Part shown: piece after piece, positions 1-64,000 of the stretch
Position numbering within the stretch: the stretch's first letter is position 1
Layout: each line of letters begins with the position of its first letter
Source of the DNA: Hemibagrus wyckioides
Taxonomy: Eukaryota; Chordata; Actinopteri; Siluriformes; Bagridae
Assembly (NCBI RefSeq): GCF_019097595.1
Contig: NC_080716.1
Span: forward strand, 8,306,640 to 8,370,639
Length of the DNA stretch: 64,000 bases
Direction of reading: 5' to 3'
Notes under the pieces: generated by a model
Databases searched by the model: none
What the model was told of the DNA's origin: nothing
The model's input: the letters and a program-made list of their open reading frames with translations, nothing else
Position numbers and translations under genes: made by a program

Positions 1-75
1 AAAAGGAAAGGAAGTAAAGGCCCAGGAGAGGGACATGAGGAGGAGGAAAGAAGAAAGTCCAGGTCAACAAAGCAG
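1..75 (+). pseudogene. E/K-rich gene, internal exon, copy A (partial)
   Basis: An exon remnant cut by the window edge. It reads as a basic/acidic stretch ending RRKSRSTKQ directly before a GT donor at 76. The same exon is complete on the minus strand at 33999-34127 (copy D), where the VDEE-type start and this KRKG-type end lie in different frames, so this exon class is frameshifted. It resembles the E/K-rich exon at 17101-17295, which ends RRKSGSSKQ. The continuation in A is the terminal exon at 3143-3237; a LINE fills the intron between. I do not recognise the protein. Confidence 0.5.
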
Positions 76-1609
76 GTATGAATATTCTCTCTGAACTTCA
101 GGACCAGTTTCAACACACCGACTGGAGCATGTTTGCCACTCAGGCGACCTGTGGTTCCCACTTGGATATTGAAGGCTACGCTTCCATTTAGGCCATTAGC
201 AACTATAAGCCCATCAACCCTTCACCCTACTGATATCTCCTTTCTCAATGAGTTAAACAACTTCTATGCTCGCTTTGAAAGGGATAATCTGGAGCCAGCA
301 ATCAAAATCGAGCTCCCGGCAGACTTCCAGCCACTCACACTCTCCACTAATGATGTCAGTGGAGTACTAAGCAGGATCAATGCATGGAAAGCTGCAGGGC
401 CTGATGGTGTCCCCGGACGTGTCCTCAGAGCACGTGCTGGGGAGCTGGCGGGGGTCCTTACGGACTTATTCAACCTGTCTCTAGCTATTGTGCCCACCTG
501 CCTTAAGACCACCTCCATCAGAACAGGAGCACGGAGGACACAGTATCCACAGCGCTGCACTCAGTACTCTCTCACGTGGACAATAAAGACACCTATGCCA
601 GAATGCTTTTCCTGGACTTTAGTTCAGCGTTTAACACTGTCATCCCTTCCAAGTTAGTCACCAAACTTGGAGACCTGGGCATCAATGCATCACTATGCAA
701 CTGGCTCCTGGACTTTTTGACCAACAGGCCCCAGCATGTTCGGATGGATCCCCAATGCTCTTCCACCCTCATCCTTGGCACTGGAGTACCTCAAGGCTGT
801 GTGCTGAGTGCTGTGTGGTGTGCTGACAACAACCTGCTGCTCAACACTACAAAGACCAAGGAGCTCATAGTGGACTTCAGGAATGAGAAAGGTGACACAC
901 ACGCACCCATTCATATCAATGGAGAGGTGGTGGACCGTGTCACTAGCTTCAAATTCCTGGGTATCCACATCTCCGAGGATCTCTCCTGGACTACCAACAG
1001 CTCCAGTCTGGTCAAGAAGGCTCACCAGTGCCTCTTCTTCCTGAGGGCTCTGAGGAAGAACCATCTCTCTTCAGACATCCTGGTGAACTTCTACTGTTGC
1101 ACCATCGAGAGCATTCTGACTGGCTGTATCACTGTCTGGTATGGTAACTGCACTGTGTCAGCCCGGAAAGCGCTGCAGAGGGTGGTAAAACCGCCCAACG
1201 CATCATAGGCGTTCCACTTCCTAAGATCGAGGACACTTACAGGAAGCGTTTGAGAGCACTCAAAATCATAAAGGATTTCTCTCACCCTGCCAATAGGCTC
1301 TTTGCCCTCCTGCCTTCTGGGAGGCGCTACAGGAGCCTCCGGACCAAGACAAGCAGGTTTAGGAACAGCTTTTTCCCCACAGCTGTTTCTTTGCTGAACT
1401 CTGCCTCTACCCGATCACTCACACATTGACTGAACACATTATTATCAGGGTATATAACCTTTTCTGTATATAACCCTTTCTGTGTACAGTTCACATATGC
1501 AAATATTTACCATGGTAAACAATATCTTCCTCACTGCATACATCTAAATCATTGCATTCATTGTACATAACTCCTTCTCTGAATACTGTTTACATATTTA
1601 ATTATTTAA

Positions 1610-2470
1610 ATATTAAATAATTAAATAAATAAACGGCTGGATGGCGTGGTCCGGCACTGCTGGGTTCAGCCATGTCTCGGTGAAGCAGAAGAGATTGCAG
1701 TCCCGAATGTCTCTCTGGAACTTTACCCTGGCCCTGAGGTCATCAAGCTTGTTCTCCAGCGACTGGACGTTGGCGAGCAGGATGCTAGGCAGAGGTGTGC
1801 TGTGTGCACGGGCGCTCAGCCTGTTCCTGACGCCGGCTCGTTTCCCTCGGGGCCGCCGCTTTGGGTCGCGTCCTTTGTTCTCCCTCAGGATCTCACTCGG
1901 CCAGCTTGGATCCGGGGTCAAAAACGTCGAATTGTGAGTACATTGTACACCAATAGAAATAAGAGTATCTCTATTGTAACGAACGTACTCCATGATGGAG
2001 AATTAGCCGGTATTACTGTACTGAAACTTAATTTAAAACACAAAAACAAAGAAAAAGTTGTAGGAGCAGTCGTGATGGCAGACAGGCCTCAGGCAGTACG
2101 GGTGGGCAACCATGTCTCACTCTCACTCACCCTCAGCACTGGAGCCCCCCAGGGTTGTGTTCTGAGCCCCCTGCTGTACTCTCTGTACACCTTTGACTGT
2201 GTGGCCACTTCCAGCTCCACCAACATCGTGAAGTTTGCGGACGATACTGTGGTGGTGGGCCTGATCTCCAATAACGACGAGACGGCCTACCTAGAGGAGA
2301 TTAAAAACCTGGTGCCAGGTCAACAATCTCCTCCTGAACGTCAGCAAGACTAAGGAGCTGATAGTGGACTTTAGCACAAAGCAGGAGAGGAATTACCAGC
2401 CCCTCACCATCAACGGGACCCCAGTGGAGAGAGTGGACAGTTTCCGTTACCTAGGTGTCTACATCACGCA

Positions 2471-2545
<75 letters not shown>

Positions 2546-2740
2546 TATTTTTTGTGTTTGTTTTTATACTTTTATATTTTTACACTTTTATATCTGTTAC
2601 ACTTTTTCTTTTACACATTTTCTTTCTATTCTTTCCTCTTTTATGTAAGACAGTCGTAAAAAGCATTTCACTACATGTCGTATTATGTATGATTTCGTAT
2701 GTGACAAATAAAATTTGAATATGAATTTGAATTTGATTTA
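1610..2740. mobile_element. Nested LINE fragments inside the first LINE's tail
   Basis: A composite insertion absent from the sister copy, where the flanks meet near 32270. The minus strand at 1993-1613 encodes a LINE endonuclease start (LLANVQSLENKLDDLRAR, then CFTETWLNP). The plus strand at about 2085-2480 encodes a reverse-transcriptase piece with GAPQGCVLSPLLYSL and the catalytic FADD box (near 2235-2250), running on to VDSFRYLGVYITQD. The latter is cut by a TA microsatellite, then a T-rich 3' UTR ends in an AATTTGAA-type tail near 2715-2740. At least two LINE insertions are present, one in each orientation. Confidence 0.75.
2473..2549. repeat. (TA)n microsatellite
   Basis: About 77 bp of nearly pure TA repeat lies immediately after the reverse-transcriptase piece. 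It probably expanded inside the element and can form cruciform DNA. Confidence 0.95.
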
Positions 2741-2975
2741 TTTTCATGGTATACAATACCTTCTTTATTGCACCGCCTATAATCATTTGCTCATTTGCAC
2801 TCATTGTATTTACCTCCCTCTGTATACTGTATATATACTGTTTATATATGCAAATTATTTATTTGTTTATATACTGATTATATATGCTAATTATTTGCAC
2901 TGCGAGAATGCACTTCTGGTTAGATGCTAACTGTATTTCGTTGCCTTGTACCCACATGTGCATTGACAATAAAGT

Positions 2976-3001
2976 TGAATCGAATCGAATCGAATCGAAT
3001 C
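2976..3001 (+). repeat. (GAATC)n LINE tail
   Basis: Five GAATC units close the LINE 3' end, as in the inverted copy at 31979-32001. They mark the 3' boundary of the insertion. Confidence 0.9.
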
Positions 3002-3142
3002 TTAATATCATGTCATGATGTCAGTAATGTACCTGGAGATCTGCTGATATTAAATTAATGAGGAATTGAAGTGCAACATTTTATCTGTGTCAATGAATAC
3101 AATCTAAACATTACACCACATTTAAAATGCTAATTTTTTTAG

Positions 3143-3237
3143 AAGTGGATGAGGCTGAAAACATGGTTCAGGAAGAAGCTGAGGATGAAGCTGTAGAAAG
3201 CAAGCCAGGCGATGCTCAACCAGAGAGCAGAAAATAA
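3143..3237 (+). CDS. E/K-rich gene, terminal exon, copy A
   Basis: A 95 nt last exon that follows a T-rich tract and an AG acceptor (3141-3142). It reads VDEAENMVQEEAEDEAV, then ESKPGDAQPESRK and a TAA stop. The first two nucleotides complete a GAA codon, so the exon needs a phase-1 donor upstream. The same exon occurs at 17423-17517, 45579-45673, 31836-31742 (minus) and 60734-60610 (minus, stop lost). The protein family is unknown to me. The charged, low-complexity sequence suggests a disordered, possibly nuclear protein, which is inference only. The gene converges on the mitoguardin-like gene, whose stop codon is at 5419-5421. Confidence 0.5.
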
Positions 3238-5200
3238 AGAAATTACCTGTCAACCAAGAAACAGCTTTTATATTAAACATCTGAAGATAAATTCTTAAAA
3301 ATAGACTTTTTTGTTGTTGTTACTGCTAATAAAATAAAAAATAAAAAACTGTTAAATTTCACTTGGCTCAATAATGGCTTTCATTTCCTCTGGAGTTACT
3401 GCACAGCTCTTTATATCTACTGCTCATAGATCACTTCTTAAGCAGTGAATTCCTAAAGATTAATAAATAAAAACGATCATTTTAATAAGAACAGCTTAAC
3501 TAAAACTGTGAAAATTGTGGTATTCACAGTGAATCTCCTTTATGATAATCCATCCGAGTGTCCCACACATTCATCTCATCAACCTCAGGATCAGACTTTA
3601 CTGTCTAAGTACTGTCTTACTGTCTTTGTGAAACAACACACACACACACACATTATAATACTTCTTCTTCTTAATACTCTATTCAATAAACTTTCCATGA
3701 GGAGTGATTATTTCTGCACATGCACTTTTATAGCAGCTTTATATAATACAAGGTCCTCTGAAGGTATTCTGAATTGTTCATTTCAACATCTTTTTTCTGT
3801 TGTTTTATCAAGCAGCTTGGAACTGCAACAATAGTAAATCAAGAATGAAGCAGAAGTAAAGAATGTCACTTTTTATTTCTTTGTGGTTATTGGTCAGATG
3901 GATACTGTTGAAATGTGTCTAACAGACAGTTATACAGGGATAAATCTGCATTATGCAGTCTGTAGGCCTAAGACAAGATAAAGAGTACATAATTGTCTAT
4001 GGAAAGAGAACAAGCTATTCAGGTGGTAAAAGAAAATACTGGTTTATTACCCAAAAGAAAATAAGAACATGAATGAATTAAATAACATGGAATAATGTTT
4101 TTTAACATGAATAAAATTTTACAAAATATTACATTTATTAAAAAGGATAGGTTAATAATAATGATATAATATCCATCTCATATACTTTTTCCAGGATTAC
4201 ATGTCACAAACATTGCCTCTTTATGATCTGAGTAAGAGTTTCTCCCACATAATACACAAGTGATTGTTGCTCCCTGGTTTTATTTATTGATGAAGACTCT
4301 ATGCCAAGATTACAGAGTATTACACAGATTTTAAATTATTACACAGTAGAGGTGTATCTAAAGGGCAGGCCAGGAAGTCGGGGTGTCCGGCAACGAGGGT
4401 GCAGCTCCGGTATCAACTAAATCTAGAGAGAGAGAGAGAGAAAGAGAGAGGGGAAGAGAGAAAGAGAGCATTTAACTTACATGGCTGTAGTGAAGACAGG
4501 AGAGGATGGGAACAGAAAGAGACTTCCTATGACACTGACTTGTGTTTACCACTGACTCAAAAATCATGAGCAGTACACTGACCCTTTCTCTGGTCAGCAT
4601 GATACCTCATGTAGAAAAGGTGGGGAACAGGTTGAAGGCCTTATCCTATTATTTACATTACTAGGAATACCAATTAATGATAATTACCTCATGTTTTTTA
4701 TTTATACCACACCCCAGTAACTGTATAGTGTATTGTAAGACCTTCATCTTGTTTTATCACTTCAATGTGGAGCTCCATTCTTTTCTGCCATTGTGTTCAT
4801 GCTTGTGTTTTTAGATTAAATAATATATTATATAATACATAAATACATTATATAATATAAAATGCTATTTTTTACATTTTAGTGAACCATTTAAAGATTG
4901 TGAAATTCTTTAAAAAGGATCTGTATATAAGTGAAAAATTCATTTTGTGTTGCTTTTTAAAGGAAAAATATACAGACATACTGATGACTAAAAATACTCA
5001 GAATGAGACTGAAATAGGAACAAATATAAAAATTTATTAAAATAAAGCATATAAGCACTATACAGATATAAGTTTATTTACAATCAATTCTACTTATCTA
5101 TTTATGAACTATAGGGTATTTATGGGAATGGGAGAGTGGGACAGGAATAGAGGGATAGATTAATAAGGGATGATTATTAAGGGATAAGGGATCTTAAGAT
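3238..5200. other. Convergent intergenic spacer of module M1
   Basis: No gene was found. It contains a short (CA)n at 3636-3652, a (GA)n-rich stretch at 4427-4470 and AT-rich DNA. A 470 bp block (about 4010-4482) is shared with M3 (59425-59878) but missing from M2 at about 30960. The putative poly(A) signal of the minus-strand gene (AATAAA on the complement) lies near 5033-5038. Confidence 0.7.
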
Positions 5201-5418
5201 AGGGTTAAGCCCTTCTTCAGTCCTGGGGTTCACTGTACAACCTGTAGGAAAAAAAAGAGATTTTAAAAATATCACATTAATCTAAAATAGAAATAAAATT
5301 AATTCATACTCACGTATGGAGAGCCTGAGCAATGTAGGAAAAAGAAGTGAGAGAAAAGAAGAAATATGAAATGAAACAGAGGAAGAAAAGATGAAGAGGG
5401 CAAAGGGAAAGACATTGC

Positions 5419-8400
5419 TCAGAGCTTCTCCAAAATGTTCATCATCTGCTGGATGTTCTGCTGGACGAGAATCTGAACTATGGAGGCTAAGGCTGCTGGG
5501 TTGCTGTAGAGCTCCAGAGGCTGAGTGAACAGTACTTCAAAAAGCTGTGTAAGGTGATCCTATTGACAAATGACACACAGATTCAACATAGTGTCACTGA
5601 GTTTAAGGTACAATCCTGAGAATTTGTGTATCGTGGCATCAGAAGATATTGGAACACTTACAATAAGCACTTTGAAGTACAGCTCTCCCGCAGGCTCCCA
5701 CACGTCTATATCCCACATGCTGATGAGCTGAAGCAGGCGCTCCAAGAATCCTCCCTTAAACTTTAGAAAAGAAAGACAACAGATTTCATTAATGCCATGT
5801 TTTATCAGGATTAAAAAATAAGGGAAAACAAAATGAGGTAAAATAGACCATGTTCTGAAACTTAAATCTCCTGATGAGACACTTACTAGCTGAGGTGTTG
5901 AGCCATTTTTAAAGAAGCCGAAGAGAATCAGCTCATAAAAAATATCCAGGAAGTTGTAGTGGTAGACCTGCACAGAGGAGTAAAGGTACAAAAAGAAATT
6001 AGCTTCACATATTGACGTTCAGTTTTCTATATTATCAAAATCTTTTCTGTTTAAACATCTGTCATTTCACACAGGCGTTTATTAGCTTACATCGGGCCCG
6101 GAGAGCTCTGCTTTAATCGAATCCTGATATGAAGGCGTCCTCAGGAATCGAATCAGGGCCTCGTATGCCAACTGCACACCAACTACATCCTGTTCAAACA
6201 AACAAGAAAATCTCTGTAACTCACTTTGGCTATGACTGAGTAACTGAAAGGATGTTCATCACAAAAATCAAACAGTCTTTCATCATTCTAAAGTCACCTG
6301 GTTGTTAGCTGCTGCCAGTCGCATAACAATCCTTTTTCCCACCACGAACAAGAAGTCCTGGATGTGGATGCTGGCAAGCAAAGTCTGAATATAAGACAGC
6401 ACACGATATACGTTAAAGCAGAGTGGACTTTATCTGCGCAATAACAGCAGCTGAAGAAAGGTTTTACTCACAGCGAACGCCTCACGGACAGCGGGCACCT
6501 TCAGGCCGAAGTCAGTCACCCCTCTTTCTAAGAGATGGCAGCTAAGGAAGAAGAGATGTAAATGCTTAGTGTGTGTTAAACATACAATACACTATTACAT
6601 CAATAAACAGTGAATAGGATCGTACCAAATAAAGGGCACCTCCATCTCCACCTCCTCCTCATTCTCCTGCAATCCGAATCATTAAATCATTAAAACTCAC
6701 ACAGTAAATTTTACAGGATCCGAATCAGGGGAATAGCAACATATGTAGATACACATCAGATCTGAAGCTCGGAATTACCTCAGAGTCGTTCTGGTCATAC
6801 TCCCAGGTGGAGGTGTACAGCTGCCCATCTCCAGCCACATACAGGTAATCGCAGGTTACCGTTTTAACGGTTTTGTGCTGAATAAAAAAAATATATTGTT
6901 ACTGCAGACAAATAAAAGTACATCTGACAAAATTCCAAAAGTTACTAACTACAATATACACTTCATGACAGTGCAATAAATTTACCGTGTTATAATGTGG
7001 CACGATGAACGATGTCTCCACTCGGTTACAGGAGATGAACTCTGTAACCCTCCCAGATTCAGACTTAAAAGAACAATTTAAAGTGAACACAATTAGTCAC
7101 TGCAATTAGCAAAAGTTTCCTAATGCCACAACGAATAATCCCTTACCTGTATGCCAGAGAAACAATCCTCTATGGTGGTGTGATAAGGGAATCCCTGCAA
7201 ATGACAAATAGATGGAACTCAAGATCTATTTCACAAATGTGAGCATCTAATAATCATCAAGGTCAATTCTCTTCCTCAGAATAATCAAGTCTGTGATTAC
7301 CAGGTGAGTCAAGCAGTGTGTCGTGGTGGTTTTAAACCAACACAGACGACTCTGTGGGCCCCTTATCATCCCCAAGAAGTAGGACTTCATGTCCACTGAC
7401 TGGAAATAGAGAAACAAAACTAGACATCAGAACTTGTAAAGAAGGGTGTTTGTGTGTTTGTATCTCAGTTGCTGCACTGTAGAATACCTTAAACTGGGAG
7501 ATGGAGGGGTCTGAAGAGAGGAACTGTATGTTTCGGTGGGCGCTGATCAGCTCACCAGCATCGAGTGGCTGTGTAAAGAAAAGCAGGAAGATCGTGAATG
7601 CTTCTGATCATAGCAGCTTCATACTAATATTCTATAGCTTTCCTTAAAGCTCTGGTTACCAGAAAAACAGGTGAAGAGTCTTGGTCTTCTTCAATAGGCA
7701 GCAGCTGAACAGTTGGCTCAACAACCTTAAAACACACAAACAAAATTAGTCACCGCAATTACCATAATTTTACAATGCCACAATGAATAGTCCCTTACCT
7801 GAATGCCAGTGAATCTCCCCTCATAGCTGGTATAATAAGGGAATCCCTGCAAATGACAATTAGATGAAGTTCAAGAACCACATTTCAACAAAATGCTAAA
7901 AACCATGTCAATTTAAAAATGTCCATTCCCTTCACCAGAGTAATAAAGACTGTGATTACCTCGAGAGTCAAGCAGCATGTCTCTGCGGTGTCAAAGTAGT
8001 AGAGCCGACTCTCTGGACCCCTTATCATTCCAGCTATGTCTCTTCTAATGTCCACTGGCTAGAAATAGAGAAACAAAAGTAAACATTAGAACTTGTAAAG
8101 AAGGGTGTTTGTGTGTTTGTATCTCAGCTGCAGCACTGTAGAATACCCCAGACTGGGAGAGGGAGGAGTCTGCAGACATGCACTGGACATCGCGGCAGGC
8201 GTTGTTCGGCTCATCAGCATCGAGCGGCTGTGAAATGGAGAGCATGAAGATCATAAGTGCTTCTTATCAAATCAGATTCATACTAACATTCTTTACAGTA
8301 AACACAACCTTGTAAAATCTATTGATTGGTTTTAGTAAATAAATGAATGATTTGTTTACCAGAATGACAGCTGAAGGCTCGTCCTGAGGTTCGGGGGGCA

Positions 8401-8433
8401 GAAGCTGCAGGATTGGCTCAACGACCTTAACGT

Positions 8434-8469
<36 letters not shown>

Positions 8470-9782
8470 AGACAAAAGTGACCTACAGGTTTCAAATGAA
8501 GTTAAATATTACTATTTATCAGACACATACCTGGAGGACAGAGGGAGTACCTACTGATTCCCCCAGCACATCCACAGGCTCTGTAATAAAATCACTTTTA
8601 TGGGACTCAGAATTCTGACTCTTCAATTACACAACATCAAACTTTCCTATTAATGCTTAATAACCTGTCAAGTTTGATAATTAGTTAACTTGTGAAGAAA
8701 CAGACAAATTGTAGCAGTCAGATTGTGTAAATTCACTGTACATGTGAACTGATTAAACTCTCTAAAACCTCCTGCCCCTATCCACCACCCAAATCTATAC
8801 AAATATTATACTGTGTAATTATTAAAACTGAGTTCATCAAGCTAACTAGCTTCATACTCACTATGATATTGTGTAAATAAAATGATTAGTGAAGTTCTCT
8901 AGGTAGATAACATACACCTGTAACCAAGCCCTTTAGGAGAGCTGATTAATCAGTAGTCTAAACATGATTTAGTGTAAAACCAGTAGTCAGGGTTGTTAAA
9001 AGTCACTTTTTAATGGGGATGAATATTATATTGTAGAAATAAATGAAATTCTCGTTGTTCAAGCTCATCAACTCGGTTCAGGATTTTAGTGTCTTTAAAC
9101 CAACAGCCAAGTTCGCTAGCAGCTTAACTAACATTAGGCTAAACATTATATTTATATTATATTTACCAATTAATTGCGTAATAATTACAACAAATAGACA
9201 GGTTCTCTAGAGCTTGAGAATATGATAAGTTGTAGATATGATTAGTCCAACTATTACAGTGTCATTTAAATCGCTAAAAATCGGCTAAAGTCTGTTAGCG
9301 CGCTAGCTGGAGAATCACAAGGCTAAGCATGATTTAGTGTAAAACCAGTAGCCAGGGCTGTTAAAAGTGACCTACTAACAGGGTAAATTATTCATTGTAG
9401 AAATAAAATACATTCTTGAACCAAGTTTAAGGACTTTATTGTGTAATTTAAACCAGTAGCCAAGTTCGCTAGCACGATAACTAGCATGAGGCTAATTGTT
9501 AGCAGTAGATGAGGTCGCTTGTTAGCTACATAACATTAGACTGTAACACTGTACCTTCTACTGGATTCATTGTAAAATCAGTGAGACATTAAAGTCACGA
9601 GGTAGGATAAAGCTCCTCCTACCTTGAGGAAGCTCAGTGTGGTCAGGAGGAGCTCTTTCTGTCCGGAGGCTGCGGTAAATGAAGTATCCCGCACCGGCAG
9701 ACAGAGTGACCAGACCCGCAGCACAGGCGATCTCACCCAGAGTCCAGTTCTTCAGTCCCTGAAGAAATCCTCGGATAGACAT
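5419..9782 (-). CDS. Mitoguardin (MIGA/FAM73)-like protein, copy 1, 19 coding exons, apparently intact
   Basis: Spliced CDS of 1593 nt (530 aa). Exons, 5' to 3': 9782-9623, 8580-8531, 8425-8360, 8227-8147, 8058-7960, 7846-7799, 7725-7660, 7568-7488, 7399-7301, 7194-7147, 7063-6986, 6877-6779, 6666-6626, 6541-6472, 6384-6298, 6189-6091, 5967-5887, 5760-5662, 5559-5419. All have GT-AG borders and agreeing phases. Residues about 15-37 form one hydrophobic membrane segment followed by RSLRTER, as expected for an outer-mitochondrial-membrane anchor. Exons 3-6 and 7-10 are an internal duplication of identical exon lengths (22/27/33/16 codons). From exon 14 on the order VREAF..LL, DFLFVVGKR, AYEALIRFL, AEL.GPDV, NFLDI..ELILFGFF and a C-terminal LYFKVLI..LTQLFE resembles the C-terminal part of mitoguardins, which promote mitochondrial fusion and contact. 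The family call rests on remembered motif order. It is divergent and could be a fish-specific paralogue. A non-coding 3' UTR exon probably lies near 5200-5245. Confidence 0.68.
8800..9500 (-). repeat. Diverged tandem duplication inside intron 1
   Basis: Two blocks about 360 bp apart repeat the same series. A TGATTTAGTGTAAAACCAGTAG motif occurs near 8965 and again near 9329, followed by similar TTAAAAGT and TGTAGAAATAAA runs and a CAAGTTCGCTAGC motif (near 9108 and 9464). All three gene copies contain it, so it predates the triplication. No coding potential was seen. Confidence 0.65.
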
Positions 9783-10060
9783 GGTGTGGTCAGAAGTCCT
9801 TCGTTGAAAGTCGCTGGTTGTAGAGTTGACTTGTAGAGTTGTAGATCTGTAGAGTTGTGGTGATGGAGACGATGTTTATCTGTTGCCACGCAGAAACTCA
9901 ATGCAGGTTTTGACTTGAAACTACTCGATGAACGCGTCATCACCATGGAGACAGTTTAAATACAAATAAACCACTCTACAGCAGCGATGACGCAGATGAC
10001 GTCAAAGATGAAGAGATGCGACCCCACGTGCGGATTGGGGTCACGGAGATGATGATGATG
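9783..10060 (-). promoter_or_regulatory. Putative promoter/5' UTR of mitoguardin-like copy 1
   Basis: Upstream of the ATG (reading the minus strand) lie a perfect palindromic CRE (TGACGTCA, 9997-10004), a CACGTG E-box (10025-10030) and a CCAAT box (complement of 10034-10038). All three sites recur in the same order before copies 2 and 3. The 5' UTR carries repeated ACTCTACA-like words. The sites suggest CREB/ATF and bHLH (USF/MYC-like) input; this is motif-based inference. Confidence 0.55.
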
Positions 10061-10066
10061 ATGATG

Positions 10067-10111
<45 letters not shown>

Positions 10112-10140
10112 GTTAGTCTTGTTATCGTCACTATTTATCA
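10050..10140. repeat. (GAT)n/(TTA)n microsatellite at the arm end
   Basis: A short GAT run and then about 42 bp of TTA repeat. Homology with the inverted arm at 25300-25380 fades just beyond it, so it marks the breakpoint of the inverted duplication. Confidence 0.85.
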
Positions 10141-10386
10141 TTATTATTATTAGTGTGATTGCGTCAGCTAGAGTGAGTGAAGAGGTTTGTTTTTTTTAAT
10201 TCGTATCGTCTTTTAACTGACATTTAAGCAGAGCGCACACGCTGGTTCTTTTAGACTTCATATTTTAACTTTAGTTTGTGTTTATTATTCGATAATTTTT
10301 TGCAATAGCTTTATAGATAATAGATCATTTTTGAAATAACTTTTGGAGTATTATAATCATGTGCTGTGAGTAACCTTAATTTTTAG

Positions 10387-11007
10387 GAGGATTTGGAACA
10401 TTATACCGCCCCAGGTAAGAGCTGTTTTTTGTTTAAATCCATGCCTCGATGTGTATCATGTATTGATAAGTGTTATAAATAAACAAAAAAATTATACATC
10501 ATAGTGTACTGGTATTATTCATCATAGTGTACTGGTATTATTCATCTCAGTATATTACATCTGAAATATCTCACCTAAACTCTTTACCCACTGCTTAAAT
10601 TTTACTGCCATATATGTAGACTGTTAATGTATATTTTTTTCATCATGTTTTAGTCATACTGGCGCAAGCTGGTGCTGTTTCCATCGAGCCCAGCACTTTT
10701 ATCAAGCACACCGAACCCACATTCGGACCCTGGACATGGACCCTGGAGCCTCAGCAACCAGCACTCCCCAGCCCAGCAGCACTCCACCCTACGTGATGGT
10801 CCATCAACCAAGCCGTGTTCCTCCAACAGCATTTCAACCACCTGTGCCATGTCAACCACGTGCATACATTAAGTGAAGGCTGACACTTGCGGAAAGTGTG
10901 GTCGTTCTAGGACATCAGCAACTGGACATAGCCAGGACAAGGCCAGAATTTATTGTCCAGTGACAGAGACGAAACAGCAGTTGCTCAAAAAAATAAAGAA
11001 AATATAG
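10387..11007 (+). pseudogene. Proline-rich / CCHC zinc-binding protein remnant, frameshifted
   Basis: A 28 nt exon-like piece (10387-10414, AG before and GTAAGA after) and a larger exon following AG at 10653. One frame reads a Ser/Pro-rich tract (ATSTPQPSSTPPYVMVHQPS, then VPPTAFQPPVP) up to a stop at 10872-10874. Shifting by one base continues as ADTCGKCGRSRTSATGHSQ and ..IYCP, a C-x2-C..H..C pattern as in small zinc knuckles, then a stop near 11007. A single-base deletion at the junction would explain this. The family resembles multicopy zinc-binding ORFs of fish genomes, but I cannot name it. It is absent from the second tandem unit. Confidence 0.45.
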
Positions 11008-11490
11008 ATTATGTTGCATATAGTGCTTGTATTCTTACAAAGTATTTTATTGTATTTTATATTTCAACATTTGATGTTTAAATAGTATTTTTCTGTTTTG
11101 TTTATAGTTTAATATATTGCTATTTTATAATTTGTCACTTGTATTTATTATTAGGGTACATGTATTAAATAATGTATTATTTGAATTGTATTTGCTCATT
11201 ATTCAACTGCTGCTATACGTACTGTATTATCTCTTTGCACTGTCTTTTGTCTTGCACTGTTAGCACCAAGTTGCACACAATGTACTTCATGAAGCTAGGA
11301 CAGCTTACTTTCCGTCCTTAGCTCTGTGTTTTGTAATTATGTTATGTTGTTTATGTAGCACCAGGGTCCTGGAGGAACGTGGTCTCATTTCACTGTGTAC
11401 TGCATCAGCTATATGTGGTCAAAAGGACAATAAAAGATTCTTGACCTGACTTGAATGTATTCTTTGTTTTATCATTATAAGTTTATTTAG
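11008..11490 (+). mobile_element. LINE 3' tail remnant
   Basis: AT-rich DNA, then from about 11230 a typical fish LINE 3' UTR: TTGCACTGTCTTTTGTCTTGC, ..CACCAGGGTCCTGGAGGAACG, ..ATTTCACTGTGTACTGC, ending GGACAATAAAAGATTCTTGAC near 11445. No reverse-transcriptase ORF is attached. Confidence 0.6.
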
Positions 11491-11494
11491 GTGT

Positions 11495-12058
11495 GTGCTT
11501 CAACATATATATTTAATAATATAAATATTGGTAGTTTTTTGTTCATAGATTTCTATACTTTGTTAGTATTTTATAATAATTTATCACTTATGTATATTGT
11601 TATGGTGTGTGTCTTGTGCTGTATTCTTATCTATGTAAAATAAAAAAAGACAATATTTCTAACAGTACGTACTGAGCCATATTTTACAGATAATTAAATA
11701 ATCAAAGTCAACTAACTACACAGGAGTTAGAACTTGACTCATTTTGACAGCAGGAAGGTTTCTGTAGACTAACAGTTGCCATTTCTAAACTGAATTAAAT
11801 TATATTAATTAATTTAATCCTTGTCTGAAGTGGGATTCGGTCGGTCTGGGTCGGTGTGGATGGGAGGGGGACTTATTTTTAGCACATATTTTTAAAAAAA
11901 TTACAAAACAGGTGCATATGAATCACACGTGGCACTCTGTCTCTCCTTTGCTTTCTTCCTTTCTTTCTCTTCTTCTCTTTTTTCTCTTTTCTTCTCTTTT
12001 TTCTTCCTTCCCCTCCTTTTCCTTTCTTCCCCACCCGAAACAGACTATGGTTCCCCAG
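11495..12058 (+). repeat. Unclassified ~570 bp dispersed repeat, copy 1
   Basis: The same block occurs at 15175-15748, 43425-43998 and, inverted, 62445-62890. It begins in an AT-rich TTAATAATATAAATATTGG motif, passes a GTGTGGATGGGAGGGGGACTT box and a long CT-rich tract (11938-12033), and ends CCGAAACAGACTATGGTTCC. On its complement CGGCTCGAATCCC resembles a Pol III B box in the other copies, but no A box was found. It may be a SINE or the end of a DNA element. Confidence 0.6.
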
Positions 12059-12090
12059 CTTTGGCACAGCTGGTAGAGCGGAGAGAAGGG
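12055..12090 (+). pseudogene. tRNA-Tyr-like fragment
   Basis: GGCACAGCTGGTAGAGCGGAG matches the D-arm of the tRNA-Tyr gene about 180 bp downstream (TAGCTCAGCTGGTAGAGCGGAG). The rest of the tRNA is absent. Confidence 0.5.
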
Positions 12091-12233
12091 TCCAACATCG
12101 ACAAGCACATTTATAGGCCCCAGTAAATCTGGCCTAGTGCCCCTGAAACCGCTGCACTACATGGCTCGTAACAGACAAAATCGCCAGGGGTCCTGTTTGC
12201 CAGGTCGCTGCCCAAAGATGGCCCTGCGCCCGC

Positions 12234-12322
12234 CCTTCGATAGCTCAGCTGGTAGAGCGGAGGACTGTAGGTGCTTATAAATGGACATCCTTAGGTCGCT
12301 GGTTCAAATCCGGCTCGAAGGA
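12234..12322 (+). tRNA. tRNA-Tyr (GTA), intron-containing
   Basis: Acceptor stem CCTTCGA/TCGAAGG with discriminator A. D-arm TAGCTCAGCTGGTAGAGCGG, anticodon GTA at 12267-12269, a 17 nt intron at 12271-12287 right after position 37, and T-arm GGTTCAAATCC. Eukaryotic nuclear tRNA-Tyr genes characteristically carry an intron here. It is duplicated at 40452-40540. Confidence 0.95.
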
Positions 12323-12405
12323 CAGCTTTTACTAGCCGCCGGGAAGTTTCAGTGAACCCACTTCTTGCAGCTGCTAGCTCTAGCCGGACACGAAAAACAG
12401 TTCGC

Positions 12406-12477
12406 TTCCCTGGCCGGGAATCGAACCCGGGCCGCGGCGGTGAGAGCGCCGAATCCTAGCCACTAGACCACCAGGGA
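12406..12477 (-). tRNA. tRNA-Glu (TTC)
   Basis: On the minus strand: acceptor TCCCTGG/CCAGGGA, TGGTCTAGTGGCTAGGATTC with anticodon TTC (complement of 12451-12453), and a standard T-arm GGTTCGATTCC. 72 nt, no intron. It lies 83 bp from the divergently oriented tRNA-Tyr. Confidence 0.95.
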
Positions 12478-13005
12478 GACACAAACAGATGTGTGGGCCT
12501 CGAGCAGCTGTGCGCAGCACCCAGGATTGGCCTCTAGTGGCAATTTACGGCAATTCCGGATGAGTTACACCTGAGGAAACAGCAGTTTAAACAAATTCGC
12601 TTTAAGATCAACAGAATGTCTGCACAGACTGTCTCAAAAGACTTAAAAGAGGTCCCACCTCTCAGCTGCAGGGTCACCAGTTTGCAGTCTGTCCGGAGTC
12701 CCCGTGCGTGTACACTCGGTGTTCTCCGGTTTCCTCTCACCTGCAAAAGACACGCCAGTAGGTGGATAGGCTGAAACAAATCGCTATTAGGTATGAGCGA
12801 GGGCGTGAATGTGTTTGCGCAGTGCCCTGTGATGAGCTGGCGAGCCATGTGGGGTGTACTGCTAACCGATCAGGTCTAGACGAGAACAGGTATTTCTGTC
12901 CTACGGAAAAGCTTTGACATGCAGCGATGCACACAAACGTTCACATCTGCCCGTTTTGGCCCATCGCTTTTGAGGCACCTGGTGGACAGGGTGAAACCCT
13001 GTGCA
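12478..13005 (-). repeat. Degenerate fish repeat
   Basis: The complement contains GAGAGGAAACCGGAGAACACC followed by an ACGCACGGGGACTCC-like run, and then CCATCACAGGGCACTGCGC-like words, a signature of a common teleost repeat family. No intact ORF was found. It is duplicated at 40670-41195. Confidence 0.5.
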
Positions 13006-13006
13006 T

Positions 13007-13039
<33 letters not shown>
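13006..13039. repeat. (TAGA)n, about 8 units
   Basis: A tetranucleotide tail at the 3' end of the minus-strand LINE. The corresponding tract in unit 2 (41198-41281) has about 21 units. Confidence 0.95.
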
Positions 13040-14088
13040 TCAACTTCATTGTCATTGCAGAGTGCAGGTACATAGCAATGAAATGCTGTTTAGCATCTAC
13101 CAGAAGTGCAAATAATAGAAATTCTGCCAATGAACAAGTGCAGATAAATATGTAAATATGTACATCGATAAATAAGGCTGTCAGAGTGTGCATAGAGAAG
13201 TATGTGCAAGTAGTATTTACAGTAGATAAAGTGACAGGTGTAATTATAATTGTGCTAAAAATGTGTACATTATGTACAATGTTTGTACAACAGTAACAGA
13301 TAATATACATATATTATATAGTATGTATAAATATAGTATATGTAAATTCATATAAATAGATAGTCAAATAGATAATACTAGGTGAAATGGACAATATGTA
13401 CATTAATTATATTACACACTGAGAAAAACTTATATTATAACAGAATGTACAACAGAATGTTTAACAGAGAAAAATATTATATTAACAGAATGTACAGAGT
13501 GGAGCAGAACTGTAAACTGGTAAGTGTAGAAAGACATGAGTGTCCTAGCGGTGTAGTGTAGAGTTCAGTAGTTTTATGGTTGAAGGAAAAAAACTGGCCC
13601 TAAACCTACTGGTTCTGGTGAGGATGGACCTGTATCTCCTCCTGGATGGAAGGTTGAACAGTTTGTGACTCGGGTGGGAGGAGTCTTTGATTATTTTGTG
13701 TGCTCTGCGCAGACATCTACTGTGGTGAAGAGACCCAATGGCAGGTAGTTGGGTGCCGATGATGCGTTGGGCGGTTTTCACAACCCTTTGCAATGATTTC
13801 TTTTCACACATCGTGGAGCTGCCATGCCACACTGTGATGGAGCTCGTCAAGATGCTCTCAATGATGCAGCGGTAAAAGTTGGTCAGGATCTTGGGGGATA
13901 GGTGAACTTTCTTCAGTCTCCTTAGGAAGTAAAGACGCTGTTGCGCCTTCCGAACCAGAGTTGAGGTGTTCAGATGCCAGGACAGATCCTCAGAGATGTG
14001 GACATCCAAAAACTTAAAGCTGGAGACACGCTCTACTTCAGACCCGTTGATGTAAATAGGGGAGTGTCTGCTGCTGTTAGATTTCCGG
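13040..14088 (-). mobile_element. LINE 3' end (RT C-terminus), part of a Tc1/LINE chimera
   Basis: The minus strand reads [57 protein letters not shown] and [12 protein letters not shown], the C-terminal region of an L2/Rex1-type reverse transcriptase. A 3' UTR leads to the TAGA tail. Its 5' end is fused directly to the Tc1 transposase at 14088/14089. The same junction appears at 42338/42339 and at about 63990. Confidence 0.85.
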
Positions 14089-15140
14089 AAGGTCTGGAGA
14101 AAGTGCAGGCCACTCCATTTGAAGTACCCCAGCCTCCAGCAGCTGTTCCCTAATGATGCGACCTCGATGAGCCGGAGGATTGTCGTCCATGATGAAGAAA
14201 TTAGGCCTGTGTTGTTCATGCAGGGGCACAATAACTGGATTAATGATGTTATTCAGGTAGTATTGGCTTGTCACTGTACCATTCACAAGATGTAGGGCAG
14301 TTCTGTATTGAGTAGACACACCTGCCCAGACTGTAACACCACCACAACAGTGGCTGATGCATAGCGCTCTCCTTGACGTCTCCAACATCGTTGGCAGCCA
14401 TCATTTCTGCTCAACGTGAATTGACTTTCATCAGAGAACAGCACTGAGGTCCACTGGTCCCTTGTCCAGCGTAAAAGCTCCCTGGCCCGACGCCTGTGCC
14501 TGGTGGTGTGGTCAGGTACCCTTTGCAGGTCGTCTAGCACACAGAACACATTGATGTAAACGGTTTCAAATGTTCTGACATGACACCTGGGTGCCTCTCA
14601 CCTCCCTTAAATGTGCCTGGAGTTGAGTGGCATTCATCGCATTCATCATGAAGCGGTCATCAATGCGGGATGTGGCCAAAGGACGTCCACTTCTATGCCT
14701 TTCTGTGACTCTTCCAGTCTCTCTGTATCTCTTTCGCAACCTGCTGATGACACTCTGTGACACTCTAAGCTCAGTGGCCACTTCCCTCTGAGAACATCCT
14801 GTCTGAAGCCTCGCAATGGTGAGGTACTGTTGATCAATTGTTAGGTATGGTCTTGGTCTCATGATGTCAAAATGTGAACAGCATGATGAAGAGGACTGTT
14901 TAAATACCAATTCTAATTGAACCAGAAAATGTATTGGTCGATTCATGGATCAAACACCAGTTGTGAATTTTGCCGTTAAGCACCTTGTTAGAAAACAGCA
15001 AGTTATGCAAAAAGTACTGAAACACTGAACAGTTGGACATGTGCATTCAAAAGTGTAGAGAAGGTCAAATTAAGTTCACCTGTAAAGGTTATAGTGCATT
15101 TTAGGTGCATCCTGAAATTTCACCCGAAAGCCGAATATCC
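14089..15140 (-). mobile_element. Tc1-like transposon, truncated before its last catalytic residue
   Basis: The minus strand encodes a helix-turn-helix region (YLTIARLQTGCSQREVATEL, SQSVISRLRKRYRETGRV, then the GRP AT-hook-like box) near 14855-14690. The DDE pieces are VLFSDESQFTL (first Asp, near 14430) and FIMDDNPPAHRGR (second Asp, near 14190). The third acidic region stops at SPDLPEI, where a LINE begins, so the element cannot encode a full DDE triad. The GRP-to-DDE stretch is also frame-broken. One terminal region probably lies near 15060-15140. Confidence 0.85.
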
Positions 15141-15174
15141 TTAACTTTTTTTTTAATTTATATTAATAAATCTA

Positions 15175-15748
15175 TACTTAATAATATAAATATTGGTAGT
15201 TTTTCGTTTATAGATTTCTATACTTTGTTAGTATTTTATAATAATTTATCACTTATGTATATTGTTATGGTGTGTGTCTTGGGCTGTATTATTCTTATCT
15301 TTGTAAAAAAAATAAAAAAAGACAATATTTCTAACAGTAGGTCGTACTTAGAAGCCATATTTTGCAGATAATTAAATAATCGAAGTCAACTAACTACACA
15401 GGACTTAGAACTTGACTCATTTTGACAGCAGGACTGTTTCTGTAGACTAACAGTTGCCATTTCTAAACAGAATGCAATATTTAATCCTTGTCTGAGGTGG
15501 GATTCGAGCCGGGTCAGTGTGGATGGGAGGGGGACTTGAATTTTTTCTGATTTGTTTGTAAAAAAGCACATTTTTAAATAAAAATTTACAAAACAGGCGC
15601 ACATAAATCACACGTGGTATTCTGTCTCTCTTTTGTTTTCTTCCTTTCTTTTTTTCTTCTTTTTTTTTTTCTCTTTTTCTCTCTTTCCCCTTCTTCCCCA
15701 TTTTTTTCCTTTCTTCCCCACCCGAAACAGATTATTGTTCCCCAGCTT
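15175..15748 (+). repeat. Unclassified ~570 bp dispersed repeat, copy 2
   Basis: Matches 11495-12058 block for block, including the CT-rich tract (15627-15720). Its CCGAAACAGATTATTGTTCC end abuts the nol7 exon, which it truncates on the minus strand. Confidence 0.7.
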
Positions 15749-15964
15749 TTCTAAAAGAGCTTCTGGTAAAAGTCTGCTTTTCTTCAAAGCATTAAACAAT
15801 ACATGAGTAATAATTAGAGCTTAGAAACATTAGGCAATTACAAAGACTTTAAAACATTTGCATTGCTTAAATATGAAAGTTTACTATGCAAAGGTTTTTG
15901 TACCTTTTGTTCTTGGAAAAGTAACTGTCTTTTTCGCCTCTTCTCCTTCAGTAACTCTTTCTCC
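15741..15964 (-). pseudogene. nol7: nol7 (nucleolar protein 7) fragment, copy B
   Basis: Two exons on the minus strand. Exon 15964-15904 (AG before, GT after) reads EKELLKEKRRKRQLLFQEQK. The next, 15781 to about 15741, reads KSRLLPEALLEKL. Together they match the conserved core of NOL7, a nucleolar protein, where the KEKRRKR..LF.EQKK block precedes a LLP..LEKL block. The second exon runs into the 570 bp repeat after LEKL, so the remaining nol7 exons are missing. The two exons themselves are undamaged. The gene diverges from the E/K-rich gene about 1 kb upstream. Confidence 0.65.
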
Positions 15965-16906
15965 CTGATAAACAAAGTATAATTACTACACAGTATAAAA
16001 AATGTATAAATATAAATACTTCCTGTATGGGGCATGTTATACACAATGCTCTCATGTAAATCAGTTCATCCTCTAACTGTATGAAACTCTGACACAGAAA
16101 TGTTTACCTATTATGGACATAAACAACAGAACAGGGCTGACTTTAACATTAAAAAAAGAAATCTGTAAGAAGCTTGTAATTTCTCAGACACTCATGATCC
16201 CCATGTTTCTCTCAGATATGTATGACAAGCAGACTCTGGATGCTAGTTTAATGTTAATTATATTAATGTCTTTATGAAATGAACAAAAATGAACCTGGCA
16301 TACAACCGATTAGATTTTCTTCATTTTCAGCCCAAAAACTCAACTCTCTCAGTAACTAGTGAGAGCATATTAACAGCAGTAATCACACAGTGACACCTAG
16401 TGGTCAATCCAGGAAGCATTTTCCATTGCGATAATAATATTTAGTTCAGGATACCACAAAACCGACATGGACAATGTTCATAAGATAAATGCTTGAAGGT
16501 GCTGCAGACAGAAGCTGAACAATAAAATAAAATAATTAAATTGTGTATCATGTAACTTTCCAGAAGAAGTTTGTAAAAGCAATCACTCACACCGATACAG
16601 CTCTTTAACTGTAAACTAAACTGCACACGATCCCTCTGAACATCAACTACTCAAAGAAATAAGTAACTAAACAAAATAAAAAAAAAGTTTAAAAAAAAAA
16701 ATACAAATTCATCCTTTATTAATAAAAAAGTATTATTAATAATCAAAAATGTCAATAGTGGTAGTGTTTAAGACATTGTATATTATTTCCTAATTATGTA
16801 ATAAATATTAATAATAATGAAGTTTATCTGTGTCAATTAATTTAGTCAAAACTTTATATCAGATTTTAATTGTGAATCATGATTTTGTTTCTGGCCCACG
16901 AGAGGG
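15965..16906. other. Spacer between nol7 fragment and E/K-rich gene
   Basis: No gene called. A 61-codon ORF (16626-16441, minus) is kept in B, C, D and E (MQFSLQLKSC start, CPCRFCGILN end). Conservation among recent duplicates is not evidence of coding. An upstream nol7 exon or a shared bidirectional promoter should lie here but cannot be placed. Confidence 0.5.
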
Positions 16907-17517
16907 ACACCAGGAGGAGGAAAGAAGAAAGTCCAGGTCAACAAAGCAGGTATGAATATTAATATCATGTCATGATGTCAGTAATGTACCTGGAGATCTG
17001 TTGATATTAAATTAATGAGGAATTGATATGAAACATTATATCTGTGTCAATGAATACAATCTAAACATTACACCACATGTAAAATGCAAATTCTTTTCAG
17101 AAGTAGATGAGGCTGAAAACTTGGTCCAGGCTGAAGCTGAGTCCGAAGCTGTAGAACCAGAGAACAGCACATCTGCTGTGGAAAGCACCAGCTGTGAAAA
17201 GGAGAAGAAGAAATGGACCAAAAAGGGACACGAGGCAGAAGAAAGAAGAAAGTCCGGGTCATCAAAGCAGGTATTAATATCATTTCATGATGTCGGTAAT
17301 GTACCTGGTGATCTGCTGATATTAAATTAATGAGGAATTGAAGTGCAACATTTTATCTGTGTCAATGAATACAATCTAAACATTACATCATATTGAAAAA
17401 GCTAATCAAGATTTTTTTTTAGAAGTGGATGAGGCTGAAAACATGGTTCAGGAAGAAGCTGAGGCTGAAGCTGTAGAAAGCAAGCCAGGCGATGCTCAAC
17501 CAGAGAGCAGAAAATAA
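16907..17517 (+). CDS. E/K-rich gene, copy B (two usable exons plus a remnant)
   Basis: A remnant of the first exon type (16907-16950, RRKSRSTKQ end) has lost its 5' part. Then comes an exon at 17101 after TTCTTTTCAG, reading VDEAENLVQAEAESEAV, a Ser/Thr-rich linker, EKEKKKWTKKGHEAEERRK and SGSSKQ. If spliced at the first GT (17271) the frame does not join the terminal exon. With the next GT (17296) the exon is 195 nt, symmetric, and joins the terminal exon 17423-17517 in frame (..HDV|EVDEAEN..), ending ESRK-stop. The two exons and their introns are themselves tandem repeats of a unit of about 320 bp. Function unknown. Confidence 0.5.
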
Positions 17518-17910
17518 AGAAATTACCTGTCAACCAGGAAACAGCTTTTATATTAAACATCTGAAGATAAATTCTTAAAAATAGACTTTTTTTTGTTGTT
17601 ACTGCTAATAAAATAAAAAATAAAAAACTGTTAAATTTCACTCAGCTCAATAATGGCTTTCATTTCCTCTGGAGTTACTGCACAGCTCTCCATTATCTAC
17701 TGCTCATAGATCACTTCTTAAGCAGTGAATTCCTAAAGATCATTTTAATAAGAACAGCTTAACTAAAACTGTGGAAATTGTGGTATTCACAGTGAATCTC
17801 CTTTATGATAATCCATCCAAGTGTCCCACACATTCATCTCATCAACCTCAGGATCAGACTTTACTGTCTAAGTACGATGGTTTGTGTTGAATTTTGTGAA
17901 ACAACACACA

Positions 17911-17947
<37 letters not shown>

Positions 17948-18018
17948 TATAATACTTCTTCTTCTTAATACTCTATTCAATAAACTTTCCACAAGCAGTG
18001 ATTATTTCTGCACATGCA
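17518..18018. other. Downstream flank shared with module A
   Basis: Matches 3238-3720, including a (CA)n at 17907-17946, then homology stops at GCACATGCACT (about 18018). This is the breakpoint where partial module B loses the mitoguardin side. No gene. Confidence 0.7.
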
Positions 18019-19298
18019 CTGAGTCGTCTAACAGGAAGGTGGTCAGTTTTAACCTTTTGAAGGCAGCTCGACCAAACAGCGTGTTCAGGGCAACCTCTCA
18101 ATGGAACAGTCACTAATCCCCATGTGAAAAAAAACACTGCACTACTCTTCCAGTCGTGAAAAAGCTTGACAGGGTCTTTACCACCGTAGACCATTCACAG
18201 ACTTCCAACTGAACTAAAAATGGAAGAAAAATTTCATAGGGCACCAACAATATGTATATAGCTCGTGTATGTTGGAGTAAAATGTTTCGTTAGGATCATG
18301 GTGTAACAAATAATTTCTTGTTGAAAACGTGGCATTCGAAATCAACTTCTCTTTTTTTAACAGGATCTGACATTTTTAGGGGTAGCTGACCAGCAATAAC
18401 GTGCCAGCATCACCTGTTGCTGCTCAGACACGCCTGCACGTCCATAGGTAAATAATAAAACGCCAGGCTTTTCAAAATAAAAGCAAAACAGTTGTATTGC
18501 GTGCACAGCATAAATACTTGTTCATTTATGTTTAATGTTTTCTTCCCATAGTGCATCCTGGTGCCATGTGTTCCCCAGGTAAGCGACTCACACGCATCCA
18601 GGCATCCATGTGATGTAATAGAAAACGTGATTCATCAGACCAGGCCACCTTCTTCCATTGCTCCGCGGTTCAGTTCTGATTCTCACATGCCCATTGTTAG
18701 CGCTCTTGGCGGTGAACAAACTGTGATGCACTGTGTATCCTGACACCTTTCTATCAGAACCAGCATTAACTTCTTCAGAAATTTGAGCAACAAATTTTAT
18801 TTCAATTTTCACTCCTGAAAAATCAATACTTTCAAATCCTCAGTACTTCTTTCATCCCTGATCTTTTCCTCCAGTTCACCTTTTAGACTGCAATATTCTG
18901 CCACAGAAGAGAGCATCATGTTTTGTGCTGCATCACATGTGCACATCTGGTCCACAGTGTCAGTGTAAAATGCCATTATTTGTTTCTGTAATAGCCTGGA
19001 TTAGCATATTTATTTTTACATTCAGATGAAGAATGTTCAGATTGATGGCCACTGTCACCTGCAGTGAACTATGATGTGTCCGGCGTGTGCTGGGTTAACA
19101 CTCTTGACTTTCTTAAGAAACTTGAGCATACCGATAGGCGAGAGTGGAACACCAAAATAAAGCCAGCTGGTGAAGTGGAGATGTGTGACCAACCTCACGG
19201 ACCTGCAGCCTTCTGGAGATTGCTAGGATCACGTACATCAAGACATGTGCACATCATTTCTATGTAAAAACTACATATATGAAACTCCTCACACATCA
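18019..19298. other. Unannotated DNA with a DNA-transposon remnant
   Basis: About 18560-18800 contains CTGATTCTCACATGCCCATTG and CTGACACCTTTCTATCAGAACC, the latter resembling 35448-35472, where it lies in a short DNA-transposon-like repeat. The remainder shows no convincing gene. Copied at 46150-47446. Confidence 0.45.
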
Positions 19299-20491
19299 CC
19301 ATGAGCCAATGTATATACCTTAGAAACATTGCCAAGCTTAGGAACAATTTATATGTATCTGATGCAGAAAAGCTAGTTCATCCATTCCTGACCTCCAGAC
19401 TGGACTATTGTCATGCATTACTAGGTGGTTGTCCTGCATCCTCAATAAACAAGCTACAGTTAGTCCAGAATGCAGCTGCCAGAGTTCTTACCAGATCAAG
19501 AAAATATGGTCATATAACCCCAGTATTACCATCCCTGCACTGGCTACCTGTTAAGTTTAGATTTGATTACAAACTAGCACTACTTGTGCTACTACTTTAC
19601 TTTACTACTACTAAATAGTTTAGCTCCCACGTATCTAGCCAGTCTTCTGACACGCTACAATCCACCGCGCTCTTTAAGATCACAAAACTCTGGACTTCTG
19701 GTAGTTTCCAGAATATCAAAGTCTACAAAAGGGGGTAGAGCGTTTTTAAACTTTGGAATAGCCTTCCTGACAGTGTTCAGGGCTCAGACAGTCTCCCAGT
19801 TTAAAAGTAGATTAAAGACATATCTCCTTAGCCTGACATACACATAATACATCCCATAACCTTGTGCTCCAGTACATCTGATTAAATGCACATTATCATC
19901 TAGTGCTGCTAATATCATGAACAGCAGCTACGCTAATTCCTTTTCACCTGTTCCTTTTTTTATTCCCATCCTGAGGCATCTGGAGATTGTGCCAGCTTCA
20001 GTAGACAGAGGCCAATCCTTCAAGGATCCTGAGGCACCCAGAGATGGACCAGCTTCAGCTGGGTTCTGCTTGGTGAGGATTTGTGTATATCAAAGCAATG
20101 CTGCTAGCCCAATGTGGACTTAGAGGACGACAACAACCTCCTAATTAATACACACACTAACATTCTACATATGCTGGATCTGCATCACACTGTAGACTGT
20201 ACATAACTGCAGAAATGACATTGTTCATAATCACACTCTTCGGTGTTTAGAATAATTTATAATCACACTCTCTGGTGTCACCCAAATGAGGATGGGTTCC
20301 CTTTTGAGTCTGGTTCCTCTCAAGGTTTCTTGCGTAAACCAATTTTTCCTTGCTACTGTCGCCATAGGCTTGTTCACTAGGGATGATTTTGTCTAACATC
20401 TATGTTTTTTGTTCCGATGTTCTGTAAAGCTGCTTTGAGACACTGTTCATTGTTAAAAGTGCTATACAAATATAATTGAATTGAATTGAAT
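19299..20491 (+). mobile_element. LINE 3' half (RT C-terminus + 3' UTR)
   Basis: Reads LRNNLYVSDAEKLVHPFLTS, RLDYCHALLGGCP, KLQLVQNAAARVLTRSRKYG, LHWLPVKFRFDYK, then after a frame change LAPTYLASLLTRYNPPRSLR and FKSRLKTYLL: the C-terminal end of a fish LINE ORF2. The 3' UTR includes CTGTCGCCATAGGCTTGTTC, and the (TTGAA)n tail ends at 20491. Confidence 0.85.
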
Positions 20492-21662
20492 ATATGTGCA
20501 ATTCTGCATTCTTTATTCTTCTGTTCATTTGTTTATTTCAGACTTACATATTGCACACAGAAATTCTGGATAGTGTAGTCGATCAGCACCGTTACATCCT
20601 CCAAGGACACATCTGTACAGCCAGCAGCCCTGCTCTGGCCAGTACTGACAGCATTATTCCTAAAAGCACATGCAGATTCAAAACCATTTAACCCTTTCGA
20701 GTATTTCCAGAGCAAACTGTATGCTATATCTATGTATTTTACCTCTTTTCTCTCCCGTATGTTAGTCAGCATGACTATGGTGGCAGATTTGTGTTCTCAA
20801 ACCATTCTCCAGAAATCAGCCACTGTCTCCGGTTTCGGACCTGCAAACAGACCTTTTTAAAGTTTTCCTACAGAAAGTCGTGATGTTCAGTAAATTCACT
20901 CTGACATGCACTCTTCTGATCTGTATGCTGTGTAACGTGTGGGTGACTGCTTCTGTGTAATAATCTTGAAAACTGATGAAACCCTCAGATGAAAGGTCAC
21001 TTACACTAACTACAAGCTGGTGTTAATTGTAGAACCGCACAACACTAACTTGGTTTCACAAAACAACCCTTTACTCTTTTTTATCATCATACTGGCGTTC
21101 CTTCCATTTGACTTATCAAACATTTTTAATTAATATAAACAAATGAATTATTTTCCCCCCACAAATCTGATCCAGAATTAGTCAGAATACTGTTGGCTTT
21201 CAATGTGTAAAGTATCATGACTCTGTGTTTAGCTGCTGCTGACCAGTGCACTGAGAAGTGGGCGGTGTTTGAGCCCCTGCTGGGCAAATAAATCACACTT
21301 ATCCACAGTAACACTGGTACAGAGATAAAACATTCAAAACATCTCAAACGTTTTTGATAGTAAAACACTGTACAACTGCTACAATAAAATTATAACATTT
21401 AAACCCAAGAATTAAGTAAATAAAATATAAATGAATAAAACTACACATTATTATTACAGGAGACATTCAGGACTTATTAAAGTCCTGAATATCACCTTTC
21501 GTATGACCATCCATTAACTACCACTGTGGAGTGTAACACAACAAAATGATTCAACACTGAACCCCCAAAACAGACAGAGTATTTTTCCTCTTGTAAGCTG
21601 TGTTGAAGCATGCCATTTCTTTCTAGGGTGAGCATACATAGTGAGGAATGATTTAGTGGCTT
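20492..21662. other. No gene recognised
   Basis: Mostly AT-rich. A 65-codon ORF (20494-20691) is conserved in unit 2, and an AG acceptor-like tract precedes ACTTACATATTGC at 20541, but I recognise no domain. Unit 2 replaces 20750-20960 with a shorter sequence near 49420-49450. Confidence 0.5.
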
Positions 21663-23070
21663 TACAGCTGGAACCAGAAGTTTACATACACTGTATAAAA
21701 AGACACATAACCACTTTTTCTCACCTTCTGACATTAAATCAGACTAAACTTTTCCCATTTTATGTCAGTTAGGATTTCTAAAATTATTTCTATTTGCTAA
21801 ATATCAGAATAATGAGTGAGAGAATTTTTTAGATATTTTTTATTATTTCCTTCAAAGTCAGAGGTTTACATACATTTCCTTAGTATTTGGTAGCATTACC
21901 TTTAAACTGTATGACTTGGGTCAAACGTTTTGGGCATCCTTCCACAAGCTTCTCACAATAGTTTAGTGGAATTTTGGCCAATTCCTCCTGACAGTACCGC
22001 CTTTTCAGCTCTCCCTACAAATTTTCTATTGGATAGAGATCAGGGCTTTGTGATGGCCACTCCAAAACAGTTGTCCTTCAGCCATTTTGTAATTAATTTG
22101 GCAGTATGCTTAGGGTCATTGTTCATTTGGAAGACCCATTTGCACGCAAGCTTTAACTTCCTGGCTGATGGCTTGAGATGTTGCTTCAATATTTCTACAT
22201 AATGTTCTTTCCTCATAATGTCATCTATTTTGTGAAGTGCACCAGTCCCTCCTGCAGCAAAACACCCCCACACCATGATGCTGCCACTCTCGTACTTCAC
22301 AGCTGGGATGGTGTTCTCAGGTTTGCAAGCTTCCCCCTTTTCCTCCAAATGTAACGATGATCACTATGGCCAAACAGTTCAAATTTAGTTTCATCAGACC
22401 ACAGGACATGTCTCCAAAAATTAAGGTCTCTGTCCCTGTGTACATTCGCAAAGTGTAATCTGGCTTTTTTTATGTTCCTTTTGGAGTAATGGCTTCTTCC
22501 TTGTGGAGTGGCCTTTCAGCCCATGTCGGTACAGGACTCGTTTCACTGTGGATAATGACACTCTCTTTCCAGCTACAGCCAGCATCTTCATTAGTTGTTT
22601 TGCTTTTGTTCTGGGGTTGATGCACACATTTCGCTCCAAAGCACGTTCTTCTCTGTGACACAGAACCCGTCTCCTTCCTGAGCAGTAGGATGGCTGGACA
22701 TTCCTATGGTGTTTATACTTGTGTATAATTGTTTGAACAGATGAACATAGCACCTTCAGGCATCTGGAAATTGTATGCAAGATGAACCAGGCTTGTGGAG
22801 GTCCATAATTCTCTTCCAGATATCTTTGCTGATTTTCTTTTGATTATTCCACGATGTCACACAAGGAAGCAGAGTGTTTATAATACATCCACAGGTGTAC
22901 CTCCAATTGACTCAAATGATGTCAATTAACCCATCAGAAGCTTCCAAAGCCATGACATCATCATCTGGGCTTTTCCAACAGGAAAGTCTGATTTAATGTC
23001 AGATAGTGAGAAAAAAAAGGTTATGTGTCTTTTTATACAGCGTATAAAACCTTACACTGACTCTGTGGTA
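21663..23070 (-). mobile_element. Sleeping-Beauty-type Tc1 transposon, inactive
   Basis: Starts at TA + CAGCTGGAACCAGAAGTTTAC and has a second internal direct repeat (GTCAGAGGTTTACATACATT at about 21859), the IR/DR layout of Sleeping-Beauty-like elements. The right inverted repeat (about 22990-23070) mirrors TATAAAAAGACACATAACC. Minus-strand transposase pieces: SGRRRVLCHREERALERNV and KRVLYRHGLKG (22780-22470), VWGCFAAGGTGALHKIDDIM and FQMNNDPKHTA (22348-22040), and a frame-shifted SQSPDLYPIENL. Several frame breaks make it defective. Its copy is 50137-51545. Confidence 0.88.
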
Positions 23071-23089
23071 GCATCTGGCATTTTATTTT

Positions 23090-23420
23090 TTTTTCTGGTG
23101 GGGCAGTGGGCATCTCTGCTGCACACAGGAAGAGAGTGGATAAAATCGTAAAGATAAAGATCTGTCCTTCGATGCAATCTCAATCCAGTGGAAGAAAGGA
23201 GGATGATAGCCAAGCTATCATGTATGTTGGAGAATCGACTCTCACCTCATGCATGAGACTCTGGGCAGCTCCAGAAGTGCAGACTACTTCACCCCAAGTG
23301 TGTGAGAGAGCAGTACCGTAGATCTTACCTCCCTGCTGCTGTGAGACTGTACAACCAGCACTGCTACCAGCAGACCCTTCCACAACCTGGACAACACATC
23401 ATTGGGATTTCTACTATATA
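23090..23420 (+). mobile_element. LINE ORF2 C-terminal scrap
   Basis: The end of a LINE reverse-transcriptase ORF: EREQYRRSYLPAAVRLYNQH is readable in the unit-2 copy (51750-51835) and frameshifted here. No other domain remains. Confidence 0.6.
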
Positions 23421-23449
23421 AGATTACAATTCATTATTATTATTATTAC

Positions 23450-24567
23450 TAATTCAATCCAATTCATTTTATTTGTATAGTGTTTTTAACAATGGGCGTT
23501 GTCTCAAAGCAGCTTTAAAGAAGTAGAGAAACAGAGAAAGAAAAAATACATATATTTACAAGTTTAAACTTACTATTTTATCTCTATTTTATCCCTAATG
23601 AGCAAGCCTGTGGCTATGGTGCCAAGGAAAAACTACGTGTGATGATATGAGGAAGAAACCTTGAGAGGAACCGGGCTCAGAACGGATCCCATCCTCATTT
23701 GGGTGAAACTGGAAAGTAAATAATGTAACTGTAACTGATTAATGTCCTTTCTACAACAGCAAACAAGAGCTCATGGGGAACTATTAGGTTAGTGTAGTAA
23801 CTGAGCCCATTATAGACATTAATTCCTTGCTGTCGCAAGCTGACAGATCTAACGGCACATCCGTGACAGTGTGAAAGTCCCCAAGTGGCTCTGTCCACAG
23901 CTGTCTCCTAGTCACAGGCTGTCCACACAGATCCATTCACAGCATCAGTGAGCACCACCAAGCACTGAGACTCCGACCAGGGGTAGAGCCAGTGATCACA
24001 CTGTAAACTCAGAACACTGGGAGCTCTGGAGTGGGACATAGAGTTCGATGGAGAAAGACAGAGGGAGAGAGAAATATATTAGGTATGCTTGTGATCGTGG
24101 TGATGTTTAAAGACAATGTAGATTAAGTGTAAAGTGCAGGCAGGGACTCCGGCAAGACTAGCCAAGACAGCATAACTAAAAGGGAGAGCCAGAAGTTGAC
24201 AGACATGAAGGCTTCCTGGGACATAAAGCATCCAACCACTTCACAGTCAGCAAACCTGAGCGACTTGTGAGGGTGGTAAGATGACAGCATCCAAACATCC
24301 CAGTACACCAAACACTCTATGACCATGAATCTTCCAGATCTGCTCCTTTACCTAAGAAAAACTATACATTGAAAGCTTCACTAAACAAATGTGTCTTTAG
24401 CCTAGACTTAAACATTGAGACTGTGTCTGAATCCCGAACACAATTTGTTAGGCTGTTCCATAACTGTGGGGCTTGAGGTATTACCAAATAAACAGCAACC
24501 TTGGATCGGAGTAGGTGTGGCAGATCATAAACAACCAAAAGATCACTCAGGTACTTTTACTAGTCCA
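23450..24567 (-). mobile_element. LINE 3' UTR in reverse orientation
   Basis: Begins with AATTCATTTTATTTGTATAGTG, the complement of the common fish LINE tail. It includes the complement of GGTTCCTCTCAAGGTTTCTTCC and TAGCCACAGGCTTG, as in the element at 19299-20491. No usable ORF. Confidence 0.65.

Positions 24568-24568
<1 letters not shown>

Positions 24569-24624
<56 letters not shown>
24569..24624. repeat. (ATT)n, about 19 units
   Basis: Pure trinucleotide repeat; the unit-2 tract at 53033-53080 has about 16 units. Confidence 0.95.
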
Positions 24625-25332
24625 CTTCTGTATATTTAAATTTTATATTTATATATTTATCTGTTTGTCTTTTTAAATCTATAATATCAGTTACAATTTA
24701 TAAAAGTCACTTTGTCTTGATATTATCCTTTTCTTTAGCTGCTATACCTTTACCGCTGCAACCTATGCAAATTTCCTCGCTGTGGGCCGAATAAAGAATG
24801 AGAAATGGAGAAAAAGGATTGTTGAATTTTTTAGTGACGCATTTATGAGTACTGTGTTCACATTTACAAAGCTCTTCACACAGTTAGAGCAACAACAGTC
24901 TATGTGGACTAAATTGTATATCACCTTTCATTGTTTTGACACAAAGCATTAAATAACCTCAACTTTCAGCTTCATCTATTCTTTTCTCGTTCAAACTCAC
25001 CCTTTAACAAAACTATGTGTATCTACAGATCTACATTTACATTCTGTTTTCAAAACTAATCAATATCATTAAAAACAAGCAGATTATTTGTCTAATGAAA
25101 TATATTTATTTAAAGTTGTAAACATTTAAACATAGAAACCAATAGATTAAAAAATAAATAAACTAATAAAGAAGTAAAGTTTATTATTAAGTAAGTGAAT
25201 TGTTAAAGGATTAAGTATATATTAATATATAAGTGTAATTAAAGTAAATTAGTGCATTAAAGTGTATGTGTTAACAATAAGAACACCATAATAGTCATTT
25301 TTATTACAGTCATTAATAACGATAACAACAAC
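24625..25332. other. AT-rich spacer, no gene
   Basis: Very AT-rich DNA without open reading frames of interest. It is copied at 53081-53787 and ends in an (ATA)n tract (25333-25354, about 7 units). Confidence 0.7.
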
Positions 25333-25369
25333 CAATAATAATAATAATAATAATCGACATCATCATCAT

Positions 25370-25639
25370 CATCTCCGTGACCCCAATCCGCACGTGGGGT
25401 CGCATCTCTTCATCTTTGACGTCATCTGCGTCATCGCTGCTGTAGAGTGGTTTATTTGTATTTAAACTGGCTCCATGGTGATGACGCTGTTCATCGAGTA
25501 GTTTCAAGTCAAAACCTGCATTGAGTTTCTGCGTGGCAACAGATAAACATCGTCTCCATCACCACAACTCTACAGATCTACAACTCTACAAGTCAACTCT
25601 ACAACCAGCGACTTTCAACGAAGGACTTCTGACCACACC
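25370..25639 (+). promoter_or_regulatory. Putative promoter of mitoguardin-like copy 2
   Basis: Carries the CCAAT box (25383-25387), CACGTG E-box (25391-25396) and palindromic CRE (25417-25424) found before copies 1 and 3. All three are intact although the gene downstream is broken. Confidence 0.5.
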
Positions 25640-26953
25640 ATGTCTATCCGAGGATTTCTTCAGGGACTGAAGAACTGGACTCTGGGTGAGATCGCCTGTG
25701 CTGCGGGTCTGGTCACTCTGTCTGCCGGTGCGGGATACTTCATTTACCGCAGCCTCCGGACAGAAAGAGCTCCTCCTGACCACACTGAGCTTCCTCAAGG
25801 TAGGAGGAGCTTTATCCTACCTCGTGACTTTAATGTCTCACTGATTTTACAATGAATCCAGTAGAAGGTACAGTGTTACAGTCTAATGTTATGTAGCTAA
25901 CAAGCGACCTCATCTACTGCTAACAATTAGCCTCATGCTAGTTATCGTGCTAGCGAACTTGGCTACTGGTTTAAATTACACAATAAAGTCCTTAAACTTG
26001 GTTCAAGAATGTATTTTATTTCTACAATGAATAATTTACCCTGTTAGTAGGTCACTTTTAACAGCCCTGGCTACTGGTTTTACACTAAATCATGCTTAGC
26101 CTTGTGATTCTCCAGCTAGCCGGCTAACAGACTTTAGCCGATTTTTAGCGATTTAAATGTCACTGTAATAGTTGGACTAATCATATCTACAACTTATCAT
26201 ATTCTCAAGCTCTAGAGAACCTGTCTATTTGTTGTAATTATTACGCAATTAATTGGTAAATATAATATAAATATAATGTTTAGCCTAATGTTAGTTAAGC
26301 TGCTAGCTTAACTTGGCTGTTGGTTTAAAAACACTAAAATCCTGAACCGAGTTGATGAGCTTGAACAACGAGAATTTCATTTATTTCTACAATATAATAT
26401 TCATCCCCATTAAAAAGTGACTTTTAACAACCCTGACTACTGGTTTTACACTAAATCATGTTTAGACTACTGATTAATCAGCTCTCCTAAAGGGCTTGGT
26501 TACAGGTGTATGTTATCTACCTAGAGAACTTCACTAATCATTTTATTTACACAATATCATAGTGAGTATGAAGCTAGTTAGCTTGATGAACTCAGTTTTA
26601 ATAATTACACAGTATAATATTTGTATAGATTTGGGTGGCGGATAGGGGCAGGAGGTTTTAGAGAGTTTAATCAGTTCACATGTACAGTGAATTTACACAA
26701 TCTGACTGCTACAATTTGTCTGTTTCTTCACAAGTTAACTAATTATCAAACTTGACAGGTTATTAAGCATTAATAGGAAAGTTTGATGTTGTGTAATTGA
26801 AGAGTCAGAATTCTGAGTCCCATAAAAGTGATTTTGTTACAGAGCCTGTGGATGTGCTGGGGGAATCAGTAGGTACTCCCTCTGTCCTCCAGGTATGTGT
26901 CTGATAAATAGTAATATTTAACTTCATTTGAAACCTGTAGGTCACTTTTGTCT

Positions 26954-26987
<34 letters not shown>

Positions 26988-29900
26988 ACGTTAAGGTCGT
27001 TGAGCCAAACCTGCAGCTGCTGCCCCCCGAACCTCAGGACGAACCTTCAGCTGTCATTCTGGTAAACAAATCATTCATTTATTTACTAAAACCAATCAAT
27101 AGATTTTACAAGGTTGTGTTTACTGTAAAGAATGTTAGTATGAATCTGATTTGATAAGAAGCACTTATGATCTTCATGCTCTCCATTTCACAGCCGCTCG
27201 ATGCTGATGAGCCGAACAACGCCTGCCGCGATGTCCAGTGCGTGTCTGCAGACTCCTCCCTCTCCCAGTCTGGGGTATTCTACAGTGCTGCAGCTGAGAT
27301 ACAAACACACAAACACCCTTCTTTACAAGTTCTAATGTTTAGTTTTGTTTCTCTATTTCTAGCCAGTGGACATTAGAAGAGACATAGCTGGAATGATAAG
27401 GGGTCCAGAGAGTCGGCTCTACTGCTTTGACACTGCAGAGACATGCTGCTTGACTCTCGAGGTAATCACAGTCTTTATTACTCTGGTGAAGGGAATGGAC
27501 ATTTTTAAATTGACATGGTTTTTAGCATTATGTTGAAATGTTGATCCTGAATTTCATCTAATTGTCATTTGCAGGGATTCCCTTATTATACCAGCTATGA
27601 GGGGTAGATTCACTGGCATTCAGGTAAGGGACTATTCATTGTGGCATTGTAAAATTATGGTAATTATGCGTGACTAATTTTGTTTGTGTGTTTTAAGGTT
27701 GTTGAGCCAACTGTTCAGCTGCTGCCTACTGAAGAAGACCAAGACTCTTCACCTGTTTTTCTGGTAACCAGAGCTTTAAGGAAAGCTATAGAATATTAGT
27801 ATGAAGCTGCTATGATCAGAAGCATTCACAATCTTCCTGCTTTTCTTTACACAGCCACTGATGCTGGTGAGCTGATCAGCGCCCACCGAAACATACAGTT
27901 CCTCTCTTCAGACCCCTCCATCTCCCAGTTTAAGGTATTCTGCAGTGCAGCAACTGAGATACAAACACACAAACACCCTTCTTTACAAGTTCTGATGTCT
28001 AGTTTTGTTTCTCTATTTCCAGTCAGTGGACATGAAGTCCTACTTCTTGGGGATGATAAGGGGCCCACAGAGTCGCTCTGTGTTGGTTTAAAACCACCAC
28101 GACACACTGCTTGACTCCACCTGGTAATCACACACTTGATTATTCTGAGGAAGAGAATTGACCTTGATGATTATTAGATGCTCACGTTTGTGAAATAGAT
28201 CTTGAGTTCCATCTATTTGTCATTTGCAGGGATTTCCTTATCACACCACCATAGAGGATTGTTTCTCTGGCATACAGGTAAGGGATTATTCGTTGTGGCA
28301 TTAGGAAACTTTTGCTAATTGCAGTGACTAATTGTGTTCACTTTAAATTGTTCTTTAAGTCTGAATCTGGGAGGGTTACAGAGTTCATCTCCTGTAACCG
28401 AGTGGAGACATCGCTCATCGTGCCACATTATAACACGGTAAATTTATTGCACTGTCATGAAGTGTATATTGTAGTTAGTAACTTTGGAATTTTGTCAGAT
28501 GTACTTTTATTTGTCTGCAGTGACAATATATTTTTTATTCAGCACAAAATCGTTAAAACGGTAACTTGCGATTACCTGTATGTGGCTGGAGATGGGCAGC
28601 TGTACACCTCCACCTGGGAGTATGACCAGAACGACTCTGAGGTAATTCCGAGTTTCAGATCTGATGTGTATCTACATATGTTGCTATTCCCTGATTCGAT
28701 GCTGTAAAACTTACTGTGTGAGTTTTAATGATTTAATGATTCGGATTGCAGGAGAATGAGGAGGAGGTGGAGATGGAGGTGCCCTTTATTTGGTACGATA
28801 CTATTCACTGTTTATTGATGTAACAGTGTATTGTATGTTTAACACACACTAAGCATTTACATCTCTTCTTCCTTAGCTGCCATCTCTTAGAAAGAGGGGT
28901 GACTGACTTCGGCCTGAAGGTGCCCGCTGTCCGTGAGGCGCTCGCTGTGAGTAAAACCTTTCTTCAGCTGCTGTTATTGCGCAGATAAAGTCCACTCTGC
29001 TTTAACGTATATTGTGTGCTGTCTTATATTCAGACTTTGCTTGCCAGCATCCACATCCAGGACTTCTTGTTCGTGGTGGGAAAAAGGATTGTCATGCGAC
29101 TGGCAGCAGCTAACAACCAGGTGACTTTAGAATGATGAAAGACTGTTTGATTTTTGTGATGAACATCCTTTCAGTTACTCAGTCATAGCCAAAGTGAGTT
29201 ACAGAGATTTTCTTGTTTGTTTGAACAGGATGTAGTTGGTGTGCAGTTGGCATACGAGGCCCTGATTCGATTCCTGAGGACGCCTTCATATCAGGATTCG
29301 ATTAAAGCAGAGCTCTCCGGGCCCGATGTAAGCTAATAAACGCCTGTGTGAAATGACAGATGTTTAAACAGAAAAGATTTTGATAATATAGAAAACTGAA
29401 CGTCAATATGTGAGGCTAATTTCTTTTGTACCTTTACTCCTCTGTGCAGGTCTACCACTACAACTTCCTGGATATTTTTATGAGCTGATTCTCTTCGGCT
29501 TCTTTTTAAAAATGGCTCAACACCTCAGCTAGTAAGTGTCTCATCAGGGGGTTTAAGTTTCAGAACATGGTCTATTTTACCTCATTTTGATTTCCCTTAT
29601 TTTTTAATCCTGATAAAACATGGCATTAATGAAGTCTGTTGTCTTTCTTTTCTAAAGTTTAAGGGAGGATTCTTGGAGCGCCTGCTTCAGCTCATCAGCA
29701 TGTGGGATATAGACGTGTGGGAGCCTGCAGCAGAGCTGTACTTCAAAGTGCTTATTGTAAGTGTTCCAATATCTTCTGATGCCACGATACACAAATTCTC
29801 AGGATTGTACCTTAAACTCAGTGACACTATGTTGAATCTGTGTGTCATTTGTCAATAGGATCACCTTACACAGCTTTTTGAAGTACTGTTCACTCAGCCT

Positions 29901-29999
29901 CTGGAGCTCTACAGCAACCCAGCAGCCTTAGCCTCCATAGTTCAGATTCTCGTCCAGCAGCACGTCCAGCAGATGATGAACATTTTGGAGAAGCTCTGA
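25640..29999 (+). pseudogene. Mitoguardin-like copy 2, frameshifted
   Basis: All 19 exon positions of copies 1 and 3 are present (exon 1 25640-25799, exon 19 29859-29999) with splice sites kept, but the reading frame is broken repeatedly. Exon 6 (27575-27623) has an extra G, turning EG into EG-stop. Exon 8 (27855-27934) lacks one C of the PLDAG start. Exon 9 (28023-28123) has two single-base insertions. Exon 17 (29450-29531) loses one T after NFLDIF and gains two Ts in the FGFF tract. The opening exons 1-5 remain open, so a short N-terminal product with the membrane anchor could still be made. The clustered small indels could also include assembly errors, but several lie outside homopolymers. 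Confidence 0.7.
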
Positions 30000-31741
30000 G
30001 CAATGTCTTTCCTTTGCCCTCTTCATCTTTTCTTCCTCTGTTTCATTTCATATTTCTTCTTTTCTCTCACTTCTTTTTCCTACATTGCTCAGGCTCTCCA
30101 TATACGTGAGTATGAATTAATTTTATTTCTATTTTAGATTAATGTAATATTTTTAAAATCTCTTTTTTTTTTCCTACAGGTTGTACAGTGAACCCCAGGA
30201 CTGAAGAAGGGCTTAACCCTATCTTAAGATCCCTTATCCCTTAATAATCATCCCTTATTAATCTATCCCTCTATTCCTGTCCCACTCTCCCATTCCCATA
30301 AATACCCTATAGTTCATAAATAGATAAATAGAATTGATTGTAAATAAACTTATATCTGTATAGTGCTTATATGCTTTATTTTAATAAATTTTTATATTTG
30401 TTCCTATTTCAGTCTCATTCTGAGTATTTTTAGTCATCAGTATATCTGTATATTTTTCCTTTAAAAAGCAACACAAAATGAATTTTTCACTTACATACAG
30501 ATCCTTTTTAAAGAATTTCACAGTCTTTAAATGGTTCACTAAAATGTAAAATAGCATTTTATATTATATAATGTATTTATGTATTATATAATATATTATT
30601 TAATCTAAAAACACAAGCATGAACACAATGGCAGAAAAGAATGGAGCTCCACATTGAAGTGATAAAACAAGATGAAGGTCTTACAATACACTATACAGTT
30701 ACTGGGGTGTGGTATAAATAAAAACATGAGGTAATTATCATTAATTGGTATTCATAGTAATGTAAATAATGGGATAAGGCCTTCAACCTTCCCTCTGCTC
30801 TGTTCCCCACCTTTTCTACATGAGGTATCATGCTGACCAGAGAAAGGGTCAGTGTACTGCTCATGATTTTTGAGTCAGTGGTAAACACAAGTCAGTGTCA
30901 TAGGAAGTCTCTTTCTGTTCCCATCCTCTCCTGTCTTCACTACAGCCATGTAAGTTAAATAGCTTGTTCTCTTTCCATAGACAATTATGTACTCTTTATC
31001 TTGTCTTAGGCCTACAGACTGCATAATGCAGATTTATCCCTGTATAACTGTCTGTTAGACACATTTCAACAGTATCCATCTGACCAATAACCACAAAGAA
31101 ATAAAAAGTGACATTCTTTACTTCTGCTTCATTCTTGATTTACTATTGTTGCAGTTCCAAGCTGCTTGATAAAACAACAGAAAAGAGATGTTGAAATGAA
31201 CAATTCAGAATACCTTCAGAGGACCTTGTATTATATAAAGCTGCTATAAAAGTGCATGTGCAGAAATAATCACTCCTCATGGAAAGTTTATTGAATAGAG
31301 TATTAAGAAGAAGAAGTATTATAATGTGTGTGTGTGTGTGTGTTGTTTCACAAAGACAGTAAGACAGTACTTAGACAGTAAAGTCTGATCCTGAGGTTGA
31401 TGAGATGAATGTGTGGGACACTCGGATGGATTATCATAAAGGAGATTCACTGTGAATACCACAATTTTCACAGTTTTAGTTAAGCTGTTCTTATTAAAAT
31501 GATCGTTTTTATTTATTAATCTTTAGGAATTCACTGTTTAAGAAGTGATCTATGAGCAGTAGATATAAAGAGCTGTGCAGTAACTCCAGAGGAACTGAAA
31601 GCCATTATTGAGCTGAGTGAAATTTAACAGTTTTTTATTTTTTATTTTATTAGCAGTAACAACAACAAAAAAGTCTATTTTTAAGAATTTATCTTCAGAT
31701 GTTTAATATAAAAGCTGTTTCCTGGTTGACAGGTAATTTCT
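30000..31741. other. Convergent spacer of module M2
   Basis: Contains the 3' UTR exon near 30180, an AATAAA at 30383-30388 and a (GT)n at 31326-31342. It lacks the 470 bp block present in M1 and M3. No further gene. Confidence 0.7.
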
Positions 31742-34127
31742 TTATTTTCTGCTCTCTGGTTGAGCATCGCCTGGCTTGCTTTCTACAGCTTCAGCCTCAG
31801 CTTCTTCCTGAACCATGTTTTCAGCCTCATCCACTTCTAAAAAAATTAGCATTTTAAATGTGGTGTAATGTTTAGATTGTATTCACTGACACATATAAAA
31901 TGTTGCACTTCAATTCCTCATTAATTTAATATCAGCAGATCTCCAGGTACATTACCGACATCATGACATGATATTAAGATTCGATTCGATTCGATTCGAT
32001 TCAACTTTATTGTCACTGCACATGTGGGTACAAGGCAATGAAATACAGTTAGCATCTAACCAGAAGTGCATTCTCGCAGTGCAAATAATTAGCATATATA
32101 ATCAGTATATAAACAAATAAATAATTTGCATATATAAACAATATATAAAAATATATAAATAATTTGCATATATATACAGTATACAGAGGGAGGTAAATTC
32201 AATGAGTGCAAATGAGCAAATGATTATAGGTGGTGCAATAAAGAATGTATTGTATACCATGAAAACAATTAAATATGTAAACAGTATTCAGAGAAGGAGG
32301 TATGTACAATGAATGCAATGATTTAGATGTATGCCGTGAGGAAGATATTGTTTACCATGGTAAATATTTGTGTATGTAAACTGTATACAGAAAGCTTCCT
32401 GTAAGTGTCCTCGATCTTAGGAAGTGGAACTCCTATGATGCGTTGGGCAGTTTCACCACCCTCTGCAGCGCTTTCCGAGCTGACACAGTGCAGTTACCAT
32501 ACCAGACAGTGATACAGCCAGTCAGGATGCTCTCGATGGTGCAACAGTAGAAGTTCACCAGGATGTCTGAAGAGAGATGGTTCTTCCTCAGAGCCCTCAG
32601 GAAGAAGAGGCACTGGTGAGCCTTCTTGACCAGACTGGAGCTGTTGGTAGTCCAGGAGAGAACCTCGGAGATGTGGATACCCAGGAATTTGAAGCTGTGG
32701 TGTCACGGTCCACCACCTCTCCATTGATATGAATGCCAAATGAATGCCAGGTGTGTGTCACCTTTCTCATTCCTGAAGTCCACTGTGAGCTCCTTGGTCT
32801 TTGCAGTGTTGAGCAGCAGGTTTGTTGTCCAGCGCACCACACAGCACTCAGCACACAGCCTTGAGGTACTCCAGTGCCAAGGATGAGGGTGGAAGAGCAT
32901 TGGCAATCCATCCGAACATGCTGGGGCCTGTTGGTCAGAAAGTCCAGGAGCCAGTTGCATAGTGATGCATTGATGCCCAGGTCTCCAAGTTTGGTGACTA
33001 ACTTGGAAGGGATGACAGTGTTAAAGCGTTGAACTAAAGTCCAGGAAAAGCATTCTGGCATAGATGTCTTTATTGTCCACGTGAGAGAGTACTGAGGTGC
33101 AGCGCTGTGGATACTGCGTCCTCCGTGCTCCTGTTCTGATGGTAAGCAAATTGATGAGGGTCAAGGGTGGCAGGAAGACAGGTTTTGAGGTGTGCCAGGA
33201 CCAGCCGCTCAAAGCATTTAGTGATGATGGGGTGAGCGCTACTGGGCGGTAGTCATTCAGGCAGGATGCAGTAGAGTTTTTGGTACCGGCACAATGGAGG
33301 TGGTCTTAAGGCAGGTGGGCACAATAGCTAGAGACAGGGTGAAATAAGTCCGAAGGACCCATAGCTCCCAAGCACGTGCTCTGAGGACACATCTGGGGAT
33401 ACCGTCAGGCCTGCAGCTTTCCATGCATTGATCCTGCTTAGTACTCCACTGACATCATTAGTGGAGAGTGTGAGTGGCTGGAAGTCTGCCGGGAGCTCGA
33501 TTTGATTGCTGGCTCCAGATTATCCCTTTCAAAGCGAGCATAGAAGTTGTTTAACTCATTCAGAAAGGAGATATCAGTAGGGTAAAGGGTTGATGGGCTT
33601 GTAGTTGCTAATAGCCTGAATGCCCTGCCACATCTGCTGAGGGATTGGAAGTTGGAGAAGTGTTCTTCAATACTCAGCTTGTAGGTAGTACTTGGCCATC
33701 TTAATGCCCGCCTCAAATTGGCCCTGGCTGTACTGTAGGCCTGTGCATCACCAAATCTAAAGGCGGTGTTCTTGCCTTCAGTAAGAGCGAACCTCTTTGT
33801 TAATCCAAGGCTTCTGATTTGGGTACATGGTGATCTTTTTCTGGGTGGTGACCCTGTCTGTCGTGGTGTTAATGTAATCCAGTACAGAGGAAGCGTAGCC
33901 TTCAATATCCAAGTGGGAACCACAGGTCGCCTGAGTGGCAAACATGCTCCAGTCGGTGTGTTGAAACTGGTCCTGAAGTTCAGAGAGAATATTCATACCT
34001 GCTTTGTTGACCTGGACTTTCTTCTTTCCTCCTCCTCATGTCCCTCTCCTGGGCCTTTACTTCCTTTCCTTTTCTTTGATGCTACTTTCCTCAGCAACAG
34101 CCTGAGTCTTGGTTTCCTCATCTACTT
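31742..34127 (-). pseudogene. E/K-rich gene, copy D, interrupted by a LINE in its intron
   Basis: Upstream exon 34127-33999 reads VDEETKTQAVAEESSIKEKE and meets a TAA. One base out of frame it continues as KRKGSKGPGEG and RRKSRSTKQ up to the donor, so the exon is frameshifted. Its acceptor is also altered (CTG where other copies have CAG). The terminal exon 31836-31742 is intact (VDEAENMVQEEAEAEAV, ESRK-stop). The 195 nt middle exon of copies B, C and E is absent here; the LINE lies between the two exons instead. Confidence 0.55.
31975..33996 (-). mobile_element. L2/Rex1-type LINE, copy D
   Basis: Minus-strand relative of 79-3001 without the nested insertion. Readable parts: [29 protein letters not shown] and the C-terminal RT end in broken frames, plus upstream sequence (YKLSIEEHFSN) missing from copy A. 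It shares the deletion of the catalytic FADD region. It ends in (GATTC)n at 31979-32001. Confidence 0.85.
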
Positions 34128-35091
34128 CAGAAACAAAATCACAATTCACAATTAAAATCTGATAAAAAGTTTTGATTAAATTAATTAAACACAGATAAAC
34201 TCCATTATTATTGATATTTATTACATAATTAGGAAATAATATACAATGTCAAACACTATCACTAGTGACATTTTTGATTATTAAAAATTTTTTCTTTTTA
34301 TGAATAAATGATGAATTTGTATTTTTTCATGCTCATTTGTTTAGTTACTTATTTCTTTGAGTATTTGATGTTCAGAGGGATCGTGTGCAGTTTAGTTTAC
34401 AGTTAAAAAGCTGTATCAGTGTGAGTGATTGCTTTTACAAACTTCTTCTGGAAAGTTACATGATACACAATTTATTTATTTTATTTTATTTTTCAGCTTC
34501 TGTCTGCAGCACCTTCAAGCATTTATCTTATGAACATTGTCCATGTCGGTTTTGTGGTATCCTGAACTAAATATTATTATCGCAATGGAAAATGCTTCCT
34601 GGATTGACCACTAGGTGTCACTGTGTGATTACTGCTGTTAATATGCTCTCACTAGTTACTGAGAGAGTTGAGTTTTTGGGCTGAAAATGAAGAAAATCTA
34701 ATCGGTTGTATGCCAGGTTCATTTTTGTTCATTTTACTTACTCATTTTCTGGCTGCTCGTCATTTCAGCTTTGGGTTTTCATAAAGACATTAATATAATT
34801 AACATTAAACTAGCATCCAGAGTCTGCTTGTCATACATTGCTGAGAGAAACATGGGGATCATGAGTGTCTGAGAAATTACAAGCTTCTTACAGATTTCTT
34901 TTTTTAATGTTAAAGTCAGCCCTGTTCTGTTGTTTATGTCCATAATAGGTAAACATTTCTGTGTCAGAGTTTCATACAGTTAGAGGATGAACTGATTTAC
35001 ATGAGAGCATTGTGTATAACATGCCCCATACAGGAAGTATTTATATTTATACATTTTTATATTGTGTAGTAATTATACTTTTGTTTATCAG
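34128..35091. other. Spacer between E/K-rich gene and nol7, copy D
   Basis: Collinear with 16906-15965 (reversed) and 61263-62230. No gene supported; it is the candidate bidirectional promoter interval of the two divergent genes. Confidence 0.5.
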
Positions 35092-36165
35092 GGAGAAAAG
35101 AGTTACTGAAGGAGAAGAGGCGAAAAAGACTTAGTTACTTTTCCAAGAACAAAAGGTACAAACCTTTGCATAGTAAACTTTCATATTTAAGCAATGCAAA
35201 TGTTTTAAAGTCTTTGTAATTGCCTAATGTTTCTAAGCTCTAATTATTACTCATGGATTTTTTAAGGCTTTGGAGAGAAGTAGACTTTGCAGAAGCTCCT
35301 GTAGAAAGAATTTGAGACAGTGGTCCAGAAGTAAGTGATGTTTTTATACTAACATACACCAACCAGGCATAACATTATGACCACTTGCCTAATATTGTGT
35401 TGGTCCCCCTTTTGCTGTTAAAACAGCCCTGACCCATCATGCACTGTGCACTCTGACACCTTTCTGTCAGAACCAACATTAATTTCTTCAGCAATTTGAG
35501 CAACAGTAGCTCGTCTGTTGGATTGGATCACACGGGCCAGTCTTCACTCCCCATGTGCATCAATGAGCCTTGGCCGCCCATGGCTTGTCGCCATTTTACC
35601 ACTGTTCCTTCCTTGGACCACTTTTGATAGATGCTGACCAATGCAGACCGGGAACACCCCTCAAGAGCTGCAGTTTTGGAGATACTCTGATCCAGTCATC
35701 TAGCCACCACAATTTGGCCCTTGTCAAACTCGCTCAAATCCTTACACTTGCCCATTTTCCTGCTTCTAACATCAACTTTGAGGACAAAATGTTCACTTGT
35801 TGCCTCTAATATATCCCACCCACTAACAGGTGCCATGATGAAGAGATCATCAGTGTTATTCATTTCACCTGTCACTGCTCACTCAATGTTATGCGGGATC
35901 TGTTTATGTATACACACACACACACACACACACTTCACATTCATTTGCATAATTGTGTATTCTTGTTGTTTCTGTTTAGACCACCATCATTGCCAGATGA
36001 TCAAGGTAAGATCTAAAATTCTTCTGGTAGTTTCCCAACTTTGAATAGATCAGGCATTATTTCTTTGGTTGGTAGACAGTACTTTGGAGGCTATTTTTGT
36101 CCTGCAGCTGAGCAGCAGAAGGGAGAAGAAATAAAAGTGAAGAAGTCGAAGAAAGTGTCCAAACG
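35092..36165 (+). pseudogene. nol7: nol7 fragment, copy D (four exon-like pieces)
   Basis: Exon 35092-35154 corresponds to EKELLKEKRRKRQLLFQEQK but has an extra A and two extra bases, creating a stop. Exon about 35277-35330 corresponds to LLPEALLEKL and continues past it (donor GTAAGT at 35331), also frameshifted. Exon-like pieces follow at 35980-36005 (PPSLPDDQ) and 36108-36165 (EQQKGEEIKVKKSKKVSKR), both with AG/GT borders; the last resembles the Lys-rich middle of NOL7. This is the only copy that runs beyond the second exon. The C-terminal part of NOL7 was not found. Confidence 0.6.
35355..35940. mobile_element. Short DNA-transposon-like repeat in a nol7 intron
   Basis: Starts AACCAGGCATAACATTATGACC, a familiar fish repeat terminus, and ends near AATGTTATGCGGG with a decayed inverted counterpart. 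The interior shares CTGACACCTTTCTGTCAGAACC with 46890-46912. A (CA)n follows at 35912-35930. Confidence 0.5.
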
Positions 36166-37305
36166 GTAGGCTGAAACATTTATGAATACAACTAGATGTT
36201 CTTGCACATGATTATGAGGAAGTGTACAGAACAAAATGACTGCAGTAAAATTCGATGTGTTCAGTCTAATCCATGTGGCTAGAATGCACCTGGATGTAGA
36301 CTGGCACAGCAGTGCTTTGCACAGGAGCACAAATTGTGTTAAACTGCAGCTTGATGCACAACATCTGTGATTTCTGGCATAACAGCTACAGAAGGTAGTG
36401 ACTGTTGCTGTGAGGATGTCTGTACTGGATCAGCTAAGTGGCTGATACTCAGAGTTCAGTATCAGTATTGTCAGAAATGGGATTGGTAGCATTAATGCAA
36501 AAAAATGGATGATACTTTTGAGGCAAACACTTCAACTTGTGGTTTAGTGCTAACTCTTAGTATACTAACACTTAGGCTCAGGAAAATGAACCATTTTACC
36601 ACATACCATGTTACATACAGTGCCATGTTGAAAAACAAAAACAGCAATCCAACATGTGGCACTGGTTTAATAAGTTGTGTTACAATATGTATGGTTCAGG
36701 AACCCAGAGGAACAACCAGTAAGGAAACAAAACAAGCCAGTGTATATGTGTTTAACAGAACACTCCACCCTGAAAACACATTAAGTTTATACTGAAATAT
36801 TTGTCATGTGCATAGAGATTGTTTTGGATAACGCTGCATGTTTATTATTCTTGTGAGGCGTTCACAGTTGTCAGTTACTGTAACCAGGCGGACATTACCA
36901 GCTCAGTTACTATGACATTTTATAGGACAGAAAAAATCGCTAAGGGATAAATACGTGTAAGCCTTGCTGTAATGTTCAGTATTTACTGTCCCAGTAATGT
37001 GTATATCTGCTTCAAATGCTTGATAGTGAGCTGTTTGAAAGGGAAATGGTATCAAACTCAGGCTATATTTTGAGTAGAGATGATGCTGGATGGAACACTG
37101 GCTGTTGGCTGCTGATGTGAATATCAGAATCTCCAGTAGTCACAGAGAAGGCCAGAGCATATAATTTACATCATTTTTATACTCATTAAACCACTCAGTG
37201 ATCCCTCATGCCTTGTAGATATGAATATTGTCATGCTGTAAGATCAGAATAAAATGTTTCATTATATACACACATTACATACAGTAAATATTATATGTGT
37301 TTTAG
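36166..37305. other. No gene recognised
   Basis: Unique to this part of the window. A 96-codon ORF at 36505-36795 has no recognisable domain. The interval separates the nol7 remnant from the phosphatase remnant. Confidence 0.5.
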
Positions 37306-38008
37306 GAGAAGCAGTCTCGTCTGGTCAGACATTTTCATTTCATGGTTGGCCAGGGATTGGAATCTCATCGGACGGAAAAGGAATGATTGATCTGATTGCT
37401 GCAGTGCAGAAACAACAACAGCAATCTGGCAACCCCCTATAGTGGTGCACTGCAGGTACACATACACACCCACTCACACACTCAAGCTGCAAACTGATGA
37501 TTAAAGCTCAGAATTGAAGTGAACAAGAATCCTTGCTGGCTTGGCATAGGACTGATTGAGGAAACAATCCAATTATTTGCAACACTATTATTGTGTGTCA
37601 ATATATAATCACACTTTCACTGTTTTATATTGCTGTTTTATACACAATAGTTACCACATGTGTTTTGGTTTTAATCAGTGCTGCTGCAAATGACTTGAAC
37701 GTTCATTGTCCTCAGTAACATTTTGGAGGCGGGTTAAAGCCGAGGGCTTACTGGACGTGAAGAGTTTACGCACTCAGAGACCACACATGGTCCAAACTGT
37801 GGTAAGAATCTTTTACACACAAGTGCCTGATTTGTGGAAAAATAACTAGGTCCTGTCACTGTTAGTTTAATACTTCTTATCAATATGTGATAGTGTACTA
37901 ACATGTAAACAATTATGTTTTTTTCTTTCTTTCAGGAACAGTATGACTTCTGCTACAGTGGTACAAGATTTTGTAGATATTTTCTCAGACGATGCTAATT
38001 TCAAATAA
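37306..38008 (+). pseudogene. ptpre: ptpre (receptor tyrosine phosphatase epsilon) 3' end, D2 domain exons, frameshifted
   Basis: Three exons. Exon 37306-37455 encodes [12 protein letters not shown] and, one base out of frame, [20 protein letters not shown] and [11 protein letters not shown], then a second one-base loss before PIVVHC (GT at 37456). Exon 37679 to about 37801 covers the P-loop end and the next helix: the AGAGRTG motif is mutated (AAAND-like with a 2 nt loss), SNILE is readable, an extra G shifts into RVKAEGLLDV, four codons (FQAV in the family) are missing, then KSLRTQRPHMVQTV. Exon 37936-38008 reads EQYDFCY and, two bases out of frame, VVQDFVDIFSDDANFK-stop. VKAEGLLDV and VVQDF.DIFSD fit PTPRE better than PTPRA. 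At least five frame lesions and a ruined P-loop make it a pseudogene. No D1 domain or membrane exons were found. Confidence 0.85.
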
Positions 38009-38347
38009 CTTTTCCTTTCTTCACTTCTGAAAAAACACTTTCACATTTGTTCTGCTTTCAGTTAGAGGAAACTCTTGCTATGGGTTCATAATACTCTATG
38101 CACTTGATCTTGATCTTTCTCTTGTTAAGCACTGAAATAAGTGCAGTTTTTTGTACATAAGCAATTCCTCGATTGTGTAACCACATGATAATGATTTGAA
38201 ACATTTGCGTTTAGACTGTAGTCTCTTTGTGCTTTGTTAAATAATGAAATTGTTTTATTTATATATTTTGGGTACAGGGCTGAATGAGAACATTTTTAGA
38301 TAATCAACATATATTTTTCATTTGTACATTGCCTGCTACTGTTTTAT

Positions 38348-38388
<41 letters not shown>

Positions 38389-38663
38389 GTTGTTGTTGTT
38401 GTTATTAGTGAAAAGGAGCAGGTGTTAGGTATTTTGTAAAAATCTGTTTTACTCTGGTATTCTGTATGAAGTCTGTTTAACAAATATTCATTGTTCACAA
38501 CTGCTAAGTTAACAATTCAGTTTCAGCTGAAAGTCTAGAAGACGCGTTATATTCAGGTATGCTTGTTAAATGGCCCATCATCATTCAGCTGGAATTTCTG
38601 CTGCCAAAAGTGGAGCCATTGATACCAAACAGACCCCATTATATTTAGTTTGATTTGGGGATA
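38009..38663. other. 3' flank of the ptpre remnant
   Basis: AT-rich, perhaps the old 3' UTR. It contains a (TTA)n(GTT)n tract at 38349-38405. No gene. Confidence 0.6.
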
Positions 38664-40259
38664 TACAGTTGTGTTCAAAATAATAGCAGTTTGTTAAAAA
38701 GAGTAAAGTTCAAAATTTCAATACTGCATAAATGCATTGGGGAAAACTGCACATTCAATTCTAAATCAATACATGAACAAAAATTGATCAAATTTGTTAT
38801 TACTTTATAGAAAGTGAAGAAAAAGAATATTAGGCTGTTCAAAATAAATAGCAGTGTCTGCATGTTTCTTTACAAAGTCAAATGTTTACAGTATAAACTG
38901 AAGAAAAATGCTTGAAGATTTAGCTTTCTTGTGAATCACTGAACTAATATTTAGTTAGTATAACCACTATTTCTGAGAACTGCTTAGCATCTGTGTTGCA
39001 TGGAGTAGGACTTAACCTATTCCAGCCCAGAGCGACTTGCACTACACACCACAATTCCTCTGCAGTTCTTGGTTTTGCCTCAGAAACAGCATTTTTGGAT
39101 TTCACCCAAAAGTTTTCTATTGGATCAAGGTCCAGGGACTGGGCTGGCCACTCCATAACTTTAATCTTGTTGGTCTGGAAGGAAGATGCTGCTCACTTAC
39201 TGGTGTGTGTGGGGTCATTGTCTTGTTGAAACATCCATTTCAAGGGCATTTCCTCTTCATCATAAGGCAACATGACGTCTTTAATTATTTTAATGTACTC
39301 AAACTGATCCATGATCCCTGGAATGCAATAAATAGGCCCAACTTACCATAGTATGAGAAACATCCCCATATCATGATGCCTGCAGCACCATGCTTCACTG
39401 CCTTCACAGTGTACTGTGGCTTGAATTCAGTGTTTGGGGGTCGTCTGACAAACTGTCTGTGGCCCCTAGACCCAAAAAGAATGATCTTGCTTTCATCAGT
39501 CCAGAAAATATTGTGTCATTTCTCTTTAGGTCGGTCAGTGTGTTCTTTGGCAAATTGTAACCTCTTCAGCCACGTGTCATTTTTTCAACAGTGGGACTTT
39601 GCAGGCGCTTCTTGCCGATAACTTGGCTTCACATAGATGTCTTCTAATTGTTACAGTACTCACAGGTAACTTTAGACTTTCTTTGATCACCCTGGAGCTG
39701 ATCATTGGCTGAGTCTTTGCCATTTTGGCTATTCTTGATCCATTTGAATGGTAGTTTTCCATTTTCTTTCACGACTTTCTGGTTTTATTTGCCATTTTAA
39801 AGCATTTGATATCATTGTAGCTGAGCAGGCTATCATTTTCTGCACTTTTTATATGTTTTCCCCTCTCTAATCAACTTTTTAATCAAAGTACGCTGTCCTT
39901 CTGAACAATGTCTGGAACGACCCATTTTACTCTGATTTTCAGAGAGAAATGCACAGTACAACATTTGCTGCCTTCGATCCTTAAATAAGGGACACATGTT
40001 TGACACCAGTTTTTCACAGACTAATTTACCTCTCTAATTGAACTCCACACTGCTATTATATTGAACACACCCTTTTCAATTAATGATTCAATTACAGAAT
40101 AAGCAACATGCATGTCATTACTGTTGGGTCTGTTGGTTTTCTATTACTCTACTACACCTACTAGTAAAATATTTGCCATGAAGAAATATAATTTTAAGCA
40201 AAACCAGTGATTGATCTGGTTAGTGATGTTGGACTGTTATTATTTTGAACACAACTGTA
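38664..40259 (-). mobile_element. Tc1-like transposon, 1.6 kb, decayed
   Basis: Bounded by TA + CAGTTGTGTTCAAAATAATA on the left and its inverted counterpart TATTATTTTGAACACAACTG + TA on the right. The minus strand starts MGRSRHCSEGQRTLIKKLI at 39925, then [20 protein letters not shown] and [18 protein letters not shown]. Near 39156 it reads MEWPAQSLDLDPIENFW, the final acidic residue of the DDE triad. Stops and frameshifts interrupt it. Found once in the window, so it arrived after, or outside, the duplications. Confidence 0.9.
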
Positions 40260-40299
40260 TTTTCTGTGAGCAAAAGCCCTTGTAAAAGCCACTTGACTG

Positions 40300-40368
40300 T
40301 GTCTATCATCTAGTGCTGCTAATATTATGAACAGCAGCTACGCTAATTCTGTTCCACTGTTTCTGTTC
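40300..40368 (+). mobile_element. LINE 3' UTR scrap at the unit boundary
   Basis: CATCTAGTGCTGCTAATATTATGAACAGCAGCTACGC matches the LINE 3' UTR at 19898-19935. It ends where tandem unit 2 begins. Confidence 0.65.
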
Positions 40369-40451
40369 CGCTGCACTACGTGGCTCGTAACAGACAAAAT
40401 CGCCAGGCGTCCTGTTTGCCAGGTCGCTGCCCAAAGATGTCCCCTGCCCGC

Positions 40452-40540
40452 CCTTCGATAGCTCAGCTGGTAGAGCGGAGGACTGTAGGTGCTTATAAAT
40501 GGACATCCTTAGGTCGCTGGTTCAAATCCGGCTCGAAGGA
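40452..40540 (+). tRNA. tRNA-Tyr (GTA), intron-containing, unit 2
   Basis: Identical in structure to 12234-12322: anticodon GTA, 17 nt intron, CCTTCGA/TCGAAGG acceptor. Confidence 0.95.
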
Positions 40541-40598
40541 CAGCTTTTACCAGCCGCCAGGAAGCGCGCCGTTTCAGTGAAAACGAAAAACAGTTCGC

Positions 40599-40669
40599 TT
40601 CCCTGACCGGGAATCGAACCCGGCCGCGGCGGTGAGAGCGCCGAATCCTAGCCACTAGACCACCAGGGA
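40599..40669 (-). tRNA. tRNA-Glu (TTC), unit 2, one base shorter
   Basis: As 12406-12477 but with a single-base loss in the GGCCCGGG stretch at the base of the T-stem and a G-to-T change in the last acceptor pair. Function may be reduced. Confidence 0.85.
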
Positions 40670-41195
40670 GACACGGACAGGCGGGTGGGCCTCGTGCGGC
40701 TGTGCGCAGCACCCAGGATTGGCCTCTAGTGGCAATTTACGGCAATTCCGGATGAGTTACACCTGAGGAAACAGCAGTTTAAACAAATTCGCTTTAAGGT
40801 CAACAGAATGTCTGCACAGACTGTCTCAAAAGACTTAAAAGAGGTCCCACCTCTCAGCTGCAGGGTCACCAGTTTGCAGTCTGTCCGAGTCCCCGTGCGT
40901 GTACACTCGGTGTTCTCCGGTTTCCTCTCACCTGCAAAAGACACGCCAGTAGGTGGATAGGCTGAAACAAATCGCTATTAGGTATGAGCGAGGGCGTGAA
41001 TGTGTTTGCGCAGTGCCCTGTGATGAGCTGGCGAGCCATGTGGGGTGTACTGCTAACCGATCAGGTCTAGACGAGAACAGGTATTTCTGTCCTACGGAAA
41101 AGCTTTGACATGCAGCGATGCACACAAACGTTCACATCTGCCCGTTTTGGCCCATCGCTTTTGAGGCGCCTGGTTGACAAAGTGAAACCCTGTGC
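40670..41195 (-). repeat. Degenerate fish repeat, unit 2
   Basis: Copy of 12478-13005, with the same GAGAGGAAACCGGAGAACACC signature on the complement. Confidence 0.5.
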
Positions 41196-41197
41196 AT

Positions 41198-41281
<84 letters not shown>
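41198..41281. repeat. (TAGA)n, about 21 units
   Basis: LINE-tail tetranucleotide, expanded relative to about 8 units at 13006-13039. Confidence 0.95.
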
Positions 41282-41282
<1 letters not shown>

Positions 41283-42338
41283 TCAACTTCATTGTCATTG
41301 CAGAGTGCAGGTACATAGCAATGAAATGCTGTTTAGCATCTACCAGAAGTGCAAATAATAGAAATTCTGCCAATGAACAAGTGCAGATAAATATGTAAAT
41401 ATGTACATCGATAAATAAGGCTATGTCAGAGTGTGCATAGAGAAGTATGTGCAAGTAGTATTTACAGTAGATAATGTGACAGGTGTAATTATAATTGTGC
41501 TAAAAATGTGTACATTATGTACAATGTTTGTACAACAGTAACAGATAATATACATATATTATATAGTATGTATAAATATAGTATATGTAAATTCATATAA
41601 ATAGATAGTCAAATAGATAATACTAGGTGTAATCTATGAAATGGACAATATGTACATTAATTATATTACACACTGAGAAAAACTTATATTATAACAGAAT
41701 GTACAACAGAATGTTTAACAGAGAAAAATATTATATTAACAGAATGTACAGAGTGGAGCAGAACTGTAAAGTGGTAAGTGTAGAAAGACATGAGTGTCCT
41801 AGCGGTGTAGTGTAGAGTTCAGTAGTTTTATGGTTGAAGGAAAAAAACTGGCCCTAAACCTACTGGTTCTGGTGAGGACCTGTATCTCCTCCTGGATGGA
41901 AGGTTGAACAGTTTGTGACTCGGGTGGGAGGAGTCTTTGATTATTTTGTGTGCTCTGCGCAGACATCTACTGTGGTGAAGAGACCCAATGGCAGGTAGTT
42001 GGGTGCCAATGATGCGTTGGGCGGTTTTCACAACCCTTTGCAATGATTTCTTTTCACACATCGTGGAGCTGCCATGCCACACTGTGATGGAGCTCGTCAA
42101 GATGCTCTCAATGATGCAGCGGTAAAAGTTGGTCAGGATCTTGGGGGATAGGTGAACTTTCTTCAGTCTCCTTAGGAAGTAAAGACGCTGTTGCGCCTTC
42201 CGAACCAGAGTTGAGGTGTTCAGATGCCAGGACAGATCCTCAGAGATGTGGACATCCAAAAACTTAAAGCTGGAGACACGCTCTACTTCAGACCCGTTGA
42301 TGTAAATAGGGGAGTGTCTGCTGCTGTTAGATTTCCGG
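41282..42338 (-). mobile_element. LINE 3' end of the chimera, unit 2
   Basis: As 13040-14088: [16 protein letters not shown] to the RRRYRS end, with a 5 nt loss near 41878 that breaks the last codons. Confidence 0.85.
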
Positions 42339-43390
42339 AAGGTCTGGAGAAAGTGCAGGCCACTCCATTTGAAGTACCCCAGCCTCCAGCAGCTGTTCCC
42401 TAATGATGCGACCTCGATGAGCCGGAGGATTGTCGTCCATGATGAAGAAATTAGGCCTGTGTTGTTCATGCAGGGGCACAATAACTGGATTAATGATGTT
42501 ATTCAGGTAGTATTGGCTTGTCACTGTACCATTCACAAGATGTAGGGCAGTTCTGTATTGAGTAGACACACCTGCCCAGACTGTAACACCACCACAACAG
42601 TGGCTGATGCATAGCGCTCTCCTTGACGTCTCCAACATCGTTGGCAGCCATCATTTCTGCTCAACGTGAATTGACTTTCATCAGAGAACAGCACTGAGGT
42701 CCACTGGTCCCTTGTCCAGCGTAAAAGCTCCCTGGCCCGACGCCTGTGCCTGGTGGTGTGGTCAGGTACCCTTTGCAGGTCGTCTAGCACACAGAACACA
42801 TTGATGTAAACGGTTTCAAATGTTCTGACATGACACCTGGGTGCCTCTCACCTCCCTTAAATGTGCCTGGAGTTGAGTGGCATTCATCGCATTCATCATG
42901 AAGCGGTCATCAATGCGGGATGTGGCCAAAGGACGTCCACTTCTATGCCTTTCTGTGACTCTTCCAGTCTCTCTGTATCTCTTTCGCAACCTGCTGATGA
43001 CACTCTGTGACACTCTAAGCTCAGTGGCCACTTCCCTCTGAGAACATCCTGTCTGAAGCCTCGCAATGGTGAGGTACTGTTGATCAATTGTTAGGTATGG
43101 TCTTGGTCTCATGATGTCAAAATGTGAACAGCATGATGAAGAGGACTGTTTAAATACCAATTCTAATTGAACCAGAAAATGTATTGGTCGATTCATGGAT
43201 CAAACACCAGTTGTGAATTTTGCCGTTAAGCACCTTGTTAGAAAACAGCAAGTTATGCAAAAAGTACTGAAACACTGAACAGTTGGACATGTGCATTCAA
43301 AAGTGTAGAGAAGGTCAAATTAAGTTCACCTGTAAAGGTTATAGTGCATTTTAGGTGCATCCTGAAATTTCACCCGAAAGCCGAATATCC
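42339..43390 (-). mobile_element. Truncated Tc1-like transposon, unit 2
   Basis: As 14089-15140, with the same SPDLPEI-to-LINE junction and helix-turn-helix, first-Asp and second-Asp segments. Confidence 0.85.
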
Positions 43391-43424
43391 TTAACTTTTT
43401 TTTTAATTTATATTAATAAATCTA

Positions 43425-43998
43425 TACTTAATAATATAAATATTGGTAGTTTTTCGTTTATAGATTTCTATACTTTGTTAGTATTTTATAATAATTTATC
43501 ACTTATGTATATTGTTATGGTGTGTGTCTTGGGCTGTATTATTCTTATCTTTGTAAAAAAAATAAAAAAAGACAATATTTCTAACAGTAGGTCGTACTTA
43601 GAAGCCATATTTTGCAGATAATTAAATAATCGAAGTCAACTAACTACACAGGACTTAGAACTTGACTCATTTTGACAGCAGGACTGTTTCTGTAGACTAA
43701 CAGTTGCCATTTCTAAACAGAATGCAATATTTAATCCTTGTCTGAGGTGGGATTCGAGCCGGGACAGTGTGGATGGGAGGGGGACTTGAATTTTTTCTGA
43801 TTTGTTTGTAAAAAAGCACATTTTTAAATAAAAATTTACAAAACAGGCGCACATAAATCACACGTGGTATTCTGTCTCTCTTTTGTTTTCTTCCTTTCTT
43901 TTTTTCTTCTTTTTTTTTTTTCTCTTTTTCTCTCTTTCCCCTTCTTCCCCATTTTTTTCCTTTCTTCCCCACCCGAAACAGACTATTGTTCCCCAGCT
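43425..43998 (+). repeat. Unclassified ~570 bp dispersed repeat, copy 3
   Basis: As 15175-15748; the CT-rich tract spans 43880-43972. Confidence 0.7.
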
Positions 43999-44215
43999 TT
44001 TCTAAAAGAGCTTCTGGTAAAAGTCTGCTTTTCTTCAAAGCATTAAACAATACATGAGTAATAATTAGAGCTTAGAAACATTAGGCAATTACAAAGACTT
44101 TAAAACATTTGCATTGCTTAAATATGAAAGTTTACTATGCAAAGGTTTTTGTACCTTTTGTTCTTGGAAAAGTAACTGTCTTTTTCGCCTCTTCTCCTTC
44201 AGTAACTCTTTCTCC
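43991..44215 (-). pseudogene. nol7: nol7 fragment, copy C
   Basis: Exons 44215-44155 (EKELLKEKRRKRQLLFQEQK) and about 44032-43991 (KSRLLPEALLEKL) are undamaged but truncated by the 570 bp repeat exactly as in copy B. No further nol7 exon follows. Confidence 0.65.
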
Positions 44216-45256
44216 CTGATAAACAAAGTATAATTACTACACAATATAAAAAATGTATAAATATAAATACTTCCTGTATGGGGCATGTTATACACAATGC
44301 TCTCATGTAAATCAGTTCATCCTCTAACTGTATGAAACTCTGACACAGAAATGTTTACCTATTATGGACATAAACAACAGAACAGGGCTGACTTTAGCAT
44401 TAAAAAAAGAAATCTGTAAGAAGCTTGTAATTTCTCAGACACTCATGATCCCCATGTTTCTCTCAGATATGTATGACAAGCAGACTCTGGAGGCTAGTTT
44501 AATGTTAATTATATTAATGTCTTTATGAAATGAACAAAAATGAACCTGGCATACAACCGATTAGATTTTCTTCATTTTCAGCCCAAAAACTCAACTCTCT
44601 CAGTAACTAGTGAGAGCATATTAACAGCAGTAATCACACAGTGACACCTAGTGGTCAATCCAGGAAGCATTTTCCATTGCGATAATAATATTTAGTTCAG
44701 GATACCACAAAACCGACATGGACAATGTTCATAAGATAAATGCTTGAAGGTGCTGCAGACAGAAGCTGAAAAATAAAATAAAATAATTAAATTGTGTATC
44801 ATGTAACTTTCCAGAAGAAGTTTGTAAAAGCAATCACTCACACCGATACAGCTCTTTAACTGTAAACTAAACTGCACACGATCCCTCTGAACATCAACTA
44901 CTCAAAGAAATAAGTAACTAAACAAAATAAAAAAAAAGTTTAAAAAAAAATACAAATTCATCCTTTATTAATAAAAAAGTATTATTAATAATCAAAAATG
45001 TCAATAGCGGTAGTGTTTAAGACATTGTATATTATTTCCTAATTATGTAATAAATATTAATAATAATGAAGTTTATCTGTGTCAATTAATTTAGTCAAAA
45101 CTTTATATCAGATTTTAATTGTGAATCATGATTTTGTTTCTGGCCCACGAGATCTGTTGATATTAAATTAATGAGGAATTGATATGAAACATTATATCTG
45201 TGTCAATGAATACAATCTAAACATTACACCACATGTAAAATGCAAATTCTTTTCAG
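44216..45256. other. Spacer between nol7 fragment and E/K-rich gene, copy C
   Basis: As 15965-17100, but a deletion has removed the first E/K-rich exon remnant: CCCACGAG joins ATCTGTTGATATT near 45151. No gene. Confidence 0.6.
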
Positions 45257-45673
45257 AAGTAGATGAGGCTGAAAACTTGGTTCAGGCTGAAGCTGAGTCC
45301 GAAGCTGTAGAACCAGAGAACAGCACATCTGCTGTGGAAAGCACCAGCTGTGAAAAGGAGAAGAAGAAATGGACCAAAAAGGGACACGAGGCAGAAGAAA
45401 GAAGAAAGTCCGGGTCATCAAAGCAGGTATTAATATCATGTCATGATGTCGGTAATGTACCTGGTGATCTGCTGATATTAAATTAATGAGGAATTGAAGT
45501 GCAACATTTTATCTGTGTCAATGAATACAATCTAAACATTACATCATATTGAAAAAGCTAATCAAGATTTTTTTTTAGAAGTGGATGAGGCTGAAAACAT
45601 GGTTCAGGAAGAAGCTGAGGCTGAAGCTGTAGAAAGCAAGCCAGGCGATGCTCAACCAGAGAGCAGAAAATAA
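45257..45673 (+). CDS. E/K-rich gene, copy C
   Basis: Exon 45257-45451 (195 nt, using the GT at 45452) and terminal exon 45579-45673. Joined they read VDEAENLVQAEAESEAV ... EEAEAEAVESKPGDAQPESRK-stop without a break. As in B, splicing at the earlier GT (45427) would break the frame. No start codon exon was identified, so the protein is partial. Charged, low-complexity, function unknown. Confidence 0.5.
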
Positions 45674-47446
45674 AGAAATTACCTGTCAACCAGGAAACAG
45701 CTTTTATATTAAACATTTGAAGATAAATTCTTAAAAATAGACTTTTTTTTTGTTGTTACTGCTAATAAAATAAAAAATAAAAAACTGTTAAATTTCACTC
45801 AGCTCAATAATGGCTTTCATTTCCTCTGGAGTTACTGCACAGCTCTTTATATCTACTGCTCATAGATCACTTCTTAAGCAGTGAATTCCTAAAGATCATT
45901 TTAATAAGAACAGCTTAACTAAAACTGTGAAAATTGTGGTATTCACAGTGAATCTCCTTTATGATAATCCATCCAAGTGTCCCACACATTCATCTCATCA
46001 ACCTCAGGATCAGACTTTACTGTCTAAGTACGATGGTTTGTGTTGAATTTTGTGAAACAACACACAGACACACACACACACACACACACACATTATAATA
46101 CTTCTTCTTCTTAATACTCTATTCAATAAACTTTCAACAAGGAGTGATTATTTCTGCACATGCACTGAGTCGTCTAACAGGAAGGTGGTCAGTTTTAACC
46201 TTTTGAAGGCAGCTCGACCAAACAGCGTGTTCAGGGCAACCTCTCAATGGAACAGTCACTAATCCCCATGTGAAAAAAAACACTGCACTACTCTTCCAGT
46301 CGTGAAAAAGCTTGACAGGGTCTTTACCACCGTAGACCATTCACAGACTTCCAACTGAACTAAAAATGGAAGAAAAATTTCATAGGGCACCAACAATATG
46401 TATATAGCTCGTGTATGTTGGAGTAAAATGTTTCTTTAGGATCATGGTGTAACAAATAATTTCTTGTTGAAAACGTGGCATTCGAAATCAACTTCTCTTT
46501 TTTTAACAGGATCTGACATTTTTAGGGGTAGCTGACCAGCAATAATGTGCCAGCATCACCTGTTGCTGTTCAGACACGCATGCACGTCCATAGGTAAATA
46601 ATAAAACGCCAGGCTTTTCAAAATAAAAGCAAAACAGTTGTATTGCGTGCACAACATAAATACTTGTTCATTTATGTTTAATGTCTTCTTCCCATAGTGC
46701 ATCCTGGTGCCATGTGTTCCCCAGGTAAGCGACTCACACGCACCCAGGCATCCATGTGATGTAAAAGAAAACGTGATTCATCAGACCAGGCCACCTTCTT
46801 CCATTGCTCCGCGGTTCAGTTCTGATTCTCACACGCCCATTGTTAGCGCTCTTGGCGGTGAACAAACTGTGATGCACTGTGTATCCTGACACCTTTCTAT
46901 CAGAACCAGCATTAACTTCTTCAGAAATTTGAGCAACAAATTATATTTCAATTTTCACTCCTGAAAAATCAATACTTTCAAATCCTCAGTACTTCTTTCA
47001 TCCCTGATCTTTTCCTCCAGTTCACCTTTTAGACTGCAATATTCTGCCACAGAAGAGAGCATCATGTTTTGTGCTGCATCACATGTGCACATCTGGTCCA
47101 CAGTGTCAGTGTAAAATGCCATTATTTGTTTCTGTAATAGCCTGGATTAGCATATTTATTTTTACATTCAGATGAAGAATGTTCAGATTGATGGCCACTG
47201 TCACCTGCAGTGAACTATGATGTGTCCGGCGTGTGCTGGGTTAACACGCTTGACTTTCTTAAGAAACTTGAGCATACCGATAGGCGAGAGTGGAACACCA
47301 AAATAAAGCCAGCTGGTGAAGTGGAGATGTGTGACCAACCTCACGGACCTGCAGCCTTCTGGAGATTGCTAGGATCACGTACATCAAGACATGTGCACAT
47401 CATTTCTATGTAAAAACTACATATATGAAACTCCTCACACATCACC
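45674..47446. other. Downstream flank and unannotated DNA, unit 2
   Basis: As 17518-19298: (CA)n at 46061-46092, break from module homology near 46164, and a DNA-transposon-like remnant at 46720-46940. Confidence 0.55.
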
Positions 47447-49160
47447 ATGAGCCAATGTATATACCTTAGAAACATTGCCAAGCTTAGGAACAATTTATAT
47501 GTATCTGATGCAGAAAAGCTAGTTCATCCATTCCTGACCTCCAGACTGGACTATTGTCATGCATTACTAGGTGGTTGTCCTGCATTCTCAATAAACAAGC
47601 TACAGTTAGTCCAGAATGCAGCTGCCAGAGTTACCAGATCAAGAAAATATGGTCATATAACCCCAGTATTACCATCCCTGCACTGGCTACCTGTTAAGTT
47701 TAGATTTGATTACAAACTAACACTACTTGTGCTACTACTTTACTTTACTACTACTAAATAGTTTAGCTCCCACGTATCTAGCCAGTCTTCTGACACGCTA
47801 CAATCCACCGCGCTCTTTAAGATCACAAAACTCTGGACTTCTGGTAGTTTCCAGAATATCAAAGTCTACAAAAGGGGGTAGAGCGTTTTTAAACTTTCCC
47901 ATAAACACACTCCTAAACCTTGTGGACAGCCTTCCCAGAAGAGTTGAAGCTGTTATAGCTGCAAAGGGTGGACCGATGTCATATTGAACCCTATGGATTA
48001 GGAATGGGATGTCACTTAAGTTCATATGCGAGTCAAGGCAGGTGAGCGAATACTTTTGGCAATATAGTGTACCTTAGAAACATTGCCAAGCTTAGGAACA
48101 ATTTATATGTATCTGATGCAGAAAAGCTAGTTCATCCATTCCTGACCTCCAGACTGGACTATTGTCCAGAATGCAGCTGCCAGAGTTCTTACCAGATCAA
48201 GAAAATATGATCCCTGCACTGGCTACCTATTAAGTTTAGATTTGAATACAAACTAGCACTACTTACGTACAAAGCTCTAAATAGTTTAGCTCCCACGTAT
48301 CTAGCCAGTCTTCTGACAAGCTACAATCCACCGTGCTCTTTAAGAACACAAAACTCTGGACTTCTGGTAGTTTCCAGAATATCAAAGTCTACAAAAGGGG
48401 GTAGAGCGTTTTTAAACTTTGGAATAGCCTTCCTGACAGTGTTCAGGGCTCAGACACAGTCTCCCAGTTTAAAAGTAGATTAAAGACATATCTCCTTAGC
48501 CTGGCATACACATAATACATCCCATAACCTTGTGCTCCAGTACATCTGATTAAATGCACATTATCATCTAGTGCTGCTAATATCATGAACAGCAGCTATG
48601 CTAATTCCTTTTCACCTGTTCCTTTTTTTATTCCCATCCTGAGGCATCTGGAGATTGTGCCAGCTTCAGTAGACAGAGGCCAATCCTTCAAGGATCCTGA
48701 GGCACCCAGAGATGGACCAGCTTCAGCTGGGTTCTGCTTGGTGAGGATTTGTGTATATCAAAGCAATGCTGCTAGCCCAATGTGGACTTAGAGGACGACA
48801 ACAACCTCCTAATTAATACACACACTAACATTCTACATATGCTGGATCTGCATCACACTGTAGACTGTACATAACTGCAGAAATGACATTGTTCATAATC
48901 ACACTCTTCGGTGTTTAGAATAATTTATAATCACACTCTCTGGTGTCACCCAAATGAGGATGGGTTCCCTTTTGAGTCTGGTTCCTCTCAAGGTTTCTTG
49001 CGTAAACCAATTTTTCCTTGCTACTGTCGCCATAGGCTTGTTCACTAGGGATGATTTTGTCTAACATCTATGTTTTTTGTTCCGATGTTCTGTAAAGCTG
49101 CTTTGAGACACTGTTCATTGTTAAAAGTGCTATACAAATATAATTGAATTGAATTGAATA
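47447..49160 (+). mobile_element. LINE 3' half, unit 2, partly duplicated
   Basis: The first block (47447-47897) matches 19301-19752 and stops at AAACTTT. After a Tc1 end (47898-48071) the LINE restarts at CCTTAGAAACATTGCC and runs through the RT C-terminus again, with an internal loss of the GCATTACTAGGTGG region, to the TTGAA tail at 49160. Unit 1 has a single uninterrupted block. Confidence 0.8.
47898..48071 (+). mobile_element. Tc1-family 3' terminus fragment
   Basis: Reads VDSLPRRVEAVIAAKGGP, the last residues of a Tc1-type transposase, then the terminal inverted repeat GAATACTTTTGGCAATATAG ending in TA. Only this end of the element is present, lodged between two copies of the LINE. Confidence 0.8.
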
Positions 49161-50136
49161 TATGTGCAATTCTGCATTCTTTATTCTTCTGTTCATTTGT
49201 TTATTTCAGACTTACATATTGCACACAGAAATTCTGGATAGTGCAGTCGATCAGCACCGTTACATCCTCCAAGGACACATCTGTACAGCCAGCAGCCCTG
49301 CTCTGGCCAGTACTGACAGCATTATTCCTAAAAGCACATGCAGATTCAAAACCATTTAACCCTTTCGAGTATTTCCAGAGCAAACTGTGTGCTATATTTA
49401 TGTATTTTACCTCTTTTCTCTGTGTAATAGAGAATTTTTTAATATTTTGCTTCTGTGTAATAATCTTGAAAACTGATGAAACCCTCAGATGAAAGGTCAC
49501 TTACACTAACTACAAGCTGGTGTTAATTGTAGAACCGCACAACACTAACTTGGTTTCACAAAACAACCCTTTACTCCTTTTTATCATCATACTGGCATTC
49601 CTTCCATTTGACTTATCAAACATTTTTAATTAATATAAACAAATGAATTATTTTCCCCCCACAAATCTGATCCAGAATTAGTCAGAATACTGTTGGCTTT
49701 CAATGTGTAAAGTATCATGACTCTGTGTTTAGCTGCTGCTGACCAGTGCACTGAGAAGTGGGCGGGGTTTGAGCCCCTGCTGGGCAAATAAACCACACTT
49801 ATCCACAGTAACACTGGTACAGAGATAAAACATTCAAAACATCTCAAACGTTTTTGATAGTAAAACACTGTACAACTGCTACAATAAAATTATAACATTT
49901 AAACCCAAGAATTAAGTAAATAAAATATAAATGAATAAAACTACACATTATTAAAGTCCTGAATGTCACCTTTCATATGACCATCCATTAACTACCACTG
50001 TGGAGTGTAACACAACAAAATGATTCAACACTGAACCCCCAAAACAGACAGAGTATTTTTCCTCTTGTAAGCTGTGTTGAAGCATGCCATTTCTTTCTAG
50101 GGTGAGCATACATAGTGAGGAATGATTTAGTGGCTT
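49161..50136. other. No gene recognised, unit 2
   Basis: As 20492-21662, shorter by about 200 bp near 49420-49450. Confidence 0.5.
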
Positions 50137-51545
50137 TACAGCTGGAACCAGAAATTTACATACACTGTATAAAAAGACACATAACCACTTTTTCTCACCT
50201 TCTGACATTAAATCAGACTAAACTTTTCACATTTTATGTCAGTTAGGATTTCTAAAATTATTTCTATTTGCTAAATATCAGAATAATGAGTGAGAGAATT
50301 TTTTAGATATTTTTTATTACTTCCTTCAAAGTCAGAGGTTTACATACATTTCCTTAGTATTTGGTAGCATTACCTTTAAACTGTATGACTTGGGTCAAAC
50401 GTTTTGGGCATCCTTCCACAAGCTTCTCACAATAGTTTAGTGGAATTTTGGCCAATTCCTCCTGACAGTACCACCTTTTCAGCTCTCCCTACAAATTTTC
50501 TATTGGATAGAGATCAGGGCTTTGTGATGGCCACTCCAAAACAGTTATACTTCAGCCATTTTGTAATTAATTTGGCAGTATACTTAGGGTCATTGTTCAT
50601 TTGGAAGACCCATTTGCACCCAAGCTTTAACTTCCTGGCTGATGGCTTGAGATGTTGCTTCAATATTTCTACATAATGTTCTTTCCTCATAATGTCATCT
50701 ATTTTGTGAAGTGCACCAGTCCCTCCTGCAGCAAAACACCCCCACACCATGATGCTGCCACTCTCGTACTTCACAGCTGGGATGGTGTTCTCAGGTTTGC
50801 AAGCTTCCCCCTTTTCCTCCAAATGTAACGATGATCACTATGGCCAAACAGTTCAAATTTAGTTTCATCAGACCACAGGACATGTCTCCAAAAATTAATG
50901 TCTCTGTCCCTGTGTACATTCGCAAAGTGTAATCTGGCTTTTTTTATGTTCCTTTTGGAGTAATGGCTTCTTCCTTGTGGAGTGGCCTTTCAGCCCATGT
51001 CAGTACAGGACTCGTTTCACTGTGGATAATGACACTCTCTTTCCAGCTACAGCCAGCATCTTCACTAGTTGTTTTGCTTTTGTTCTGGGGTTGATGCACA
51101 CATTTCGCTCCAAAGCACGTTCTTCTCTGTGACACAGAACCCATCTCCTTCCTGAGCAGTAGGATGGCTGGACATTCCTATGGTGTTTATACTTGTGTAT
51201 AATTGTTTGAACAGATGAACATAGCACCTTCAGGCATCTGGAAATTGTATGCAAGATGAACCAGGCTTGTGGAGGTCCACAATTCTCCAGATATCTTTGC
51301 TGATTTTCTTTTGATTATTCCACGATGTCACACAAGGAAGCAGAGTGTTTATAATACATCCACAGGTGTACCTCCAATTGACTCAAATGATGTCAATTAA
51401 CCCATCAGAAGCTTCCAAAGCCATGATATCATCATCTGGGCTTTCCCAACAGGAAAGTCTGATTTAATGTCAGATAGTGAGAAAAAAAAGGTTATGTGTC
51501 TTTTTATACAGTGTATAAAACCTTACACTGACTCTGTGGTAGCAT
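50137..51545 (-). mobile_element. Sleeping-Beauty-type Tc1 transposon, unit 2
   Basis: As 21663-23070, with the same TA-CAGCTGGAACCAGAA start, internal direct repeat and transposase fragments (FAAGGTGALHKIDD, FQMNNDPKYTA), and independent point changes. Confidence 0.88.
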
Positions 51546-51559
51546 CTGGCTTTTTTTTT

Positions 51560-51890
51560 TTTTTCTGCTGGGGCAGTGGCATCTCTGCTGCACACAGGAA
51601 GAGAGTGGATAAAATCGTAAAGATAAAGATCTGTCCTTCGATGCAATCTCAATCCAGTGGAAGAAAGGAGGATGATAGCCAAGCTATCATGTATGTTGGA
51701 GAACGACTCTCACCTCATGCATGAGACTCTGGGCAGCTCCAGAAGTGGCAGACTACTTCACCCCAAGTGTGTGAGAGAGCAGTACCGTAGGTCTTACCTC
51801 CCTGCTGCTGTGAGACTGTACAACCAGCACTGCTACCAGCAGACCCTTCCACAACCTGGACAACACATCATTGGGATTTCTACTATATAA
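51560..51890 (+). mobile_element. LINE ORF2 C-terminal scrap, unit 2
   Basis: As 23090-23420. The frame is better preserved here: KCVREQYRRSYLPAAVRLYN. Confidence 0.6.
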
Positions 51891-51909
51891 GATTACATTT
51901 CATTATTAT

Positions 51910-53032
51910 TATTACTAATTCAATTCAATTCATTTTATTTGTATAGTGTTTTTAACAATGGGCGTTGTCTCAAAGCAGCTTTAAAGAAGTAGAGAAACAG
52001 AGAAAGAAAAAATATATATATTTATAAGTTTAAACTTACTATTTTATCTCTATTTTATCCCTAATGAGCAAGCCTGTGGCTATGGTGCCAAGGAAAAACT
52101 ACGTGTGATGATATGAGGAAGAAACCTTGAGAGGAACCGGGCTCAGAACGGATCCCATCCTCATTTGGGTGAAACTGGAAAGTAAATAATGTAACTGTAA
52201 CTGATTAATGTCCTTTCTACAACAACAAACAAGAGCTCAAGGGGAACTATTAGGTTAGTGTAGTAACTGAGCCCATTATAGACATTAATTCCTTGCTGTC
52301 GCAAGCTGACAGATCTAACGGCACATCCGTGACAGTGTGAAAGTCCCCAAGTGGCTCTGTCCACAGCTGTCTCCTAGTCACAGGCTGTCCACACAGATCC
52401 ATTCACAGCATCAGTGAGCACCACCAAGCACTGAGACTCCGACCAGGGGTAGAGCCAGTGATCACACTGTAAACTCAGAACACTGGGAGCTCTGGAGTGG
52501 GACATAGAGCTCGATGGAGAAAGACAGAGGGAGAGAGAAATATATTAGGTATGCTTGTGATCGTGTGATGTTTAAAGACAATGTAGATTAAGTGTAAAGT
52601 GCAGGCAGGGACTCCGGCAAGACTAGCCAAGACAGCATAACTAAAAGGGAGAGCCAGAAGTTGACAGACATGAAGGCTTCCTGGGAAATAAAGCATCCAA
52701 CCACTTCACAGTCAGCAAACCTGAGCGACTTGTGAGGGTGGTAAGATGACAGCATCCAAACATCCCAGTACACCAAACACTCTATGACCATGAATCTTCC
52801 AGATCTGCTCCTTTACCTAAGAAAAACTATACATTGAAAGCTTCACTAAACAAATGTGTCTTTAGCCTAGACTTAAACATTGAGACTGTGTCTGAATCCC
52901 GAACAATATTTGTTAGGCTGTTCCATAACTGTGGGGCTTGAGGTATTACCAAATAAACAGCAACCTTGGATCGGAGTAGGTGTGGCAGATCATAAACAAC
53001 CAAAAGATCACTCAGGTACTTTTACTAGTCCA
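51910..53032 (-). mobile_element. LINE 3' UTR in reverse orientation, unit 2
   Basis: As 23450-24567. Confidence 0.65.

Positions 53033-53080
<48 letters not shown>
53033..53080. repeat. (ATT)n, about 16 units
   Basis: Counterpart of 24569-24624. Confidence 0.95.
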
Positions 53081-53786
53081 CTTCTGTATATTTAAATTTT
53101 ATATTTATATATTTATCTGTTTGTCGTTTTAAATCTATAATATCAGTTACAATTTATAAAAGTCACTTTGTCTTGATATTATCCTTTTCTTTAGCTGCTA
53201 TACCTTTACCGCTGCAACTATGCAAATTTCCTCGCTGTGGGCCGAATAAAGAATGAGAAATGGAGAAAAAGGATTGTTGAATTTTTTAGTGACGCATTTA
53301 TGAGTACTGTGTTCACATTTACAAAGCTCTTCACACAGTTAGAGCAACAACAGTCTATGTGGACTAAATTGTATATCACCTTTCATTGTTTTGACACAAA
53401 GCATTAAATAACCTCAACTTTCAGCTTCATCTATTCTTTTCTCGTTCAAACTCACCCTTTAACAAAACTATGTGTATCTACAGATCTACATTTACATTCT
53501 GTTTTCAAAACTAATCAATATCATTAAAAACAAGCAGATTATTTGTCTAATGAAATATATTTATTTAAAGTTGTAAACATTTAAACATAGAAACCAATAG
53601 ATTAAAAAATAAATAAACTAATAAAGAAGTAAAGTTTATTATTAAGTAAGTGAATTGTTAAAGGATTAAGTATATATTAATATATAAGTGTAATTAAAGT
53701 AAATTAGTGCATTAAAGTGTGTGTTAACAATAAGAACACCATAATAGTCATTTTTATTACAGTCATTAATAACGATAACAACAACC

Positions 53787-53787
<1 letters not shown>

Positions 53788-53837
<50 letters not shown>

Positions 53838-53838
53838 C
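53788..53838. repeat. (ATA)n, about 17 units
   Basis: Counterpart of 25333-25354 (about 7 units). Lies at the edge of the mitoguardin module. Confidence 0.95.
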
Positions 53839-53839
53839 G

Positions 53840-54121
53840 ACATCATCATCATCATCTCCGTGACCCCAATCCGCACGTGGGGTCGCAGCTCTTCATCTTT
53901 GACGTCATCTGCGTCATCGCTGCTGTAGAGTTGTTTATTTGTATTTAAACTGTCTCCATGGTGATGATGCGTTCATCGAGTAGTTTCAAGTCAAAACCTG
54001 CATTGAGTTTCTGCGTGGCAACAGATAAACATCGTCTCCATCACCACAACTCTACAGATCTACAACTCTACAAGTCAACTCTTCAATCAGCGACTTTCAA
54101 CGAAGGACTTCTGACCACACC
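53840..54121 (+). promoter_or_regulatory. Putative promoter of mitoguardin-like copy 3
   Basis: CCAAT at 53866-53870, CACGTG at 53874-53879 and TGACGTCA at 53900-53907, in the same order and spacing as before copies 1 and 2. Confidence 0.55.
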
Positions 54122-57100
54122 ATGTCTATCCGAGGATTTCTTCAGGGACTGAAGAACTGGACTCTGGGTGAGATCGCCTGTGCTGCGGGTCTGGTCACTC
54201 TGTCTGCCGGTGCGGGATACTTCATTTACCGCAGCCTCCGGACAGAAAGAGCTCCTCCTGACCACACTGAGCTTCCTCAAGGTAGGAGGAGCTTTATCCT
54301 ACCTCGTGACTTTAATGTCTCACTGATTTTACAATGAATCCAGTAGAAGGTACAGTGTTACAGTCTAATGTTATGTAGCTAACAAGCGACCTCATCTACT
54401 TCTAACAATTAGCCTCATGCTAGTTATCGTGCTAGCGAACTTGGCTACTGGTTTAAATTACACAATAAAGTCCTTAAGCTTGGTTCAAGAATGTATTTTA
54501 TTTCTACAATGAATTATTTACCCTGTTAGTAGGTCACTTTTAACAGCCCTGGCTACTGGTTTTACACTAAATCATGCTTAGCCTTGTGATTCTCCAGCTA
54601 GCGCGCTAACAGACTTTAGCCGATTTTTAGCGATTTAAATGACACTGTAATAGTTGGACTAATCATATCTACAACTTATCATATTCTCAAGCTCTAGGGA
54701 ACCTGTCTATTTGTTGTAATTATTACACAATTAATTGGTAAATATAATATAAATAAAATGTTTAGCCTAATGTTAGTTAAGCTGCTAGCGAACTTGGCTG
54801 TTGGTTTAAAGACACTAAAATCCTGAACCGAGTTGATGAGCTTGAACAACGAGAATTTCATTTATTTCTACAATATAATATTCATCCCCATTAAAAAGTG
54901 ACTTTTAACAACCCTGACTACTGGTTTTACACTAAATCATGTTTAGACTACTGATTAATCAGCTCTCCTAAAGGGCTTGGTTACAGGTGTATGTTATCTA
55001 CCTAGAGAACTTCACTAATCATTTTATTTACACAATATCATAGTGAGTATGAAGCTAGTTAGCTTGATGAACTCAGTTTTAATAATTACACAGTATAATA
55101 TTTGTATAGATTTGGGTGGTGGATAGGGGCAGGAGGTTTTAGAGAGTTTAATCAGTTCACATGTACAGTGAATTTACACAATCTGACTGCTACAATTTGT
55201 CTGTTTCTTCACAAGTTAACTAATTATCAAACTTGACAGGTTATTAAGCATTAATAGGAAAGTTTGATGTTGTGTAATTGAAGAGTCAGAATTCTGAGTC
55301 CCATAAAAGTGATTTTGTTACAGAGCCTGTGGATGTGCTGGGGGAATCAGTAGGTACTCCCTCTGTCCTCCAGGTATGTGTCTGATAAATAGTAATATTT
55401 AACTTCATTTGAAACCTGTAGGTCACTTTTGTCTAAGTGTGTGTGTGTGTGTGTGTGTGTGTGCACGTTAAGGTCGTTGAGCCAATCCTGCAGCTGCTGC
55501 CCCCCGAACCTCAGGACGAGCCTTCAGCTGTCATTCTGGTAAACAAATCATTCATTTATTTACTAAAACCAATCAATAGATTTTACAAGGTTGTGTTTAC
55601 TGTTAAGAATGTTAGTATGAATCTGATTTGATAAGAAGCACTTATGATCTTCATGCTCTCCATTTCACAGCCGCTCGATGCTGATGAGCCGAACAACGCC
55701 TGCCGCGATGTCCGGTGCGTGTCTGCAGACTCCTCCCTCTCCCAGTCTGGGGTATTCTACAGTGCTGCAGCTGAGATACAAACACACAAACACCCTTCTT
55801 TACAAGTTCTAATGTTTACTTTTGTTTCTCTATTTCTAGCCAGTGGACATTAGAAGAGACATAGCTGGAATGATAAGGGGTCCAGAGAGTCGGCTCTACT
55901 GCTTTGACACTGCAGAGACATGCTGCTTGACTCTCGAGGTAATCACAGTCTTTATTACTCTGGTGAAGGGAATGGACATTTTTAAATTGACATGGTTTTT
56001 AGCATTTTGTTGAAATGTGGGTCTTGAATTTCATCTAATTGTCATTTGCAGGGATTCCCTTATTATACCAGCTATGAGGGTAGATTCACTGGCATTCAGG
56101 TAAGGGACTATTCATTGTGGCATTGTAAAATTATGGTAATTGCGTTGACTAATTTTGTTTGTGTGTTTTAAGGTTGTTGAGCCAACTGTTCAGCTGCTGC
56201 CTACTGAAGAAGACCAAGACTCTTCACCTGTTTTTCTGGTAACCAGAGCTTTAAGGAAAGCTATAGAATATTAGTATGAAGCTGCTATGATCAGAAGCAT
56301 TCACGATCTTCCTGCTTTTCTTTACACAGCCACTCGATGCTGGTGAGCTGATCAGCGCCCACCGAAACATACAGTTCCTCTCTTCAGACCCCTCCATCTC
56401 CCAGTTTAAGGTATTCTACAGTGCAGCAACTGAGATACAAACACACAAACACCCTTCTTTACAAGTTCTGATGTCTAGTTTTGTTTCTCTATTTCCAGTC
56501 AGTGGACATGAAGTCCTACTTCTTGGGGATGATAAGGGGCCCACAGAGTCGTCTGTGTTGGTTTAAAACCACCACGACACACTGCTTGACTCACCTGGTA
56601 ATCACAGACTTGATTATTCTGAGGAAGAGAATTGACCTTGATGATTATTAGATGCTCACGTTTGTGAAATAGATCTTGAGTTCCAGCTATTTGTCATTTG
56701 CAGGGATTCCCTTATCATACCACCATAGAGGATTGTTTCTCTGGCATACAGGCAAGGGATTATTCGTTGTGGCATTAGGAAACTTTTGCTAATTGCAGTG
56801 ACTAATTGTGTTCACTTTAAATTGTTCTTTTAAGTCTGAATCTGGGAGGGTTACAGAGTTCATCTCCTGTAACCGAGTGGAGACATCGTTCATCGTGCCA
56901 CATTATAACACGGTAAATTTATTGCACTGTCATGAAGTGTATATTGTAGTTAGTAACTTTTGGAATTTTGTCAGATGTACTTTTATTTGTCTGCAGTGAC
57001 AATATATTTTTTTATTCAGCACAAAACCGTTAAAACGGTAACCTGCGATTACCTGTATGTGGCTGGAGATGGGCAGCTGTACACCTCCACCTGGGAGTAT

Positions 57101-58471
57101 GACCAGAACGACTCTGAGGTAATTCCGAGTTTCAGATCTGATGTGTATCTACATATGTTGCTATTCCCCTGGTTCGGATGCTGTAAAATTTACTGTGTGA
57201 GTTTTAATGATTTAATGATTCGGATTGCAGGAGAATGAGGAGGAGGTGGAGATGGAGGTGCCCTTTATTTGGTACGATCCTATTCACTGTTTATTGATGT
57301 AATAGTGTATTGTATGTTTAACACACACTAAGCATTTACATCTCTTCTTCCTTAGCTGCCATCTCTTAGAAAGAGGGGTGACTGACATCGGCCTGAAGGT
57401 GCCCGCTGTCCGTGAGGCGTTCGCTGTGAGCAAAACCTTTCTTCAGCTGCTGTTATTGCGCAGGTAAAGTCCACTCTGCTTTAACGTATATTGTGTGCTG
57501 TCTTATATTCAGACTTTGCTTGCCAGCATCCACATCCAGGACTTCTTGTTCGTGGTGGGAAAAAGGATTGTCATGCGACTGGCAGCAGCTAACAACCAGG
57601 TGACTTTAGAATGATGAAAGACTGTTTGATTTTTGTGATGAACATCCTTTCAGTTACTCAGTCATAGCCAAAGTGAGTTACAGAGATTTTCTTGTTTGTT
57701 TGAACAGGATGTAGTTGGTGTGCAGTTGGCATACGAGGCCCTGATTCGATTCCTGAGGACGCCTTCATATCAGGATTCGATTAAAGCAGAGCTCTCCGGG
57801 CCCGATGTAAGCTAATAAACGCCTGTGTGAAATGACAGATGTTTAAACAGAAAAGTTTTTGATAATATAGAAAACTGAACTTCAATATGTGAGGCTAATT
57901 TCTTTTTGTACCTTTACTCCTCTGTGCAGGTCTACCACTACAACTTCCTGGATATTTTTTTTGAGCTGATTCTCTTCGGCTTCTTTAAAAATGGCTCAAC
58001 ACCTCAGCTAGTAAGTGTCTCATCAGATTTAAGTTTCAGAACATGGTCTATTTTACCTCATTTTGATTTCCCTTATTTTTTAATCCTGATAAAACATGGC
58101 AAAAAGTCTGTTGTCTTTCTTTTCTAAAGTTTAAGGGAGGATTCTTGGAGCGCCTGCTTCAGCTCATCAGCATGTGGGATATAGACGTGTGGGAGCCTGC
58201 AGCAGAGCTGTACTTCAAAGTGCTTATTGTAAGTGTTCCAATATCTTCTGATGCCACGATACACAAATTCTCAGGATTGTACCTTAAACTCAGTGACACT
58301 ATGTTGAATCTGTGTGTCATTTGTCAATAGGATCACCTTACACAGCTTTTTGAAGTACTGTTCACTCAGCCTCTGGAGCTCTACAGCAACCCAGCAGCCT
58401 TAGCCTCCATAGTTCAGATTCTCATCCAGCAGCACGTCCAGCAGATGATGAACATTTTGGAGAAGCTCTGA
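54122..58471 (+). CDS. Mitoguardin (MIGA/FAM73)-like protein, copy 3, 19 coding exons, apparently intact
   Basis: Exons: 54122-54281, 55324-55373, 55473-55538, 55671-55751, 55840-55938, 56052-56099, 56173-56238, 56330-56410, 56499-56597, 56704-56751, 56835-56912, 57020-57118, 57231-57271, 57356-57425, 57513-57599, 57708-57806, 57930-58010, 58130-58228, 58331-58471; 1593 nt, 530 aa, all phases agree. The intron after exon 10 has a GC donor (56752), where copies 1 and 2 have GT. The product has a membrane segment (residues about 15-37), the duplicated exon 3-6/7-10 block, an acidic ENEEEVEMEV patch (exon 13) and the MIGA-like C-terminus. Differences from copy 1 are few: R/Q, V/M, C/Y, I/F, F/Y, A/G and I/V substitutions were seen. 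The ATG is the first in a short 5' UTR downstream of the CRE. A 3' UTR exon follows at about 58649, with AATAAA at 58852-58857. Confidence 0.7.
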
Positions 58472-60609
58472 GCAATGTCTTTCCCTTTGCCCTCTTCATC
58501 TTTTCTTCCTCTGTTTCATTTCATGTTTCTTCTTTTCTCTCACTTCTTTTTCCTACATTGCTCAGGCTCTCCATATGTGAGTATGAATTAATTTTATTCC
58601 TATTTTAGATTAATGTAATATTTTTAAAATCTCTTTTTTTTCCTACAGGTTGTACAGTGAACCCCAGGACTGAAGAAGGGCTTAACCCTATCTTAAGATC
58701 CCTTATCCCTTAATAATCATCCCTTATTAATCTATCCCTCTATTCCTGTCCCACTCCCTCATTCCCATAAATACCCTATAGTTCATAAATAGATAAGTAG
58801 AATTGATTGTAAGTAAACTTATATCTGTATAGTGCTTATATGCTTTATTTTAATAAATTTTTATATTTGTTCCTATTTCAGTCTCATTCTGAGTATTTTT
58901 AGTCATCAGTATATCTGTATATTTTTCCTTTAAAAAGCAACACAAAATGAATGTTTCACTTATATACAGATCCTTTTTAAAGAATTTCTTTTAAATGGTT
59001 CACTAAAATGTAAAAAATAGCATTTTATATTATATAATGTATTTATGTATTATACAATATATTATTTAATCTAAAAACACAAGCATGAACACAATGGCAG
59101 AAAAGAATGGAGCTCCACATTGAAGTGATAAAACAAGATGAAGGTCTTACAATACACTATACAGTTACTGGGGTGTGGTATAAATAAAAAACATGAGGTA
59201 ATTATTATTAATTGGTAATCATAGTAATGTAAATAATAGGATAAGGCCTTCAACCTTCCCTCTGCTCTGTTCCCCACCTTTTCTACATGAGGTATCACGC
59301 TGACCAGAGAAAGGGTCAGTGTACTGCTCATGATTTTTGAGTTAGTGGTAAACACAAGTCAGTGTCATAGGAAGTCTCTTTCTGTTCCCATCCTCTCCTG
59401 TCTTCACTACAGCCATGTAAGTTAAATGCCCCCCCCAACCCCAGATTTTGTTGATCCCGGAGCTGCACCCTCGTTGCCGGACACCCCGACTTCCTGGCCT
59501 GCCCCTTTAGATACACCTCTACTGTGTAATAATTTAAAATCTGTGTAATAATCTGTAATATTGACATGTAATGCTAAGGAGGAATCTTCATCTATCTTCA
59601 TCAATAAATAAATCCAGGGAGCAACAATCACTTGTGTATTATGTGGGAGAAACTCTTACTCAGATCATAAAGAGGCAATGTTTGTGACGTAATCCTGGAA
59701 AAAGTGTTATATGAGATGGATATTATATCATTATTATTAACCTATCCTTTTTAATAAATGTAATATTTTGTAAAATTTTATTCATGTTAAAAAACATTAT
59801 TCCATGTTATTTAATTCATTCATGTTCTTATTTTCTTTTGGGTAATGAACCAGTATTTTCTTTTACCACCTGAATAGCTTGTTCTCTTTCCATAGACAAT
59901 TATGTACTCTTTATCTTATCTTAGGCCTACAGACTGCATAATGCAGATTTATCCCTGTATAACTGTCTGTTAGACACATTTCAACAGTATCCATCTGACC
60001 AATAACCACAAAGAAATAAAAAGTGACATTCTTTACTTCTGCTTCATTCTTGATTTACTATTGTTGCAGTTCCAAGCTGCTTGATAAAACAACAGAAAAG
60101 AGATGTTGAAATGAACAATTCAGAATACCTTCAGAGGACCTTGTATTATATAAAGCTGCTATAAAAGTGCATGTGCAGAAATAATCACTCCTCATGGAAA
60201 GTTTATTGAATAGAGTATTAAGAAGAAGAAGTATTATAATGTGTGTGTGTGTTGTTTCACAAAGACAGTAAGACAGTACTTAGACAGTAAAGTCTGATCC
60301 TGAGGTTGATGAGATGAATGTGTGGGACACTCGGATGGATTATCATAAAGGAGATTCACTGTGAATACCACAATTTTCACAGTTTTAGTTAAGCTGTTCT
60401 TATTAAAATGATCGTTTTTATTTATTAATCTTTAGGAATTCACTGCTTAAGAAGTGATCTATGAGCAGTAGATATAAAGAGCTGTGCAGTAACTCCAGAG
60501 GAAATGAAAGCCATTATTGAGCTGAGTGAAATGTAACAGTTTTTTATTTTTTATTTTATTAGCAGTAACAACAAAAAAAGTCTATTTTTAAGAATTTATC
60601 TTCAGATGT
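58472..60609. other. Convergent spacer of module M3
   Basis: Retains the 470 bp block (59425-59878) lost in M2, plus a C-run at 59430-59436 and a short (GT)n at 60240-60253. No gene. Confidence 0.7.
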
Positions 60610-61057
60610 TTAATATAAAAGCTGTTTCCTGGTTGACAGGTAATTTCTGCTCTCTGGTTGAGCATCGCCTGGCTTGCTTTCTACAGCTTCAGCCTCAGCT
60701 TCGTCCTGAACCATGTTTTCAGCCTCATCCACTTCTAAAAAAAAAATCTTGATTAGCTTTTTCAATATGATGTAATGTTTAGATTGTATTCATTGACACA
60801 GATAAAATCTTGCACTTCAATTCCTCATTAATTTAATATCAGCAGATCACCAGGTACATTACCGACATCATGACATGATATTAATACCTGCTTTGATGAC
60901 CCGGACTTTCTTCTTTCTTCTGCCTCGTGTCCCTTTTTGGTCCATTTCTTCTTCTCCTTTTCACAGCTGGTGCTTTCCACAGCAGATGTGCTGTTCTCTG
61001 GTTCTACAGCTTCGGACTCAGCTTCAGCCTGAACCAAGTTTTCAGCCTCATCTACTT
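60610..61057 (-). CDS. E/K-rich gene, copy E, stop codon lost
   Basis: Exon 61057-60863 (195 nt, same extended donor as B and C) joins terminal exon 60734-60610 in frame. A 9 nt deletion relative to copy D (where TTTATTTTC is present) removes the usual AAA-TAA, so the frame reads on through RNYLSTRKQLLY to a stop at 60612-60610. A remnant of the first exon type lies at about 61262-61215. Function unknown. Confidence 0.5.
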
Positions 61058-61262
61058 CTGAAAAGAATTTGCATTTTACATGTGGTGTAATGTTTAGATT
61101 GTATTCATTGACACAGATATAATGTTTCATATCAATTCCTCATTAATTTAATATCAACAGATCTCCAGGTACATTGCTGACATCATGACATGATATTAAT
61201 ATTCATACCTGCTTTGTTGACCAGGACTTTCTTCTTTCCTCCTCCTGGTGTCCCTCTCGTGG

Positions 61263-62230
61263 GCCAGAAACAAAATCATGATTCACAATTAAAATCTGAT
61301 ATAAAGTTTTGACTAAATTAATTGACACAGATAAACTTCATTATTATTGATATTTATTACATAATTAGGAAATAATATACAATGTCTTAAACACTACCAC
61401 TATTGACATTTTTGATTATTAATAATACTTTTTTATTAATAAAGGATGAATTTGTATTTTTTTTAAACTTTTTTTTAATTTTGTTTAGTTACTTATTTCT
61501 TTGAGTAGTTGATGTTCAGAGGGATCGTGTGCAGTTTAGTTTACAGTTAAAGAGCTGTATCAGTGTGAGTGATTGCTTTTACAAACTTCTTCTGGAAAGT
61601 TACATGATACACAATTTATTTATTTTATTTTATTTTTCAGCTTCTGTCTGCAGCACCTTCAAGCATTTATCTTATGAACATTGTCCATGTCGGTTTTGTG
61701 GTATCCTGAACTAAATATTATTATCACAATGGAAAATGCTTCCTGGATTGACCACTAGGTGTCACTGTGTGATTACTGCTGTTAATATGCTCTCACTAGT
61801 TACTGAGAGAGTTGAGTTTTTGGGCTGAAAATGAAGAAAATCTAATCGGTTGTATGCCAGGTTCATTTTTGTTCATTTACTTACTCATTTTCTGGCTGCT
61901 CGTCATTTCAGCGGTTTTCATAAAGACATTAATATAATTAACATTAAACTAGCATCCAGAGTCTGCTTGTCATACATTGCTGAGAGAAACATTGGGATCA
62001 TGAGTGTCTGAGAAATTACAAGCTTCTTACAGATTTCTTTTTTTAATGCTAAAGTCAGCCCTGTTCTGTTGTTTATGTCCATAATAGGTAAACATTTCTG
62101 TGTCAGAGTTTCATACAGTTAGAGGATGAACTGATTTACATGAGAGCATTGTGTATAACATGCCCCATACAGGAAGTATTTATATTTATACATTTTTTAT
62201 ACTGTGTAGTAATTATACTTTGTTTATCAG
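61263..62230. other. Spacer between E/K-rich gene and nol7, copy E
   Basis: As 34128-35091; no gene supported. Confidence 0.5.
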
Positions 62231-62452
62231 GGAGAAAGAGTTACTGAAGGAGAAGAGCGAAAAAGACTTAGTTACTTTTCCCCGAACAAAAGGTACAAAC
62301 CTTTGCATAGTAAACTTTCATATTTAAGCAATGCAAATGTTTTAAAGTCTTTGTAATTGCCTAATGTTTCTAAGCTCTAATTATTACTCATGTATTGTTT
62401 AATGCTTCGAAGAAAAGCAGACTTTTACCAGAAGCTCTTTTAGAAAAGCTGG
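62231..62452 (+). pseudogene. nol7: nol7 fragment, copy E
   Basis: Exon 62231-62292 has lost one G in the KEKRRK codons and is frameshifted; CCCCGAACAAAAG replaces CCAAGAACAAAAG. The second exon, from about 62413, reads KSRLLPEALLEKL and runs into the inverted 570 bp repeat as in B and C. Confidence 0.6.
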
Positions 62453-62890
62453 GGAACAATAGTCTGTTTCGGGTGGGGAAGAAAGGAAAAAAATGGGGAA
62501 GAAGGGGAAAGAGAGAAAAAGAGAAAAAAAGAGAAGAAAATGTGCGTTTTTACAAACAAATCAGAAAAAATTCAAGTCCCCCTCCCATCCACACTGATCC
62601 GGCTCGAATCCCACCTCAGACAAGGATTAAATATTGCATTTTGTTTAGAAATGGCAACTGTTAGTCTACAGAAACAGTCCTGCTGTCAAAATGAGTCAAG
62701 TTCTAAGTCCGGTGTAGTTAGCTGACTTCAATTATTTAATTATCTGCAAAATATGACCTACTGTTAGAAATATTGTCTGACACACACCATAACAATATAC
62801 ATAAGTGATGAATTATTATAAGATACTAACAAAGTATAGAAATCTATAAACGAAAAACTACCAATATTTATATTATTAAGTATAGATTTA
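62445..62890 (-). repeat. Unclassified dispersed repeat, copy 4 (shortened)
   Basis: Inverted copy of 15175-15748 with internal losses in the purine-rich tract (62470-62540). The CGGCTCGAATCCCACC box is at 62601-62616. Confidence 0.7.
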
Positions 62891-62919
62891 ATAATATAAA
62901 TAAAAAAAAAGTTAAGGAT

Positions 62920-63992
62920 ATTTGGCTTTCGGGTGAAATTTCAGGATGCACCTAAAATGCACTATAACCTTTACAGGTGAACTTAATTTGACCTTCTCTA
63001 CACTTTTGAATGCACATGTCCAACTGTTCAGTGTTTCAGTACTTTTTGCATAACTTGCTGTTTTCTAACAAGATGCTTAATGGCAAAATTCACAACTGGT
63101 GTTTGATCCATGAATCGACCAATACATTTTCTGGTTCAATTAGAATTGGTATTTAAACAGTCCTCTTCATCATGCTGTTCACATTTTGACATCATGAGAC
63201 ACCAAGACCATACCTAACAATTGATCAACAGTACCTCACCATTGCGAGGCTTCAGACAGGATGTTCTCAGAGGGAAGTGGCCACTGAGCTTAGAGTGTCA
63301 CAGAGTGTCATCAGCAGGTTGCGAAAGAGATACAGAGAGACTGGAAGAGTCACAGAAAGGCATAGAAGTGGACGTCCTTTGGCCACATCCCGCGTTGATG
63401 ACCGCTTCATTGTGAACAGTGCCCTGCGGTACCGGATGATGAATGCCACTCAACTCCAGGCACATTTAAGGGAGATGAGAGGCACCCAAGTGTCATGTCA
63501 GACCATTTGAAACCGTTTACATCAATGTGTTCTGTGTGCTAGACGACCTGCAAAGGGTACCTGACCACACCACCAGGCACAGGCGTCGGGCCAGGGAGCT
63601 TTTACGCTGGATGAGGGACCAGTGGACCTCAGTGCTGTTCTCTGATGAAAGTCAATTCACGTTGAGCAGAAATGATGGCTGCCAACGATGTTGGAGACGT
63701 CAAGGAGAGCGCTATGCATCAGCCACTGTTGTGGTGGTGTTACAGTCTGGGCAGGTGTGTCTACTCAATACAGAACTACATCTTGTGAATGGTACAGTGA
63801 CAAGCCAATACTACCTGAATAACATCATTAATCCAGTTATTGTGCCCCTGCATGAACAACACAGGCCTAATTTCTTCATCATGGACGACAATCCTCCGGC
63901 TCAACGAGGTCGCATCATTAGGGAACAGCTGCTGGAGGCTGGGGTACCTCAAATGGAGTGGCCTGCACTTTCTCCAGACCTTCCAGAAATCT
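62920..63992 (+). mobile_element. Truncated Tc1-like transposon, copy E, plus start of the LINE fusion
   Basis: Plus-strand version of 14089-15140: helix-turn-helix and GRP box (63230-63400), VLFSDESQFTL (near 63635) and FIMDDNPPAQRGR (near 63885), ending SPDLPEI and then CTAACAGCAG, the same LINE junction. It lacks about 75 bp found in the other copies after VCLLNTEL, which happens to keep one long frame open (63527-63994). Confidence 0.85.
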
Positions 63993-64000
63993 AACAGCAG

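Follow-up and report, generated by a model that had tools for sequence, protein, structure and literature searches.

Mitoguardin carries fats between mitochondria and the structures next to them. Its features include an N-terminal anchor in the mitochondrial outer membrane, a coiled coil in the linker, an FFAT motif that binds VAP proteins, handle helices that dock to membranes and a strictly conserved arginine at the lipid head, R177 in the worm protein and R357 in the human; mammals have two mitoguardins (MIGA1 and MIGA2). In the 64-kb stretch of Hemibagrus wyckioides DNA analysed here (the window), kilobase-scale repeats of patchy divergence contain two intact 19-exon genes that are kin to mitoguardin and belong to a family found on many catfish scaffolds. 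The gene resembles mitoguardin (MIGA1/MIGA2, PF10265) in its all-helical C-terminal lipid-transfer domain, recognised by sequence and, in a relative, by predicted fold, in its conserved arginine and in its hydrophobic N-terminal stretch. However, the window proteins are about 40 residues shorter at the probable position of the handle and have no FFAT pattern, the linker contains duplicated exons and there are many copies rather than the two of mammals. The clustering of copies and their lineage-specific growth also recall tandem gene families of fishes such as the ApoD clusters, although the founder here differs in being a mitochondrial lipid-transfer protein and exon blocks inside the gene multiply too.

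We propose that the window represents a single cluster within a multigene family of catfishes that descended from mitoguardin and changed by duplication and exchange among copies, a reading to which we assign a probability of about 0.72.

Repeat blocks of the window

Self-BLAST of the window (G+C 38.8%, N bases 0) showed that repeats make up most of its length. They fall into three blocks: u1 (1..10128, minus strand), which is the right half of the unit, gene plus arm, in inverted orientation; unit 2 (12149..35307, plus strand); and its tandem partner unit 3 (40368..64000, plus strand), which continues past the window end. Two stretches of u1 match the other units in inverted orientation, 3002-10128 with 60884-53772 (7179 columns, 97.0%) and 4470-10106 with 30960-25314 (98.1%), and in the outer pieces 2738-4019 matches 32268-30958 and 515-1250 matches 33142-32391. 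Units 2 and 3 are joined by four tandem pairs, 12149-16903/40368-45152, 16993-19754/45149-47897, 20948-30960/49448-59427 and 30958-31977/59873-60884, and 60166-64000, at the right end, aligns in three pieces with the opposite strand of 42321-46166. The self-comparison thereby recovered the blocks of a preliminary description, with close coordinates, which had made 1-10140 an inverted copy of about 25300-34130 and 12151-35280 a tandem copy of 40369-62450; the inverted copy of 42339-45450 that it placed at 61000-63992 is also present and its true extent is larger.

In both unit 2 and unit 3 the gene is flanked by inverted arms. The left arm of unit 2 (14071..18020, plus) holds nol7 and E/K-rich fragments together with transposon pieces, and its right arm (31251..35307, minus) is split by a LINE piece; the arms of unit 3 lie at 42321..46166 (plus) and 60166..64000 (minus), the latter continuing past the window end. 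Counting substitutions only, u1 is 97.3-98.8% identical to unit 2 over three pieces (98.8% for the gene piece) and 98.6% identical to unit 3, the gene copies overall are 98.6-98.8% alike, and the inverted arms are 96.7-96.8% alike in unit 2 and 98.3-98.7% in unit 3. Kilobases at such identities are far beyond chance, and the blocks, being longer than 1 kb, at least 90% alike and not merely a transposon, are segmental duplications.

The host-gene content of the arms is fragmentary. An E/K-rich fragment of two exons lies at 17100..17518 (plus), and its last exon is present five times (starts 3143, 17423, 31836 in reverse, 45579 and 60734 in reverse), the further copies spanning 3143-3238 (plus), 31741-31836 (minus), 45579-45674 (plus) and 60641-60734 (minus). 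A nol7 fragment of about two exons lies at 15721..15982 (minus), with further copies near 43972-44233 (minus), 35073-35307 (plus) and 62213-62473 (plus). One nol7 exon was matched four times (15880, 35177 in reverse, 44131 and 62314 in reverse, strands being relative to the query), a 29-base remnant of the neighbouring exon occurs at 12034, and the identity of nol7 comes from a PDB match to human NOL7 (E 1.2e-7). The five E/K-rich copies and four nol7 pieces counted previously therefore stand as exon matches, but these items are fragments and not whole genes.

The blocks also differ in what they carry. The LINE piece of unit 2 (31978..34127, minus) is common to u1, by the 515-1250 match, and missing from unit 3; u1 has a Pfam RVT_1 match at 507-1205. 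A segment of about 450 bases is present in u1 (4020-4470) and unit 3 (59427-59873) and absent from unit 2; its ends show a 3-base AAT, either microhomology or a target duplication, and insertion and deletion are indistinguishable. We considered these two sharing patterns as proof of exchange and rejected them as such, because unit 2 may have lost the segment. Among 9 distinct further frames of the window (10 queries, two of them nearly identical), Pfam gave one match, to reverse transcriptase and below cut-off.

A mitoguardin-derived gene in three copies

Using splice sites in the aligned copies, we built an exon model of 19 exons and 530 codons that is stop-free in u1 and unit 3. It fits three gene copies, at 5419..9782 (minus) in u1, 25640..29999 (plus) in unit 2 and 54122..58471 (plus) in unit 3, in agreement with the three mitoguardin-like genes noted earlier. 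The first and third have intact frames, the third with a GC instead of a GT donor at exon 10, and in the second, exons 6, 8, 9 and 17 are out of frame via small indels. In the intact copies exons 3-6 equal exons 7-10 in length (66, 81, 99 and 48 bases each), and exon structure and within-gene BLAST pairs at 76-78% place this internal duplication at 26996..28277 (plus) in the second copy.

The three copies are distinct, lying 1.33-1.41% apart in substitutions, and their private substitutions are evenly spread (u1 36, u2 34, u3 40). By contrast, 16 of the 19 one-base indels found over 5.7 kb of the three copies are in u2, five exonic and eleven outside exons, and in our reading of the printed contexts 9 of the 16 fall in homopolymers at least three bases long. 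Because an indel excess with even substitutions resembles unpolished consensus, we rejected the view that u2 is a decayed pseudogene; its frame breaks are probably consensus error rather than decay.

Pfam identified the C-terminal lipid-transfer domain of mitoguardin (PF10265) above cut-off in the spliced product, whereas no open frame taken singly from the gene reached a cut-off, the exons being short. The arginine is kept as R358 in the window protein and is invariant across the family alignment. About 40 residues fewer are found where mitoguardin has its handle helices, the second flanking matched stretch scoring 0.9 bits only, and we infer that this gap represents those helices and that the membrane-docking handle is shortened. 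At the N-terminus, residues 18-36 form a hydrophobic stretch with a mean hydropathy of 1.57, second to 1.61 at residue 360. The mitoguardin fold is supported in the predicted structure of a relative, P0044, rather than in the window's own protein; the model of P0001 is poor (pLDDT 35.9), Foldseek gave no match at E ≤ 0.001 (best 1.5e-3), and VIA-align made no other family prominent, which excludes nothing. The label mitoguardin-like in the preliminary description is upheld by the sequence of the spliced product and by the predicted fold of the relative.

The strict FFAT pattern occurs in 0 of 70 proteins and the relaxed pattern in 8 of 70, with no window protein among the 8, and for this reason we call the gene mitoguardin-derived and not a mitoguardin. 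Eight proteins (P0012, P0015, P0016, P0019, P0020, P0021, P0041 and P0042) have a linker YFSSQS or YSSSQS after an acidic residue, resembling a phospho-FFAT core, and the window copies are without the aromatic residues of this motif; we treat the FFAT-like motifs in 8 of 70 proteins as a lead. Because the helices that bind lipid are retained, as is the invariant arginine, the product may still be a membrane-anchored lipid carrier, although a linker rebuilt from duplicating exons and a shortened handle suggest a role that differs from that of an ordinary mitoguardin.

The catfish family

Three protein searches, each scoring only the 7993-7995 candidates that shared most words, returned 40, 55 and 27 proteins, of which 68 were different. 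By name these relatives come from seven catfish species: Hemibagrus guttatus (30), H. wyckioides (15), Trichomycterus rosablanca (8), Tachysurus vachellii (7), T. fulvidraco (4), T. ichikawai (1) and Ictalurus furcatus (3), the figures counting 90% clusters rather than genes, with isoforms among them and some species represented by two assemblies. True mitoguardins were not among the matches to the 7993-7995 candidates scored per search, and the search is therefore too shallow to prove that the family is absent outside catfishes. Told apart by their lengths, the scaffolds longer than 1 Mb that carry members number eight in H. wyckioides, four in Trichomycterus rosablanca (three members on one contig) and four in Tachysurus fulvidraco, and 21 of the 30 H. 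guttatus members are on contigs shorter than 100 kb. By rough pattern counts, the linker unit is repeated several times in the H. wyckioides members P0010 and P0012.

A tree of 41 rows was built from 39 of 58 proteins (150-259 residues from the VPFI/PFI motif on; 19 dropped) together with u1 and u3. Two of its clades, of 7 and 5 rows, contain H. guttatus alone (some of these rows may be one gene from two assemblies), and another, of 6 rows, contains only H. wyckioides, four rows being isoforms of identical sequence. The tree places the window copies together (100/100) inside a supported group of eight that includes H. guttatus and Tachysurus sequences (97/93), a position that makes a bagrid or a near relative the probable source of the window. 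The closeness of the three copies, the 68 relatives and the species-private clades agree with the recently expanded family suggested by the preliminary description. We found no paper on such a catfish mitoguardin family in open-licence full texts. The H. guttatus models P0014 and P0041 are fused with reverse transcriptase or Tc1-like sequence, and in P0041 (1226 residues) a Tc1-like transposase separates two mitoguardin-like copies, which points either to tandem copies there or to joined annotation.

Duplication, exchange and other readings

Units 2 and 3 diverge unevenly: they are 1.0% apart in the 18-31 kb interval (0.37-1.6% in single kilobases), 0-0.44% apart per kb between 13 and 17 kb, and 2.7-4.3% apart at either end. 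A substitution-free stretch of 1756 aligned columns (13758-15514) was equalled in 0 of 5000 uniform permutations of the 171 substitutions over 18408 columns, an overlapping BLAST piece being excluded, and sites at which one gene copy is odd show mild clustering, forming 61 runs where 74 would be expected (P 0.006). Both patterns fit gene conversion, which mis-assembly or uneven mutation could mimic. On the proposed reading, a cassette of nol7/E-K fragment arm, mitoguardin-like gene and inverted arm would have been duplicated in tandem and its right half additionally copied in inverted orientation; such copies could pair in several registers, and unequal exchange and gene conversion would then alter the number of copies and carry patches of sequence from one to another. 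The likely engine is segmental duplication with subsequent exchange between the copies.

It is unlikely that units 2 and 3 are instead the two haplotypes of a single locus that the assembly has put in tandem, with a mis-join behind part of the structure. The introns differ by 1.0-1.3%, little above allelic levels (the X and Y of yellow catfish diverge by less than 1%, PMC9945428), and both the long identical stretch and the poor polishing suggested by the indels of u2 fit such an artefact. However, three distinct sequences, each with its private substitutions, exceed the two alleles of one diploid locus, and at least two loci are therefore real if one fish was sequenced; moreover, the distance between u2 and u3 is no smaller than that of either to u1, the window is without N, and several relatives share a scaffold. 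The preliminary description raised a sex-chromosome or B-chromosome origin, a B chromosome being a dispensable extra chromosome that varies between individuals; we consider it improbable that the window is such an amplicon, of the Y-palindrome kind and maintained by arm-to-arm conversion. Inverted arms that flank a gene, with a further inverted copy and tandem copies of the block, do recall such amplicons. Known Y palindromes have arms more than 99% identical, whereas those here reach 96.7-98.7%, and the relatives are dispersed over eight, four and four scaffolds longer than 1 Mb in the three species above, although this says nothing of the window's own location. The words mitoguardin, amplicon and palindrome were absent in a term search of the yellow catfish X/Y paper (PMC9945428).

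Less probable still is that the cassette is a large mobile element whose inverted arms are its ends and carry the gene between sites. The gene does lie between inverted arms in both units, an arm has a transposase-like frame (63479-63991; Pfam DDE_3 E 0.08, below the curated cut-off), and the family is dispersed, with H. guttatus models joined to mobile sequence; but those models may be annotation errors, the arms also carry host-gene fragments, units 2 and 3 share a tandem boundary (12149/40368) rather than having separate insertion sites, and retroposition is out because the introns are kept.

Returning to a family shaped by duplication and exchange, a bolder and doubtful extension is that a catfish mitoguardin became a conflict-type multigene family, its core kept, its docking handle and ER tether lost, its linker grown by exon duplication and its clusters multiplied by inverted and tandem duplication with conversion. 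If true, this would point to an arms race of pathogen, mitochondrial or germ-line type taking place at organelle membranes. A large, changing family from one membrane-contact protein, with copy number rising both between and inside genes, would be an unusual fate, and the family offers natural variants with which to ask what the lipid-transfer domain can do without. Assemblies of catfish genomes may break up clusters of this kind or polish them wrongly.

Purifying selection on u1 and u3 is barely visible, because exons diverge as much as introns (1.00% and 1.02%) and the deficit of exonic indels (0, against four in introns, where about 2.3 exonic would be expected by proportion) is a weak contrast. 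The coding changes comprise 10 replacements and 6 silent changes (dN 0.0083, dS 0.0163), giving a dN/dS of about 0.5 from 16 changes.

The Rfam scan of the window found tRNAs only, a tRNA-Tyr(GTA) and tRNA-Glu(CTC) pair at 12234-12477 and 40452-40669 that was copied along with the tandem unit and lies just within the unit's left edge. The left end of the u1 unit lies in an ATT/TTA microsatellite (10071-10152), a possible breakpoint, and the same microsatellite occurs at the matching sites in unit 2 (25314-25360) and unit 3 (53787-53837).
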